Positions 1 through 64,000 of a DNA stretch of 64,000 nt are shown piece after piece (within the stretch, counting starts at the first letter, position 1; each line of letters begins with the position of its first letter). The notes under the pieces were generated by a model. The model was not told where the DNA came from and did not search any database. It was given only the letters and a program-made list of their open reading frames with translations. The position numbers were made by a program, and so were the translations under genes. This DNA is from Cavenderia fasciculata (Eukaryota > Evosea > Eumycetozoa > Acytosteliales > Cavenderiaceae). The stretch spans positions 1,116,001-1,180,000 of the forward strand of contig NW_004457624.1 of the NCBI RefSeq assembly GCF_000203815.1, read 5' to 3'.

Positions 1-16
1 ATTTATGTGTTTGTTT

Positions 17-2614
17 TTAAGCATGATTTTGAATAGAATCACAAATAATTGAATAGATAGTATTTAATAGTTTTGAAAAATCGTCACCAAGCTGCATAGT
101 ATTTAGGTCATCTCTACAATGACTTTCGAATACATTGATCATTACATCGGTGGAATTATTGATTCGAATGAAATTGTATTGGATACCTCGTTTTTTCAAG
201 TTGAGGAGAACTTGTTCTGGTCGTTCGGTGGTTGTACCTTTTGGATGTGAGTCTTCCTTTAGAATATGGTAATCGTAGCCGTGACATGGACTATCACAGG
301 AATGTAAAAGTATTTTAATGGTTGAAGACAGACCACCACTGCTACTATCCCATGCCAATCCTCTGACATGAATCAGTGCAGAGGCAATATCTTCAGGTTC
401 GTCACCTCCAGACGTTGTCACAACCTTTTTAATTTCTTGTTCAAACCATGCAGTATTTCGTGTAAATGAAATGATGGTCATTGGATCATTGTGATCTCTA
501 TAACCAACAAACGATGTCTCTAAAATGATATTATTGTGAATCTGTCGGAGTTTGGTCAAGAGATTGACCATCATTGATTTGACTTGTACGATCGAATCCT
601 TCATTGACGCTGTGCAGTCTAGTAACAGACACAGTTGAATCTTGGGAGGACTGCTACTATGATAGTGATGATGGCGATGACCGCGGTGGTCACTGTCATA
701 TTCAAAAGTCGCATGTACAGGTTCACAAGATCTCGTCATTGCAGTGACATTCAACTTGGTTTCACCAAATTGCATTGAAACTTGGATAAGAGTAGGTGTA
801 GTCGTTGTAGTAGTAGGTTGATCCAATCTAATCACAATAACTCCAATACGCTCACATCCCTTGTCTCTAACCGATTGTAAGTTGGTATCTGCACTTTGAT
901 AGATTGCAATCCTAGCTGTTTTCTGTCCTTTTACGAGTAGACTATAGGTACGTGTGACCTTGTGATTGTGGGGTACATGCTGACCTGCCTTTATGAAAAT
1001 GTCACATTGACCCTTTCGATACATGTTTCCATTAATGTTTAAGTCGGCCAAGTGCAGCAGATCTTCTCCAACGATATCATCTCCTTGCATCTGGCCGATA
1101 GTTTCAATAGCAAATGTTTTCTTTGTGATACGATGACCAAGGATGGTTTGGGTGAGTCCGTATCGACACGCACCTCTTACAACAGCCATCCCCGCTTCAC
1201 CTTGACGCATACGATGTATACCTTTTGACTTGGCTAAGTGTTCTAGACGGGTATCCTTGTTGACATAGTCTTGTAAACGAGGGCTATCAGAGAACCCACC
1301 AATCATAACTAGATGGTCGAATCTCTTTTCACCAACACTCTTTAATACCATGTCTCCCAACACCTTCAAGACTGGGTCGAAAAAGGATTGGAACAAGTCA
1401 GCTGGCAACCACAATGCATTATCTTTGTATTGAACATTTCCATTTGGTTTTTTTTGGTTGTATTGATTGACTTTCTCGATATACCATTCTGTTGTGTACT
1501 CATATTTACCATTCTCATCGGTAAAAGTGTCAATGTACATGCCAACCTTTATCACATCGGTTAGTTTATCGTTAACCTTTTGCGTTTCAAAGTTGTCCAA
1601 GAGTGTAGTGAATCGATGTGATGTCTCTGATCTCTTGACGGTATCATTGCCAAACACATTGGATAGAAACTCTACAAAGTTTAGATTAACAAAATTCGAT
1701 CCAATTGGATAGCCTCCCAATAACAATTCAATCATTTCTAATTGATTATCTTGATTTAATTTATATTCAATACAATCCTAAATTAATTAAATAATATTGA
1801 TTAATATTACAAATATAAATATAAATACATATGTATGAATACATACCAAAGTTGAATGTCCAGTAATAATGACCAAGAATGTATCATCCTTTTTAAACTT
1901 TTTAGTATCGTTGTTGTTGTTGTGGTGGAGGATAGATTCTATTGCACCGGCATCAGATTCAGAGCATAGTATCAATGAATCTATACCAGCAGCATTACGA
2001 TAGAATTGATCGGCAGAGAGGATGGAGTTGACGGGGACTGTTACAACCCATTGTACATCGTTGTTGGTCAAGACTGTCTTGTAAAAGATTGGTTCTGATT
2101 GTAGAGTTGAAAGTGCTCGATTCATAAGAAACCCAAGAGTATGTGATACCAACTCCATGGCAGTGATACTTTCATTTGGGTTAGAGTCTGATTGTACTAG
2201 AGAGTCTGCACCGTCATGATGATCAAGGACCACCATTTTAAAGTTGGAGAATGATGGACAGAGTTTGTACATGCCATCTTGTTTCTGGAGGTCTCTTGCT
2301 TCATATCCAAACGCCAATAGACGTCTTTCGGGCGTGTCAAGTGAAAATAGTGCCTTTGTCAATGTCTTGAAGGAGTGTGTTCCTGTCCAACTGACTTGTT
2401 TAATGGTAGGGCTGTCATTTGAAATGGCATAGGCTACTGCACAACCAGATTGACCAATCTCTATTGACACTACCGCCTTCTTTTCTTCAAGTGGTGTTTC
2501 AATCTTTACATTATAATTATCATCCTTATCATTATTATTACATTTATTATTATTATTACTATTATTATTACATTTACTATTACTCTGACGTATAATATAA
2601 TCTAGAAATGTCAT
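17..2614 (-). CDS. HSP70 (HSPA12-like) with C-terminal vWA domain
   Basis: Two exons, 2614-1847 and 1777-17, are joined by a 69-base GTATGT...TTTAG intron in phase 0 and give about 842 residues. Residues 1-440 form an HSP70-type ATPase domain of the divergent HSPA12 kind: phosphate-1 region SIEIGQSGCAVAYA and adenosine motif MIGGFSDSPRLQ. Phosphate-2, normally DLGGGT, is degraded to IITGHSTLD. A beta-rich segment like an HSP70 substrate-binding domain follows. Residues about 636-830 are a von Willebrand A domain with MIDAS DCTASM and the SFVGYRD and GGDEPED blocks typical of vWKA-type alpha-kinases, but no kinase follows. The start is the ATG after an AT-rich leader. This is the most divergent vWA-bearing member of the array; nucleotide hydrolysis is doubtful. 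No cell location signal is visible. Confidence 0.85.
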
Positions 2615-3378
2615 TTTTTTGTATGGTACAGTTGAATATAGTAGTATTACTTTTAGATGGATAGGAGAGATGACGATGATGAGTGTTGTTGTTGGTTTTA
2701 ACTGTACAATTCAATGTTGTGTTATTGCATATTTGTTGTCCGCAATCTAAACAAATTTATATTATTTAAAGATATATATATCTGTTTGTTATTTAATTAA
2801 TCAACCATTTCAACAAACAAAAGCAGCAGTACAAGTCTATGAAGAACTTTTACTTATAATTTTGAGCCTTCAAATTAATTTATTTAATTTTTTTTTTTTT
2901 TATCTATTTTTGTGCTCTTCACTTTGAAGTATAGCAATGATCACACTTTGACTGGATTGACAACAAGATATCTAGAAAGTGGTGAGTTAAGAGCAGAGAT
3001 CATTGATGACGATATGAATACTTGACACAAGATGCTTTTCAGATCTATTCCAAAGAAGATGGATAGGTCATCATGGTATTCATTGGTAGAAACTCATCAA
3101 CTGGCAAATCAAGCGGATAAGAAGACACTAGTAACATCATCAAACAGCAGTTACTTCAGATCATCTGACACAACGATGATCTTTGAAAACCACCTGGACA
3201 ACGGGCAACTCGTGGTCGATCTCCTGATATTTTAAAAGGTCAGATGAAGTTTCTATCATCATCATCACTTGATTTTGATTTGATAAAATTAAATCATTAT
3301 TATTATTATTATTATTATATTTAACAATTCATGTTGTTGTAGATTCCATTCTATTACACCATTGCTAGTTGTTTTAAA
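2615..3378. other. Intergenic, AT-rich, with a dispersed repeat and kinase-like scraps
   Basis: I see no intact gene here. About 2697-2825 is a direct-repeat copy of 4745-4850. The stretch 2935-3240 holds an open frame of 67 codons whose end (TMIFENHLDNGQL) is weakly like the kinase YEYIITELIENGSL region of this cluster, and whose 3176-3209 bases recur almost exactly at 7648-7680. I read it as eroded gene debris rather than a gene. A short TTA microsatellite lies near 3297-3317. Confidence 0.5.
2697..2825 (+). repeat. Direct repeat copy 1 (partner at 4745-4850)
   Basis: The stretch runs from TGTACAATTCAATGTTG through TTGTTGTCC to TTTAATTAATCAACC and CAACAAACAA. The same order of blocks recurs in the same orientation at 4745-4850 with several small indels. 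The pair flanks the secreted-protein gene at 3379-4723, so it may record a segmental duplication. Confidence 0.6.
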
Positions 3379-4723
3379 ATGAAGATACAACTTACATTGC
3401 TGCTGCTGCTATTAGTGTTGGTGCAGTCTATACTTCTTATTGGTGTATCTGTAGCCGTAAGTATCCAGAGTTGATAACTGATGATAGTATATAGATATTT
3501 GATAGTTATCAACTTTTTACTGATTCTATTCTATTTAATTCTACACCTCACCAATCAATCAATCAAGGATGTACCAACAACTCTTCATGCATTTACATTT
3601 GATGATGGTGATAAGTCGTACAATGCTATCAACATATCAAATGGAGCTATGCTTGTTAACAATGATTTACCGATTGATCTTAATAAGGTTCTCATTATTG
3701 GTGTTGTTCCACCATTGTCTGCCAATGATGACTTTCTGACCGTCGGTGGCAAAATGGTTAATATCGCTGGTTTTAATCCAATCCTTTGGTCATATAATGT
3801 ACAGGTACGTAATCTAAATTAACAAGTAATAATAATGAATAATGAATAATAATATTAAAAATATTAATAATAATTTTCTTTTTTCTTTCACATTTGCAAA
3901 CATACACAGAACAACACTCTTGTTCAAAAGGCATCGATAGAATTCGAATTTATCCTGACCGGTTACCTATGGCAATATGATCTTCAGATTGCATCCTATG
4001 ACTATACAAACAATATAGCATACTTGAATATCCAAACGGAAACTGGTCCATCCTCGTTCAGTGTTGATAGTATTTGATTTTAATCAACAAAGAGAGTAAG
4101 TATACCAGCCACGATATATACAGTGAATAATCATAAAAATACTAACACAATCATTATGATTAATAATAATAATTTTTAGAGAAGTAATGGATTTACCATT
4201 ATCAGATATAGGATTATACTTACAATCATCGTACAATCAATCAAGTGGTACATGTTATCTGAGTGGAACAGTTTTGCCAAAACACCAAAAAACAAATGGT
4301 CAGATGTTGGTTGCCAGCTTTGACACGCAGTCTGGAGAAATGTCATCGGACACTATTAAATTTGATGTTCCAGATGATAGTTGTACATACTTTGCAACGA
4401 TGTATCAATACGACTCTAATTTCTATGCTGCACTCTATCGTCTTGATGGCCAATGTCCAAGCTACATCTTTCAAGTCGATATTGTCGCCAACACTTCAAC
4501 ATTACTGGTCACCATTCCATATGATGGCAGCTCTCCATTCAGTAATTATATGAATTTTGTACTAGATTCTGTAAATGGTTATCTATCGTTGTTTACCAAT
4601 TTTGAAGCGAAAAATATGGTCAGAGTTAATTTGTTCAATCTCAATACCTATGAGCTTACCCAATATGCTGTACCCAGAACTATAAGTACATTCACATCCG
4701 ATCTGTTATTGTCTCTATCCTAG
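3379..4723 (+). CDS. Secreted protein of unknown function, one frame break
   Basis: Four exons are read as 3379-3456, 3568-3804, 3910-4095 and 4180-4723, with GTAAGT/GTACGT donors and CAG/TAG acceptors. Exon 1 encodes a clear signal peptide (MKIQLTLLLLLLLVLVQS). The mature part, about 320 residues, is rich in beta-strand-like hydrophobic/polar alternation and resembles the large secreted paralogue families of dictyostelids; I cannot name a domain. The first three exon junctions keep phase, but near 4070 the frame meets TGA while the +1 frame continues to VFDFNQQR and into the last exon, so one extra base is present. It is either a recent pseudogene or an assembly error. A fragment matching its PIDLNKVLIIG region lies at 4868-4910. 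Confidence 0.6.
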
Positions 4724-4985
4724 GATTTGTTAAAATAAAAATTGGTTTTAATTTAATTGTACAATTCAATGTTGTTATTGCATACTTGTTGTCCAGAATT
4801 TCAAGATATATTTTTGTTATTTAATTAATTAACCATTCAACAAACAAGCTTGAAGCATGTCTTAGAATAACTGATTACCGATCGATATTAATAAGGTTCT
4901 CATTATTGGTGACTCCATCTCCAATATCTCAAGGTGGGGCGAGAGTTTGGAAGCCAATACGCAGATTTGTTTGGTTCAAAATGTA
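4724..4985. repeat. Direct repeat copy 2 and a gene fragment
   Basis: 4745-4850 repeats the block at 2697-2825. Immediately after it, 4868-4910 repeats bases of the exon at 3667-3710 of the secreted-protein gene (the CTTAATAAGGTTCTCATTAT block, with changes), so a copy of that gene once extended here and is almost gone. Confidence 0.55.
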
Positions 4986-5339
4986 TTACCTCTTACATCC
5001 ACACTTTGGTTTAAATTGACCACCCGCATCCTCGTCAACTCCTGGAGAGAAGAGAGGAAGACCACCAAAACCTGTTGCTGTTGTTGGTGATGTTACTGGT
5101 GATGTTATTGGTGATGTTGTTGGTGATGTTACTGGTGATGCTGGTGATGCTACTGGTGATGTTGCTGTTGTTCTGACCGTACCAGCTGCCACTGAGAAAA
5201 AGAAAAAGTTGATGGTGATGTCGCTGTTGCTCTGACCGTCAATGATGCTGTTGTTCCTCTGACAATATCCGCACCCCAGACTAATTATCAGAACAATGAA
5301 TAAATGATTCTGTATTGCTTTATCTCTTTTTTGTATCAA
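4986..5339 (-). CDS. Possible small Thr/Ser/Pro-repeat protein
   Basis: An open frame of 117 codons reads toward 4986. Its middle is a degenerate repeat of the type (V/T)(A/T)SPTTSP, and it ends in KPKCGCKR. The upstream part has a hydrophobic stretch (IVLIISLGC) that could be a signal peptide. A plausible acceptor (TTTTTCTTTTTCTCAG) precedes VAAGTVRTTA, so the true N-terminus may lie in another exon. No ATG supports the open start. I do not recognise it; it could equally be repeat-rich non-coding DNA. Confidence 0.3.
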   Translation of the reverse strand: MIQKRDKAIQNHLFIVLIISLGCGYCQRNNSIIDGQSNSDITINFFFFSVAAGTVRTTATSPVASPASPVTSPTTSPITSPVTSPTTATGFGGLPLFSPGVDEDAGGQFKPKCGCKR

Positions 5340-5519
5340 CCACTATAATGATTGTCCCCCCTTGATAATCAACACATCTACTATTATTTTTGGTGAAGAT
5401 AATAGACCAATTGGTCATAATATTGATGTATATATATATAATCGATATTGTACTGTTTTTATTGCTTTAAAAGTTATCTCTTTTGTGTAACATTATGCGG
5501 ATTTAAAAATTAATTTTTT

Positions 5520-7215
5520 ATCTTTGACGATCTTCTCCAGTATTTGATGGACCTGAACTGTTTTGTTGAGATAAGAGACAAGTCTACGAACAAGTTCGTA
5601 GCTGTAAAGCGTATAACGATAAGACAAGGATATGAGTTGAGCAGATCGTCACAAACGAGTACGAATTCATCATCACTGAACTAATCGAGAATCGATCACT
5701 CGACACATTTGCCAAATACAATCCTACCTATTATGGAGACGAAGGACGTCTACATGGAGCAATCGTTCAGATTTTGAAGGGCTTGGCCTACTTCGAAAAA
5801 AACCTTATGACCCGTGTCGATGTGAGGCCAAGTAACATTCTCGTATCGGCAGACTGTACTTCAAAGCTTACAGGTATGTTGGTGTAATTTAAAGATGTTT
5901 GTAAATCTATGTAAAAAATATCAACTAATATAATATAATGTTGTGGTTAGATTTTGGAAAGGAAAAACCTGTAAATCCGCATTTGGATCATTATGGAGAG
6001 GAAGCATTCTTTAGGGGACCTGACACAAGTGACAAACCGAAGGATCATTTCAAATATTTGAAATCATACAAAAGTAATGATTTATGGGGTGCTGGTATTA
6101 CAATACTATTCCTTTGTTGTGGTGCTTATTATGGAGATTTTGAATTCGGCTACCACATTGGCAAGGATCGCTGCTTTCAAGTTTTAAAATCTCGATCAGT
6201 ATCGAATATAGATGCTTATAAATTAATACCAAAGGTAAATCAATATTGAATTTAATTCAATTCTATATTAATTTATTAATTCCTTTTTTTTTTGTTCAAA
6301 TAGATTTACTTGGAGGTGATTGACAAGTGTTTGTCTGGTGTATCAAACATTAAAGATATCTTGTTGGATCTTTCTGGGTTATTATCTTTTACCAAAGCTT
6401 TAAAGAAAGTTGACGATAGATATTTGCGGTCAGCACTCAAAGTTTTGGGAAAAGGAAGTCAGGCTACTGTATACAAGGGATGGGGCGGACAGAATCCATT
6501 CAAAAGAGTCGCCATAAAATGTTACAGTGTGGACCAAATCTCTCATAGCCTAAACATTTTCCGAATACCTAAGAAAGAGTTTGACATCATTTGCAAATTA
6601 GTTACCCAAACGTTCTCCGTTACTTGGATTATTGTGTAGATGAATCGAATCTAGTTTGTATAGTTATGGAGTATATGAAACACAAATCACTCTCCTACTT
6701 TATGGATAAAAAACCATGTTACTTTCAAACTGAAATCCATCTCAGACAAGCAATTATCCAGATACTAAAGGGTGTACAGTGTATTCACAACAACAATATC
6801 ATTCACAGAGATATTAAACCTGGAAATATTCTAGTATCATCAGATTATACTTTAAAGATTGCTGGTATGTTGTCAACAATTTTACATATTTAATATATCA
6901 ATATATAAATAGATATTTTTTTAATCAATCTAGATTTTGGAATGAGCAAGCACGATGAAGGAGAGAGAACAATTTCTACCCAAGTAGGATCACCATTGTT
7001 CCTTGCACCCATCTCTGATCGGAATAATGGAACCACAGTTCAAACAGATTTATGGAGTGTTGGGATCACCATTCTGTGTATGTGCCTCAACGCTTCCTAC
7101 AATTAAATCAGAAAGAGTATATTATTCAACTTGGAAAACTGTTGTCAAAAATACATTTGGATTTGATAGTTACCTCTCCAGCTCCAAAGCAACCTATCGT
7201 GGCACCTCTTTTTAA
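5520..7215 (+). pseudogene. Decayed tandem pseudokinase-kinase gene
   Basis: The stretch is colinear with the intact gene at 7802-9876. The first kinase unit begins around VAVKRIT near 5600, has lost a middle segment, and continues as YEFIITELIENRSLDTF through a catalytic loop changed to TRVDVRPSN. After an intron it reads DFGKEKP, and the C-lobe ends KSRSVSNIDAYKLIPK (about 6231). Unit two starts with IYLEVIDKCLSG at 6304 and has a good Gly loop (LGKGSQATVYKG) and HRDIKPGN. However, the frame shifts near 6590-6600, and TAA interrupts after LNASYN near 7105. Intron positions at the DFG and IPK junctions are kept. At least three breaks make it a pseudogene. Confidence 0.75.
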
Positions 7216-7801
7216 TAGATATATTATCTATTGCTTTATAATTTTTATAGTGAGTTGGGCACATCACTTATAAGCTTACCCACCCAAACCTGAAGCCAGT
7301 CCAACCATGGAATACTTTCGAACAGCAACAAATTCAAGCCTTATTAAAAAATTTTTAAAAAAAGTAATCAAACGGATGGAATACTTTTTCAACTGATATT
7401 ATTTAAATAACTTAAATAAATATGATTTGAGACTGTCCATAATTAATAAATATTATTTATTGAAATTAATTTCATTTTGGTGAGCCCGATCGATCTTTGC
7501 AAAGCATAAACAATGATCATACTTTGCTGTAAACATTCAAGCAATCATCGACAGGCTGTGGCCACGAATCGAATGTCATTGACGGAATTATCCAGTGGGC
7601 AGAGATAAGTTTGTAGCTGTCAAAATCAGTTATGCTAGAATCTAACAATGATCTTTGAAAACCATCTGGACAACGGGCATCAATTAATTTAATTTAAATT
7701 AAAAAATTGTTGTCTTTTCACACAAGACCAACCATCATGATGATCCTTCTTTTTTTTCAATTATTATTGTTAACACTACTATTATCATAAATAGTACTAC
7801 A
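7216..7801. other. Intergenic with scraps of kinase sequence
   Basis: This is mostly AT-rich DNA without a gene. 7490-7680 holds GC-richer debris: GATAAGTTTGTAGCTGTCAA matches the DKFVAVK lysine strand of the local kinases, and 7648-7680 repeats 3176-3209. The stretch 7680-7801 is the leader of the next gene. Confidence 0.5.
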
Positions 7802-9876
7802 ATGCAGTTAGGTTTAGAAAATTTAAAAGATTTATCACTGGATGATCGAATACCAGTGAATGATGGATATAAATACTTTGCGTATAAAAACCCCAAAGAA
7901 ACATTTGGCTTAGGTGAACAGGGTGATTACATCGGAAGAGACAAGAAAAGAGACAGGTTCGTAGTTGTCAAGCGTATAACAAGAGATTCCATACCAGATC
8001 AAGATCAAACCTATCGACATTTAGAAACACAGATAATCAAACAACTTAATCATCCCAACGTAATACGTTGGTTGGACTATCATATTACAGATGGGTACGA
8101 ATACATCATTACCGAACTAATCGAAAATGGATCACTCCAAACATTTATCAAAGTTAATCCTACCTATTATAAAGAAGAAGGACATCTAAATGGGGCAATC
8201 GTACAGATATTGAAAGGATTGTCATACATTCACGCCAACAATCTCAAACACCGTGACATTAGACTAGGAAACATTTTAGTATCAGCAGAATATACTATAA
8301 AGATTGCTGGTAAGTTATCTATATCTTTCAAATGGTGTATCAAACTAACAAATGATATTTTATGTTTAAAAACAACATTATTAGGTTTAGAATATTGTGA
8401 GTTGGCCGATTTAGAAAAGACTATTTTTAGTCAGCATGGAAATCCATTGTATTTTGGACCTGATTATTATATAGATCCAGTAACAATACAGAATGATTTA
8501 TGGATGACTGGTATTACATTACTATTCTTTTGTTGCAACGTTTTTATCGGAGATTCTCTCTTGCAATTTTATCAAAAATTTGAGAGACACCAACGTTCAG
8601 TATCTGAATCACGGTCCGTATCGAATATTGATATGTACCAAGCAATCCCAAAGGTATTATTATAATGTCTCTGTTGAATCAAATGATATATGTATATTAA
8701 ATTTAAATTAACCTTCAATCATTCAAACAGATTTACTTGGAGACAATTGACTTGTGTTTATCTGGTACATCGACTATTCCTGCCATCCTCCAACACCTTG
8801 TACCAATTCCCCTCACTTTATCCCCGGACACTGACGATATTGAAAAACAACAGCAACAACAACCGTCAGTAGCAAAAGGGCCAGGGTTTAAGATGGCCAA
8901 AGACAGATACCAATACGCAACAAGTAAGGTTTTAGGAAGTGGTAGACAGGCAATAGTGTACAAGGGATGGGATGTGCAAAACTTTTACAAAAGAGTGGCC
9001 GTAAAATGTTTTGTCAATGTTAGAAGGTCAATGTCAAACGTATTCAGTATCCCCCGTGAAGAGTTTGTCATTATTCAGGGATTAGATCACCCAAACGTTC
9101 TCCGTTATTTGGATTATAGTATACATGAAGAGTCGAATCTCACCAATGAGTGTATCATTATGGAGAGAATGAAACACAAATCACTCTCCTACTTTATGGA
9201 TAAAGAGCCACATTACTTTCAAAATGGAACTAATCTCAGACAAGCAATTGGCCAGATACTAAAGGGTGTTCAGTATCTTCACAACAACAAAATCATTCAT
9301 AGGGATATCAAGCCTGGAAATATTTTAGTGTCAAAAGACTATACTTTAAAGATTTGCGGTATATACTGTTAATATTAAATATTAATGTTTATTACTAATA
9401 TCAATATATATTTAATCTAGATTTTGGAATGAGCAAGTATGAAGAAGGAGTCAGAGATGATTCCACTCAAGTAGGATCACCATTGTTCCTTGCACCCCTC
9501 TCTGATTTGATTAATGGAACTACAGTTCAAACAGATTTATGGAGTGTTGGGATCACCATGCTGTGTATGTGTTTGCATGTGTCATACGAATTAAATAAAA
9601 ATGACTGTATCATCCAAGTTGGAAAACTGTTGCTGAAAATACATCTCGAAAGGTCTGTTTCAGGAATCACCGAATTTAACAAAATACCAAAGGAAAATAT
9701 AGTAACAAGCATAGAGTACAGTAATGCCTGATCATTTATCTTAATTCCTTTTCTCGAAACTCTATTAATAGATTTACTTGTCTATAATCGATAAATGTTT
9801 ATCGGGCAAATCAAATATCGAAAAGATCCTGTCAGGTTTGGCTAATTTTAATAATCAACCAAGTAAAAAATTTTAA
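7802..9876 (+). CDS. Tandem pseudokinase-kinase protein
   Basis: Five exons (7802-8309, 8385-8653, 8731-9358, 9421-9701, 9772-9876) keep phase throughout and give 596 residues. The first unit, residues about 20-285, keeps the VVVKR lysine and HRD but has HRDIRLGN in the catalytic loop. It reads GLEYCEL where DFG belongs, so it lacks the metal-binding Asp and is probably a pseudokinase. The second unit, about 310-595, has LGSGRQAIVYKG, VAVKCF, HRDIKPGN, DFGMSK and the DLWSVGIT helix, and looks active. Each unit ends in IYLxxIDxCLSGxSxI, the kinase C-lobe end. The order pseudokinase-kinase resembles JAKs in layout only; no homology to JAKs is claimed. The last donor is at ATA|GTAACA, a few codons after the usual IPK junction. 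Confidence 0.8.
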
Positions 9877-10031
9877 TTTAGTACTCTTACTTTAGAAAGG
9901 TAGTACTTGATTTCTATTTTATAAACATACACGAGCATAACAATCTATACAATATAATGCTACTCTTTGATGCAAATAATTAAAATAACACAAATAAAAC
10001 ACATTTACAAATCGATCATTAATGGTTTATT

Positions 10032-10883
10032 TTAATTAGAATCTGTATTGTTTAATTGGGCAGATGGACAAATAGCTAATCGACATGCACCCCTGACTAC
10101 CGACAATGATGGTTGCTGTGGCACTATGACGTTGGTCGATGCAAACTCTTTCTTTATCAATTGTTGAAGGACATAGTTTTCACTAAACCCACCAATCATA
10201 AAGATATGAGCAAATGTATTTTTGTTCATTTCAGATTTGAGATGGCCCAAGATTTGTTGGAAAATTGGATTCAAAAAGAATTCGACAAACGAGGCGAATG
10301 GGATGGAAATAGTAGATCTGCTACGATCGTATAGAATATTTGGTGGTGTTTTCGAGTCCACTCGTTGGTTGATTCTTTCTGCAAACTCGAGTGGGGTAAA
10401 TTGAATGATTATTGGTCCTTTGTCATTGCAACGATCCTTGGCCATTGATTCTTTAATCAATTTGAATTTATTGACCAACTGGTCTAAACGATCACAATTA
10501 CTGGTAATCCCTAGCAAATCTACCAAAAAGTTTTTGAATATTATATCGCAATGGTTTGATCCACAGTCTACAAAAAGTGGAAGATCAATTATTTCAAATC
10601 CATTTTGTAATTTTTTATAAACTAAAAATAGAATATAAATAATGATTAGAATTGTTATCACATGTTTTGTTGTCTGTTTGTATCCACGTGCTTACCATTA
10701 AAACTCGAAGATTCTCTTCCAAGGTTGAGAACAAGAAATTGTTGTTCAGGTTTAATTTGATTGTCCATTGTTTTTGAAATACAATCCATTGCACCTGCTT
10801 TACTTTCTCCAACAAACCTTATCGAATCTAATAATAAAGGTGTTATATATATATAATAAATATGTTAATATTTAAATCAACAG

Positions 10884-10924
<41 letters not shown>

Positions 10925-12533
10925 ATACCTTTGATAGTGTCTATAGTACATAACCCTGCTTTTATTGCACATAACAGTATTGCCTTTTTAGAAATATTAT
11001 CAGATGTATCGGGTACTGTGATTACCCACAATACCTGACTTGGGTCGACATTGCTCTTGTATTCATCGTTTAGGCTTTCTAAACTTGTTTGTTTAAAGTA
11101 CTTGAGAGTCTCTGTAAAGAGTGTTTCAACCGATGCAATCTGATTACAATTATCAGCCTTGACCATTGTCTTTTCTCTTGACTCTGTGTTAAAGAGGACC
11201 ATCTTGTACTTTGAAAAGATAGCATTATGATCATGACGAGCACCATCACCAAATCTTGCGAGCTTGCCATACTTGTCAAGTGATATAACTGTCAATGTCT
11301 TCACTTTACATTTCAAAGCACTATTGTGTTTTGATAAAGTAAATGAAAAGGTACTACAATTTGAACCAATGTCAATAGCTACAATGTAATGTAGTATTTG
11401 CGGTCTGGTGACTATTGAAAAAATAGATAACAATTAAAAAAATCAAAAATATGATCAATTAATTATGTTAAAAAAATATTTTTAATTATTTTAATTACAT
11501 ACTTTTAAATAAATGACAATCTAAAGCATTATCAATTGTAACCCCAGATTTCTTTGTATTTAAACATAGATTTATCAATTCCCTATATTCCTGGAGATAA
11601 AAAATTTAAAAAAAAATTAAAATAACTAATTTAATAATTTTAAAATTGATTCATAAATTTATACAATACAAACATCTAAAATTATATTAAAATCATTAAT
11701 TTCCGAGATAGATCTTTTTGATTGGATTAGAATTTGATTTTTTATATCATAGACGTTACACTTTCCCAATCTGAATAGACAGAGTTGCAGGATTGTGATT
11801 CCGACACTCCACATGTCAGTGTGAAAGGAAGCTCCTTCTGTCTCCCTGTCAGGTGATCTAAAACTTTCTGTCCCTTGATTTAAAAGGAATGGAGATAGAC
11901 TTCTTTCTACGTTATACCTTGCCATACCAAAATCTAGAATAAATAATAAATAAAATTAGAAAGTAAAAAACAAAAAATCATTACTTACCACCTATTTTTA
12001 AAGTATAATCTTGAGATACGAAAATATTTCCTGGTTTAATATCTCCATGTATTATATTCTTTGAGTGGAGCTACTGGACACCCTCTAGTATTTGTTTTAT
12101 ATGATCGATGAGTTGTGATTCACCAACGTAGAAATGACGGTTATTGTTTAAGAATTTGTTCAAATTGTTGTTTGAAGCATATTCCATTACTATCAAGTCA
12201 TATGCCTTGTTTGAATTCTTTACCATAGAAGTATAATAATAATATTTAATTACATTCTTGTGATTCAGGGGTTGGATCATCAGAAATTCCGCACGTTGGG
12301 AGTTTGGCAATGCCAAAATCATCTGGCATCTTTTCACTACAATAAGAGTGTTCTTTTTATTGTCATTCCCTAGATAGGCTTTACCCTGCCCTCCTCCTCC
12401 AATTTGATGGGAAATTGATTTGGAATACCAATATCTATCTATATATTTCTTTTTCGAAACTTGATCTTTAGATATTAATATTAATAATTTTATATTTATT
12501 TTACTTTGGTACTATGATTTCAAACTTACACAT
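10032..12533 (-). CDS. Kinase-HSP70 fusion; kinase part damaged
   Basis: Seven exons are read as 12533-12530, 12465-11988, 11933-11674, 11590-11503, 11411-10929, 10827-10696 and 10621-10032. The N-terminal kinase has IGGGGQGKAYLG, VVVKRC, HGD in place of HRD, and DFGMAR. Its last exon (EYRELINLCLNT) splices in phase into the HSP70 start (VAIDIGSNCSTFSF). The HSP70 has degraded phosphate-2 (NLGRESSSF), a good MIGGFSENYVLQ motif, and ends after GACRLA with no substrate-binding or vWA part. An in-frame TAG lies in the kinase at 12073-12071, where relatives have Tyr, and an extra T near 12000 shifts frame before the DFG exon. The kinase module is therefore probably dead; the HSP70 exons are clean and could be expressed from an internal start. 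A 32-base poly-T lies in the intron at about 10889-10920. Confidence 0.65.
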
Positions 12534-12997
12534 TTTAAAAAGTATAATATTAATTTGATAATTTTTTGATTGATTGTATGAATTATTCTGCAGAGCTTGA
12601 ATTACAGGCTTTCATTTTTCTCTCCTTTCACACTAAGTATTGTGAACCAATAGTTTAGGTCTATTTGATCCTAAAAATTTAAGCAAACACATATCTATAA
12701 AAATAGAATAGAATGTATTGTTTACTTTTACATTATCATCCTAAATATCTACTATTCTATTGTTTTTTTCCTTTAATTCTAGTAAAACTATCAAACCCAA
12801 AATTAACAAAGTTATTTAAATTAAATTTTGGTGGGTCATCCCTAATTGTTGGGGTGGAACATAAATTTATGTTTGCACCTATTTTTCCAAGATAAGAAGT
12901 TTGTTTAGCTGAACATTAGTTATCATGACTTGATCAATAAGCACACATCAAGATATATATAGATCAAGATAGATAGATAGATAGATAGATTTGTCGA
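12534..12997. other. Intergenic between divergent genes
   Basis: I see no gene. It is the shared upstream region of the minus-strand fusion gene and the plus-strand kinase at 12998. A GATA microsatellite (GATAGATAGATAGATAGATA) sits at about 12970-12990, directly before the start codon. Confidence 0.6.
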
Positions 12998-14199
12998 ATG
13001 AATAAAACAGTTGTAGTTGCAAATGATAGATATGAATTTACAACAAATGATTGTATAGGTGAAGGAGCACAAGCAACAGTCTTTCTCGGTAGTGACAAGA
13101 GAACGGGCAAACGAGTAGCTATCAAACGTATTAAACATAGAATTATGGTTGGACAGCCTCCTTCAAATGCATTCAAAGTGCCCGAGGAGGAGTTTAAGAT
13201 CATCGAGCCACTCGATCATCCAAATGTACTGCGTTACTTGGACCACAGTCGTCATGTCGATGGTAACAAGGCCTATGAATATATTATTACAGAGTACATG
13301 GAGCACAAGTCTCTCAGTACATTCATCGAAACCAATCCTACTACCTATAAAGATACAAGTAGACTAAGAAAAGCATTCAAACAAATTTTAAAAGGTTTAT
13401 CTTATCTTCACAACAACAATATCATTCACAGAGATATTAAACCTGCCAATATACTAGTTTCATCAGATTATACTTTAAAGATTGCTGGTAAATCAAACAT
13501 TAAATTATAATTAACAATTAACTAAATATATTAATTTGTTTATTTTATTTAGATTTTGGAATGAGTAAATTGGATATACAAAGAAGTATAACCACTCAAG
13601 TTGGATCACAACTATTTAATGCACCTGATCATGCATATGGAACATCTAAACAAACTGATTTGTGGAGTTTAGGTATCACAATGTTATGTATGTGTATGAG
13701 TGCAACCTATGCAGGTGGTCATTTAACCATCTATCAAGACATCACTTCAGAACTACGAACTATTCATCAATCTAGATCTGTCTCTCAAATACCTAGATTT
13801 AATACAATTCCAAATGTATAAAAGACAAAAAAAGAAAAAAAGATTTATTATTTAATTATTTATTTAATTATTTTATTTTAGGAATATTTACTGGTTATTG
13901 ATAAATGTTTATCGGGAAAATCAAGTATTGAAGATATATTGTCTAGTCCACCTTTGGGTAATTATAAATGTCCAGGTGGAGGAGACCATGATTTTTCTGG
14001 AACCAATTTAGAACCAATTATGGATTATTCACACAAGGATGGATGGGGAGGTATTATCCATGGACATAAATGCTGTGGTCAATGTTCTGGTAACTTTCGT
14101 TGCAAAGGTAGATGCAATAATAAATGTGAACACCCAAGACAAGTCGGTACTAAAATACTTTCAAACTATTGTATCAAGTGTACCAAACTACTTAAATAA
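12998..14199 (+). CDS. Ser/Thr kinase with C-terminal Cys/His-rich domain
   Basis: Three exons (12998-13487, 13553-13815, 13882-14199) keep phase and give 356 residues. The kinase covers residues about 8-285: Gly loop IGEGAQATVFLG, VAIKRI lysine, HRDIKPAN catalytic loop, DFGMSK, and DLWSLGIT. The C-lobe ends in YLLVIDKCLSGKSSIEDIL. The final 75 residues hold HDFSGT, MDYSH, GWGG and a cysteine-rich tail (GHKCCGQC, CKGRC, CEHP, YCIKC) that looks metal-binding. I do not recognise this domain; its only relative here is the end of the next gene. All catalytic residues are present, so it should be an active kinase. The two introns fall at the DFG Asp codon (phase 1) and after IPN (phase 0), as in the whole family. 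Confidence 0.88.
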
Positions 14200-14445
14200 T
14201 AATAATAAATCAAGACCAACAACAAACAAAGGACAACTAGTAAGATATTTTTAAAACAAAAAAAAAAATAACCAAATCGGGATTGGAACAAGATCCGATT
14301 TTTTCAATCAAGACAGAACCAACAATTACGTAGCGATCATCACTCACTTTTCTCTTTTATTTTTACTTATTTATTTATTTAAAAAAAGAAAGAAAAAAAA
14401 AAAGAGATAGAATCAAAAAGATTAATAGTACTATGATAGAAGAGT

Positions 14446-15730
14446 ATGAGTGTCAAAAAAGTGAATGAAATTTATGAATATGCATCAGATCAATGTCTTG
14501 GCTCAAGTAATGCTACAGTGTTTCTTGGGAGAAACAAGATTACAAACAAACGTGTGGCTGTAAAACGGATCGTATATAGAAACATGGGGAGACCATCCAA
14601 TGAGTTTAAACTAACAGAGAGAGAGTTTCAACTCATTAGGCCACTCGACCACCCAAACGTATTGCAATACTTGGACTATGCGCGGGATGAGAGTGGTCAA
14701 GTAAAGACACACGAATATATTGTTATGGAAAATATGCCCAATCTGTCACTAGATACATTTATACTGAAAAACCCTGCATTGTATAAAGACCAATTACTAT
14801 TAGTCCAACATATGAAACAGGTACTAGAGGGTGTACAATATATTCACAACAACAATATCATACATCGTGATTTAAAACCAGAAAATATTCTAGTTTCTCA
14901 TGATTACATTTTAAAAATTGCTGGTATCTTATCTATCAATATGCATATCGATCTACTTTATTAATTTTAATATTAATATCAATTAATTTCTTTTTTTTTA
15001 TTTAGATTTTGGAATGAGTAAATTGGATGTAGGAGCAAGATCAATTTCAACTCAAGGAGGTAGTATAATATATAATGCACCTGATCGTTTATCAGGAACA
15101 TCAAAACAGACAGATTTGTGGAGTATCGGGATCACATTTTTATATATGTGTTTGAGTGCTACCACCAGTGGTCAAGAAGTTGTTAGATCATCTTTTCTGC
15201 CAGATATATGCTTTCATTTAAAATCAATCCAAGAAAATAGATCCGTTTCACATATTAATGGTTTTAATAATATACCAATGGTAATGTAACCAACTCATCA
15301 TCATCATCATCAAGCAAATAAATTGACAATTAATACCTTGTTCATTTAGATTTACTTGCAATTAATAGATAAATGCTTGTCAGGAACATCAAATATTGAA
15401 CATATTCTTTCTCAAGCTCCTTTTGTTTCAAGAGAGTATGCACATGAGTATGGACACGAGTATGGACACCAGTACTATGGAAACCAAATTTTGGATGATA
15501 ATATATGCTCAAATGGTGGTGGCCAACATGATTATTCAGGAACCAAGGTTGAAATAGTAATGGATTATTCGCATCGTGGAGGCTGGGGAGGCTATTATCA
15601 AGGACATCAATGTTGTCGAGGTTGTAAGGGAAGACCTTTCTGTCCTGGAGGTTGTAAATGTAAACATCCTAAAAAGACTAACAATATAGTTGCCTACTAT
15701 TGTATTGGATGTAATAAAATTAAAAATTAA
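14446..15730 (+). CDS. Ser/Thr kinase with C-terminal Cys/His-rich domain
   Basis: Three exons (14446-14923, 15006-15280, 15350-15730) keep phase and give 377 residues. This is a tandem paralogue of the gene 250 bases upstream. The kinase has VAVKRI, HRDLKPEN, DFGMSK and DLWSIGIT. The Gly loop is reduced to LGSSNATVFLG, missing one glycine, so ATP binding may be weaker. After IDKCLSGTSNIEHIL comes a His/Tyr/Glu-rich linker (HEYGHEYGHQYYG) and the Cys/His-rich tip: HDYSGT, MDYSH, GWGG, GHQCCRGC, CPGGCKC, YCIGCNK. The tip is conserved in spacing with the upstream copy, which supports a real folded domain. Function is unknown. Confidence 0.88.
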
Positions 15731-15938
15731 TCAGATATATCTCAACTAATTATATATTTACTGAAGTATATCTACAGTTTTTATAATAATTAAAAGTGAA
15801 TTGATGTTTATTGATTTCATTGGTCTTTTATAGTTTGTTGTTCGAGACCGACAACAGTTTAGTCGTTAGTATTTTTATCCAGCATACTTTCTATATTTGG
15901 CACCAGGATTAAGTATGTTGATACTTAGATGAATTGAA

Positions 15939-18325
15939 CTACTTTGATTTACAATCTGAATCTAACATATTAGCTAAATGATATAGACCAAGTCTACAAG
16001 CTCCCTTGGTAAAATATTGGCTTGGTCGTTGTGGAACTATGATTTTAGCACCAGTCGATGCAAACTCTTTCTTTACCATTTCTTGAAGGAAATAGTTTTC
16101 ACTTAAACTGCCAACCATAAAGATAAAATCTGGTTTGTTGATCGAGGGGTTACATTTCATTTGATCTTTGACACTGTCGATAATATTTTTGAATATTGGG
16201 TTATGGAACTCGATAAAAGTTTGAAATGGGATAGATATATGTCCTGATCTGCCGATTCCGATTTTGGTACCATTTAGTTGATTTAACTTTTCAATTTGTT
16301 GCCCTAACCAATCTCTATTCTTAAAAACAAAGTTTGGGTCCAATGGGATATATCTTGTTTCATCACCCAATTCTCCTGTTATTTTTTCAAACATGTCCAC
16401 CATCTTTATGAAATCATAACTATTGGATTTATCACCAAGTAAATCCAATAAGAATTTCTTGAAATATTGATTGCTGTCTATTGATCCACCAAATGGACTA
16501 ATAATAGTTTCCATATTTCCATTCCCTAGTTGTTTGTAAGCTATCATAAAAGAATATTAGAAAAATGATAAAGTTTTTCAAAGTGGATGTATTAAATACC
16601 AATAAAGTGAGTAAAATGGTGATTTAGATGAAAAACAAGAAAAGTTTGGCCATTTCTCACTCCACCAGGGTTTCTTGATTCATATTCACCAATACAATTT
16701 ATTGTGAAACATTTCGATTCCTCTGCTATTATCAATGAATCTATTATTAAAAAGGTTAGAAATAAAATTGCAAAAGTAGATAGATACAAGAATAATATCT
16801 TACCATCATGATTGGCAATAGTACATAAACCAGCATTGATTGAATACTGAGAAATTAATTTTCTTAAGTTGGTATCCAATGAATCGGGGACTTGGATTAC
16901 CCACAAGATATCTCTTGGTTCAATTTGGATGCCACCACTGATTTTGTCCAAACTTGTTTGTCTTAAATATTTGAGAATCTCTGTTATGAGATGTTTGGTA
17001 GAAACAGTTTGAGTGGAATTGTTCGACCTGACCTTTCGTTCTGTATTTTTATCAAATAATTCCATTTTTGTCAAAGTAAAGATAGCATTGGCATCATCGT
17101 CAAGGGCATTGTGGCCCAATCGTATAATTTCGCCATTATCACGATCTTGGAGAGCAGAGGGTCCGAATCGTATCAGTTTACCACTCTTATCCAGAGATAA
17201 ATTTACTAATATCGACCGATGATTTGCAAGATCATTACCAGCATATATATCCCCACCACCGGATGGAAAAGAATATGAAAATTACCGTCAAGGTCAATGG
17301 TAACAACAACTCCCTTTTCAAAGATAAATTGGGAGATGATAAGACTAATGTCTGGATTAATTGATAAACATTTATCGATCACTAAAAGATAAAACTGATA
17401 ATGTTTTAATATTAGTAATTTTATGATATATTAAATATGTGGACCGCACCAACATACTTTTGGTATTTGATTAAATTTGTCAATATGTGATACAGATCTC
17501 TTTTTTTGAATCGATCGTAATTCAGTTGCAATGTATTCATAGTACTCCTTGCCCTTTAGTCCATAAGATGCATGTAGACACATACACAATATAGTGATGC
17601 CAACACTCCATAAATCAGTTTCCTTTGTTGATTTGGAGTGTCGATCAGGTGAATTGAACAATGTTGTACCAACATGAGTAGAGACACTACGTTCAATGTC
17701 CAATTTACTTCCTCCAAAATCTTTAGGGAATAGATATGTTTTGTTAGTTATCATGCATTGCCTTGGTCATTCTATCTAATCCATTGACCCTTTCAACAGT
17801 CTTACCTGATATCTTTAAAGTATGATCTGACGACACTAAAATATTACCAGGTTTAATATCTCGGTGAATGATATTGTTATTATGAATATACTGAACACCT
17901 TTAAGTATCTCTCTGATGGCACCTTGCAACCTTAATTTATCTCTAAATATCAATTCGTAATTGTCCATGTACGAGGAGAGTGATTTATTCTCCATGTATT
18001 CCATTACTATATATTCATATTCTTTGCTTCCCGTGGCACCTTTACTACTACCATAATCCAAGTACCGTATGATGTTTGGATGTACCAATTTTCGTATGAG
18101 GTTAAACTCTTCATTAGGCATTTTAAATTTGTTGATATTGTCTAAAGTCTTGTGTTCTTCAAAGACCACCCTACGTTTGATACGTTTCACTGCTACTATC
18201 TCGTTGCAATTCTTCTTATTTCTTCCTTGAAAGACAACACCTTGAGCTCCTTCTCCTAAAACAATATCTTTTGTAAATTCATATCTATCTGTTGCTGTTT
18301 CGTATTTGAATTCTCTAATCATCAT
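15939..18325 (-). CDS. Kinase-HSP70 fusion, one frame break
   Basis: Five exons are read as 18325-17806, 17720-17458, 17394-16804, 16740-16600 and 16540-15939. The kinase has LGEGAQGVVFQG, VAVKRIK, HRDIKPGN, DFGGSK and DLWSVGIT, all the residues needed for activity. Exon 3 starts FYLLVIDKCLS (acceptor TATCAG) and runs without a further intron into the HSP70 N-terminus (VVVTIDLDGN, then FSYSFPSGGG). At about 17280 one base is missing between these two parts. HSP70 phosphate-2 is unrecognisable (FHLNHHFTHF), the adenosine motif is MVGSLSENYFLQ, and the protein ends after GACRLGL with no substrate-binding domain. Kinase and HSP70 share one exon, which makes this the strongest case for a true fusion. 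It may now be a pseudogene or carry an assembly error. Confidence 0.7.
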
Positions 18326-19127
18326 AGCACTTTTTGTGTTAAAAAATATTACTTAAATAAAAAAAATAAAAGGGGTCTCAGGAATCAACAACTACTAAAA
18401 GGTACTGTCAATAAAGACAATCAACAATAATAACAACATTTCATTCTATTATTATATAATCATTTTATTAAACTTATTGGCTATTTGTATTCATGAGTAC
18501 TACACCAATTCTAGGGATATTCCAATGTGTTCTTTCTTTTTGGACATATTCTTGAATGAATAAATTCCCATCCAAGCTGTTGATAAAAACTCCATCTTTC
18601 AATTCCCTAGCTGTTTGTATCTTCAAAGACTACTAATAATGACTAAATAATTGATAAGAAAAAAAAATGTTAAAAAAAAGGTAAATATATATATTCATAC
18701 CATCATCGAGTGCATAAACCAGCATCGATTGCATATTGATACTTGACTTTTTTATCATCTTTAGGGTCATCAAGCAAATCGGGTACTGTGATGATCCACG
18801 AAACTTGATTTGACTGATCCTATTATCGATAAGAATAATAAAAGCTACCTCTGGTGTCCAATTACAATATCAGCTTTTTTGTTTTTTGCAAGATCTAGCG
18901 TTAATCGGATATCTTCAATATCTGGATTTGTTGATAAACATTTATCAATCACTAAAAGTAATTTCTAATATAATGATGTTGTACTAACAAAACACAACAT
19001 AACTTTATTTAAGATTTTGGAGGAAGTAAATTGGACATTGAACGTAGTATCTCTACTTCTCATCTGTTGGCAATATCATATAGTGAACTGTATTCTCTAA
19101 CATCACAATAGATATAATATTTGCTAA
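18326..19127. pseudogene. Remnants of a further kinase-HSP70 copy
   Basis: On the minus strand, about 18600-18850 reads as scraps of HSP70 (YAIDAGLC, QVSWIITVPD). 18870-18960 has the kinase end VIDKCLSTNPDI followed by more linker. On the plus strand, 19013-19064 is a kinase DFG exon start (DFGGSKLDIERSIS) with its own acceptor, opposite in direction to the kinase exon at 19685-19128. The pieces look like one former fusion gene broken by deletion and a small inversion. Confidence 0.65.
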
Positions 19128-19685
19128 CTACATACCTGATATCTTTAAAGTAAGATCCGATGACACTAAAATATTACCAGGTTTAATATCTCGATGAACT
19201 ATGTTATGATCGTGAAGATATTTGACACCGGTTAGGATCTGATCAATGGCACAAACCAACAGTGATTGATCTTTAAACATCAATTCGTTATTGTCCATGT
19301 ACGAGGAGAGTGATTTATTCTCCATGTATTCCATAACTATATATTCGTATTCTTTGCTTCCAGTGGCACCTTTACTACTACCATAATCCAAGTACTGTAT
19401 GATGTTTTGATGATCCAATTGTTGCACAATTTTAACCTCTTCTTTTGGTATTTTAAATTTGTTGATATTGTCTAGGCAAGTCTTGTGTCCCTCAAAGACC
19501 ACCCTATGTTTGATACGTTTCACTGCTACTATCTCCTTGCGATTTTTCTTATCTCTTCCTTGAAAGACAACACCTTGAGCTCCTTTTCCTAAAACAATAT
19601 CTTTTGTAAATTCATATTTATCTGTTGCTGTTTCGTATTTGTGTTGTTCAAGCGAACCAAAAAATAAATCTCTAATGCCGATCAT
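19128..19685 (-). pseudogene. Orphan N-lobe exon of a kinase
   Basis: This is a clean first kinase exon: LGKGAQGVVFQG, VAVKRIK, EYEYIVMEYMENKSLSSYM, HRDIKPGN, ending LKISG at a GTATGT donor. It is closely similar to the first exon of the fusion gene at 18325. The exon that should follow (DFG onward) is not present downstream on the same strand; a copy lies inverted at 19013-19064. Without it no complete kinase can be made, so I call a pseudogene, although a truncated N-lobe protein is possible. Confidence 0.65.
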
Positions 19686-19866
19686 AAATCTTCAATTACA
19701 CTATTATTATTACTATTAATATTTATATGTAACTATGATTAATAATAAACACAGTGGTGATTGTTGTTTCGCTCATTGAGAAACCCCCAAAATTCATACC
19801 TAATGCAATCTCTTTATTTTTAAAAATAATAATTATTTATTTGAGTATTAATATTAATGTGATTTA

Positions 19867-21337
19867 TTAGTGATTGTTTTTAGTTATGGCTAATCTACAA
19901 GCACCCATAGAAGCACACATCAAAGGTCTGTATGGAATAGCAATCGTTGCACCAGTCGATGCAAACTCTTTCCTTACAAATTCTTGAAGTAAATGGTTTT
20001 CACAAAAACTACCAATCATAAAGATATAGGTAGGATTCTTGATGGCTTCATATTTCTCCATGTGTTCTTTTACAGTGTTTACTATTGTTTGAAAGATTGG
20101 TTGAAAGAATGACAATATAGTATCCAATGGGATTGATAGATGTCCTGTTCTTTTGTATTGTATCTTTGACCCAGTTCTACTGTTGTATTGCTTGATTCGT
20201 TGAAGTATCCAATCAATATTCTTGTCAAATACTTTTGGATTAAATGGAATATTTCTTGATTTAGCATTTACATCAGACATTGATTTTTTAATAATATTAT
20301 CAAATGTCTCTAATAATGTAATAAAATCAGTACCATCGATTATCTCTTGTGTCATTTCATCACCACCAAGTAAATCCAACATAAATCTTTTAAAATATTG
20401 ATTACAATTATTTGATCCAAAGGTACCACCGAATCTACTAATTATAGGTTCCATCCTTTCATCTTCTAATTGTCTATATGCTTAAAAAATATATAATTAA
20501 TTTAAAAAAAATTGATACATTTGATTATTATTATTGTACTTATGATAGAACATACCAGTAAAATCAGCAGTATCTACACCAATATTGAAAACAAGAAATG
20601 ATTGGTCAGGTGCTAGTTGATAAGCATAGGTTTTCTCAAAAATACATTCTAAAGAACCTGCTTTGGATGCAGTTGTAATGAATAATGATTCTAAATAGAG
20701 ATTAAAATATTAATATTAATATAAAATGAAGTTATAATTAGGAAGATATGAATGTAATACCTTTGATAGTGTCTATAGTACATAAACCTGCGTTGATTGC
20801 TATTTGATGAATAGCTCGTACAATTGAAACATCATCATCAGATGTATCGGGTACTGTGATCACCCATATCACTTGATCGGCTCGTTCAATCTTGACTCTA
20901 TTACAACTGTAGTTGCTTTTGTATTCCAAATCTAGACTTTCCAAACTAGATTGTTTAAAGAACTTGAGAGTCTCTGTAAAGAGTGTTTCAACCGATGCAG
21001 TTTGATCACAATTATCAGCCTGGACCATTGTCTTTTCTCTTGACTCTGTGTTAAAGAGGACCATCTTGTACTTTGAAAAGATAGCATTATCATGATCTTC
21101 ACGAGCATCATAACCAAACTTTACAAGCCTTCCATTCTTGTCAAGAGATACAGTGTTGGTGACAGCAGTTGTCAGTAGTGTGGAGGAGAGATTAGGGTGA
21201 CATGGACCAGACCAAGTATCATGTGTATAAATATCTACATTATCACCTCTACCAGTTATAAAAGCATACGAATAACCACTATAATCATTACCAAAATCAA
21301 TTGATAATATAACTACTTTTTTGTTCTCCATCATCAT
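19867..21337 (-). CDS. HSP70 (HSPA12-like), nucleotide-binding domain only
   Basis: Three exons (21337-20761, 20690-20556, 20480-19867) keep phase and give 441 residues. Motifs: SIDFGNDYSGYSYAF (phosphate 1), FNIGVDTADFTG (partly kept phosphate 2), and MIGSFCENHLLQ (adenosine). The start is a triple ATG at 21337 (MMMENKK). The protein stops after GACRLAIT, so the substrate-binding and vWA parts of the long family members are absent. Both introns match those of the vWA-bearing members. No kinase precedes it: the 280 bases upstream are low-complexity. It is probably a free-standing regulatory or nucleotide-sensing HSP70 domain; function unknown. Confidence 0.82.
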
Positions 21338-21618
21338 TAAGCTTTGATCGATTAAAATTAATTAAAAAAAAAAAAAAAAAACTAATCACACCTAGGTTTT
21401 AAATTTAAATAATTATTATTATTAGAATTATTTATTATTATTATTTCTAAATTTGAAATGTTTGTTAGTTTGTTTGTCGTTGGTTGGTTACACTTTTTTT
21501 GGTGTTTTGATTCTTTTCAATATTCTTCTTTTTCTTATTTTAGATTGTATTATTATTATTATTATTACAATTATTTTTGAAACTGCGAGCTCTATTCATC
21601 GCCAATAAAACACTTCCT

Positions 21619-24092
21619 TTAGAGGTAGCGATCAAGATTGGGAGGAGTAAAGATGGTTCGATTGGTTTGTGAAAACTTGGTCTCTATGTATTGTTGCAAG
21701 AGTAAGTTATGGCTAAATGGCCCAACTATAAAAATACAATCGATTGGGTGTTCTTCAGAGTGTCTAGTCATAAAGTTGGTGACCAGATTACCAATATTGT
21801 CAAACACAAAGTTTTTAATGGTGTTGATTGGTACTCTGAGAAAAGATAACCCATTCAAAACAAGGTGTTGCAAGTTGGATTGGGAACAATTTAGATTGTT
21901 GTATGTGTCTACCTTTTCTGTAAACGGGGCACTTTCAATACCAAGTATGGTCTTTGGACAAAATGGTAGGAAAAGGTCTGTATCACCAACTTGATTCTTA
22001 TCATCTATAAATTGATTAAATTGTTTCAATAATTCTTTGTAATGTTGTTCATCCATTGCATCAGTGACAGAATATACACCAAGTAAATCCTTTAAAAATG
22101 AATTAAATGATTGTTCTACATTGGTTGAAACCATATTGGTCGGTATTGGAAGAGTCTCTACCAATCCATTTTTTCCATTGACTTTAAGTGTATGTAATTG
22201 CTTAACAAAAAAAAAAAAAAAAAATATATTAATAAAAAGTAGTTTTTTTTTTTATATATTTATACATACACAATCATTATCATAATTACTTAAGAGTAGG
22301 ACTGTTTTATCGGGTACACCAATATATGGGATTTGACATTTGTTCAATGCATAGTAACAATTGGCTTCTGATTCACTGCATATTAAAACAGAATGACCAT
22401 TGTCATGATTAGGTGGACATAGTCCAGCTTTGATGGCACAATTTTTAATAATGAGCTTTGCGGAAAGATCCCAATTTGCTGGAACCGGGATCACCCATTG
22501 AATGTCATCGGGTTGTATAGTTTTGTCTTGTTTGTGTATGCTTGCCATACTTGTTTTTTTAAAATAGAGAAGAGTCTGAACGAGCAGAGTGTTCACCGAC
22601 GCCTTTTTATCACTGTTGGAAGCCTTTACCATCTTTCTTCCGGCCACATCATCGTAAATGGCCATTTTGTAGTTTGAAAATATGGCATTATCATGATCGT
22701 GATCACTGAGGGCATCACAACCAAATTTCACTACTTTGTCTTCTTTATCGAGAGATATAGTGGTCAATGTTTTAAAACATTGCTGACAGTTTGTTGAACA
22801 GTCCGATTCATTGATATCGTTTTGCAGTTCAGCACCCTTCAAAAATATAAATGCATAACTACTCCAACTCCATCCAATTTCAATAGATACAATAACCTTT
22901 TTAGATTTTAAAGATATTTGATCTAAATAAATAAAATATATTAATATAAACAAAATAAATATTGAATTAGTGGGGAAATTGTTGTAAAACACAAACCTAT
23001 ATCCAAAAAGAGATCAGAAGTATTTTCTGAAGATGTAAATGGTGGTTGTGATAGTATCCAATTTATACTATATCTACATGAAAGGCATTTGTCGATTAGT
23101 TCCAAGTATTTCTATTTAGAAAAAAAAAAAGAATAAATAAAAAAGAACATTATTATTTAATAATAATAATAATAATATTTAATAATAATATATTTATATA
23201 TATCTTACATTTGGAATATATTGTTTAAATCTATCAATTTTTGAAACAGTCATTCTAGTCTGGATAGTTAAATGTTCACGCTCGATTTCATTGATATAGA
23301 GCACAACGCCTTTTGCAGCAAGACACATACACAACATTGTTATACCAATACTCCATAAATCTGTGTATTGTGCCAAATGCACGAATTCCAATAGGTGCAC
23401 GAAACAACTCTGTTCCCGCATTCAACGTCGATACACTTCTTTCAGCTTCTGTTGACTTTTTACTCATTCCAAAATCTAAATCAAAACATGAAAAAAAAAA
23501 TAATTAGTTCTTTTATTATTAGATTTCTTAGGATATTAAATATTGTTATAATTATACCTGCAATCTTTAAAGTAAAATCATCGGTCACTAAAATATTTCC
23601 TGGTTTAATATCACGGTGTATGATTTTCTTGTTGTTTAGATATTGTACTCCTTCCAGTATATCTTTGAATGCTTTGTCCAAACATAATTCATTTTCATAG
23701 TATTTAGGATTCGCCACAATAAAATCTTTCAATGATCCTTTTTGTAGGTATTCCATCACTATATACTCGTATTGGTCGTCGTCATCCCTATAATAGTCAT
23801 AGTAAGAGAGGACATTTCGATGGTCAAGTGGTTCGATGGCCTTGAATTGCTCAAAAGGTATTTTGAGAAGGTTTTTTACCACTACCCCCTGTATCATTGG
23901 TTTGTGTTTGATTCGTTTGATTGCTACTTGCTTGCGCAAGACGTCACCACACGTGCAAGATGTCACATGGGTGCCTTTATATACAGTAGCCTCTGCCCCG
24001 TCACCCAAACAAAACCCGGTTGTGAATTCGAATTGACATCCGAGGTACCCTAAAAATAGTTTAGGTGGCTTTATCTTCTTTTTGATCTCCAT
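21619..24092 (-). CDS. Kinase-HSP70 fusion with a break in the kinase
   Basis: Five exons are read as 24092-23558, 23475-23209, 23111-22997, 22922-22270 and 22200-21619. The kinase has LGDGAEATVYKG, VAIKRIK, HRDIKPGN and DFGMSK. In exon 2 the frame changes near 23375-23395, between FRAPIGIRAFG and QYTDLWSIGIT; exon length is one base off. Exon 3 (KYLELIDKCLSC...LFLDI) joins in phase 1 to the HSP70 start (VIVSIEIGWSWSSYAF). The HSP70 lacks one intron found in its relatives, phosphate-2 is lost (LLSNYDNDC), the adenosine motif is IVGPFSHNLLLQ, and the C-terminus stops early at PPNLDRYL. ATP binding by the HSP70 part is doubtful. Confidence 0.65.
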
Positions 24093-24395
24093 GAAGAAGA
24101 AGTATATAATATATATAATATATAAGATAGATAGATAGATAGACTGTGTTATTTAAATATAGAGTTAATTGTGATGAGTTTGAAGTTGAAGTTGATCGAC
24201 CCTGCAAGGATCAATTTTTTGGATAAAAAAAATCAAAAAGAAATTGGGAAGTTCCAAAACCAAAAAAATGTTCAACGGTTGAGGCTATGAACATTATAGC
24301 GCGCTGCAACACAGCTGGCATTATATTGCAATATAGTAGACTATATCCCTATAAAACACACAGATCATATATATATGTCTTCTCCATCACAATAA
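24093..24395. other. Divergent intergenic region
   Basis: It lies between the minus-strand fusion gene and the plus-strand AT-hook gene. GATAGATA repeats are at 24128-24143, and a short GC-richer patch (TAGCGCGCTGC) is near 24297. I see no gene. Confidence 0.6.
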
Positions 24396-27300
24396 ATGGA
24401 TTTGCAACTCTATGAAGATCTTTTAGTAACATTTCAACCAAATATAAGTGCAGACTCTGGTATTAAGGGTATGTGAGAGAGAGAGAGAGAGACAACTCAG
24501 CTGACATGCACAATAACAATGACTAACCTCTATCTATCTTACTTACCTTACATACCTCTTGTCATATATATATATAGACGCATTACAGAGCGGGTACAGT
24601 GGAGAGGATAGCAAGTATTTTGACTTGCCTTTAGAGATTAGAGATAACATGTTGTATAATAATGGTATGTCGAGATAATGAAATGGACGAATGAATTCTA
24701 AGAAATCGATTTCTTGAGAGAAATTAAATTTCATATGTATACAATTATTAATAATTATGATTATATTTATATTTAGATATAATGTTGGTTTCTAAAAAAG
24801 ATGTAAACGCAGTGTTGTTTCATTTGCATGATAACAGTGAACATGACAATGCTGATATAATGAGAGAGAACGCAAGTGGTATGTATAATATTATATATTA
24901 TATTAGTGGACTCTATACCAAAAGGGAAAAGAGGGGATTACTTACTGACATTGATTGATCGATTGATTGATTGACCAATTTAAAAAAGAGACATATTCAT
25001 GGCCGACAATGGATGAAGATATTGTCAATTATTATAATTTATGTGCACAGTGTAACCCAAACAAACAATCAAAGAATCAAGATAATGATATTCAAGAGGC
25101 TATCCAGTTGAGTATAAAGGATCAAAGAAGTAAAGTGACACTCAAGTCTCCTCCAACAACCAGTACAACAGCCACTACTACAACTACAACTACTATTTCA
25201 TCATCTCCCCCAACAACACCACCTCCCTCTTTTACACCATTGACTCTGAGAAAGAAAGCTGGTATCGAAACTGTTGTTGTTATTGATTCTGATTCAGATA
25301 GTCAACCTTCACCACCATTAGCCAAACCAAGAGGTAGACCAAGAAAGACAGTTGCTGCTAAAGAAGAAGTTGACTCTGATCCAGAACAACCTTCACCACC
25401 AGTAGCCAAACCAAGAGGAAGACCAAGAAAGGTAGTTCCTGCATTGAATCAAGAAGATGATGAAGATGAAGATGAGGAAGAAGAAGATAATGATGATAAA
25501 GATCAATCAGATGATGATTATAGCGAAGAAGAAGAAGAACAAAAAAGAAAAAAGAAAAGGATCAATAACAAGATCAACCTCTAAATTACCAATCAACTCT
25601 TCGACTACTACAACTACAACAACTACTCCTCCAACAATAAGAAGAAGAAAAACAATGGAAAGTGATGACTTTGAAAAGGAAACAACATCGACATCAACTT
25701 TAAAGAAATCTGGATCAAAACACAAGATTAATTGGGCAAGAACTGAAGTTAGTGCACCACCTTTATTATCAGCTCTTGGAAAAAGAAAGTCAACAGGAGA
25801 TGTTTCATCAACACAATCATCAACACAATCTGAGGCTGCTGATCATCATCAACAACCAACAAAAAAACACAAAGAAGATGAAGCTAGAGTATTTTTATTT
25901 TCAGATTTACGATGTTATAGCGAAAAGAGTATTATGGACACTTTAAATTCAAAAGAGACATTTACAGTCAGATTGGAAAGAAAAAAGATTGTCTACCCAA
26001 TGTGCATAGATAAAAAGTTGCAAAAGAAATTGGCTAATCTTCCAAACTTGAAATCAAAGTATGGAACCGACACGGAATTGATCAAACAAATCGACTATTT
26101 GATCGTCATGAATCCAATGCAATTGCTTTCTCTCTACAAAGAATGCATCTATCAAGCATTGGAAAAGAAAACAAAACCACATCACAGTCTTTTGGTTGCC
26201 ATCTTTATACACAACATGGTTAGATATTTAAGAGAAAAAAATACTCCAACTATTGCTCCACCTCCTTCTCCTCAAAAAAATAACGGAAATAATAATAATC
26301 AAAATAATACTAATAATAATAATAATAATAATACAGCTGCTGAGCAACAACAACAACAACCAGTTACGCCCACTCTTTCAGCACAAGAATTGTCAAATGT
26401 TGGTAAACAATTATCAGAGGATTTTGGAGGAGAAGACCATGAACCAAATGATATGGCATATGACGAAAGTGATGAATTGCCAACACAACCTACTGACCAC
26501 GATTCCATCTCTACTACAACAACTACCACCACTAATACTGCGCCCACCACCACCACCACCACCACAACTCATAGACCTATTATTATCAATAATCCTGTTC
26601 ATCATGAATTAATGAATCGTGATGTTAGCAAGATTAATATATTGTCACCTTCAAATGCACCTCAAAAAAAACAGCAACAACAGCAACAACAAGAAGAACA
26701 AGAAGAAAAACAACAACAACAACAAACAAATATTGGTTCCCAAGACACTATTACAAATGCAGGTATCTCAGTTATATCAACACCGGTTAAACCTAAAGTA
26801 ATTATTCCTAGCTCCTCCAAAGAATCTCTTCCTCTAGTTTCATTTGAAAATTATGTAGTTGAAAAGAATGTGGTCCAACAACAAGAACAACAATCAAATG
26901 CACCATTGGATAATGATGAAATGCAAGTTGATCAAGAATCTGAATCATCTCAAATACAACAATCACAGCCTCCACAACCACCAATATTACCACCACAACA
27001 ACAAGAGAATGAACCAATTACAATAACACCACCAATGACGACCAACACTTCAACTTCAAATCTTCAATCTATGGAATTTACAAACTTTTCACCACCAACA
27101 ACAGGATTACACTCCTTACCTCCCATTTCAACACCAACAATCACGGCCAATATTGGAACTCCAGATTATAATGTAAATGGTCATTTACAACTTGTTTCAA
27201 ATCATCTTTTATATATCATTCAACAACAACAGCAACAAGGGAACAGTCCACAACAAGGTAAACTAAATAATTCAACGGAATTGGCAGATTATGCAAAACT

Positions 27301-27832
27301 TTTGCCACAACCATATCAGTCACCAACACAATCATTAGGATCACCAATAACAACATCAACAACATCGACAACATCAACGACGACAACAACAATGATGACA
27401 CCACCAATGAACAATAACACAGAGAAAACTATAGTAACACAATTGGTAGACCAATTTGATCAAATAGTTTACACTTTGATACCAGAGAATAATCGTAACA
27501 ACAACCAAATCCAATCCTTTAAACGCCAACTAGCCGAACTTTTAACAACCATTGATCGTCACGAAAAGACAAACGATGATATGAAACAAAACTTTAAATT
27601 CCTTTCTGAAAGAATCGATTCATTTTCAGAACAAGTACCAACCAACACATCATTTGACAAACTTACCGATGGTTTCAAGGACTTTGCAAAGATTTGTAGT
27701 TTAATCATTGAAAAAATATCAGAAAATAACGGAAAGTCTAATAATTTGCATCAAAAATTAGATTCAATCATTACTCAATTACAAGAAACATCAAGTAGTG
27801 AACATAATGGCAATAGTAAAAGGAAAAAATAA
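24396..27832 (+). CDS. AT-hook protein with ubiquitin-interacting motif
   Basis: Exons 24396-24468, 24578-24664, 24777-24878 and 24989-27832 keep phase, with one break. Near residue 115 the DIQEAIQLSIKDQ stretch fits a ubiquitin-interacting motif. Two KPRGRPRK cores are AT-hooks that bind the minor groove of AT-rich DNA. An acidic stretch follows. The frame then changes at about 25541-25560 in AAAAAAGAAAAAAGAAAAGG: the first frame stops at 25584 while the next runs open to 27832. No GT donor is available there, so a poly-A length error is likely. The second part has a globular segment (LFSDLRCYSEKS...HNMVRYLREK, bases about 25895-26240) that I do not recognise. Long Gln/Thr/Asn runs and a C-terminal helical region follow. 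It is probably a nuclear chromatin-associated protein, about 1050 residues in all. Confidence 0.65.
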
Positions 27833-27920
27833 ATAAAAAAAAAAAAAAAAAGAAAAAAAAAGAAATATTATTTATTTTAAAAAAATCTAAAACCTAATGT
27901 TTATTTATTTATTTATTTTT

Positions 27921-30532
27921 TTAACATTTAGTAATTGAATTTGAAACAAATGTTACGATTGATGGGATTAATTGACCAAAATCAGATCCCAAATTTACAA
28001 CCACAATCTTCTTTTGGTCGGTATCATAAGTCGATCTAAATACTTCAATCATCTTGTCTGTTAGATGATTAATTCTAACAAAATAATAATCAATTCCTCT
28101 ACCCTTCATGGTTCTAATTTGTTCTTCTGGATGTGTAGAGTCACCATCTGGATAACTATCTTCTTCTCTGGTAAGTGAATGGTATTTTGTACCGTGACAA
28201 GGAGCGTCGGCAACATGTACACAAACTTTGGTGTAACCTTCTTTCCACACTTGTGATAGTACTTGTTGGAATCCACCAACAATGTCTTCTGGGCAATCTT
28301 TTCCTCCATCTGCTTCAATTGGTGTCAATGAAATTTGAAGTGATGCCTAAAATTGATCAAATATTAATAACAATATATAATATATTTATATATCTACATA
28401 CCATATCAGTTGTAAATGGGATAACTTCAAATCTAGTAGCATCAGTTAAATCACGATAACCAATAAAACTAACTTCTAGTTGAATACCAGTATGGGCAGA
28501 TGAAAGTCCTGTTGCAAGATCTACCATCTTACATTTAGCTTGATCTATCCATGGTTTCATTGATCCAGTAACATCCATTAGAATACAAAGTTGAACTCGA
28601 GGTGATTTTGATTTTAACATTCTAATTTTGTTTCTTCTTTCAGCTTCTTCACGATTCATTGCAAAATCAATGACTGTATCGACCTTTGTTCCACTCTTGA
28701 TATGACGTGCACTGACCTCTAATTCTGTACGACCAAATTTCATTGTTGCCTCTATCTTTCTGTCTTCCAATGTGCCGCCTTGAGGGATGGATAACATTAA
28801 ATCGGCAATAAATGATATTCCAGGATCGGTAGAATAGAGCATCTTGGGAAGGGTCGATGAAAACACTGCAAGTTCGACAAACTTTTGATCACTTCTAGTT
28901 GGGAGATAGGTCTTGGTGATTACTTCATCATAACCGATTTTCTGTTCAGCCTGAACATAGACATCACAAACATTTCGAGCATATGGTTTACCATTGATCA
29001 TAAATGGTTTTTGACCGACATGTGGCTTTTCAGTTGTGATGGGTTCATCCATTTCAATGGCATATGAACGAGGAATGATACGTCTGATAGTAGTAGATGG
29101 ACTAAATCCAAATCTTGTGGCACCCTTGACAACCGATAGAGATGGACGACTAGGAATAATGAATTTAGCACCAGTCGATGCAAACTCTTTCTTTACCAAT
29201 TCCTGTAGGAAATAGTTTTCACTAAAACCACCAATCATAAATATATAGGTTGGATTCTTGAGTAGTGGGTTATAATTCATCTTGTCTTTGATACATTTGA
29301 TAATCTTTTCAAACAAAGGTTCAAAAAATGATTTAATAACCTTCATTGGTAAACTTAAAAAGATTGAACTTTTAAACTCTACATTTGTTCCATTCTTTGT
29401 GTTGTAGAGTTTAATCTTTTCATTTACCCATTCTGCCGACTTTCCAAATAGATTCTTTGGGTTCATTGTAATGTTTCGTGGTTTACCATCACCCCATTCT
29501 GGATTTGAAATGGATCTCTTTAATACCTCGAAAGTATCCATCAGGCTGACAAAGTCTGGTCCTTCCATATGCTCCTCCACCTCTTTACCAAGCAACTCTA
29601 CCAAGAACTTTTTAAAGTTATCATTGACGTTGATCGAACCCCATGGACCTCCAAATGGTGCAACGATATCTTCAAACTTGCCATGATCCAATTGAAGTTT
29701 ACCTACAAAATCCTAAAATAGATTAAAAAGTGATATTGATGATTAGTTATAAGTGAAATTAAATAAATACATGTAGATTATATTATTTAAAATGACATAC
29801 ACAAGTACCACCTCCATTATCAAGGATTAAAAGTTTCTCACCAACTTTGACTTGATAGATCTCTCCCAAAGTTTCAAATACACAATCTAAAGCACCAGCT
29901 TCTGGTTCAAAACAAAGTAATACCGAATCTAGATTTGATATCAAAGATGTTAGAAAATAGAATAGAATTTCGATAGCTGATTCAAAGTCATTTGAATTTG
30001 ACATACCTTTATCACCGGCAACACATAACCCAGCATCAACAGCACACTGACGCATGATATGTTTAGCAGCATCATCCCAGATAGCAGGTACTGTTAGAAC
30101 CCACATGATATCTGATGGTTGGAGTTTGTTTAGTAGAGACAAGTTGATTCGATCCAAACTAACACGTTTAAAGTATCTGAGTGTCTCTGTAATGAGCTTC
30201 TTGACCGATACCTTTCTATTGGTGTTGATAGCCTTGACCATCGAGTTTTCTCTAGAACTTGAATCAAAGAGTTTCATCTTGAAGCCAGCATACAAATTCA
30301 AGTCTGGGTATGATCTTGCTTCATAACCAAACTTTTGTAGGTTATCACCATCATCCAATCCTACCAAGGTCAATGTTTTACTATTATTTGAACCTCCACC
30401 ACCCTCCCAATCGTGAGCATATATATTAGGGTCATTTCCACGCTCTCCTGCTTGATGAATGAATGAATATGAAAATGAACTGAGTGAACTTCCCAAATCA
30501 ATAGAAATAATTGCTATTTTTGAACAAGACAT
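27921..30532 (-). CDS. HSP70 (HSPA12-like) with C-terminal vWA domain
   Basis: Four exons (30532-30007, 29928-29801, 29712-28402, 28346-27921) keep phase and give 796 residues. The HSP70 part has SIDLGSSLSSFSYSF, an intact phosphate-2 (LDNGGGTCDF) and MIGGFSENYFLQ, so ATP binding is likely. A substrate-binding beta-like region follows (NGKPYARNVCDVYVQAG; KFGRTELEVSA). From about residue 615, the vWA domain has MIDAS MDVTGSM, SFIGYRD, GGKDCPED and HVADAPCHG, as in vWKA alpha-kinases. The vWA is interrupted by one intron absent from the paralogue at 39697. The gene runs tail to tail with the AT-hook gene, 88 bases apart. Exact function is unknown. Confidence 0.9.
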
Positions 30533-30916
30533 TTTTTTTAAATTATTTGCTTGCTTCTATAAGTTCGAACAAGATATATAACTTTTTAATTATAGTTCAA
30601 GCAGTTCATACATATACGAAACAACTAAATTGAATATTCAAGTATTATAATAATGATGTTCAAATAATAAGATGTAATGATAAATATTTAAAGAATATAT
30701 TTTTATCAATCTCCTCCTCCTCGTACATTAATTTTTAAATCTAATCTAGATGACTAAAGTTATTATGATAATATATTTGTAAGATATCTCCTCCTAGTTG
30801 ACATCATTTAACTAAAAGTAAGTATTTAAGTACTTTAAATTGGCTCATCAAGACTTCAAAAGTTATTATTCTTATTATTATTATCAATCACTAATTATTA
30901 TTATTATTATACATTC
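30533..30916. other. Divergent intergenic region
   Basis: AT-rich, with TTA/TTATTA repeats close to 30868-30911. It serves as the upstream region of both flanking genes. I see no coding or RNA gene. Confidence 0.6.
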
Positions 30917-32610
30917 ATGCAACCCTGTAGTGATCGTGATTTAACAATACCAATAAAGGGAGGCAGTAAGTTTAGTAATTTCTTCAGTGCACTTTTCCGA
31001 AGTAAAAAGAATAGTTTGTATCTTCTTCTTCTTCTTCCTCCTCTTCTTCTTCTTCCAATTGCAAGAGACACTCTAGAGTTTGTAACTAACTTTTTATCTC
31101 TTATTATAATAGCTCCAACCTATGCCTCAATTGAACACCAACAACTCCAAGATGATTTGAATGTATTTGCAGCCAAGAATGAGAGCTTGGTCGATGAAAA
31201 CAAAAAATTGAAAGATGAAGTGGTAGTCTTGGAGAAAAGAATCAGTGCCAATACAAATTTGAACACCAATGCTGTTAGCAAACTCAACAATGATATCAAC
31301 AAACTCAAAAATGATATCACCAGTTTGAAAAGAGATTTACAAAGTGAGATCACGACCAACAATATACTTAATGGCACTGTGTTGGAGCACAGAAATTTGG
31401 CTACCTCCTACAAGGAACATAAAGTTGAAATGGCTGCCATTCAAAGATCTCTTGAAGAAAAAAAAGAAAGAATTGTTGGAACGTGATAACAAAATTCAAT
31501 CGTTGGAGAACCTATCAAGAGAAAATGAAGAAAAGATTGTCTATCAAATCGCAAAGATCAATGAATATATCGAGATTCTCGACAATCATCAAAAGAAAAG
31601 TGGTCAACAAACAGCAACCCAATTCATTTCAAACAACCACAATGAGACCATTCTCAACACCAAAAGATTCCCAATCGATAGGCTTGGTGATGCATGGAAT
31701 ACCTTTATCATGCAGGTCGTTGCAAATTTTCTAGATCTTCCCCACCATGGATTGAGGGCCAAGGCTATTTTCGTGTCAAAAGTATTTGAAGGATGCTTTG
31801 GTATCTGCCAAGATATGATCTATGGTCCAATTAATCAACTTGGTGAGAGATTTCAATTCTCCAACGAAAGTAGAATGAAATTGGAGAGTATGCTATTGGA
31901 TATAGTTGCAGAATTGGATCCAAAAACAACCATCCCATATCAAAAAGCAAGATACTATTATCGTCAAGCAAATGAAGAGTATGTACATTCCCATTAATGT
32001 TTACTTTATTGGTTCAATCTATTTTTTTTATTCACCTTTCTCTCTCTCTCTCTGTTTTGATAGAACTTTTCTAGGTCCTCTCATTGATGGTTGTTGTGAT
32101 TTGGCATGGAAGATATTATTGTGCCAACCATCGGTTTTGGTTCCTGCTGGTGACACCACGGTAGATTTTGATAGTTCTCAACACCAAACCTTCCCAGGGT
32201 CACCAGACAATGGATGTATTGACTTTTTTGTTTTACCTCCTACTCTGAGCACCAAAAGCAACACTCCAATTACAAAGGCATTGGTGTTTTTAAAACAGCA
32301 AGTACCAGAGGAAACAAAAAATCATCATGTCTCCCATGTTGAACCAACCAACCATATTGATCAATCAACCAACCATATTGATCAATCGACCCACCATACG
32401 GACGCCCATCTTGAATCTACCAACCAAAATCCATTGTCGACAACAATTGATACTAAAGACCAATTAAAGAATGAAAATACTGGCTCCTCCATAATCAAGA
32501 GTCGAGTAGTTAAACAGCTTTCACCCAATACTATGATGGAAGAATATAGTTATGTGCAAGAACCAAAAAAACAATCGAAAAACCAAAATAATGGAAGAAA
32601 GAAAGAATAA
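30917..32610 (+). CDS. Coiled-coil membrane protein, unknown function
   Basis: The N-terminus is polar (MQPCSDRDLTIPIKGGS) and is followed by a hydrophobic Leu-rich segment (LYLLLLLPPLLLLPIA), a probable membrane anchor. About 120 residues of coiled coil with many Lys/Glu/Asn heptads come next. The frame changes in the A-run at 31451-31470: one frame stops at TGA while the other continues the coiled coil (ELLERDNKIQSLEN). A globular helical region (FIMQVVANFLDLPHHGL...LGERFQFSNESRMKLESM) is split by an intron at 31979-32063, and a Thr/His/Gln repeat tail (TNHIDQS) ends at 32610. Either a poly-A assembly error or a frameshift explains the break. I cannot assign a family. Confidence 0.6.
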
Positions 32611-32798
32611 TTTAATTAAGGAATCAAAATCAATCAAGATTAGTATTAGTTTACAATTGGAATAAAATTTTATTTCTCATAGTTCCTTTAGGATATTCTA
32701 AATACATAGAAAGTTGTTTTATTAAAAATGTTGATAATTGTTTTTATTTTATAGAATTTGTCTATTGAAAGATGATTTAAAACGATAGTTTAAACTAT

Positions 32799-33492
32799 TT
32801 AATAACATTCTGTGAATGAAATATTATTTGTAAAACTTAGTTTACACAAACTTTGAAGATAAATAGAGGTTGGTGGCAGGCGAATATATTCTGTTGAGTT
32901 GTCAGAAATAAAATAAGAATTACTAAAATATGGCCCAGTGATGTTGTAATTATAATTGATAGTGGCTTCTGGACATGAGTTTTTGAACACAATGGCTATG
33001 ATAGACAATACCATTGAAATGAGGAGAAATGCCCAAGTAATGTAGTTCTTCCATTTAGATCCTTTTTTTCTCGAACCTAAAAGTATTTTTTTAATGTTCC
33101 AAAGCAACCATGTTTCTGATTAGAATTGTTATTAAATTTAATAAAGAACCCTGGAAATTATGAATACATACAAGTTCTCTTTCTTTAAATTCATCATCAC
33201 TCTTTCTGTTTTCTTGGTTACTTTTGTTAGTTTTATCTTCTCTCTCCAAATTGATTCTGTTGGTTTCTGTAAATTCATTTATCTTTCTTTCTTCTTTCGC
33301 TTTGTTGAATGCCTTGGTCTCTGCAAATTGTCTAGACTTTCTTTCTTCTCTTTTTCTTTCGAGTGATTGGTTGCCGGCTTGGTCTGGATGTGATAACTTT
33401 TCTTGAAGATCTTCAATTTTTGATTTCCAGAATAAAGCTTCATTTGAAAGTTGGTCATATTTTTCTTTTAAATTCTTTAATTCTTCTTCCAT
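32799..33492 (-). CDS. Coiled-coil single-pass membrane protein
   Basis: Exon 1 (33492-33172) encodes a charged coiled coil (MEEELKNLKEKYDQLSNEAL...ERKREERKSR). Exon 2 (33076-32799) encodes a transmembrane helix (TWAFLLISMVLSIIAIVF) and a short extracytosolic tail with NIT and NST glycosylation-like sites. Exon 2 is one base out of phase unless a base is added in its AAAAAAA run near 33068-33074, so again a homopolymer error is possible. No known domain. Confidence 0.55.
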
Positions 33493-33789
33493 TATTATTA
33501 TTATTTATTATTATTATTTATTATTACTATTTCTTTGTCAATAAACCTTTATTTCTAAATAAAAATAAAACCAATACTGAGAACTACACAAAATAATGAA
33601 TTTTTCTTTATTTCTATAGTTTCTAAATAAACATAAAACCCCCCATTTTAATAAGTGGAAATTAAAAAATACATAAAAGGAAATATTATGATTATATAAT
33701 CATCAGTTTCTACTCTTCTCTTCTACACTTTTCATCATACCTAAATTTTTTATCAAATTTTAATGATAACTAGTATCATACCACTAATA
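33493..33789. other. AT-rich intergenic region
   Basis: TTATTA repeats at 33494-33530 and an AT-rich stretch. I see no gene. Confidence 0.5.
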
Positions 33790-35098
33790 ATACAAAAGGA
33801 GATTATAAAGTATATACTCGCACAAAATGCAATAGGAGCATTTAAAAAGATACTATTACTTTACTGATGAAGCACACCAATTGGCTTTGGTTTGTAAACA
33901 ATGGTTCAGTATTGTATCTTTGACATTGTCATGTATAAAGTCTGCAGAGATACGTCAAGACTTTGATTCAACGTTGGTTAAAATGATGATTGGTAACCTA
34001 TCAAATCAATACTCTATCATCAAACAACTACGATCGGTAACATTGTATGTGTGAATGAAAAAACTATCAAATGTATTAAAGAAGCTGTCGAAAATATTGG
34101 ATACAAAGAGACGACCCTCCAATCACCGTTGGAGCATATCTTTATCGCCGTTCGATTCATCCACTTTAGATTCATGCAGAATTTTGGAGACATGATCTCT
34201 CAACCAAATAGAATCAAGTGAAAGATGTGTTATTGGATCAAAGCGTCTAATAAAAATGCTCCAAACATCAAGAAACTTGCAATCATTCTACCGATGGGTC
34301 GAGAAATATTAAAAGATCAATTCCAACATGGTACACACGTGGTTTACGATTTGGCAGTAAGTATCTGCCATGTTACACACCTTGATGTTAGAGTGCCATT
34401 TGGATGCAATATTTCCCAATTAGATGATGTTTTTAGGGGATCGGGAGGTCGAATAGAGCACTTTCGTCACTCATCATCATCATCGCCATCGCCATCGCCA
34501 TCAAATAGTCCTGCCACTTTTGAATAGATACATTGTCTACAATACTAGAAATAGATTACTGGAGAATAATCTATTCGAATCAATCAAACAGGCCAAAGCG
34601 ATCAAGTACTTTGATATCTATAGAGTGACATCAATCAACACTGAAATCACTCAAGATCTTCTAGAAGGATATATGAGAGCATTTAGAGAAAACAAATCAC
34701 TGACAACTTTAAAACTAAATTATCAATTCTTCTTTTCATCAATTATATCAACCAATATTCTCAGCATAGTCTTGAATGTAAGTAGATTCTACATCCTATA
34801 TTTAAATTTAATTATATAATTATTAATTATTAAATTTAATTATTTCTTCTATATTGATGATTATAGATCAATGAATGAATCATTTCTTTTAATTATTGGT
34901 GGAAATACACATCCAAATCTCAAACATCTTACGATTCAATTTGTGGTATCAGACAATTAAAAGGAAAAACAAGAGCTGCAAGAGAGAATTAAAGATGCAT
35001 TTTCACTCAATACAACTCTTGATTTCTTTTATTATGATATAACAGATAAAGGTGGTGATTTATACCCAGAATTTACTTGTCTAAAAAAAGATAGATAA
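33790..35098 (+). pseudogene. F-box protein pseudogene
   Basis: The start reads like the F-box of dictyostelid F-box families: IQKEIIKYILAQN, then in another frame YYYFTDEAHQLALVCKQWFSIVS. Further on, RSVTLYV and, from 34520, a readable stretch (LLNRYIVYNTRNRLLE, KAIKYFDIYRVTS) carry on in changing frames. A tail after a possible intron (HPNLKHLTIQF, TTLDFFYYDIT) ends at 35098. At least five stops or frame changes are visible, so it is non-functional. The family is large and variable in these amoebae. Confidence 0.65.
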
Positions 35099-35283
35099 AC
35101 AAAAAAACATTAATTCTTTGGTGAAATTTTGATTCAAATGTTTTTTTATCTGTTCTTTGTTCATTGTTTGTATATGTACTATTTTCTTTTTGTATTTGAA
35201 TGTAAATAAATTAAATAATCAAACTACTCCCTACTTTGGTCTACACAGCAATCATAGTTTTCTTAAGGCCACTTTTTCTAAAT

Positions 35284-37048
35284 TTATTTAATATTAATGA
35301 AATCGATAGTTGCATTTATCTTTTGATTGGTTTGTAGGTGTTTGGCAGACACAAATATTTCTGTTGATCCAAATCCAATATCTAGTTCGACCACTCTGTC
35401 ATTTGGAGAATCGCCAGATGATGGAAATTCAAAATGGATATTACCAATAAACAAGACTCCAGAGTCTGTTGTTTTGTTTATGACTGGTAGTACAGAGGAA
35501 TATAAAGCTATTTTAGCAAATTGTTGGTTTTCTAGATTTGGTATGAATCTAAGAAAAGTTGTTTTGTTTACTAAAATTGAATCCCTTGCTCGGGCCAAGA
35601 GTCTACACTCGTCGCTCTGACCGGGAGCGGCGGCGGCATATGATCTTTGAAGGGTACGTTTGAAAATGGTTGACAGACGAGTACTACCGAGTCTGCATGC
35701 TCCCCTGAGTACAGAAAGATGCGGACAACTTGGCACTACGAGTTGGGCACCAGTCCATTCAAACTCTTGCTTTACCAACTGTTGAAGGAAATAGTTTTCA
35801 CTAAAGCCACCAACCATAAAGATATATGTTGGTCTAATGGCATAGGGGAGGTAGGATTGATGTTTCATATATTCCAATATTTTTTGGAACGACGGTTGAA
35901 AAAAGGTCAAAAAAGTATCAAATGGGATGCATAGATGACCAGACCTTTTGTAACATATTTCTGTTCCATGTAATCTATTGTATGTTTCGACTCTTTGGAC
36001 TAGCCAATCGATACTCTTGTTAAAATCTCGTGGATTAAATGAAATGTGTCTTGGCCTGCCGTCATTACTGCATGAATCACACATTGATTGTTTAAGTATT
36101 TCAAACCGGTCCATCAATGTCATTAAATAAGGACTATCAATAATATTGTGTGACACTTCGTCACCAAATAAATCCAATATGAATGCCTTAAATAGTTGGT
36201 TGCATTGGATATTGCCAAAGTTGTCTCCAAATGTGATTAAACTTTCTAAATTTCCATCAGCCAAGTATCTGTACACTAAAAGAAATAAAGTGATTAGTTT
36301 TTTTCTTTCATCAGAGACTCTTATGACAAACACTGGTGACACTCTTACCAGAACATTCAAAATGGTTTGAAGCTAAATTACAAACGAGAAAAGCTTGACC
36401 AATTTCAACACATCCATTAAAAGATTGGATACACTCTACTGCACCAGCATCTGACTCGTAAGCCAATAATAATGATTCTAATAAAATATTAATTAGTGCA
36501 AAATAAATATAATATATTATATTATTATGATTATAGATAGTAGTAGTCTTCATACCTTGATGATTGTCTATAGTACATAAACCAGCATTGATAGCACACT
36601 GACGCATTACTTGTTTTGCAACATCATCCCAAATTGCAGGTACTGTGATGACCCATAATACTGATTGATCAAGTGGTGGTACCCAAGACATCATTTTTAA
36701 TCTTGCTTGTGACCCTAGATACTTGAGTGACTCTGTGATGAGTGTTTCTACCGATGCAGCTTGATCACAATTATCAGCCTTGACCATTGTCTTTTCTCTA
36801 GACTCTGAGTCAAACAGTAGCATCTTGTAGTTTGAAAAGATAGCATTATCATGATCTTCACGAGCATCGTAACCAAACTTTGAAAAGCCTCCAGTCTCGT
36901 CAAGTGATATAACAGCCACTGTCTTTGTCTTTCCATCTCCCCAACTATTAAATTCGCTGTGAATGATATCTCTATTAGGATAAGATATTGAATATCCACT
37001 ACGATTTGTGCCCAACTGAATTGATACTACTACTATTTGAGGTGACAT
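35284..37048 (-). CDS. HSP70 (HSPA12-like), vWA lost
   Basis: Three exons (37048-36556, 36477-36349, 36275-35284) keep phase and give 537 residues. Phosphate-1 is SIQLGTNRSGYS, phosphate-2 is degraded (CNLASNHFECSG), and the adenosine motif is MVGGFSENYFLQ. The substrate-binding-like segment is shortened: it starts directly at an SILVNKTTFLRF region and ends at KINATIDFINIK, just before the point where relatives begin the vWA domain. The frame is clean, so it is probably expressed as a truncated family member. It lies head to tail with the next HSP70 gene upstream at 37378. Confidence 0.8.
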
Positions 37049-37377
37049 TTTTCTTTTGTGTAAAATAATAAAAAAACTACAAAATTTTAATAAATTGATT
37101 GATTTATCAATTCTTAGTACTGTTATAAACTCAAAATATAGTATTGAATATTTAATTTTATATCTTTCACTCTTAAATATTAAAGTCCAAAAAAAAGATA
37201 CTAAAATCTCCCAAGATCAAGATAATTAGGTCCATGGAATAATGATTGAGTTTCAAAAAAGGATAAATTTATTTATTACTATTTTTAGTAAATTGATTGA
37301 ATATCAAAATGAACAGTGAAAATATACCTTGAATAAATTTATTTATTTATTTATTTATTTAATTATTTATTTTATTT
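37049..37377. other. AT-rich spacer between tandem HSP70 genes
   Basis: Low-complexity TTTATTTA repeats near 37325-37375. There is no trace of a vWA domain, so the loss in the neighbouring gene at 37378 is a real deletion rather than a frame break. Confidence 0.55.
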
Positions 37378-39294
37378 TTACTTTCCTAGACGTTCTTTAT
37401 TTCTTCTTTCGGCTTCTTCTCTAGTCATTGCAAATTCTATGGTAGCATCTATCTTTTGAAGTGTTTTAATTTGAATGGCAGATACAAATACTTCGGTGGC
37501 ACCAAACTTCATAGTGACAATAACCGATTTATCTTCAAGATTGTCGCCTGGTGGTACTGGGATTTTGATTTCAGCGGCAAAGGAAATACCAGGTTCGGTT
37601 GTGTATTTGATGTCAGACAAGAGTGAAGTGAATATTGCAATGTTGACAGAGGTTGCTGCAGCACTGACTGGTCCATATCCTCGAGTTACTATTTCGTCGA
37701 TACCAACAGACTGCCAGCAACAACAAATGGACTACAAACATTATTTGCATACAACTTTCCATTGACAAGATAAGGTTGTCTACCAACATGTTTTTCAGGT
37801 GTCATCTCTTCTATCACCTCGACAGCATACGATCTTTGGATAGTACGTTTGGTAATGACAGATGGACGTAGACCAAATCTACATGCACCCTTGACTACAG
37901 ACAATGATGGTCGGGTTGGTACTATAATCCTGGCACCAGTCGATGCAAACTCTCTCTTTACCAATTCTTGTAGGAAATAGTTATCACTAAATCCACCAAT
38001 CATAAAGATAAAATTTGGTTTCTTGATGGCATCGTTTTGTAGCATTTGTTGCTTGACGCAATCTACTATTTTGTGGAATAGTGGTTGTAAAAAGGTCATA
38101 AATGATTCCATGGGAATGACAAGATGACCCGATCTCTTGTATTCGATATTGGCAGTGGTGGCAGCATTGTATTTTTGAATTCGTTGGAGTAGCCAATCGA
38201 TATTCTTGTCAAATACACGTGGATTAAATGAAATGTATCTTGGCTTGCCATCGTTGGCGCTACTATCACACATGGACTTCTTGGCACTTTCAAACCTATC
38301 CATCAATGCCATGAAATCAGTACCATCAATCATATCTTGTGTCACCTCATCACCAAGTAAATCCAACATAAATTTCTTAAAGTTTTTGTTACAATAAGTT
38401 GATCCAAAATTACCTCCAAATGGTCTGACAATTCCTTCAATCTTTCCATCAGCCAATTGTTTATAAACTTTAATCAAATAATGAAATAAGTAAATTAATA
38501 AACAATGATCAATAATAACAATAATTAAATATTACATACCAGTAAAATCAGCAGTACCTCCACCAATATCAAATACAAGAACAATTTGACCAGCCTCTAC
38601 ACTATAGTTATTTGTTTTTTCAAAAATACAATCCATAGCTCCACTCTCTGGTTCATATGCAAGTATTAATGATTCTAAAGAAAAAGAAGAAGAAGAAGAA
38701 AGATAATTAATTAAACAAGAAGAAAGGTGATGTGAATATGATATATCTGACATGTTTCATACCTTTATCATTAGCAATAGTACATAAACCAGCACTGATA
38801 GCACACCGACGCATGATTTGTTTAGCTGCGTCATCCCAAATGGCAGGTACTGTGATGACCCATAGAACTTGACTTGGTTCAACTGCGTTGGTGTTGCCAT
38901 TGTTGATTCTCTCCAAACTTGTTTGTTTAAAGAACTTTAGAGTCTCTGTGATGAGTGTTTCAACCGATGCAGTTTGATCACAATTATCAGCCTTGACCAT
39001 TGTCTTTTCTCTCGACTCTGAGTCAAATAGTACCATCTTGAAGTTTGAAAAGATAGCATTATCATGATCTTCACGAGCATCATAACCAAACTTTACAAGC
39101 TTTCCATTCACATCGATTGATATCAAGGTCAATGTCTTTAAACTAGTCGATCCACCCCCAGGCCACGAATCGTGTACATAGATATCAACATTATTTTCTG
39201 TTATAAATGAATATGCATAGCCACTACAACTAGTACCAAAGTCGATTGATACAACTACTTTTTTGTGTGCAGATACAACACCACTTGACAGCAT
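37378..39294 (-). CDS. HSP70 (HSPA12-like), vWA lost, one frame break
   Basis: Three exons (39294-38763, 38674-38540, 38467-37378). The ATPase motifs are excellent: SIDFGTSCSGYAYSF, DIGGGTADFTG, MIGGFSDNYFLQ. In the substrate-binding-like region the frame breaks near 37715 (VVAG, then QSVGIDEIVTRG), consistent with one lost base. It then resumes to KFGATEVFVSA and stops after AERRNKERLGK, exactly where relatives enter the vWA domain. With the frame break, the main product would be a nucleotide-binding domain of about 480 residues. Exon structure equals that of its neighbours. Confidence 0.75.
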
Positions 39295-39696
39295 CTTTTT
39301 TAAAAAAACAAATGATAAATATTAATAATAACAATAATAATAGTCTATTGAAGGTGAAGAAAGATAAGATGAATGTTAAGATGTGACTTTAAAGTCTATT
39401 TATTGTTGTACTAAATTTAGGGAATTAAATATTCAAGTTTTAGATAAAGTTGGATCTTGATAATTATGTTTATTTAGGCAAAACCCAAAAAAATAAGTAT
39501 TCGAAAATAAATATCTGTTGTTGATTGGTGATTGTATTAATACTAAATAATAATCAACTATACTATACTATAATAACAATACTATACTACACTTTTTTAA
39601 AGTTGAAATTGATAATTATAATGATTTATTTAATAAACTGTACATGATTTTATTTTATTTATTTAATTATTTAAAATTGTTGTTTTTATTTATTTA
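39295..39696. other. AT-rich spacer between tandem HSP70 genes
   Basis: I see only AT-rich sequence with TTTATTTA and AATAATAA runs; no gene or structured RNA. Confidence 0.55.
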
Positions 39697-42287
39697 TTAA
39701 CATTGAGTAATTGAATTTGAAACAAATGATACCAAAGATGGAATTAATTTAGTGACATCTGAACCTAGATTGGCAACCACTATCTTCTTTTGGTCGGTAT
39801 CATAGGTCTTTCTAAATTCTTCAATCATCCGATCGGTTTGATGATTAATCTTGATGAAATAATAATCGATTCCTCTATTCTTCATGGTTTTGATTTGTTC
39901 TTCTGGAGGAACATTTGTATCACCGTGTGGTAAAGAATCGGAAACTGCACCGAAATCATGATACTTTGTACCGTGACAGGGAGCGTCAGCAACATGTATA
40001 CACACTTTGGTATACCCTTCTTTCCATTCTTGTAATAGGACATGTTGGAATCCACCAACTACATCTTCTGGAATATCTCCACCTCCACTTGCAACGATCT
40101 TTGCCAAACCTTGTTCGAGTACCTCCATGTTTGATGAAAATGCAATGTTTTCAAATCGAATGGGATCAGTGTAGTCACGGTAACCAACAAATGAAACTTC
40201 AAATTGTATACCAGCGTATGCATTGGATAGTACTTTGGCAAGTTGAACCATCTTGTTTTTGGCCTCGTTGATCCATGATTGCATCGATCCGGTGATATCC
40301 ATGCAAATGCAGAGTTGTACCGACAGAGGTTTAGTCTTTTCAAGACGGATCTTGTTTCTTCTATCAATCTCTTCATTGGTCATTGCAAATTTAATGGAAG
40401 AGTTGACTTTGACACCAGTCTTTACATGACGAGCTGTAACAAATACTTCAGTGGCACCAAACTCTAATGTCACATCGACCTTTCTATCCTCCAGTGTGTC
40501 GCCTGGTGGAATAGCTAGAGTTAGATCACCAGCAAATGAGATTGCAGGATTGGTTGTATAGTCCATCTGTGCGAGATGTGATGTAAATATGGCGAGCTCG
40601 ACAACCTGTTGATTTTCACTAGTTGGTACAAAAGTCTTTGTTTTACTTTCACTCAGACCAATAGATTCACCAGCCTTGACAAACACATCACACACATTCT
40701 TGGCATATGGTTTACCATTGATTATACATTGTTGTCTTCCATTGTGTGGAGTGTCGGCAGTGATGAGACCGTCAACCTCGAGAGCATATGATTTTTGGAC
40801 AATACGTTTAGTGACGACCCATGGACGGAGACCGAATCTACATGCACCCTTGACAACACACAAAGATGGTCGTAGTGGTATTATGACATTTTCACCACCG
40901 GGTCCACGTCCAAACTCTTTCTTTATCAATTGTTGAAGGAAATAGTTTTCACTAAACCCACCAATCATAAAGATATGAGTTGGGTTGCAAATGGCAGGGT
41001 TGGTGTTCATTTGATCCTTGATGCAGTCAATAATACTCTTGAATAATGGGTTGAGAAACAACTCCATAAAAGTGTTTAATGGGATATAGAGATGACCAGA
41101 TCTCTTGTATTCAAGGCCGGCACCTTGGTGTCGGTGGTTATAGTCATTGACTCTTCCAATGAACCATTCAATAGATTGGTCAATCGTTCTTGGACTAAAT
41201 GCAATGATTCTTGGCTTGTCATCGCTACAAGATTCGCTTGAACACATTGACCTTTTAACAATTTCAAATCTATCCAACAAAGTAATAAAGTCGAGACTAT
41301 TGATGATTTCTTGTTGTTTGGGAGGAAGGAAGCCAAACAAATCCAACAAGAAATCCTTAAATCTTGCATTGCTATAAGTAGACCCGTAATTGCCACCAAA
41401 TGGTCTAACAATACTTTCAATCTTTCCATCTGCCAATTGTCTGTAAACTATCATAAAACATTGTAATATATTAGTCGGATATATTCATTTATTCATTCAT
41501 TCATTCATTCAGTACTTATACCGTATTTACTACATACCAGTAAAATCAACAGTACCTCCACCAAGATCACAAACAAGAACCGTTTGACCAACCTCTACAT
41601 GGTAGAGACGTGTTCTTTCAAATATACAATCCATAGCTCCACTCTCTGGTTCATATGCAAGTAACAATGATTCTAAAAAATAAAGAAGAGATAATAATTA
41701 ATTACTAAAGGGTTGATGTGATTTATAAATGTTGATCTTTTGAATTATATTGATGACATACCTTTATCATCAGCAATAGTACATAAACCAGCTTTGATAG
41801 CACACTGACGCATGATTTGTTTAGCAGCATCATCCCAAATTGCAGGTACTGTGATGACCCATAGTACATCACTTTGATGGATCTTGTTCTTTCTAGCATT
41901 ATTGATTCTCTCCAAAACTGTTTGTCCAAAGAACCTGAGAGTCTCTGTGATGAGCCATTCGACCGATGCAGTTTGATCACAATTATCAGCCTTGACCATT
42001 GTCTTTTCTCTAGACACCGAGTTAAAGAGTACCATCTTGTAGTTTGAAAAGATAGCATTACCGTGATCTTCACGAGCATCATAACCAAACTTTGATAGTC
42101 TCCCGTGTTGGTCGAGCGAGATTACAGTTACTGTCTTTGAGTTGACACAGCCTCCTCCAGCCCAAGAGTCGTGTACATAGATATTTACATTTTCATCACT
42201 ATTGGTTATAAATGCATAAGCACTACCACTACAACTAGTACCAAAGTCAATAGCCACTGCTGCTGTTTTGTGTTTTGGTAAAACCAT
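39697..42287 (-). CDS. HSP70 (HSPA12-like) with C-terminal vWA domain
   Basis: Three exons (42287-41762, 41672-41538, 41457-39697 read with acceptor at 41448-41449, so coding from 41447) give 803 residues. All HSP70 nucleotide motifs are intact: AIDFGTSCSGSAYAF, CDLGGGTVDFTG, MIGGFSENYFLQ. The beta-rich substrate-binding-like region follows (FGATEVFVTARHVKTG). The vWA domain spans about residues 595-800, with MIDAS CMDITGSM, SFVGYRD, SGGGDIPEDV and HVADAPCHG. This is the best-preserved long member and the best reference for the family. It is likely a cytosolic ATP-dependent protein with a metal-dependent binding face; partner unknown. Confidence 0.92.
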
Positions 42288-42616
42288 GATAGTTTGTAAA
42301 AAAAAAAAAAATTTAAAAAAAGATAATTAATTAATTAGAGAGAAATGAAATTATTATTGATAATAGTCTCTCTCTATATATATAAATATAAAAGATAAGA
42401 TTGTAACTTAAAAATTTAAAGTTAACTTTCTTTTTTTTGTTTTTTTGAAAAGAGTAAAGCCCATCTCGAAATTTCGAGTTTAGGGAAGGAAAACCATAAA
42501 ACCAACATGGCCATGTGATTGGTCTAAAAAGATAGGTTGTTGTTTTATATCTGTACAAAAGGTGATCATGATGATTCTTTCCAATTTCTTTATTCTATTC
42601 TTATTCCTTGATTCCT
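42288..42616. other. Intergenic between HSP70 cluster and TGS1
   Basis: AT-rich with TATATA runs. An imperfect palindrome ATCTCGAAATTTCGAGT lies at 42463-42479 (CTCGAAATTTCGAG, perfect 14-base core). I see no gene. Confidence 0.55.
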
Positions 42617-43672
42617 CTATTCTTCATTTGAAGGGTTGAAATTTCTAATGGTATTACCAAAATAAACAGTGATAGTTTTAACAAAATCGTTGATATAATT
42701 CTCTTCGACTTCACAATGATCGGTTCCACCATAGGAACGAGACATTGCAGTCAATTTGGCAAGATCTAAATGATCGATATTATTTGGCAAGTAGTAGACT
42801 ATATTTGGTGTAATTTTAAGAGCAGCCCTGAAAATATCGAAACCGTCTGGTGTAAAGTCTGACAATTGAGTCAAGCTTTTATCACGATACGATGGACCAC
42901 CCCAAGGTGGTGACAGGAATATAACATCGACATGAGTGATACCTTGGATGGATCGAGCAACATCCATAAAATTACCATTAATAAAATCAATCTTTTCTAC
43001 ACATCTGTAGACGTTGGCATTATTGATTGCCAATTGTACCTTTGTCGGATCCAAATCCACGGCCAATACATGACCACATGTTCTTGCAAATTGTATACTA
43101 TTTCCACCAGCTCCTCCAAATCCATCTATAATAAAGTCACATCTACATCTCTCTGCTATATGTTTTGCTATTTTCTCTGGTGTCACAGAGTACCATGATT
43201 CTACAAAAAGAAACAATAAACAACTAGTAAGTAAAATGTATATGTATATGTATATAAATATATTTGATTACATACCATCATCCATTAATATACCTTGATC
43301 ATATTTTGAAAACAATCTAAACTTTCTTTTTGGTCCTCCCGTAGGATCATAATCATCGATCAATTTTAAAATCAATGATTTTGGTATTGGTATCTCTTCT
43401 ACATATTTAATTACTGCTGCTGCCGATGTTTTCGTTTCCTTTGTTGATGTACTATTGTTATTAGTATTAGGTGTCTTTTCAACCTTGCTATTGTTCTTGC
43501 ACGTCAATGCTGTTAACTTCTTTTTAGCTCTTTTCCTCTTTGCCAATTTGATATTTTGATCATTCATTATACTATTCAATTTTGTAATCTTTGCTTCTAT
43601 CTTAGTCGTCGTTGTTGTAGATGCTGTAGTAGGTATATCTGTATTTGTAGTTGTAGTTGTAGTCGTACTCAT
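42617..43672 (-). CDS. tgs1: Trimethylguanosine synthase
   Basis: Two exons (43672-43276, 43200-42617) joined in phase 1 give 326 residues. The enzyme adds two methyl groups to the m7G cap of snRNAs and snoRNAs. The N-terminal 90 residues are a Thr/Lys-rich low-complexity tail. The catalytic part shows WYSVTPEKIAKHIA, the SAM-binding DGFGGAGGNSIQFA, AVDLDPTKVQLAINNA, INGNFMDVA and the catalytic SPPWGGP, closely like TGS1 of animals and yeast. Size is that of the catalytic core; the long N-terminal region of human TGS1 is absent, as in yeast. It is transcribed divergently from the POP4 gene, 200 bases away. Nuclear/nucleolar location is expected. Confidence 0.95.
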
Positions 43673-43872
43673 TTCAAAAGAGAGAAATAATGAAAGGGAC
43701 GAATGAAAGATGAAAGAAACTATATTTGTCTTTTGAAAAAACTTTGAACTATGAAACGAGGAGACACCCTGATCAGATTTAATTTATATTTATTTCATTT
43801 CATTTCATTCGTTGTCATCATTATTTGTTTTGTGTATATATATATATATATATATATTTATTAAAAGAGGGA
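43673..43872. promoter_or_regulatory. Divergent intergenic region between tgs1 and pop4
   Basis: Only 200 bases separate the two start codons. It includes a (TA)n run at about 43837-43856 and CATTTCATTTCATTTCATTC repeats near 43795-43812. It must hold both promoters; specific sites cannot be recognised. Confidence 0.5.
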
Positions 43873-44759
43873 ATGTCATCATATACACCAATAGGAGATA
43901 AAGAATTTACAGAGAATAGAACAAAGGTAGTTGAATTGTTTCAAGATTTTACACCTGCCGTAGTATCTCTACAAGTACAGAAACAAAAATACACTCAATT
44001 CGATACAAGACCAAAACCAATAGCACCAAAGAGAAAGATTGATCATGATCAACAACAACAAATATCATCAAATAATAATGAAGAAGAAGTAAAAAAGAAA
44101 CCTGTACAAAGAATAAACGCAAAATCAAAAAGTAACCTTTACAACTTTGATGCTCAAGACATTATATATGATCAATATCTACCATTACACGATCTATGGA
44201 CTCAATATACATTTGATTTACTTAAAGGTCATAGGTATGTACTCTCAAAAGACAATAATAATAGTGGTTGATGATAAATGACTCATTCAAATACCTTTAC
44301 CTTTACCTCACCTTTTCTTTCTTTTCATTAAGTCCGATGGCATTTCAAACTATATTTTTAAGAGCAGATTTACATGGAGCAATCATATTGGTTGTTAAAT
44401 CAAAATGTCCAAGTTATATAGGACAATGTGGTATAGTCTTGCAAGAGACTGAAAATGTATTTAAAATAGTTACCAAAGATAATGGTTTGAGACGTAAGTG
44501 TTACACCATCCAGCATCATCATGTCATAAACTCTTGATTTATGAATCCGATTCGGATGTACCAAACTCTTACCAAAAATACTCTTTACTTCTTCTTCTTC
44601 TTCTTCCTCCTCTGAACAGAAATACCAAAAGCCAAGAATGTATTCCAAATCAATGTGGGTGACCATTCTTTTGTGATTTATGGTGACAACTTTTGCTTTA
44701 GAAGTAGCGAAAGAAGTGTTAGGAAGTTTAAGGCAACAAAGACAATCGAAATCAAATAA
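43873..44759 (+). CDS. pop4: RNase P/MRP protein subunit POP4 (Rpp29)
   Basis: Three exons (43873-44234, 44333-44493, 44620-44759) keep phase and give 220 residues. I start at ATG 43873, because the upstream in-frame ATG at 43825 lies in a TA-repeat leader. The C-terminal half has the Sm-like POP4/Rpp29 fold signature: FLRADLHGAIILVVKSKCPSYIGQ, GIVLQETENVFKIVTKDN, IPKAKNVFQINVG, FVIYGDNFCFRSSERS. The N-terminus carries a Gln/Asn run and a basic patch. It is a subunit shared by RNase P (tRNA 5' maturation) and RNase MRP (rRNA processing) in the nucleolus. Confidence 0.93.
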
Positions 44760-47084
44760 AACTCTCAACTACCAACCACCTCTATTTCCAAACAACAGCC
44801 CAACCCATCGACAATATTGTAATGAAAATGATGAATGATGCCAAGATATTGTTTTGTTAATGGGTAAAATAGCGACCAATCCCCACCAATAGTAGATTGT
44901 CGTGCAAAGAAAAGAAAAAAAAGATCTACGAGCCTTTCAACTTTGTTCAGATTTGTTGAACATCACCAAACTACCTACATTGCCTTCTTTTACCTAAACA
45001 AGGCATGCCCTTATCACATATCTAAAATCTTGTTGTTACTGTGATCACGATGATGATACTTTCCAACAAATATCTATCTATCCATCCCTCTGTTGTGTGC
45101 TTGGGTAAACAAACAAAACACTACCAACAGCTGACACTTTGGAGATACAACTGACTACTGGTCAATAACCATTCTACAACCAACCAACCAACACAACAGT
45201 GTGTCTGTCCTCTCTTGTTGTTCGATGAGTGACACCCAATGAGAATGCCGAAACCAACCAACTCATTGCCGTGTTGGTTCTCTGCCTACCATGGTGTCAT
45301 AGACACACACTTCACAGAATTATGTATTGTCGAGATATTTCGATGGGCGACGCCCTAGTTCACTCTATCTGACCCTTTTGGTGGACAAGAAAAAAACAAT
45401 TGCAAAGATACGCTCATTTTCCCTATACCCGCAGGTTCGCGCAAAAGGCGAGGGGAGGCAAATCTCTGGTTCATTAGGGTATATATCTTGTTATTCTGTT
45501 CAGAGACAACAACAAAGGTCTTCTCCACCACCACCAACTTTGTCGAGAAAGTCTACTGTACTGTCTCGAGACACACTATAGAATAGGTGCACCTCTCACC
45601 ATCTTCGATGAACCTAAGGATAATGCGAGGGTTGATTGGATCTTGACAAGAGATGATCGACAAGGGAAAGGTGAACTCGTGTCTGAATCAGCGAGTTTTT
45701 CAGGCAAAGGCGACTAGAAGTCAGATCAGAAGTCTAGACAGCCCAACTGAGTGGGACAGGGGGCTCTATTCAAAGCATACGTCTGATTGGAAAATTGTAT
45801 CAATCACGCACGCACGGGGGTTGCGAGCACAAGATATTTAGTTTTTTGTTTTTTTCGATCAAAAAAAAACAAATTTGTTTTAGATATATCGATGATGGAA
45901 GAAAATATCTTTTTTGTGTGGCTTGGCTTGCTTGCTTGGGGAGAGCACTTAATAATAATAGTAAAAAAAAAAATTCAAAAAAAGCATCAGTTTGAACATT
46001 GTGTTGTGAGCGATTGGTTGATTGTTTTCTTCTATTTCCTATTATATAAAAATATCCTATATATATTTATATATATATATATATAATCATACAAATACAC
46101 ACATACACACACACACACCCTACACATATATTTATATTTTCATAATATTATTTTAATTTCCAGATAGACAATAGTCGAGTCACATCCCAGGATAGGAGAA
46201 AAAAAAAGAGAACTTCATAGCTCAGCAGTAGGAAAAGAGATCTCGATCGAGGACTTAGAAGATATCATTGAAGGAAATTTGTACATAAAAAAAATCACAG
46301 AATCAGCAAATCTACACAAAAAAACAGCAAACATACCACTCTCAAGGTTACAAAAAAAAGAGAAGCTACAAATTTAGGGCCAAGGACTTCAACACCACAC
46401 CACCACCGCCACCACAACAACAGCAACAACACAACAATAATTTTCATTTTTTCAATTACAGGCTCATAACAATCAATATCTATCTATATCTATTCGTGGT
46501 TCATCATATCTATCTATCTATTCTTCTTATTTATTAAATTACCTGATATTTTTCCGACCTATTTATTTATTAGTACATTAAAATTATAATGTATATATCC
46601 ATCACTAATCATTCGCAATAATAATCATAATGTAAATTAATTCGATCGGCATAATAATAATAATAATAATAATAATCATAATAATATAATCTCAATAATC
46701 AATAATTCATTAATTAATATACGGCGACGACGACATTGGATTTGATCTTCCAAATCAAATCAAAATCTCCCTCCTCCCCCCCCCCCCCCCTTTTTTTTTT
46801 TTTTCAATCTGATTGTAATCTATCCAAATCACAAGGTCTCCGTTTCTCACAAGGACAACTATTTTTTTTATAAATCAACCAATCACAAAACAAAACCTTT
46901 GTAATATTATAACTTTTTCCCCATCCCCCCTTTTTTATTTTTTTTTGTATTAATAGTAGTACTACTAGTCATTTAGTTAGTAAATAATCGCATATCTTTT
47001 TAATTTTTCCTCCATAATAATAATTAACAAGTAATATTACTTGCTTGTGTATATATATTATTTTTTTTTTTCCACATATCAATC
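44760..47084. other. Long non-coding stretch with GC-richer block
   Basis: From 44820 to about 45840 base composition is clearly less AT-rich than the surroundings. No frame is convincing, and no family-specific motif of 7SL, RNase P, MRP or snRNAs is seen. 45840-47084 returns to AT-rich leader-like sequence with a CACACAC run (46092-46118), an ATA repeat (46653-46684) and an unusual C12 followed by T13-14 at about 46778-46804. The right half is probably the promoter and 5' leader of the gene at 47085. Confidence 0.5.
45180..45840. ncRNA. Candidate structured RNA or decayed gene (strand unknown)
   Basis: GC content rises to near half in a genome where non-coding DNA is mostly A/T. There are several short pairings such as TGTCGAG...CTCGAGACA around 45540-45572. 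This is the usual look of a long non-coding RNA gene in AT-rich genomes. I could not match it to a known RNA family, and no tRNA-type B box is present. Evidence is compositional only. Confidence 0.3.
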
Positions 47085-49281
47085 ATGAATCCATCTCAAC
47101 AACAAATAATACCTCAACAACCAAATCAACCAATCTACCCTAGGGTAGGAGTATTTTGGAATCTATGGGAGGCAGCAGTTCCTCCCATGATCAATGTACC
47201 TTCACTTCTTGCACAACTCAAACTTTTTGCAATGTCTTTTGGAGTACTCAAACAATTCATGGTTCTTTCAGACGTTTCCAATGCTGTCCAGACCCGATAT
47301 TATGACACACGATCAGAGTTTAAAAAACATGGAGTGCCATTGCACGAAATTCAATCTGGTGTTTCTCGAGCAACAAGTGATCGTTCAGAAATGGTTGGTC
47401 GCATATGGGAATTTGTTTTTGATAATTACGAATTCTCTTTATCCAATGGTCTACATATTATTTTGATCGATAGAAAGGCAAACGAATATTCAATTGTAAA
47501 ATCTTTAAAATCAAGAGGAATTCAAGTAAGATAGAAAAAAATAGAAAAAAATAGAAAAAAGAAAGAAATATAATATATAATTTATTAATTCTTTTCCTCA
47601 TCTCTCTCTTTTTTAGGTTACTACTTTATCCTCACCTTTTCCACCAGTATTCAAAAATAATAATCAACCATCCGATTCACATTCATTTTTTTCAGAGGAT
47701 AATAATTTAAGTTATAATCAACAACAACAAACACAACAACAAACTCATCACCAACAACAAAATCAACATCAACAACAACAACAACATCAACCACAACAAG
47801 AGTATTACAGACAACCATCACAACAACAACAACAACAAAATTATAATACTAATCATTATGGAAATAGTTCTGGAAACACTGGCAATGATGAAATTAATTA
47901 TAATTATAAACCCCAACAACAACATAATAATAATAATAATAATCATTACCATCACCAACATCATCAACAACAACAACAACAAAATTATCATTCAAATCAC
48001 TACAATCAAAATATAGATCATCATGAAAGTGATTTTATGGATGATGGAGATATTGTTGGTAATCATAATATAGATCATATTACCAATAGTACCAATGGTT
48101 TGTCGTTGGGATCATCACAAAATCTAAGTTTGGTAAATAGTGGAGGCAATATTTCACCACCTCACTCTGTTGTGACCCAAGCCTCGTTGCCCTCACCGCA
48201 ACTCCAGTCCCAATCTTCCACACCCACCTACCACCCTGTATCTAGTACTACTCCCACCTCTTCACCAAGTTTCCCAGCCCTTAATTTGGGAGGGATTTCA
48301 ATTGGTAACTCACCGTCACTTTCTTCACCAACCCTTTCAGGGTCATCGTCTTCTTCCTATTCATCGCCGATGACCACTCCTCACCAACCACCCACTCCTA
48401 CCAACCCCCTTTCACTTTCCTCTGCGTTCCATTCATTGGCAGCGTCTTCTGCATCTTCATCACCCATACACACGCCAAAATCCTACACATCCTCTCCTTT
48501 GCCATCGCCAACTGCATCTAGTGCATTTGTTCCACCAATCAAAACCAACAATCTTATTTCAAACCCTGTTTTACCTTCACCTACTCATCAACAACAACTT
48601 CAACATAAACAACAACAACAACAACAACAAATTCATCATCAACAATTACAACAACAACAACAAATTCAACAACAACAAATACAAATTCAACAACATCAAC
48701 AAATACAACAACAACAAAAACATCAACAAATTCAACAACAACAACAACAAATTCAACAAAATCAACAACAACAACAAAATCCTCAATTTGATAATAATAC
48801 CTTGAAAAGTTTATTTACAGTTATTCAAGGTCTCAAAGATGATGGATTTAGACCAACTTTTAAAGTAATTCTACCAAGACTTGGAAATCTTTTGGGAGTA
48901 CGTATCCATCGTTCTGCATTTGAAAAGATTCTTGAAAAGGCCAAGAACAACAACTTCCACATTGATTACACCACCAAGACCATCTACCACAAGGATGACA
49001 TCTATGGTGGCTCTGATCCTCACCATGCCGACAAGTCCCACTTTGCCAAAGAAGAGTTGACCGAGTTCCTTCAACTCATTGAATCGTCCCAAGTCAAAGT
49101 TTTCCCCTCGAGATTTAATATGGTTCTCTGGGTAACATCTTGTAATCTTCCTCTTATAAGTAAACTCAAGCAGGGTCAAATAGTCGAGCTTTGTCAAGTT
49201 GCCATCAATGAAAAATATGTTTCACTTGATGAAAACAAAAAAGGTTCAAAAACATCAACAAAAGATCAACAACAACAATAA
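47085..49281 (+). CDS. NYN-domain putative RNase with C-terminal helical domain
   Basis: Exons 47085-47525 and 47617-49281 (phase 0) give 701 residues. Residues about 20-150 look like a NYN (PIN-like) nuclease domain of the Limkain/MARF1 type: VGVFWNLWEAAVP at the first acidic strand, FMVLSDVSNAV, IWEFVFDNY and IILIDRKANEYSIVKSLKSRGIQV. The usual FWDxEN start is FWNLWE here, so one catalytic acid is replaced and activity is uncertain. Long Gln/Asn/Ser/Pro runs fill residues 160-530. The C-terminal 150 residues have two winged-helix-like units (LKSLFTVIQGLKDDGFRPTF; ELTEFLQLIESSQV) reminiscent of LOTUS/OST-HTH RNA-binding domains. Role inferred: RNA binding and turnover. Confidence 0.8.
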
Positions 49282-49711
49282 TTAATAATTAATAATTAAT
49301 AATCAATGAACCATATGACAAAAAAACTCAACCGACTAAATATAATAATAATAATATACAAAGACCAAACCAAACCTTTCTCATCCCAATATATATATAT
49401 ATAACTTTCTCCTATTCCCTATATACTATTTATAATATAATTTTATATAAATCCCCTCCCCCCCCAATCTATAAATCACAATATATATATTAAATTGGAA
49501 CTTTAATCATTTGTTCCATAATTCCCATCCACTACCAACTTTATCATTCAACATAAATATCAATAATATCTTCTACTTACTAATAAATAAATAAAAAGTA
49601 ACAAATATAATGTAATAATACAAAAATAATAATATTATCTAATCTGGATCAGCTTATTCCTTTTCTTTTTTGTGTTTTTTAAATTAAATAATTTAATCTT
49701 TCTTTTCTTCT
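49282..49711. other. Convergent 3' intergenic region
   Basis: AT-rich, with (TA)n at 49391-49403 and a C8 run near 49457-49465. It holds the 3' ends of two converging genes. I see no further gene. Confidence 0.55.
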
Positions 49712-51344
49712 TTACATTTGGTTTAACATTGGAGCGGCTACTAAATGTTGATCAGGAGTTCCAAGTGTATAACAAGTTGGACCTTCATGAGTAATACATT
49801 GTACTTCTTCCAAAAACTTTAATTTATTACCTGCTGAAATCTAAATAGAAATGAAATGATAATGTTGAATTAATAAATGTATATTGTGTTATGTATTTTT
49901 CTCTCTCTCTCTCTCTTTTCTTTCTACTTACTTCATAATCAACAGGACCAACACTCATAACAACTTTACCAGATTTATAAAATTTAAGAGTTCCCAATTG
50001 ACCAGAGTTCATATACTTTAGTGTATTTGGGAAATCACCAGGATAGACCATTGGAACAAAAGATTTTTCAGTGAGGATAACTTTTGGTTGATCATCTTCA
50101 TCTTCTTTGTCTTTGGCAGCTTGTTTTGCACCTGCCTTGGCAGGTTTGGCTGGTGGTTTGGGTGGTGCCTTGGCAACAGGTGGAGGAGGAGTCATAATCA
50201 TACTTGGAACTGGTCTCGAAGCAGTTGATGGCAAAGATGTAGGTAGTTGAATGAAAAATAGATTGTCTTCGTTGAGAAAGATTCCTTCATTGTAAAATGG
50301 TTTGATACGTTCATCTTCCTTTTTCTTTCCTCCATCTTCTCCAAGATCTCTTTGATCTGACAATTCACCATTTTCAATTTGTGCTTGCAACTCTTTCTTT
50401 TTCTTTTCAAGATCCAACTTTGCATCCTTTAGTGAATACTCTTTCATAATTTTTCTTGGATCTACCAATGGAAGATGAGTTGGATGTGATGGTTGATTTG
50501 GATCAATTTCCATCTCATGGAATAATTGATTTACAAATGCTTCATTTAATTTATCTGCTTCTTTATTTGCTCCTAAATAAATAATTAAATTAATTAATAA
50601 AATATATTCAATGTTTAATATATATATATATATATATATATATTTACTTTGTTGTTCATTTCTTTGTAATAAGGATTCTGGTAGATCGGTAAGTGGAAGA
50701 GATGGTAGGTTGGGTAGTGCAGATTGAGGTCTTCTATTATTTCTATTGGGATTGATTGCAGAGTTGATTCTTCCTGGTCGTTTTGGATCCGTTCGTTTTT
50801 GATCCGGTCGTCCAATAGGATTCAAAGAATCCAGAATAATATCTGAAATAGCGCCCCCAGAAAATAGATCTGCATTTGGTTTTGGTTGCTCATCATACTT
50901 TTTTCTAACTTGATTGGTGTTTGGCATAAATTTCTAGAAAGAGTAACAAAAAGACATTATTATTATTATTGGTTTACAATGTCATTCATCATTGTTATTA
51001 TTCAAATCAAGATTGAGTAGTCTTTTTGTTTGATTAGGAGATATTCTAGTTACCTTTGCTCCTCCAGTTGGCATAGATGGAGCTAACCCTGTTCTAGCTA
51101 TATTTATAGAGGGTGAGGGTCCTCTATTTGGTAATTGTGTACTAGAGGTAGAGGTTGTTGGTGTTCTTGCGATACCTCCACCACCGCCGCTTGGTGCTGT
51201 TGGTGTTCTTGCAATACCACCAGATTGCGGTGTTGGTGCTGGTGTCGATTGCTGTAAACGAACTGATGATGTCCCAGGTGGATCTCCAATCTTTCTAAGT
51301 CTCACAACTTTATCTTTATCTTTATCTTTATCTTTATCTGACAT
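49712..51344 (-). CDS. polr3d: RNA polymerase III subunit RPC4 (POLR3D)
   Basis: Four exons (51344-51054, 50933-50648, 50572-49932, 49840-49712) keep phase and give 448 residues. The C-terminal third carries the RPC4/RPC53 signature: NLFFIQLPTSLP, then GQLGTLKFYKSGKVVMSVG, a VDYEISAGNKLKFLEEV strand pair and an end LVAAPMLNQM. The N-terminal half is basic and Pro/Thr-rich, with repeats of GIARTPT and a KFMPNTNQVRKK stretch like other RPC4 proteins. Pairs with RPC5 in the Pol III termination/reinitiation subcomplex in the nucleus. The final exon is only 42 codons. Confidence 0.9.
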
Positions 51345-51581
51345 CTCCTTATATATCCCTTTTTTGTTGTAATCCTATCTATCTTCAATAATGATCGTTA
51401 TCTTTTTTTGGGTGTTGCAGTGAGAAAAAAGAGGGGAATGAAAACAACAAGTTATTAATTTAATTTAATTTATTCGCAAACACGAGAGGAGGGAGATAAT
51501 ATAGATAATATAGATAACTCTATTTTTTGAAACAACAACAACAACAACAACAACAACACCAACAACATATATATATAAACA
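51345..51581. promoter_or_regulatory. Divergent intergenic region upstream of polr3d
   Basis: A 237-base region between two divergent genes. It contains a CAACAACAA run (51530-51560) just before the plus-strand start. No specific site is recognised. Confidence 0.4.
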
Positions 51582-52228
51582 ATGGAAGATGATAACGATC
51601 ATATAATGCAGTCGTTGAATGACAATTCGAGGATGATGCCAACTTTGTCGTCATCACCTGATGCTTTGTTATCATCGGTGCTCTCATCGTTACCTTCGAG
51701 TGGTGCATTCACTAAATACGTATCTCCAAATAGTTCACCTGCCACTAAAAATAAGGTAGGTACATGAAGAAGAACTGATCATTCAAACAACGACAACATT
51801 CATTGACAACATTTATTGATATATATATGTGACAGACACTACCTGTATATATAGCTTCACACAATACTAGTCCACCGGGGAATCACTACGTTAAAAATGA
51901 TGAAACCAATGTCTTGATAAGAGCATTGAGTAAAAATGCAATAAGGTTTATGACTCCTGACGATATCAATACAACTTCAACAACCACAAATAATAGTAAT
52001 AATAATAATAATAGAAAGAAAACAACAACACAAGACAAAAAAGGTAAAAAAGTTAAAAGAGATGATTATGAGGATGGTGACGACGATGACGACGATGATA
52101 CTATAACGACTACTACGACAACTACTTTAAGATCATCACCATCTATAAATAGAATATCCAATAATAATAATAATTTACAATCATCTGCTGATAAATCACC
52201 AAAAGAAAAGAAAAAGGCAAAAGTATAA
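51582..52228 (+). CDS. Low-complexity protein, probably nuclear
   Basis: Exons 51582-51755 and 51836-52228 join in phase 0 and give 188 residues. The N-terminus is Ser/Met/Leu-rich (MEDDNDHIMQSLNDNSRMM). A compact segment NHYVKNDETNVLIRALSKNAIRFMTPDD could fold. The tail holds a basic KKGKKVKRDD patch, an acidic DDDDDDD run, Thr and Asn runs, and KEKKKAKV. The basic clusters suggest nuclear import. I do not recognise a family. Confidence 0.7.
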
Positions 52229-52601
52229 TTAAAAAAGTGAATTAATTAATTTACTTTAATTCATTTGGATGACAATAATAAATGGTTGATAGTGTCAATT
52301 TTGTATATATATATATATTATATTATAAAAAGTAATAGTACTCCTATACTTTATTTCCTTTTTTCTTTTTTTTGGAAAATTATAGATCATCCAAATTATT
52401 ACAATAGTATTGTTATTATTATGATTATTATTAAAAGTTAATTAATGAATGGTGAATTTACATGATGATATGTTATTGTTGTTATAGTTGGTCGATTGTT
52501 GGTTGTTGATGATGATGATCATCATCAACAGATGATAGTTGTTGATCCTGGTCGTCTTGGTCGATAATATTATTTTTAGACGAGTTTTGATTATTAGATA
52601 G
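52229..52601. other. Convergent 3' intergenic region
   Basis: AT-rich with (TA)n near 52306-52320 and GATGATGATCATCATC (imperfect palindrome) near 52509-52526. I see no supported gene. Confidence 0.5.
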
Positions 52602-53834
52602 TTAGTTGGTAAGTAAACCTTGAGTTTCATGACCATGACCAACAATAGTGTCTGGGTAGACCTTGTGATAAATGTCGATAAAGAGGATGACGAAAAAGTA
52701 GAGACCGACAGTGATACCAAAGACAACGATGAGGGCTTGTGGCACTGGGTAGAGAACCATACCGAGGATGATGGTGACGATACCGCAGAGTACGACTAAA
52801 CGACCACCGATCCAATGCATAATATCAGGGAAGAGAGGGATTTTCTTACGGAGTGGGTCCCAGAGGAAATGGCTGAGTGCGCCAAACAGGACCGAGAGCA
52901 TCATGAGACAGAGCGTGATGAAACCCATGATGGCATGGACAGTGGTAAAGTGGAGACCACCGACCATCTTGAGTGCCAAACTGAAGCCGATGATGGCAAA
53001 GATGGTGGCGATCGATTGGATAATGATGTGGAGTGGGAACCACCACATGTGAGCCTTGAGATAACGACCTACAAACACACCAAATGGCATCAACAAACCA
53101 AAGGCAACTGTCATAAAGGCGGCGTGGTAGTCTACATAGTCTGGACCGTTGTTGACGGTACCTTGACCGGTGGTAAGGTCGACGGTGACACGACCGGCGT
53201 TGCCATTGTGGAATTCGAATTCATTGGAGCTGCCGTATGCCCATACCAAGTCGAGTGGACCTGGTACGATGGTGTGATCGGTCACATTGTCGCCAGTGTC
53301 GAGGAGACGTGAAAAGGTGACGACTGTGTAGTCGGCGGTTTGGTAGCCCGATGCAAACAAGATATTGTACTCTCCACCAGCAATCGAAGTGTCGTTGACT
53401 GGCATGTATTTGTCGGGGTAGCCCGGATTAGAGAACATATCCCACACGATCAAATCGGTTGGCCCGTTGCCTCCAAATGTTGAAACGACAAAATCAGCAT
53501 TTTGCATGGGTTGGTCCGACGAACACCCAACACAATGGAATCCCAAACCAAACCAACTTTGTTGGTTAATCGATGCTTGGAATGTAATGGTACTATTTAA
53601 AATCTCCCATGATATAGTTAGTCCTGATGCTTGATCTAATAATAATTGTGGACTAAATGTTCCTATATATATATATACAAAGCAAAAGAAAGATGGTGGT
53701 TAGTTTTAAGTGTCACAAATCAACAAATATCATCGTCTATTTTCTTTTCATTTCTTTTCATTTCTTTTCTTACCTTGTGATGCAATAACAAAGATTGCAA
53801 TGAAAATTGATAGAATTGATTTAATAAACATCAT
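52602..53834 (-). CDS. DOMON / cytochrome b561 membrane protein
   Basis: Exons 53834-53774 and 53662-52602 join in phase 1 and give 373 residues. A signal peptide (MMFIKSILSIFIAIFVIASQG) is followed by a DOMON domain (about 25-165, WFGLGFHCVGCSSD, YTVVTFSRLLDTGD), a haem- or sugar-binding beta-sandwich. Five hydrophobic helices follow. They carry the four histidines expected to bind two haems (VDYHAAFM, FPLHIII, TTVHAIMG, IMHWIGGR). This layout is that of CYBDOM/FRRS1-like trans-membrane ferric or ascorbate-dependent reductases. It probably moves electrons across the plasma or endosomal membrane. The short tail after the last helix is cytosolic. Confidence 0.92.
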
Positions 53835-55042
53835 CTTTGTTTGAAATACAACAACAAAAAGAAGAAGAAGAAGAAGAATGAACCAGCAGGTTAATTAAAC
53901 ACAACGCAAACAACAAAGTACTTAGAATGACGTTCGTGTGCGTGTGAAAAATAAATAATAATGGTGAGAACGGTGGGTAATGTGAGTGAGTGGGTGGGTA
54001 CAGAGTATCGACGATGATGTATTAAGATTAAACTCTATAAATCTTTGTGATACAATTGGTCGTGTTATATGTGATGATGTAATTGATAAAATAAAAAAAA
54101 AAAGCTCAAATGAATGGTTGTAGCTTGTTTCTGCCCATCCATCTAAAAATCTCTCTAACGATTTACTAAAATAAATACCATTTCTTGATTTTTTTTGAAA
54201 CGTCTTGCTCTGAGTGCCAGTTGGATATTTTACTCCAATTTTTCGAATGGAACGTTCGACGACGCCAGTGAAAAATGAGACGAAAAAGTTGGTTATAACA
54301 TGACCTGTTGGTCTTGTCTTTGCTGATCGTGATGCCATGTGCATAGGATGTTCCATGGTTCTGAACGGAACATTCGCTTGGCCCTAAACTTTTAAATCAA
54401 TACCAACCTCTTCAAAAGACACCTCATTTTCTTTCAAATTAAGGTTTATGGACTGATCATCTAAAAAATCGAGTTTCATTGAACTTTCGTTGTTGTTTGT
54501 TTTGGATGTCCGTCCAAGCTCCAATGGAGAAAGAGACCAGGCTAAAAAGAAAGAAAGAATAATACAAGTTAAATTCATTTGAAATATCCAATGCAAAGAT
54601 TGAATCAAATTTCATTCAATCAGTGTTTAGTGTTGGTATTATCTGTTTTATTGATACCATTAAATTAAAGGTTTTTGGTTCTTGTTTCAATAAATATTAT
54701 TATTATTTCTTGTTATGATTAATTAAATTAATTGATATTGGTTGATTGGATTGATGGATGGACAATGTTGTTTTGGAAAATCGATCTGATTTGGTTGGTA
54801 TGGTTTCATTAATGATGATGATGATGATAGTACAATTATTTTATATGATTTATATATTATAATGTTGTTGTTATTGTTATTGATTATTGATTGATTGTTA
54901 TTAGTTTGGATACAAAGGATGGTGTGGTTGGTTATTATTATTATTGTCAGGCTATCTTTTAGTCAGTCTTTCTGGTCATTTTTTAAATTATTTACTGTAT
55001 GTATTGTGTTGTGATTGTATATACTATTATTGCTTGATTATT
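53835..55042. other. Gene-poor stretch with possible gene fragments
   Basis: The left part is the promoter of the DOMON gene. On the minus strand, 54608-54384 has an open stretch with coding-like codon use (SMKLDFLDDQSINLNLKENE) and 54356-54100 another (IRKIGVKYPTGTQSKTFQKK). The two are separated by a stop and in different frames. I cannot identify them; they may be pieces of a decayed gene. 54600-55042 is AT-rich with GATGATGATGATG at about 54814-54826, and includes the 3' side of the bZIP gene. Confidence 0.35.
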
Positions 55043-56564
55043 TTATCTACGATGATGTCTTTCACCTGAAAATGTTAATTCATTACTTGGAGACGAAGAT
55101 AAAGAAGTGACCAATGGCGAAGAGGAGGGCGATGCAATGTAGAGGAGTGAAGAAAAGGGAGAGGCAATGGGTGGAGTGTTGTAGGATGAGATGGCCGATG
55201 AGGAAAGTGACGGTAGCTTGGTGAGCGACGACGAAAAGCTGGGTGAAGAAGAGGTATTGTTATTGATATTGTTGCTTGTAAACGAGTTGGAAAGTTGGTT
55301 TATGCTGGTACTGCCTTCGACCATTTCTCTCTGTCGCTTTTGTTGTTGGTTTTTGGATGTGCTGCCGCTGCCGGGGTAGTGTATCTGCTGTGTTTGGTCA
55401 TGATCGCGCTCACCACTGCTATTGAGTGAGTTGATGTTGAGGACTTGGCCAAAACGGTCCAAGCATCTCTCAGACGAGTTGCTAAGTGAATTGCTGTTGA
55501 AGCTGCTGTTGAGACTACCACCACCTCCATTGGCGCCACCACTGCTATTGAGACTGTTGGCCAAACTGTTGTTACCAGAGTTGGGGTTGTTATGTGTATT
55601 GTCGGTTGATTTAGAGTGTTGGTGACGGCTGTTGCCTGGGTATAGGTGTGATGACATGGATGCACTCTGCGAGTTGAGTGAGAGTGACAGTGATGAGGGT
55701 TGGTGGCCGTGGTGACCGTGGTGACCGTGATGGTGACCACCAACGTGATGATGCGATGAAGGTGAGGATGTAGTGGTCGACGTGGATGATGTCGAGCCAT
55801 GACTATGACCATGATTATGACTACTGGTGTTCCCAAAACTGGCATGTGGATGGAAATGTGAGGCTTGTGTAAGGACATTGACCGACGACGACGATGATGG
55901 CGACGACGTTGATGATGATGACGAAGCATGTGGCTTGTCATTCAAGATGGATCTACCTTCAAGATTGAAACTATTCTTTATACTACTGAGTGATGGCAGT
56001 TGTTGTTGCTGCTGCTGTTGCTGTTGTTGTTGTTGATGGAATGATGGAGGGGATGGGGTGGACGGCTCACTACTGCTGCTTGCAGCCATCATGCTTGGCT
56101 CGTCGACAAAATCCTTCATTGTCACATTATTGTTGTTGGGACTGCCAGTACCCTGGATCTGAACAAGTTTGCTTCGTAGCTCAATATTCTCTCGTTTGGC
56201 ACGTTCGATTTGCTCTTCCAGTACCGATATCTTTTGGTTGTTTTCCGTTTGCAGAGTGGTCAACTCTTCTGTTTGTTTGAGTAATTGGTTACGATCTGTT
56301 TCCAAACCATCGACGATCGATTCCAATCTTTCCAAATACTCTTTCTTTCTTTCTCTATATTGTGCTGCACTTTGTCGATTTTGCATTTGTCTACAAATAA
56401 AAAAATAAAGATTTGATTAATTAGTTTCCATGGGATCTTGTATTCTTTTTTTTTGTTTCCATTTACCTTATTTTTTTCTTTTTCAATTCTTCATCCTCGA
56501 ATATCATCATATTTACAGGGTTGGGATGATTGATTCCATTCATAATGTGGTGATTTAAAGACAT
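55043..56564 (-). CDS. bZIP transcription factor
   Basis: Exons 56564-56467 and 56390-55043 (junction phase 2) give 481 residues. The basic region spans the intron: KKKKIRQMQNRQSAAQYRERK, with the N-x7-R signature NRQSAAQYR. It is followed by a leucine zipper (YLERLESIVDGLETDRNQLL...LEEQIERAKRENIELRSKL) over residues about 50-105. The rest is low complexity: a Gln run, Ser runs, His/Gly repeats (HHHGHHGHHGHQ) and Asn/Ser runs. It should dimerise and bind DNA as a nuclear regulator. The basic region is unusually close to the N-terminus. The upstream non-coding region is very long. Confidence 0.92.
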
Positions 56565-59500
56565 TTCTATCTGTCTATTTACTTGTTTGTTTTCTCTCTT
56601 ATCTATATATATTATATTATATTATATTATAAATATTCTACTGCTACTACTACTACACACTTGGATTGTTAATTTTAATTATTATTATTATTAGAGTTGG
56701 AATCAAAATTTAAAAATAAACCATATAATTCATTTGATTTGAATTGATATCGTTGTTATAGTTGTGTTGTGTGTGAGTGTTGTTATTGTGTTAATATAAA
56801 ATTGTTGATGATGATGATGATGATTGATAGATGATAGATCTATATTCTATATTAATTAAAGGATAAGGGGAAAGAAGAGAAGAAAGGGTAATGATTAAAA
56901 AAAATTTGGGTTGGTTAATAAATTGATTGAAGAATCTTAATATTTGATCTGTAAAAAAAAAAGGTGTTGGAGAGAGATATGACTGGATTGTGAAGGGTAT
57001 AGCAGTAACAACAAAAATAATATAATTGATTTGATTGATCCAATAATATTTAATTTTGGGATGGGTGGAACAAACACAATTTCAATTTAAATATTTTGAT
57101 TTGAATATGTGATTGATGTATATGGATGGATGGATGGATTGATTTGATTTGATACAATACAAGATGATAATTATTTTCTTGTTGTAGGGAATATTATATA
57201 AAATATTAAATTTAAACAGGGTTGGTTCCGATGGACTGAAGCTGTTACTATTGCTCGTGTTGATGATGATGATAAATAATTATTTCTTCTTCTTTAATTA
57301 TTTGTGTATGTGGATATATTATGTTAATATGTTTTGAATGGCTAGTTGGGTCGGTTAGGGGGAGGGTTAGATGATATTGTATGGATTGATGATGTTGATG
57401 TTATTATTGTTATTTTAATGTGATCTACTTTTAGAATAAAATTTAATAGGAGTACCGATTGATTGCAAAACAACAACAACAACAACCAAGAAACAAATGG
57501 ATTTATACAATTACAATTAAACAACAAAACAAACAAGATAGATGGATTAAATATCGAGCAATAAATTAAAAAACGTTACACAAATCTCGATTCCATATGT
57601 ATACAGCAGGATAATTCTATTTTGGGATAAATATATGGTGATGATGATGTTGTTGTTGTAATTGTCAATGATATGGACTTGTTGCTACTATACTACTACT
57701 AGCTACTGCTACTGCTGTTGTTTGATGATGATTATGCTGATGATGATGATGTTGTTGTTGTTGTTGTTGGATATGGAATATTCCATTCACCACCCAATGT
57801 CACCACCACTACCACCAATACCACCAATACCACCAATGTTGTTGTTGTTGAACACACGACACAAATAAAAATAAATCTGCTCGATTGGATGTATTCATTC
57901 ATGGGTGGGAGATGGATGGATGGATGGATGGTGTGGATTTAGGATATCCGACTATGGTGTATCTAACTTGATCCTTTTTTTGGAGTAGGGGTGGTTTGTT
58001 GGTTTGTTCGCATCCTATTTATGACAATGATGGCATTACTATAATTCCTCTCCTCTTTTCTCTTCTCTATCCATATCCTCGTCACTACTCTTATCTTACC
58101 AACTAGTAGTAAAAGTAAAAGTAGTAGGAGGAAGAGAGGATGAGTCAAAGTTGCAGTGACAATATTGTAGCTATTAATATTACGGTGTAGTTGTAGTTGT
58201 AAGTTGTGTTGCTTGTATTGAATTCAATCGTCATACCAAGTCAGGTAAGAGAGAGGAGTTATAACAAAACTATTTGTATATATGTGTTTTTCAAAAGAAC
58301 TGAATATATATATAATAAATGAAACACATAACATAACATCTTTGATGTGATTGATGATGATGATGATGTGTATTGTTATTGGGGGCAACAACAGCAGCAG
58401 CAACAACAGCAAGTAGTAGTAGGCCCCTATGGTTATTGTTGTTGGGGGGTGTTAGGATGAAGGAAGGAGTGGAATGGTATGGTAGTTGGGTAACAACCTA
58501 ACCCAAAACACCACATCCTATCCCATCCCATCGATATTGAGTTTGTTGTTCCAACCACACCCAACACCACCAACACACCACACACACACTGTTTGAGTTC
58601 ACCAATGGAATGATATTGTTATTTGTGATAGTGTGTATGTGCCAATTTACAAATCTAATGATTCATCACGATATTGTTGTTGTTGTTGATATGAACATAA
58701 CATATCATGTTCTGTTTGTGTGTGTTGTCAGCAATGTCAAATCCAATATTTCCTAATTAATCACAATATATATATCATCACCGTGTCGTTCAGGATGATC
58801 AAGTATAGGAGATCGCCGGTTGAAATTGTAAACAATCCACAACAACAACTCGATAGAGAGTGTGAGTGAGTGAGTTTATATTTCTAAACATCCAATCAAT
58901 CAATCCATCCATCGATCAATTGAATGAATAAAGATGAAGGAATGAAGGAATGCTATCACGAGTCGTTGATGTTGTTGTAGGGATCGATATTGTTGCATCT
59001 CGATGTTGTTGTTGTTGTTGTTGATATAATAGCAACAAAATATAAAGGAGGTTGAAGAGTAAGTGAATGTAATGACCACCACCACCACTTCTTTGGTTGA
59101 GTTGACGACTCTTTAAATAAACTATCTATTATTGGATTATCTGTCGTTTGTTGTTGTTGTAGTACTACTACGCAATGCGTGTAATAGTCCTGACTATTGA
59201 TTGATCATATGATTGTTTGTTTGTTTGTTTGTTTGAACTAAACTTGCTTTCACTTACACACACAACTATAGTTCTTTTTTTACACCTACAACTACAAATT
59301 GTAGGTGACTGTGATGATGGTGATGATACCTGTGTATGGTTGGTTGATTGATTGATTGATTGAATATCTATCCAAATCTATTGATTGATTGATTGATTGA
59401 TTGATTATTATTTAATTTATCTATTATTATTATTATTATTTATTTATTACTAGTATGATGACTAATCAATTATTCAATAATGTATTTGACATGAGAGATT

Positions 59501-60665
59501 TGATTCGAATTCAATTAAAATTATTATTGATGTCTTAAAGTAGGAACAAAGAGATGATGATGGAATGGGAGATATGTGTGATTTTGGTCAGCAAAGCTCA
59601 TGACTTGATGACGCTTTGAGGGGGGATTTTTTTTTTTTGGCAAACAAATCAGCTGTATGACGAGGTGACGTGCGCGTAAAATTATGGCAGATCTTTCCCT
59701 TTGCAGGGTTTGACGTAGACTGATGAGTTTGCTTTGGATAGATTGTTTTATCATAGATGGGGCGAGTCAATGGAATTGGATGTTGGGGTGCATCGCGAAC
59801 GGAACACAGAGTATGACGATGTGATGGTTTGTATGAGGTGTGAGTTAAATGTACTTGGTTTTCAATCAAAGATCCGACCAAGAATGGACAAGTTTTACGA
59901 CACACACAATAAAACTACTATTTATTTTTAGCTACAACAACAAGAACAAAAATTAAAAAAAGATATCACATAAAAAATAAAAAAGAGATATTTTTTTTTT
60001 GGCCAAACCTATAATACCAATATCATATTTTACTGGGTTCCTGGGAGAGTATAATATCTAGTCTATCTATCTCCTACCCCGATACCTTCCTATAAAACAC
60101 AGAAACAAAAATCCAAACAAAGGTTATTTTTTCTTTATTATTTTTTCCGTACCCACTTTTTGTTTTTTTGAAATTGTAAAATTAACTCTATCTCTCTCTC
60201 TTTAAAATATTATATATATATTTATAATAAACAAATATCTTTCTTGTTGTTTAATTTAGTATTTTGTAAAGAAGAAGGGGGAATTGAAACCGGATGGGAA
60301 CTGATATACTTGAAGTTTGGTCACGATTTCAACGTCAGCAATAGAATAATAATAAAAGAACGACGTATACGACTTTTGCTCTCGAGCAGTCGCGGTATAG
60401 TCTGTATATCACGTACTTTGGTATCAAAGTAGTCTGCGTATGAGCCAGACTGTGCCAATAATCGACCATGATCGAGATAGAGGAATGATGATGAGAGATT
60501 AACATTCCTTTTACTCTTGTTTCATGTGAAGTCATAGTATATAGTAATTAGGATTGGTGTGGCGTCACGACGAAAAAAAAAAAAAAAAACAACCAGATTT
60601 ATTATATGGTTGTCGGTTGGCCTCGAAAGAATGAAATGCGCCGATATGCATGTCGGTTGGCCCGA
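56565..60665. other. 4.1 kb gene-poor region upstream of the bZIP gene
   Basis: No frame here is supported. Most of it is AT-rich low-complexity DNA with GAT, TTG and CAA microsatellites, for example (TTGATTGA)n at about 59341-59406 and GATGGATGGATGG runs. 59283-59307 forms a perfect hairpin. 59550-59920 and 60270-60665 are less AT-rich than the rest and may contain RNA genes, but I could not match a family. The right edge abuts the 3' end of the RNase HII gene. The length suggests an extended promoter/5' leader of the bZIP gene. Confidence 0.45.
59283..59307. repeat. Perfect 9-base hairpin
   Basis: CACCTACAA and TTGTAGGTG are perfect inverted repeats around a 7-base loop (CTACAAA). In a mostly A/T region this could be a protein-binding palindrome or an RNA hairpin. 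No gene is close. Confidence 0.5.
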
Positions 60666-60678
60666 CTAAAAATATCGG
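60641..60678. repeat. Two-step inverted repeat over the RNase HII stop codon
   Basis: CCGATAT pairs with ATATCGG, and inside it GTCGG pairs with CCGAC around a TTGGC loop. The structure overlaps the last codons and TAG (60668-60666) of the minus-strand gene. TGTCGGTTGGCC also occurs as a direct repeat at 60611-60622. Confidence 0.55.
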
Positions 60679-62666
60679 TACGAATCTTCGTCTTGGTTGT
60701 CGGCTTCAGTATTAACTTCTTTGTTACTATTATTATTAATATTGGTGTTGGTGGTGGTGGTGGTTGGTAGTGGTGGTGGTGGTGTGGATAGTGGGGCAGT
60801 GGAAGTTAGAGTGTTGGATAAGTTTCCACTAGTACTAGTATTATTATGACTCGATCTCTTTTTTCTTGTACTTGTCGTAGTATTTGAAACGACAACAGGA
60901 GTAGTAGGAGAGGAGTGGTCGACGGTGTTGTTGTTGTTGTTGTTGTTGTTGTTGCTATTACCAGAGGATGATGATGATGACATCAACATTGTAAGTGATT
61001 CAATTGTTTTGGCTAGTTTACCAAGGTCTTGTTGAATTGCTAAAAGAATATTCTGGAAATTATTATTATTATTATTAATGTTATTATTGATATTATTGGA
61101 TTGAGTAACAATAACTGAATTTTTGTCATTATTATTATTAATATTCTGTTGATCGGATGTAATTTTTGGTAAAATTACTTGATTTGGAGCAGGTCTTTTA
61201 CTTGATATTGTTTTCCAAGATTGTCTTACTTCAGGATGATCAAATGCATTTGCACGATAGAAACGATCGATAAAGGAGAGGGTTGTTTCGTCGGATGGGT
61301 AGCCACATCCGATGGGTTCGCCAACTTGAGATTGCAAGTTTTCAATGTATTTATCACGTGTCACCTTGGCCACAATCGATGCGGCTGCAGTTGAGGTGTA
61401 CGTCATATCTGCTTTAATCTCGCATACAATATTGGCAAACCCTGCGTATCTCTGACGCAATGGATATGAGAACTTTTGCGAGTTGGATTCGATAGAGTCA
61501 ATCTCGACAGTGATACGGTGGTGTGGTTTGCTGTCATCTGCGTGGTCGCCATCAGTATCGTCAGACATCATGACCTGTGCCAAATGCTCACTACTTGCAT
61601 TCTCGTAATAGTATTGCTTCAAGCCGTCAATCAACTCCATAAATATACCCATTTCAATTTGATTGAGTGTCTGTACTTTTCGACGTTGGTCAATGTCGCT
61701 AGCACTAAATATCTTTGTCTTGTAATAAATAGCCTTTTCCGTAATGATAGAGTAAAGGTTTTCACGTTGTGCACTTGTTAGAGCCTTGGAGTCTTTGACA
61801 CCGGTCGCTCGCAATAGTTGGCTGGTCGGCTGGTCAATGACGACAATGGCCACTACCAACGGACCCAATACCGAACCTTTACCCGACTCATCAATACCAG
61901 CATAAATATTGATATTATAGTTGTTGAATTTGTTGGCAGGTGTCAATCTTGGTCTCAACACCTCTTGTTGTTGTTGTATTTGTTGTTGTGAAGGTTGTTG
62001 TTGAAAGTAATATGGTTTTGGCATTGTCGATGGGAACCCCAAAGGTATCTTGAGCGGAGCACCAGCTCTCATCACAACCTTTGGTCCAATACTACTCTCT
62101 GTAATGACATCGTACGGCTTGGTGAATCGGTCCACATTAATCGATGTTTCAGGTGGATGTGAATAGATCGATTCTGCAGTTGAAGGGAATCCAATCTCTT
62201 CTGGTAAAGGTTCATGTTTTGTCAATAATACTGCAGTTGTTGACGATGATGATGATGATGATGAGTCAGTTGAAACTAGATCTACTTTATCTTGTTCAAC
62301 ATCTATCTTTTTCTTTCTAGGTGCTCTCTTTTTACGAGGAGTTGGTTCTATAATGGTACCATCCTCTGATAAAGTTGGTGTCTTTTTAGATGATCTTTTC
62401 TTTTTCTTTGTTGTTGATGATTCATCGGCTGTAGTTATTGAATCAGAAGTAGATGTAATAGTTGATGATAGATCATTACTACTACAAAAGTATCTATATG
62501 TTGATGTTGATTTGTTGGTATGATGATATGTACAAGTTGTTGATAATGATGATAGTGATGATAGTTTGCTACTATAACTATGAATGTTTTTGGTGATAGT
62601 TGAAGCAGCAGCAACTGACAAAGATGGTATCTTTGTTGCTGATTTTAGTAATCCAACAAACATCAT
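60666..62666 (-). CDS. RNase HII-like protein, archaeal type, likely mitochondrial
   Basis: This is a single open frame of 666 residues from ATG 62666. The catalytic domain (about 255-500) has YAGIDESGKGSVLGPLVVA (first two acids), VKDSKALTSAQRE, VEIDSIES (third acid), and KADMTYTSTAAASIVAKVTRD (fourth). It ends GCGYPSDETT and RQSWKT, a close match to archaeal RNase HII. It removes RNA from RNA-DNA hybrids and single ribonucleotides from DNA. The N-terminal 60 residues (MMFVGLLKSATKIPSLSVAAA, Ser/Thr/Lys-rich, few acids) look like a mitochondrial presequence. Long Ser/Thr/Asn runs flank the domain. DESGKG is not the DEAGRG of standard eukaryotic RNase H2A, so this is probably a separate organellar enzyme. 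Confidence 0.88.
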   Translation of the reverse strand: MMFVGLLKSATKIPSLSVAAASTITKNIHSYSSKLSSLSSLSTTCTYHHTNKSTSTYRYFCSSNDLSSTITSTSDSITTADESSTTKKKKRSSKKTPTLSEDGTIIEPTPRKKRAPRKKKIDVEQDKVDLVSTDSSSSSSSSTTAVLLTKHEPLPEEIGFPSTAESIYSHPPETSINVDRFTKPYDVITESSIGPKVVMRAGAPLKIPLGFPSTMPKPYYFQQQPSQQQIQQQQEVLRPRLTPANKFNNYNINIYAGIDESGKGSVLGPLVVAIVVIDQPTSQLLRATGVKDSKALTSAQRENLYSIITEKAIYYKTKIFSASDIDQRRKVQTLNQIEMGIFMELIDGLKQYYYENASSEHLAQVMMSDDTDGDHADDSKPHHRITVEIDSIESNSQKFSYPLRQRYAGFANIVCEIKADMTYTSTAAASIVAKVTRDKYIENLQSQVGEPIGCGYPSDETTLSFIDRFYRANAFDHPEVRQSWKTISSKRPAPNQVILPKITSDQQNINNNNDKNSVIVTQSNNINNNINNNNNNFQNILLAIQQDLGKLAKTIESLTMLMSSSSSSGNSNNNNNNNNNTVDHSSPTTPVVVSNTTTSTRKKRSSHNNTSTSGNLSNTLTSTAPLSTPPPPLPTTTTTNTNINNNSNKEVNTEADNQDEDSYRYF

Positions 62667-63162
62667 TGATCGACTATGATGTTTGTTTAATAAATAAATA
62701 CACTAAGAGTATTAACTCTTTTTCAAAAAAAAAAAAGAAAACTACAGAAATGAACATCAAGTCAGTTTTCAAACAAAGATTTAGAGGGGTTTAGTTTTAA
62801 TAATACAAATTCTATATTTATTTTTAAATATTATTATGATATGCGCAACAAAATAGTAATATATATATATATATATAATTATATATATAATTATTATTAT
62901 TATTATTGTTGGAAATATTATTATTATTAAGTATTATTGAAATGATTTGTTTTGTTTTGTTTTGGTGCAAAGGTGATCAATTAGTTTTCCTTTTTGAGAA
63001 TCGGTCATTATTTTGGGTATTTCCAATTAATCTATCTATCTATCTATGGTTGTTGTTGTTGTTGTCTATTCGGTATTGTTTGTTTGTTTTTAAAAAAAAA
63101 TGGTTCGATCTTTTGAATATTATTATTATTGATTGTTTGTTGATTTGTTGATTTGTTGTTTT
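62667..63162. other. Intergenic region, AT-rich
   Basis: It holds the promoter of the RNase HII gene and the 3' end of the lipase gene. (TA)n at 62860-62877 and TTG repeats near 63048-63064. I see no gene. Confidence 0.55.
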
Positions 63163-64000
63163 TTAATCATCATCAGATTCAACAATAGTTTTGTTACTTG
63201 CACGTAACAAAGTGACAATCTTTGAGAATACAGCTTTGCCAGCGGTCTTGCCCCACATAAAGTCTAGATGTTCGTATGATTCTTCTTCGTGGATGAGGAC
63301 GACCTTGTCTTTGGGAAGGTGAGCGAGAAGGGCTTTAGTGTTGGGTAGAGTGTCTTGACCACCATAGAATAGAGCACACTTGGTGAGAATCTGAGCTGGA
63401 TGATAACCTGGAATGACACGACCATGATAACGATGCTTTTTGTTTGAGTTTTCGTTGGGAGTGATGCCGAGGAGCTCGTCATCAAACATTTGGAAACGAT
63501 TGGTTTGGATGATTTGGAACCAGTGTACAACAGACTTGACAGAAGTATAGGAAAAGATGTGACTGTACAACATCTTCTTCTCCTCTTCGTCGAGGTTGTG
63601 TGTCTTCCAGCCAAATAGGAATCGGACCGAGCTGTCAATCAATTGCACGAAAAACTCTTTTGGCAGTACTTGTCTCCACCAAACGGTCGATGGTAGCATA
63701 GCCTTCTTGCCAAACAGTAAAAAGATAAAGTCTGGACGACTACGTGCCAACGAGTCGATCATGGGGTTGCTGAACCCCTTGACAGTGCTGACTGGAGCCA
63801 ACGCAACAAACAAATTGATCTTGGCAGCCAATGCTGTGTTGGTGCTAAGTGCAGCCCATCCTTGAGCTGTTCCTTGTGAAAATCCAATATATGAAATGGT
63901 TGGTAATCTAGTTCTATCTGTAATAAACTAAAGGGAGAGGGTATATTAGTATACCTTTATAATTATTTGTGTTTTATATTTATATTACATACATCAACAA
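63163..64000 (-). CDS. Acid-lipase-like alpha/beta hydrolase (partial, 5' end outside window)
   Basis: The last exon (63927-63163) is preceded by a GTATGT intron (63992-63928), and a few bases of the upstream exon reach the window edge. The exon starts FITDRTRLPTISYIGFSQGTAQGWAAL, the nucleophile elbow GFSQG with the catalytic Ser. It goes on through NLFVALAPVS, a region like the lid domain, LFYGGQDTLPN with the catalytic Asp, and YEHLDFMWG with the catalytic His. This matches the lysosomal/gastric lipase family, which cleaves triacylglycerols or sterol esters. The N-terminal half, with any signal peptide, lies beyond the window. The C-terminus ends in an acidic ESDDD tail. Confidence 0.88.

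Follow-up and report, generated by a model that had tools for sequence, protein, structure and literature searches.

The window, by which we mean the whole stretch of 64,000 nucleotides of Cavenderia fasciculata DNA that was analysed, carries at positions 17-42287 an array of HSP70-like and kinase genes that may best be read as a birth-and-death cluster around an older, conserved divergent gene pair. One member of the pair would be an HSP70, probably HSPA12-like, whose helical lid has been lost or replaced by a vWA domain. The other would be a coiled-coil protein (CCP) with a domain like that of Mieap, the mitochondria-eating protein, and a kinase of one intron-defined family is often nearby. 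The recurrent head-to-head coiled-coil partner is the best clue to function. We tentatively propose that the array contains a chaperone and a scaffold paired for damage response, to which kinases were added by capture; the function is putative.

Gene models were obtained from a strict hidden-Markov run with splice sites corrected by hand, and the 31.0 Mb genome was searched with queries from the array (outside loci are labelled by contig: C3, C10, C13 and C21). The genome is AT-rich, its introns are short and AT-rich, and its proteins are rich in N, T and Q, features that would fit a dictyostelid. The models and a genome search with H10 support nine HSP70-like genes, as a sequence-only reading of the window had claimed, plus one remnant, H4, which is visible in translated frames only and not in the H10 search. 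All HSP70 units of the window lie on the minus strand. The same reading had recognised the kinase family but undercounted it, with at least five units; eight kinase genes with ten domains between them lie at 5547-24092. Positions 1-43000 hold 27 families of direct repeats (at least 60 bases, copies at least 60% identical), indicating that the likeness within the array goes beyond chance. The features are as follows.

17-2614, minus strand: H1, HSP70-SBDβ-like-vWA gene, 842 aa, open frame; very long branch
5547-7215, plus strand: K1, kinase-kinase gene, first domain degenerate
7802-9876, plus strand: K2, pseudokinase (GLE replaces DFG) followed by a canonical kinase
10032-11411, minus strand: H2, HSP70 ATPase module without its own ATG, intron-joined to kinase K5
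11504-12511, minus strand: K5, kinase module of the K5-H2 fusion
12998-14199, plus strand: K3, kinase with C-terminal Cys-rich module, open frame
14446-15730, plus strand: K4, kinase with C-terminal Cys-rich module, open frame (exons as re-read: 14446-14923, 15006-15280, 15350-15730)
15939-17281, minus strand: H3, HSP70 ATPase module of the K6-H3 fusion
17278-18325, minus strand: K6, kinase module of the K6-H3 fusion
18706-18955, minus strand: H4, HSP70 module remnant behind K7 (18706-18804; junction 18848-18955)
18848-19685, minus strand: K7, kinase of the degraded K7-H4 fusion
19867-21331, minus strand: H5, lone HSP70 ATPase domain, own ATG, open frame
21619-22922, minus strand: H6, HSP70 ATPase module without ATG, joined to kinase K8 by intron 22923-22996; very long branch
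22997-24092, minus strand: K8, kinase of the K8-H6 fusion
27921-30532, minus strand: H7, HSP70-SBDβ-vWA gene, open frame, partner of the coiled-coil gene CCP
30533-30916, no strand: divergent intergenic region between H7 and CCP, 384 bp
30917-32610, plus strand: CCP, coiled-coil gene with MIEAP-like domain, head-to-head with H7
35284-37048, minus strand: H8, HSP70 without vWA, open frame
37378-39294, minus strand: H9, HSP70 without vWA, frame shift at ~37710-37714; sister of C10b
39697-42287, minus strand: H10, HSP70-SBDβ-vWA gene, open frame; clusters with the C21:1207k and C10 copies

All five module layouts described earlier (HSP70 alone, HSP70-vWA, kinase-HSP70, kinase-kinase and kinase-Cys-rich) are present, and the view that modules of a single lineage occur in several combinations is borne out by common introns. 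The two phase-1 introns claimed for the HSP70s lie at common sites in six of nine genes (H2, H3, H5, H8, H9 and H10), whereas H7 combines the first phase-1 site with a phase-0 second intron, and H1, which has a single intron, and H6 possess the phase-0 one only. The proposed phase-1 intron in the Asp of DFG was found in 8/10 kinase domains (K1a, K1b, K2a, K2b, K3, K4, K6 and K8), K2a having kept the intron at this site and lost DFG itself; the phase-0 intron after IPK/IPN was found in K1a, K2a, K3 and K8. Among the other kinase matches in the genome (n = 84), the alignment continues past DFG in 72 and stops close to it in 12. Both units of K2 match Pkinase (5.7e-24 and 1.3e-26), and its last exon (9772-9876), with a shifted donor, is uncertain.

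Family assignment of the HSP70s was based on profiles, motifs and a predicted structure. In a PF00012 scan of nine whole spliced proteins, outside which H3, H6, C10a and C10b lay, H9 (36.6 bits), H10 (24.5) and the outside copy C21a (25.8) were above the cut-off, H8 (15.3) and C3a (19.1) were below it, and H1, H2, H5 and H7 gave no match. A profile from eight family members matched Hsp70/BiP/DnaK chains in the PDB, with a best value of 1.5e-6. The predicted structure, which covers the large exon of H10 only, had DnaK as its best Foldseek match (5.3e-11, ~415 columns), consistent with a DnaK-like fold of lobe II and SBDβ; integrin-type vWA matches as well. The domain arrangement in this model (pLDDT 77.8) is not reliable, given a pTM of 0.44 and TM-scores of ~0.25. 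The ATPase motifs phosphate-1, phosphate-2 and adenosine are all present in 7/13 HSP70s compared, a set exclusive of the partial copies C10c, C10d, C3b and H4, and the ATP-binding motif D.GGGT.D (phosphate-2) is lost in six (H1, H2, H3, H5, H6 and H8). Where canonical HSP70s have a helical lid (SBDα), the array proteins have a vWA domain after SBDβ or nothing. The sequence VPAIW, which we take to be a hallmark of HSPA12, occurs in 8/13 array-family HSP70s, whereas VPAYF is the form found in the canonical loci L001, L002, L003, L007 and L008 of this genome; the array HSP70s are probably of the HSPA12-like sort.

The vWA domain (PF25106, Pfam VWA_4) scored above cut-off in H1 exon 2, H7, H10 and C21a, in a scan that did not take in C10a. 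Its metal motif (MIDAS) reads DxTGS in 4/5 cases and DCTAS in H1. The label vWKA-type fits in part only: the match is to VWA_4, and four other vWA places in the genome are 25-28% identical to it. Dictyostelid VwkA joins a vWA to an alpha-kinase domain, and the array proteins share the former and lack the latter.

A genome search with the CCP domain gave eight exon matches, corresponding to four genes (window 30917-32610; C21:1204-1207k; C10; C3). Each is positioned head-to-head with a family HSP70 (H7, C21a, C10a and C3a, respectively), 352-526 bp apart, and in three of these four partners a vWA domain takes the place of the lid. Identity among the four CCP genes is 30-68%, an intron recurs in all of them at roughly one position, and the partner HSP70s diverge approximately in step with them (r = 0.79 for 6 non-independent pairs). 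D.GGGT.D is kept in all four partners, including H7, which has no PF00012 match of its own, and none of the six HSP70s without the motif has a CCP neighbour. Against the pair reading, no CCP gene lies beside H1, H8, H9, H10 or C10b, three of which (H9, H10 and C10b) keep the ATP motif nevertheless. PF16026 (MIEAP) is the sole family matching all four CCP domains (E up to 1, best 4.1e-5; 1.3e-5 for the window CCP protein), the best match of 25.7 bits lying below the cut-off of 27 bits. When the MIEAP family served as the genome query, its two hits (E 0.016 and 0.37) both fell in CCP genes. Searched against the PDB, the CCP domain gave no match. The sequence-only reading did not mention this partner. 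Kinases recur nearby: at C21:1210-1212k the kinase is the next gene and its tail runs into a CCP coiled coil (82% over 158 aa), at C3:269-272k it is again the next gene, with both family intron sites present by eye, and in the window a kinase lies two or three genes from the pair, K8 being 3.8 kb from H7. Around the C10 pair, the 17 kb that were read showed no kinase. The back-to-back position of CCP and a family HSP70 at all four loci suggests a working stress-response pair over random shuffling; all four pairs probably descend from a single one by copying, and such linkage could persist through block duplication without any function.

In the proposed mechanism, the HSP70 ATPase would drive cycles of client capture, and the vWA domain, through metal-dependent peptide binding, would supply or replace the grip of the lid. 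The coiled-coil Mieap-like protein would be the client or scaffold, and the HSP70 would switch its assembly at damaged membranes, probably mitochondria. The kinases would phosphorylate this assembly or report from it, and kinase-fused copies and those without the ATP motif would be variable, partly decaying side branches that arose via unequal exchange. Gene content, motifs, introns, fold class, linkage and selection regime are observed; the physical interaction of HSP70 with CCP, the mitochondrial or damage role and the role of the kinases are what we infer here. Mieap forms condensates and binds cardiolipin (PMC10845071). CCP resembles Mieap/SPATA18 (PF16026) in its coiled coil and in a C-terminal domain that matches in 4/4 genes, below cut-off; mitochondrial location and cardiolipin binding are putative for CCP.

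Bivalve OG10 is presumably HSPA12-like. Together with the HSPA12A/HSPA12B-type HSP70s of animals, it shares with the array a divergent HSP70 ATPase domain and multigene expansion, and in bivalves one HSP70 and one Mieap orthogroup are both expanded, in parallel, with no physical pairing of the two reported in the main text (PMC8382680). In contrast to these, the array has a vWA after SBDβ, a paired Mieap-like gene and kinases fused or near. The open-licence PMC literature searched yielded no report of a pairing of Mieap with HSP70 or HSPA12, nor any description of an HSP70/kinase/vWA array of this kind, in line with the earlier statement that it is undescribed as a multigene array.

A second reading, possible but on the unlikely side, is a diversifying recognition locus for non-self, bacterial or viral, in which HSP70-vWA proteins would be the sensor, CCP the assembly scaffold and the kinases the output. 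Such a locus would operate in the manner of immune receptor genes that come in pairs, or of the conflict systems with chaperones and vWA proteins in multicellular bacteria. Plant NLR genes likewise form head-to-head divergent pairs within birth-and-death clusters, from unrelated protein families. The birth-and-death array with several disabled copies, the head-to-head pairs and the kinase and Cys-rich modules fit this reading. Prokaryotic chaperone/vWA and HSP70-containing GTPase conflict systems (PMC7159879) also hold HSP70s with and without the peptide-binding part, vWA proteins as peptide-binding partners, kinases fused to a zinc ribbon, and variable copies. The array differs from them in its eukaryotic introns; in the scanned proteins of the array and its neighbours, no MoxR or TRAFAC GTPase core was recognised, and no relatives of the H10 large exon were confirmed among 222 + 48 pattern matches in prokaryote and viral collections. 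Raised dN/dS among H2, H3 and H5 (0.42-0.54) and among K6, K7 and C21k would suit recognition, the rise being absent from H6-H2 (0.28, saturated). However, dN/dS was 0.15-0.28 in five HSP70-vWA pairs and 0.20 for K3-K4, no estimated pair exceeded 1, and no effector domain (nuclease, pore or protease) was recognised among the array proteins scanned. The same figures, H6-H2 excepted, count for the proposed chaperone-scaffold pair: the HSP70-vWA genes are under purifying selection, and faster evolution is seen in the ATPase-only copies, from which the ATP motif is gone.

Neutral turnover of a tandem HSP70/kinase cluster, with unequal exchange, accidental fusions, CCP linkage by block copying and no common function, is unlikely in our judgement, although the damage in the array speaks for it. 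All four kinase-HSP70 fusions carry a lesion: K5 has an in-frame TAG at ~12071-12073 and HGD in place of HRD, K8 has a frame shift in exon 2 (~23357-23364), K7-H4 is a degraded tandem copy of K6-H3, and K6-H3 itself has a frame shift in a T run (~17278-17281) as its sole lesion. Decay is not proven by the homopolymer shifts in K6-H3 and in the C3 kinase, which may have arisen in sequencing. The kinases at C21:1210k and C13 appear broken, like K1 (breaks near 5610-5636 and 6537-6603), and truncated or chimeric HSP70s occur at C10 and C3. The term combinatorial array, which suggests many working fusions, is not supported as it stands: with every fusion lesioned and H2, H3 and H6 lacking the ATP motif, the fusions look like by-products of unequal exchange. 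They were rejected as a functional core, being lesioned in 4/4 cases and seen at none of the other HSP70 loci of the genome. The C13 kinase (C13:281928) was considered as the neighbour of an HSP70 and rejected, as none was seen in the 8 kb read. Open frames are found in HSP70-vWA (5/5 in the genome), in kinase-Cys-rich (2/2; the predicted structure of the Cys-rich tail, at pLDDT 35.5, is too low for use) and in several HSP70s without vWA. What argues against neutral turnover is that the HSP70-vWA genes are open and under purifying selection, that CCP and HSP70 have stayed linked at four places even where CCP identity falls to ~30%, and that a kinase with the same intron sites adjoins the pair at C3 too. 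A classical heat-shock expansion with the HSP70s as general foldases is highly improbable: the predicted HSP70 fold with SBDβ and two GAAATTTC cores within 400 bases upstream of H10 would favour it, but by raw count the four divergent regions together contain a single heat-shock-element core, which also speaks against the damage-response pair, and the upstream regions of H1, H5, H8, H9 and C10b contain none, the lid is replaced or lost, the ATP motif is lost in 6/13, and VPAIW replaces the canonical VPAYF in 8/13.

To our knowledge, the role of the large HSP70 expansions in some animals is open, and the partners of Mieap are poorly known. With HSP70 and Mieap-like genes physically paired four times in a compact amoeba genome, a direct genetic test is possible, and a vWA in the place of the lid would be an unusual HSP70 construction. 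If the damage-response pair works together, two co-expanding bivalve families would be tied to one mechanism. It is conceivable, if doubtful, that amoebozoans and animals share an ancient module of two proteins for stress or conflict, an HSPA12-like HSP70 and a Mieap-like scaffold, in which a lid-swapped HSP70-vWA would remodel a Mieap-type condensate at damaged organelles, as a divergent pair with captured kinases here and as dozens of copies per species in bivalves.

The interval 17-42287 runs from the end of H1 to the start of H10 (H1 to H10, array HSP70 units; C1, C3 and so on denote contigs), and in our gene models, which were built from open frames and a custom gene finder with later corrections, both flanks carry genes of other kinds. 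A patatin-like phospholipase gene (C21:1112948-1114084; PF01734, 1.9e-18) lies left of the window, which spans C21:1116001-1180000, and, further left, an NmrA-like-looking gene (by eye) in two near-identical copies. The array contains nine HSP70 genes, all on the minus strand, a remnant (H4, 18706-18955) and ten kinase domains in eight genes (K1 to K8, 5547-24092). In what it observed, an array of kinase, HSP70, vWA and Cys-rich modules, the sequence-only reading was right and slightly understated. An open frame at 24967-25581 with AT-hook-like stretches and an Integrase_H2C2 match under threshold (3.6e-05, 24.2 bits vs 25.5) is possibly a retroelement remnant. The HSP70 genes have three layouts (SBDbeta, peptide-binding part):

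H1, H7, H10, minus strand: HSP70-SBDbeta-vWA
H8, H9, minus strand: HSP70 and SBDbeta without vWA
H2, H3, H5, H6, minus strand: ATPase domain only

Nine spliced proteins were scanned with Pfam HSP70, which matched H9, H10 and C21a, a copy outside the array, above the cut-off and H8 and the contig C3 copy C3a below it, with no match in H1, H2, H5 and H7. An eight-member family profile matches BiP and other Hsp70s in PDB (best 1.5e-6). The structure model of the large exon of H10 (pLDDT 77.8, pTM 0.44) has DnaK as its nearest match, over ~415 columns, followed by integrin beta vWA domains, so that the vWA takes the position of the helical lid of other HSP70s; with TM-scores near 0.25, how the domains are arranged relative to one another is unreliable. 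The ATP-binding motif D.GGGT.D is retained in seven of 13 HSP70s compared (H7, H9, H10, C21a, C10a, C10b, C3a) and missing from H1, H2, H3, H5, H6 and H8, the partial copies C10c, C10d, C3b and H4 being excluded. VPAIW, which we take to be a mark of HSPA12, is present in 8/13 family members; canonical HSP70 loci of the same genome carry VPAYF.

Searching the genome (31.0 Mb, 21 contigs) with H10 gave 42 exon matches, including the array, four weak matches in the vWA only, and the following copies:

C21:1207269-1209832: HSP70-vWA
C10:487533-494555: an HSP70-vWA, an HSP70, a truncated copy and a chimera
C3:274109-277.2k: an HSP70 and a truncated copy

Two vWA genes (C1:703448-705715 and C21:2848824-2851400) have N-terminal regions that are alike and ubiquitin-like looking by eye.

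K1 (5547-7215) and K2 (7802-9876) have a pseudokinase-kinase tandem layout. Their first domains (K1a, K2a) cluster with a C13 kinase (support 100/99), apart from the other kinase domains, and GLE replaces DFG in K2a. This C13 clade-mate (C13:281928) is degenerate. K3 and K4 are open frames with a C-terminal Cys-rich module, which occurs at two places genome-wide and had no match in a Pfam scan. Among the 114 of 229 candidates scored, the array and C21:1210-1212k contain the closest kinases, with C13 next at 41%.

Shared introns had been proposed for both modules. The kinase part held: an intron lies within the Asp of DFG in eight of ten array domains, and of 84 other kinase matches genome-wide, 72 run uninterrupted through DFG and 12 end near it. 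An intron after IPK/IPN is present in K1a, K2a, K3 and K8. Both phase-1 HSP70 introns are found in H2, H3, H5, H8, H9 and H10. In H7 the first is retained and the second is phase-0, lying ~10 bases away; this phase-0 intron is the sole one in H1 and H6.

The HSP70 frames of H2 and H6 lack an ATG ahead of the first motif, which other HSP70s have (5-12 codons ahead in H5, H7, H8, H9 and H10; 46 in H1), and their kinase joins therefore look like real exon joins; yet all four fusions carry lesions. K5 (K5-H2) has an in-frame TAG and HGD, K8 (K8-H6) is frame-shifted, K7-H4 is decayed, and K6-H3 is frame-shifted at the join, possibly a sequencing error since the shift is located in a T run. The K1, C21:1210k and C13 kinases also appear broken, and H9 has one frame shift.

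Absent from the earlier account, though paired with HSP70 at four loci, is a coiled-coil gene with a MIEAP-like domain (CCP), which stands head-to-head with a family HSP70 at every place where it was found:

Window 30917-32610: CCP, partner H7
C21:1204329-1206840: CCP, partner C21a
C10:485397-487180: CCP, partner C10a
C3:272105-273582: CCP, partner C3a

A genome search with the CCP globular domain gave eight exon matches, confined to these four genes. All four match Pfam MIEAP (PF16026; best 4.1e-5, under the cut-off), and PF16026 as genome query hit two places, both CCP genes (E 0.016 and 0.37). With a gene number of ~12,850, extrapolated from 164 kb, the chance that a random gene is in head-to-head orientation to any of the 16 family HSP70s is ~1 in 800, a value not multiplied over four loci because all four probably arose by copying of a single pair. 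All four CCP partners retain the ATP motif, and none of the six motif-less HSP70s has a CCP neighbour; H9, H10 and C10b keep the motif without one.

At C21 and C3 the gene adjoining the pair is a kinase. The C3 kinase, the next gene to CCP, has both intron sites (by eye), is 26% identical to K3 (1.7e-14) and is frame-shifted within an A run. Its long C-terminal region (gene at C3:269288-272012) had no Pfam match. In the window, 3.8 kb and two gene models separate H7 from kinase K8, and no kinase was seen within the 17 kb read at the C10 pair. The tail of the C21:1210283-1211894 kinase passes without a change of frame into a CCP coiled coil (82% over 158 aa). A chimera at C10:493545-494555 joins a CCP-like start (65% over 23 aa) to the C-terminal half of an HSP70; exchange with the CCP partner is shown by these chimeras. 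The C21 coiled coil was copied from the neighbouring CCP gene, and exon 2 of that kinase is frame-shifted.

The HSP70 tree groups H10 with C21a and C10a (support 100/100), H9 with C10b (97/99) and H2 with H3 and H5 (91/87); six of ten inner branches are open, and H1 and H6 sit on very long branches. dN/dS was 0.15-0.28 in five HSP70-vWA pairs (dS > 1.4 in two), 0.19 for H9-C10b, 0.36-0.40 for C3a-C10b, H9-H10 and H8-H9, 0.42-0.54 among H2, H3 and H5, and 0.28, saturated, for H6-H2. Among kinases it was 0.41-0.48 for K6, K7 and the C21 kinase and 0.20 for K3-K4 and K3-K6, K8-K3 being not estimable. No estimated HSP70 or kinase pair exceeded 1, and the pattern fits a constrained core with relaxed side branches.

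The combination had been called undescribed, and neither an HSP70-vWA-kinase array nor an HSP70-Mieap gene pair was found in the open-licence PMC literature covered. In bivalves, one HSP70 and one Mieap orthogroup are enlarged, with 68.1 and 53.1 genes per species vs 4.4 and 0.6 in other molluscs, and the authors state that both handle intracellular damage; the main text makes no mention of physical pairing (PMC8382680). Cardiolipin binding and the formation of mitochondrial condensates are described for Mieap (PMC10845071). A cadmium study lists HSPA12A and SPATA18 as raised in zebra mussel gills and SPATA18 as lowered in quagga mussel, the SPATA18 directions being inconsistent between two passages (PMC11036304). 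The components of bacterial conflict systems include vWA domains, zinc-ribbon kinases, and HSP70 that either has its peptide-binding part or lacks it (PMC7159879).

Beyond the gene order, folds, motifs and selection regime observed in the array, we infer that the HSP70 would act on the CCP scaffold. Tentatively, the HSP70-CCP unit may serve organelle damage, with recognition of intruders a less likely role. The centre of the interpretation needs to move away from kinase-HSP70 shuffling and onto an HSP70/Mieap-like pair that is conserved and is surrounded by a noisy, partly decaying array.
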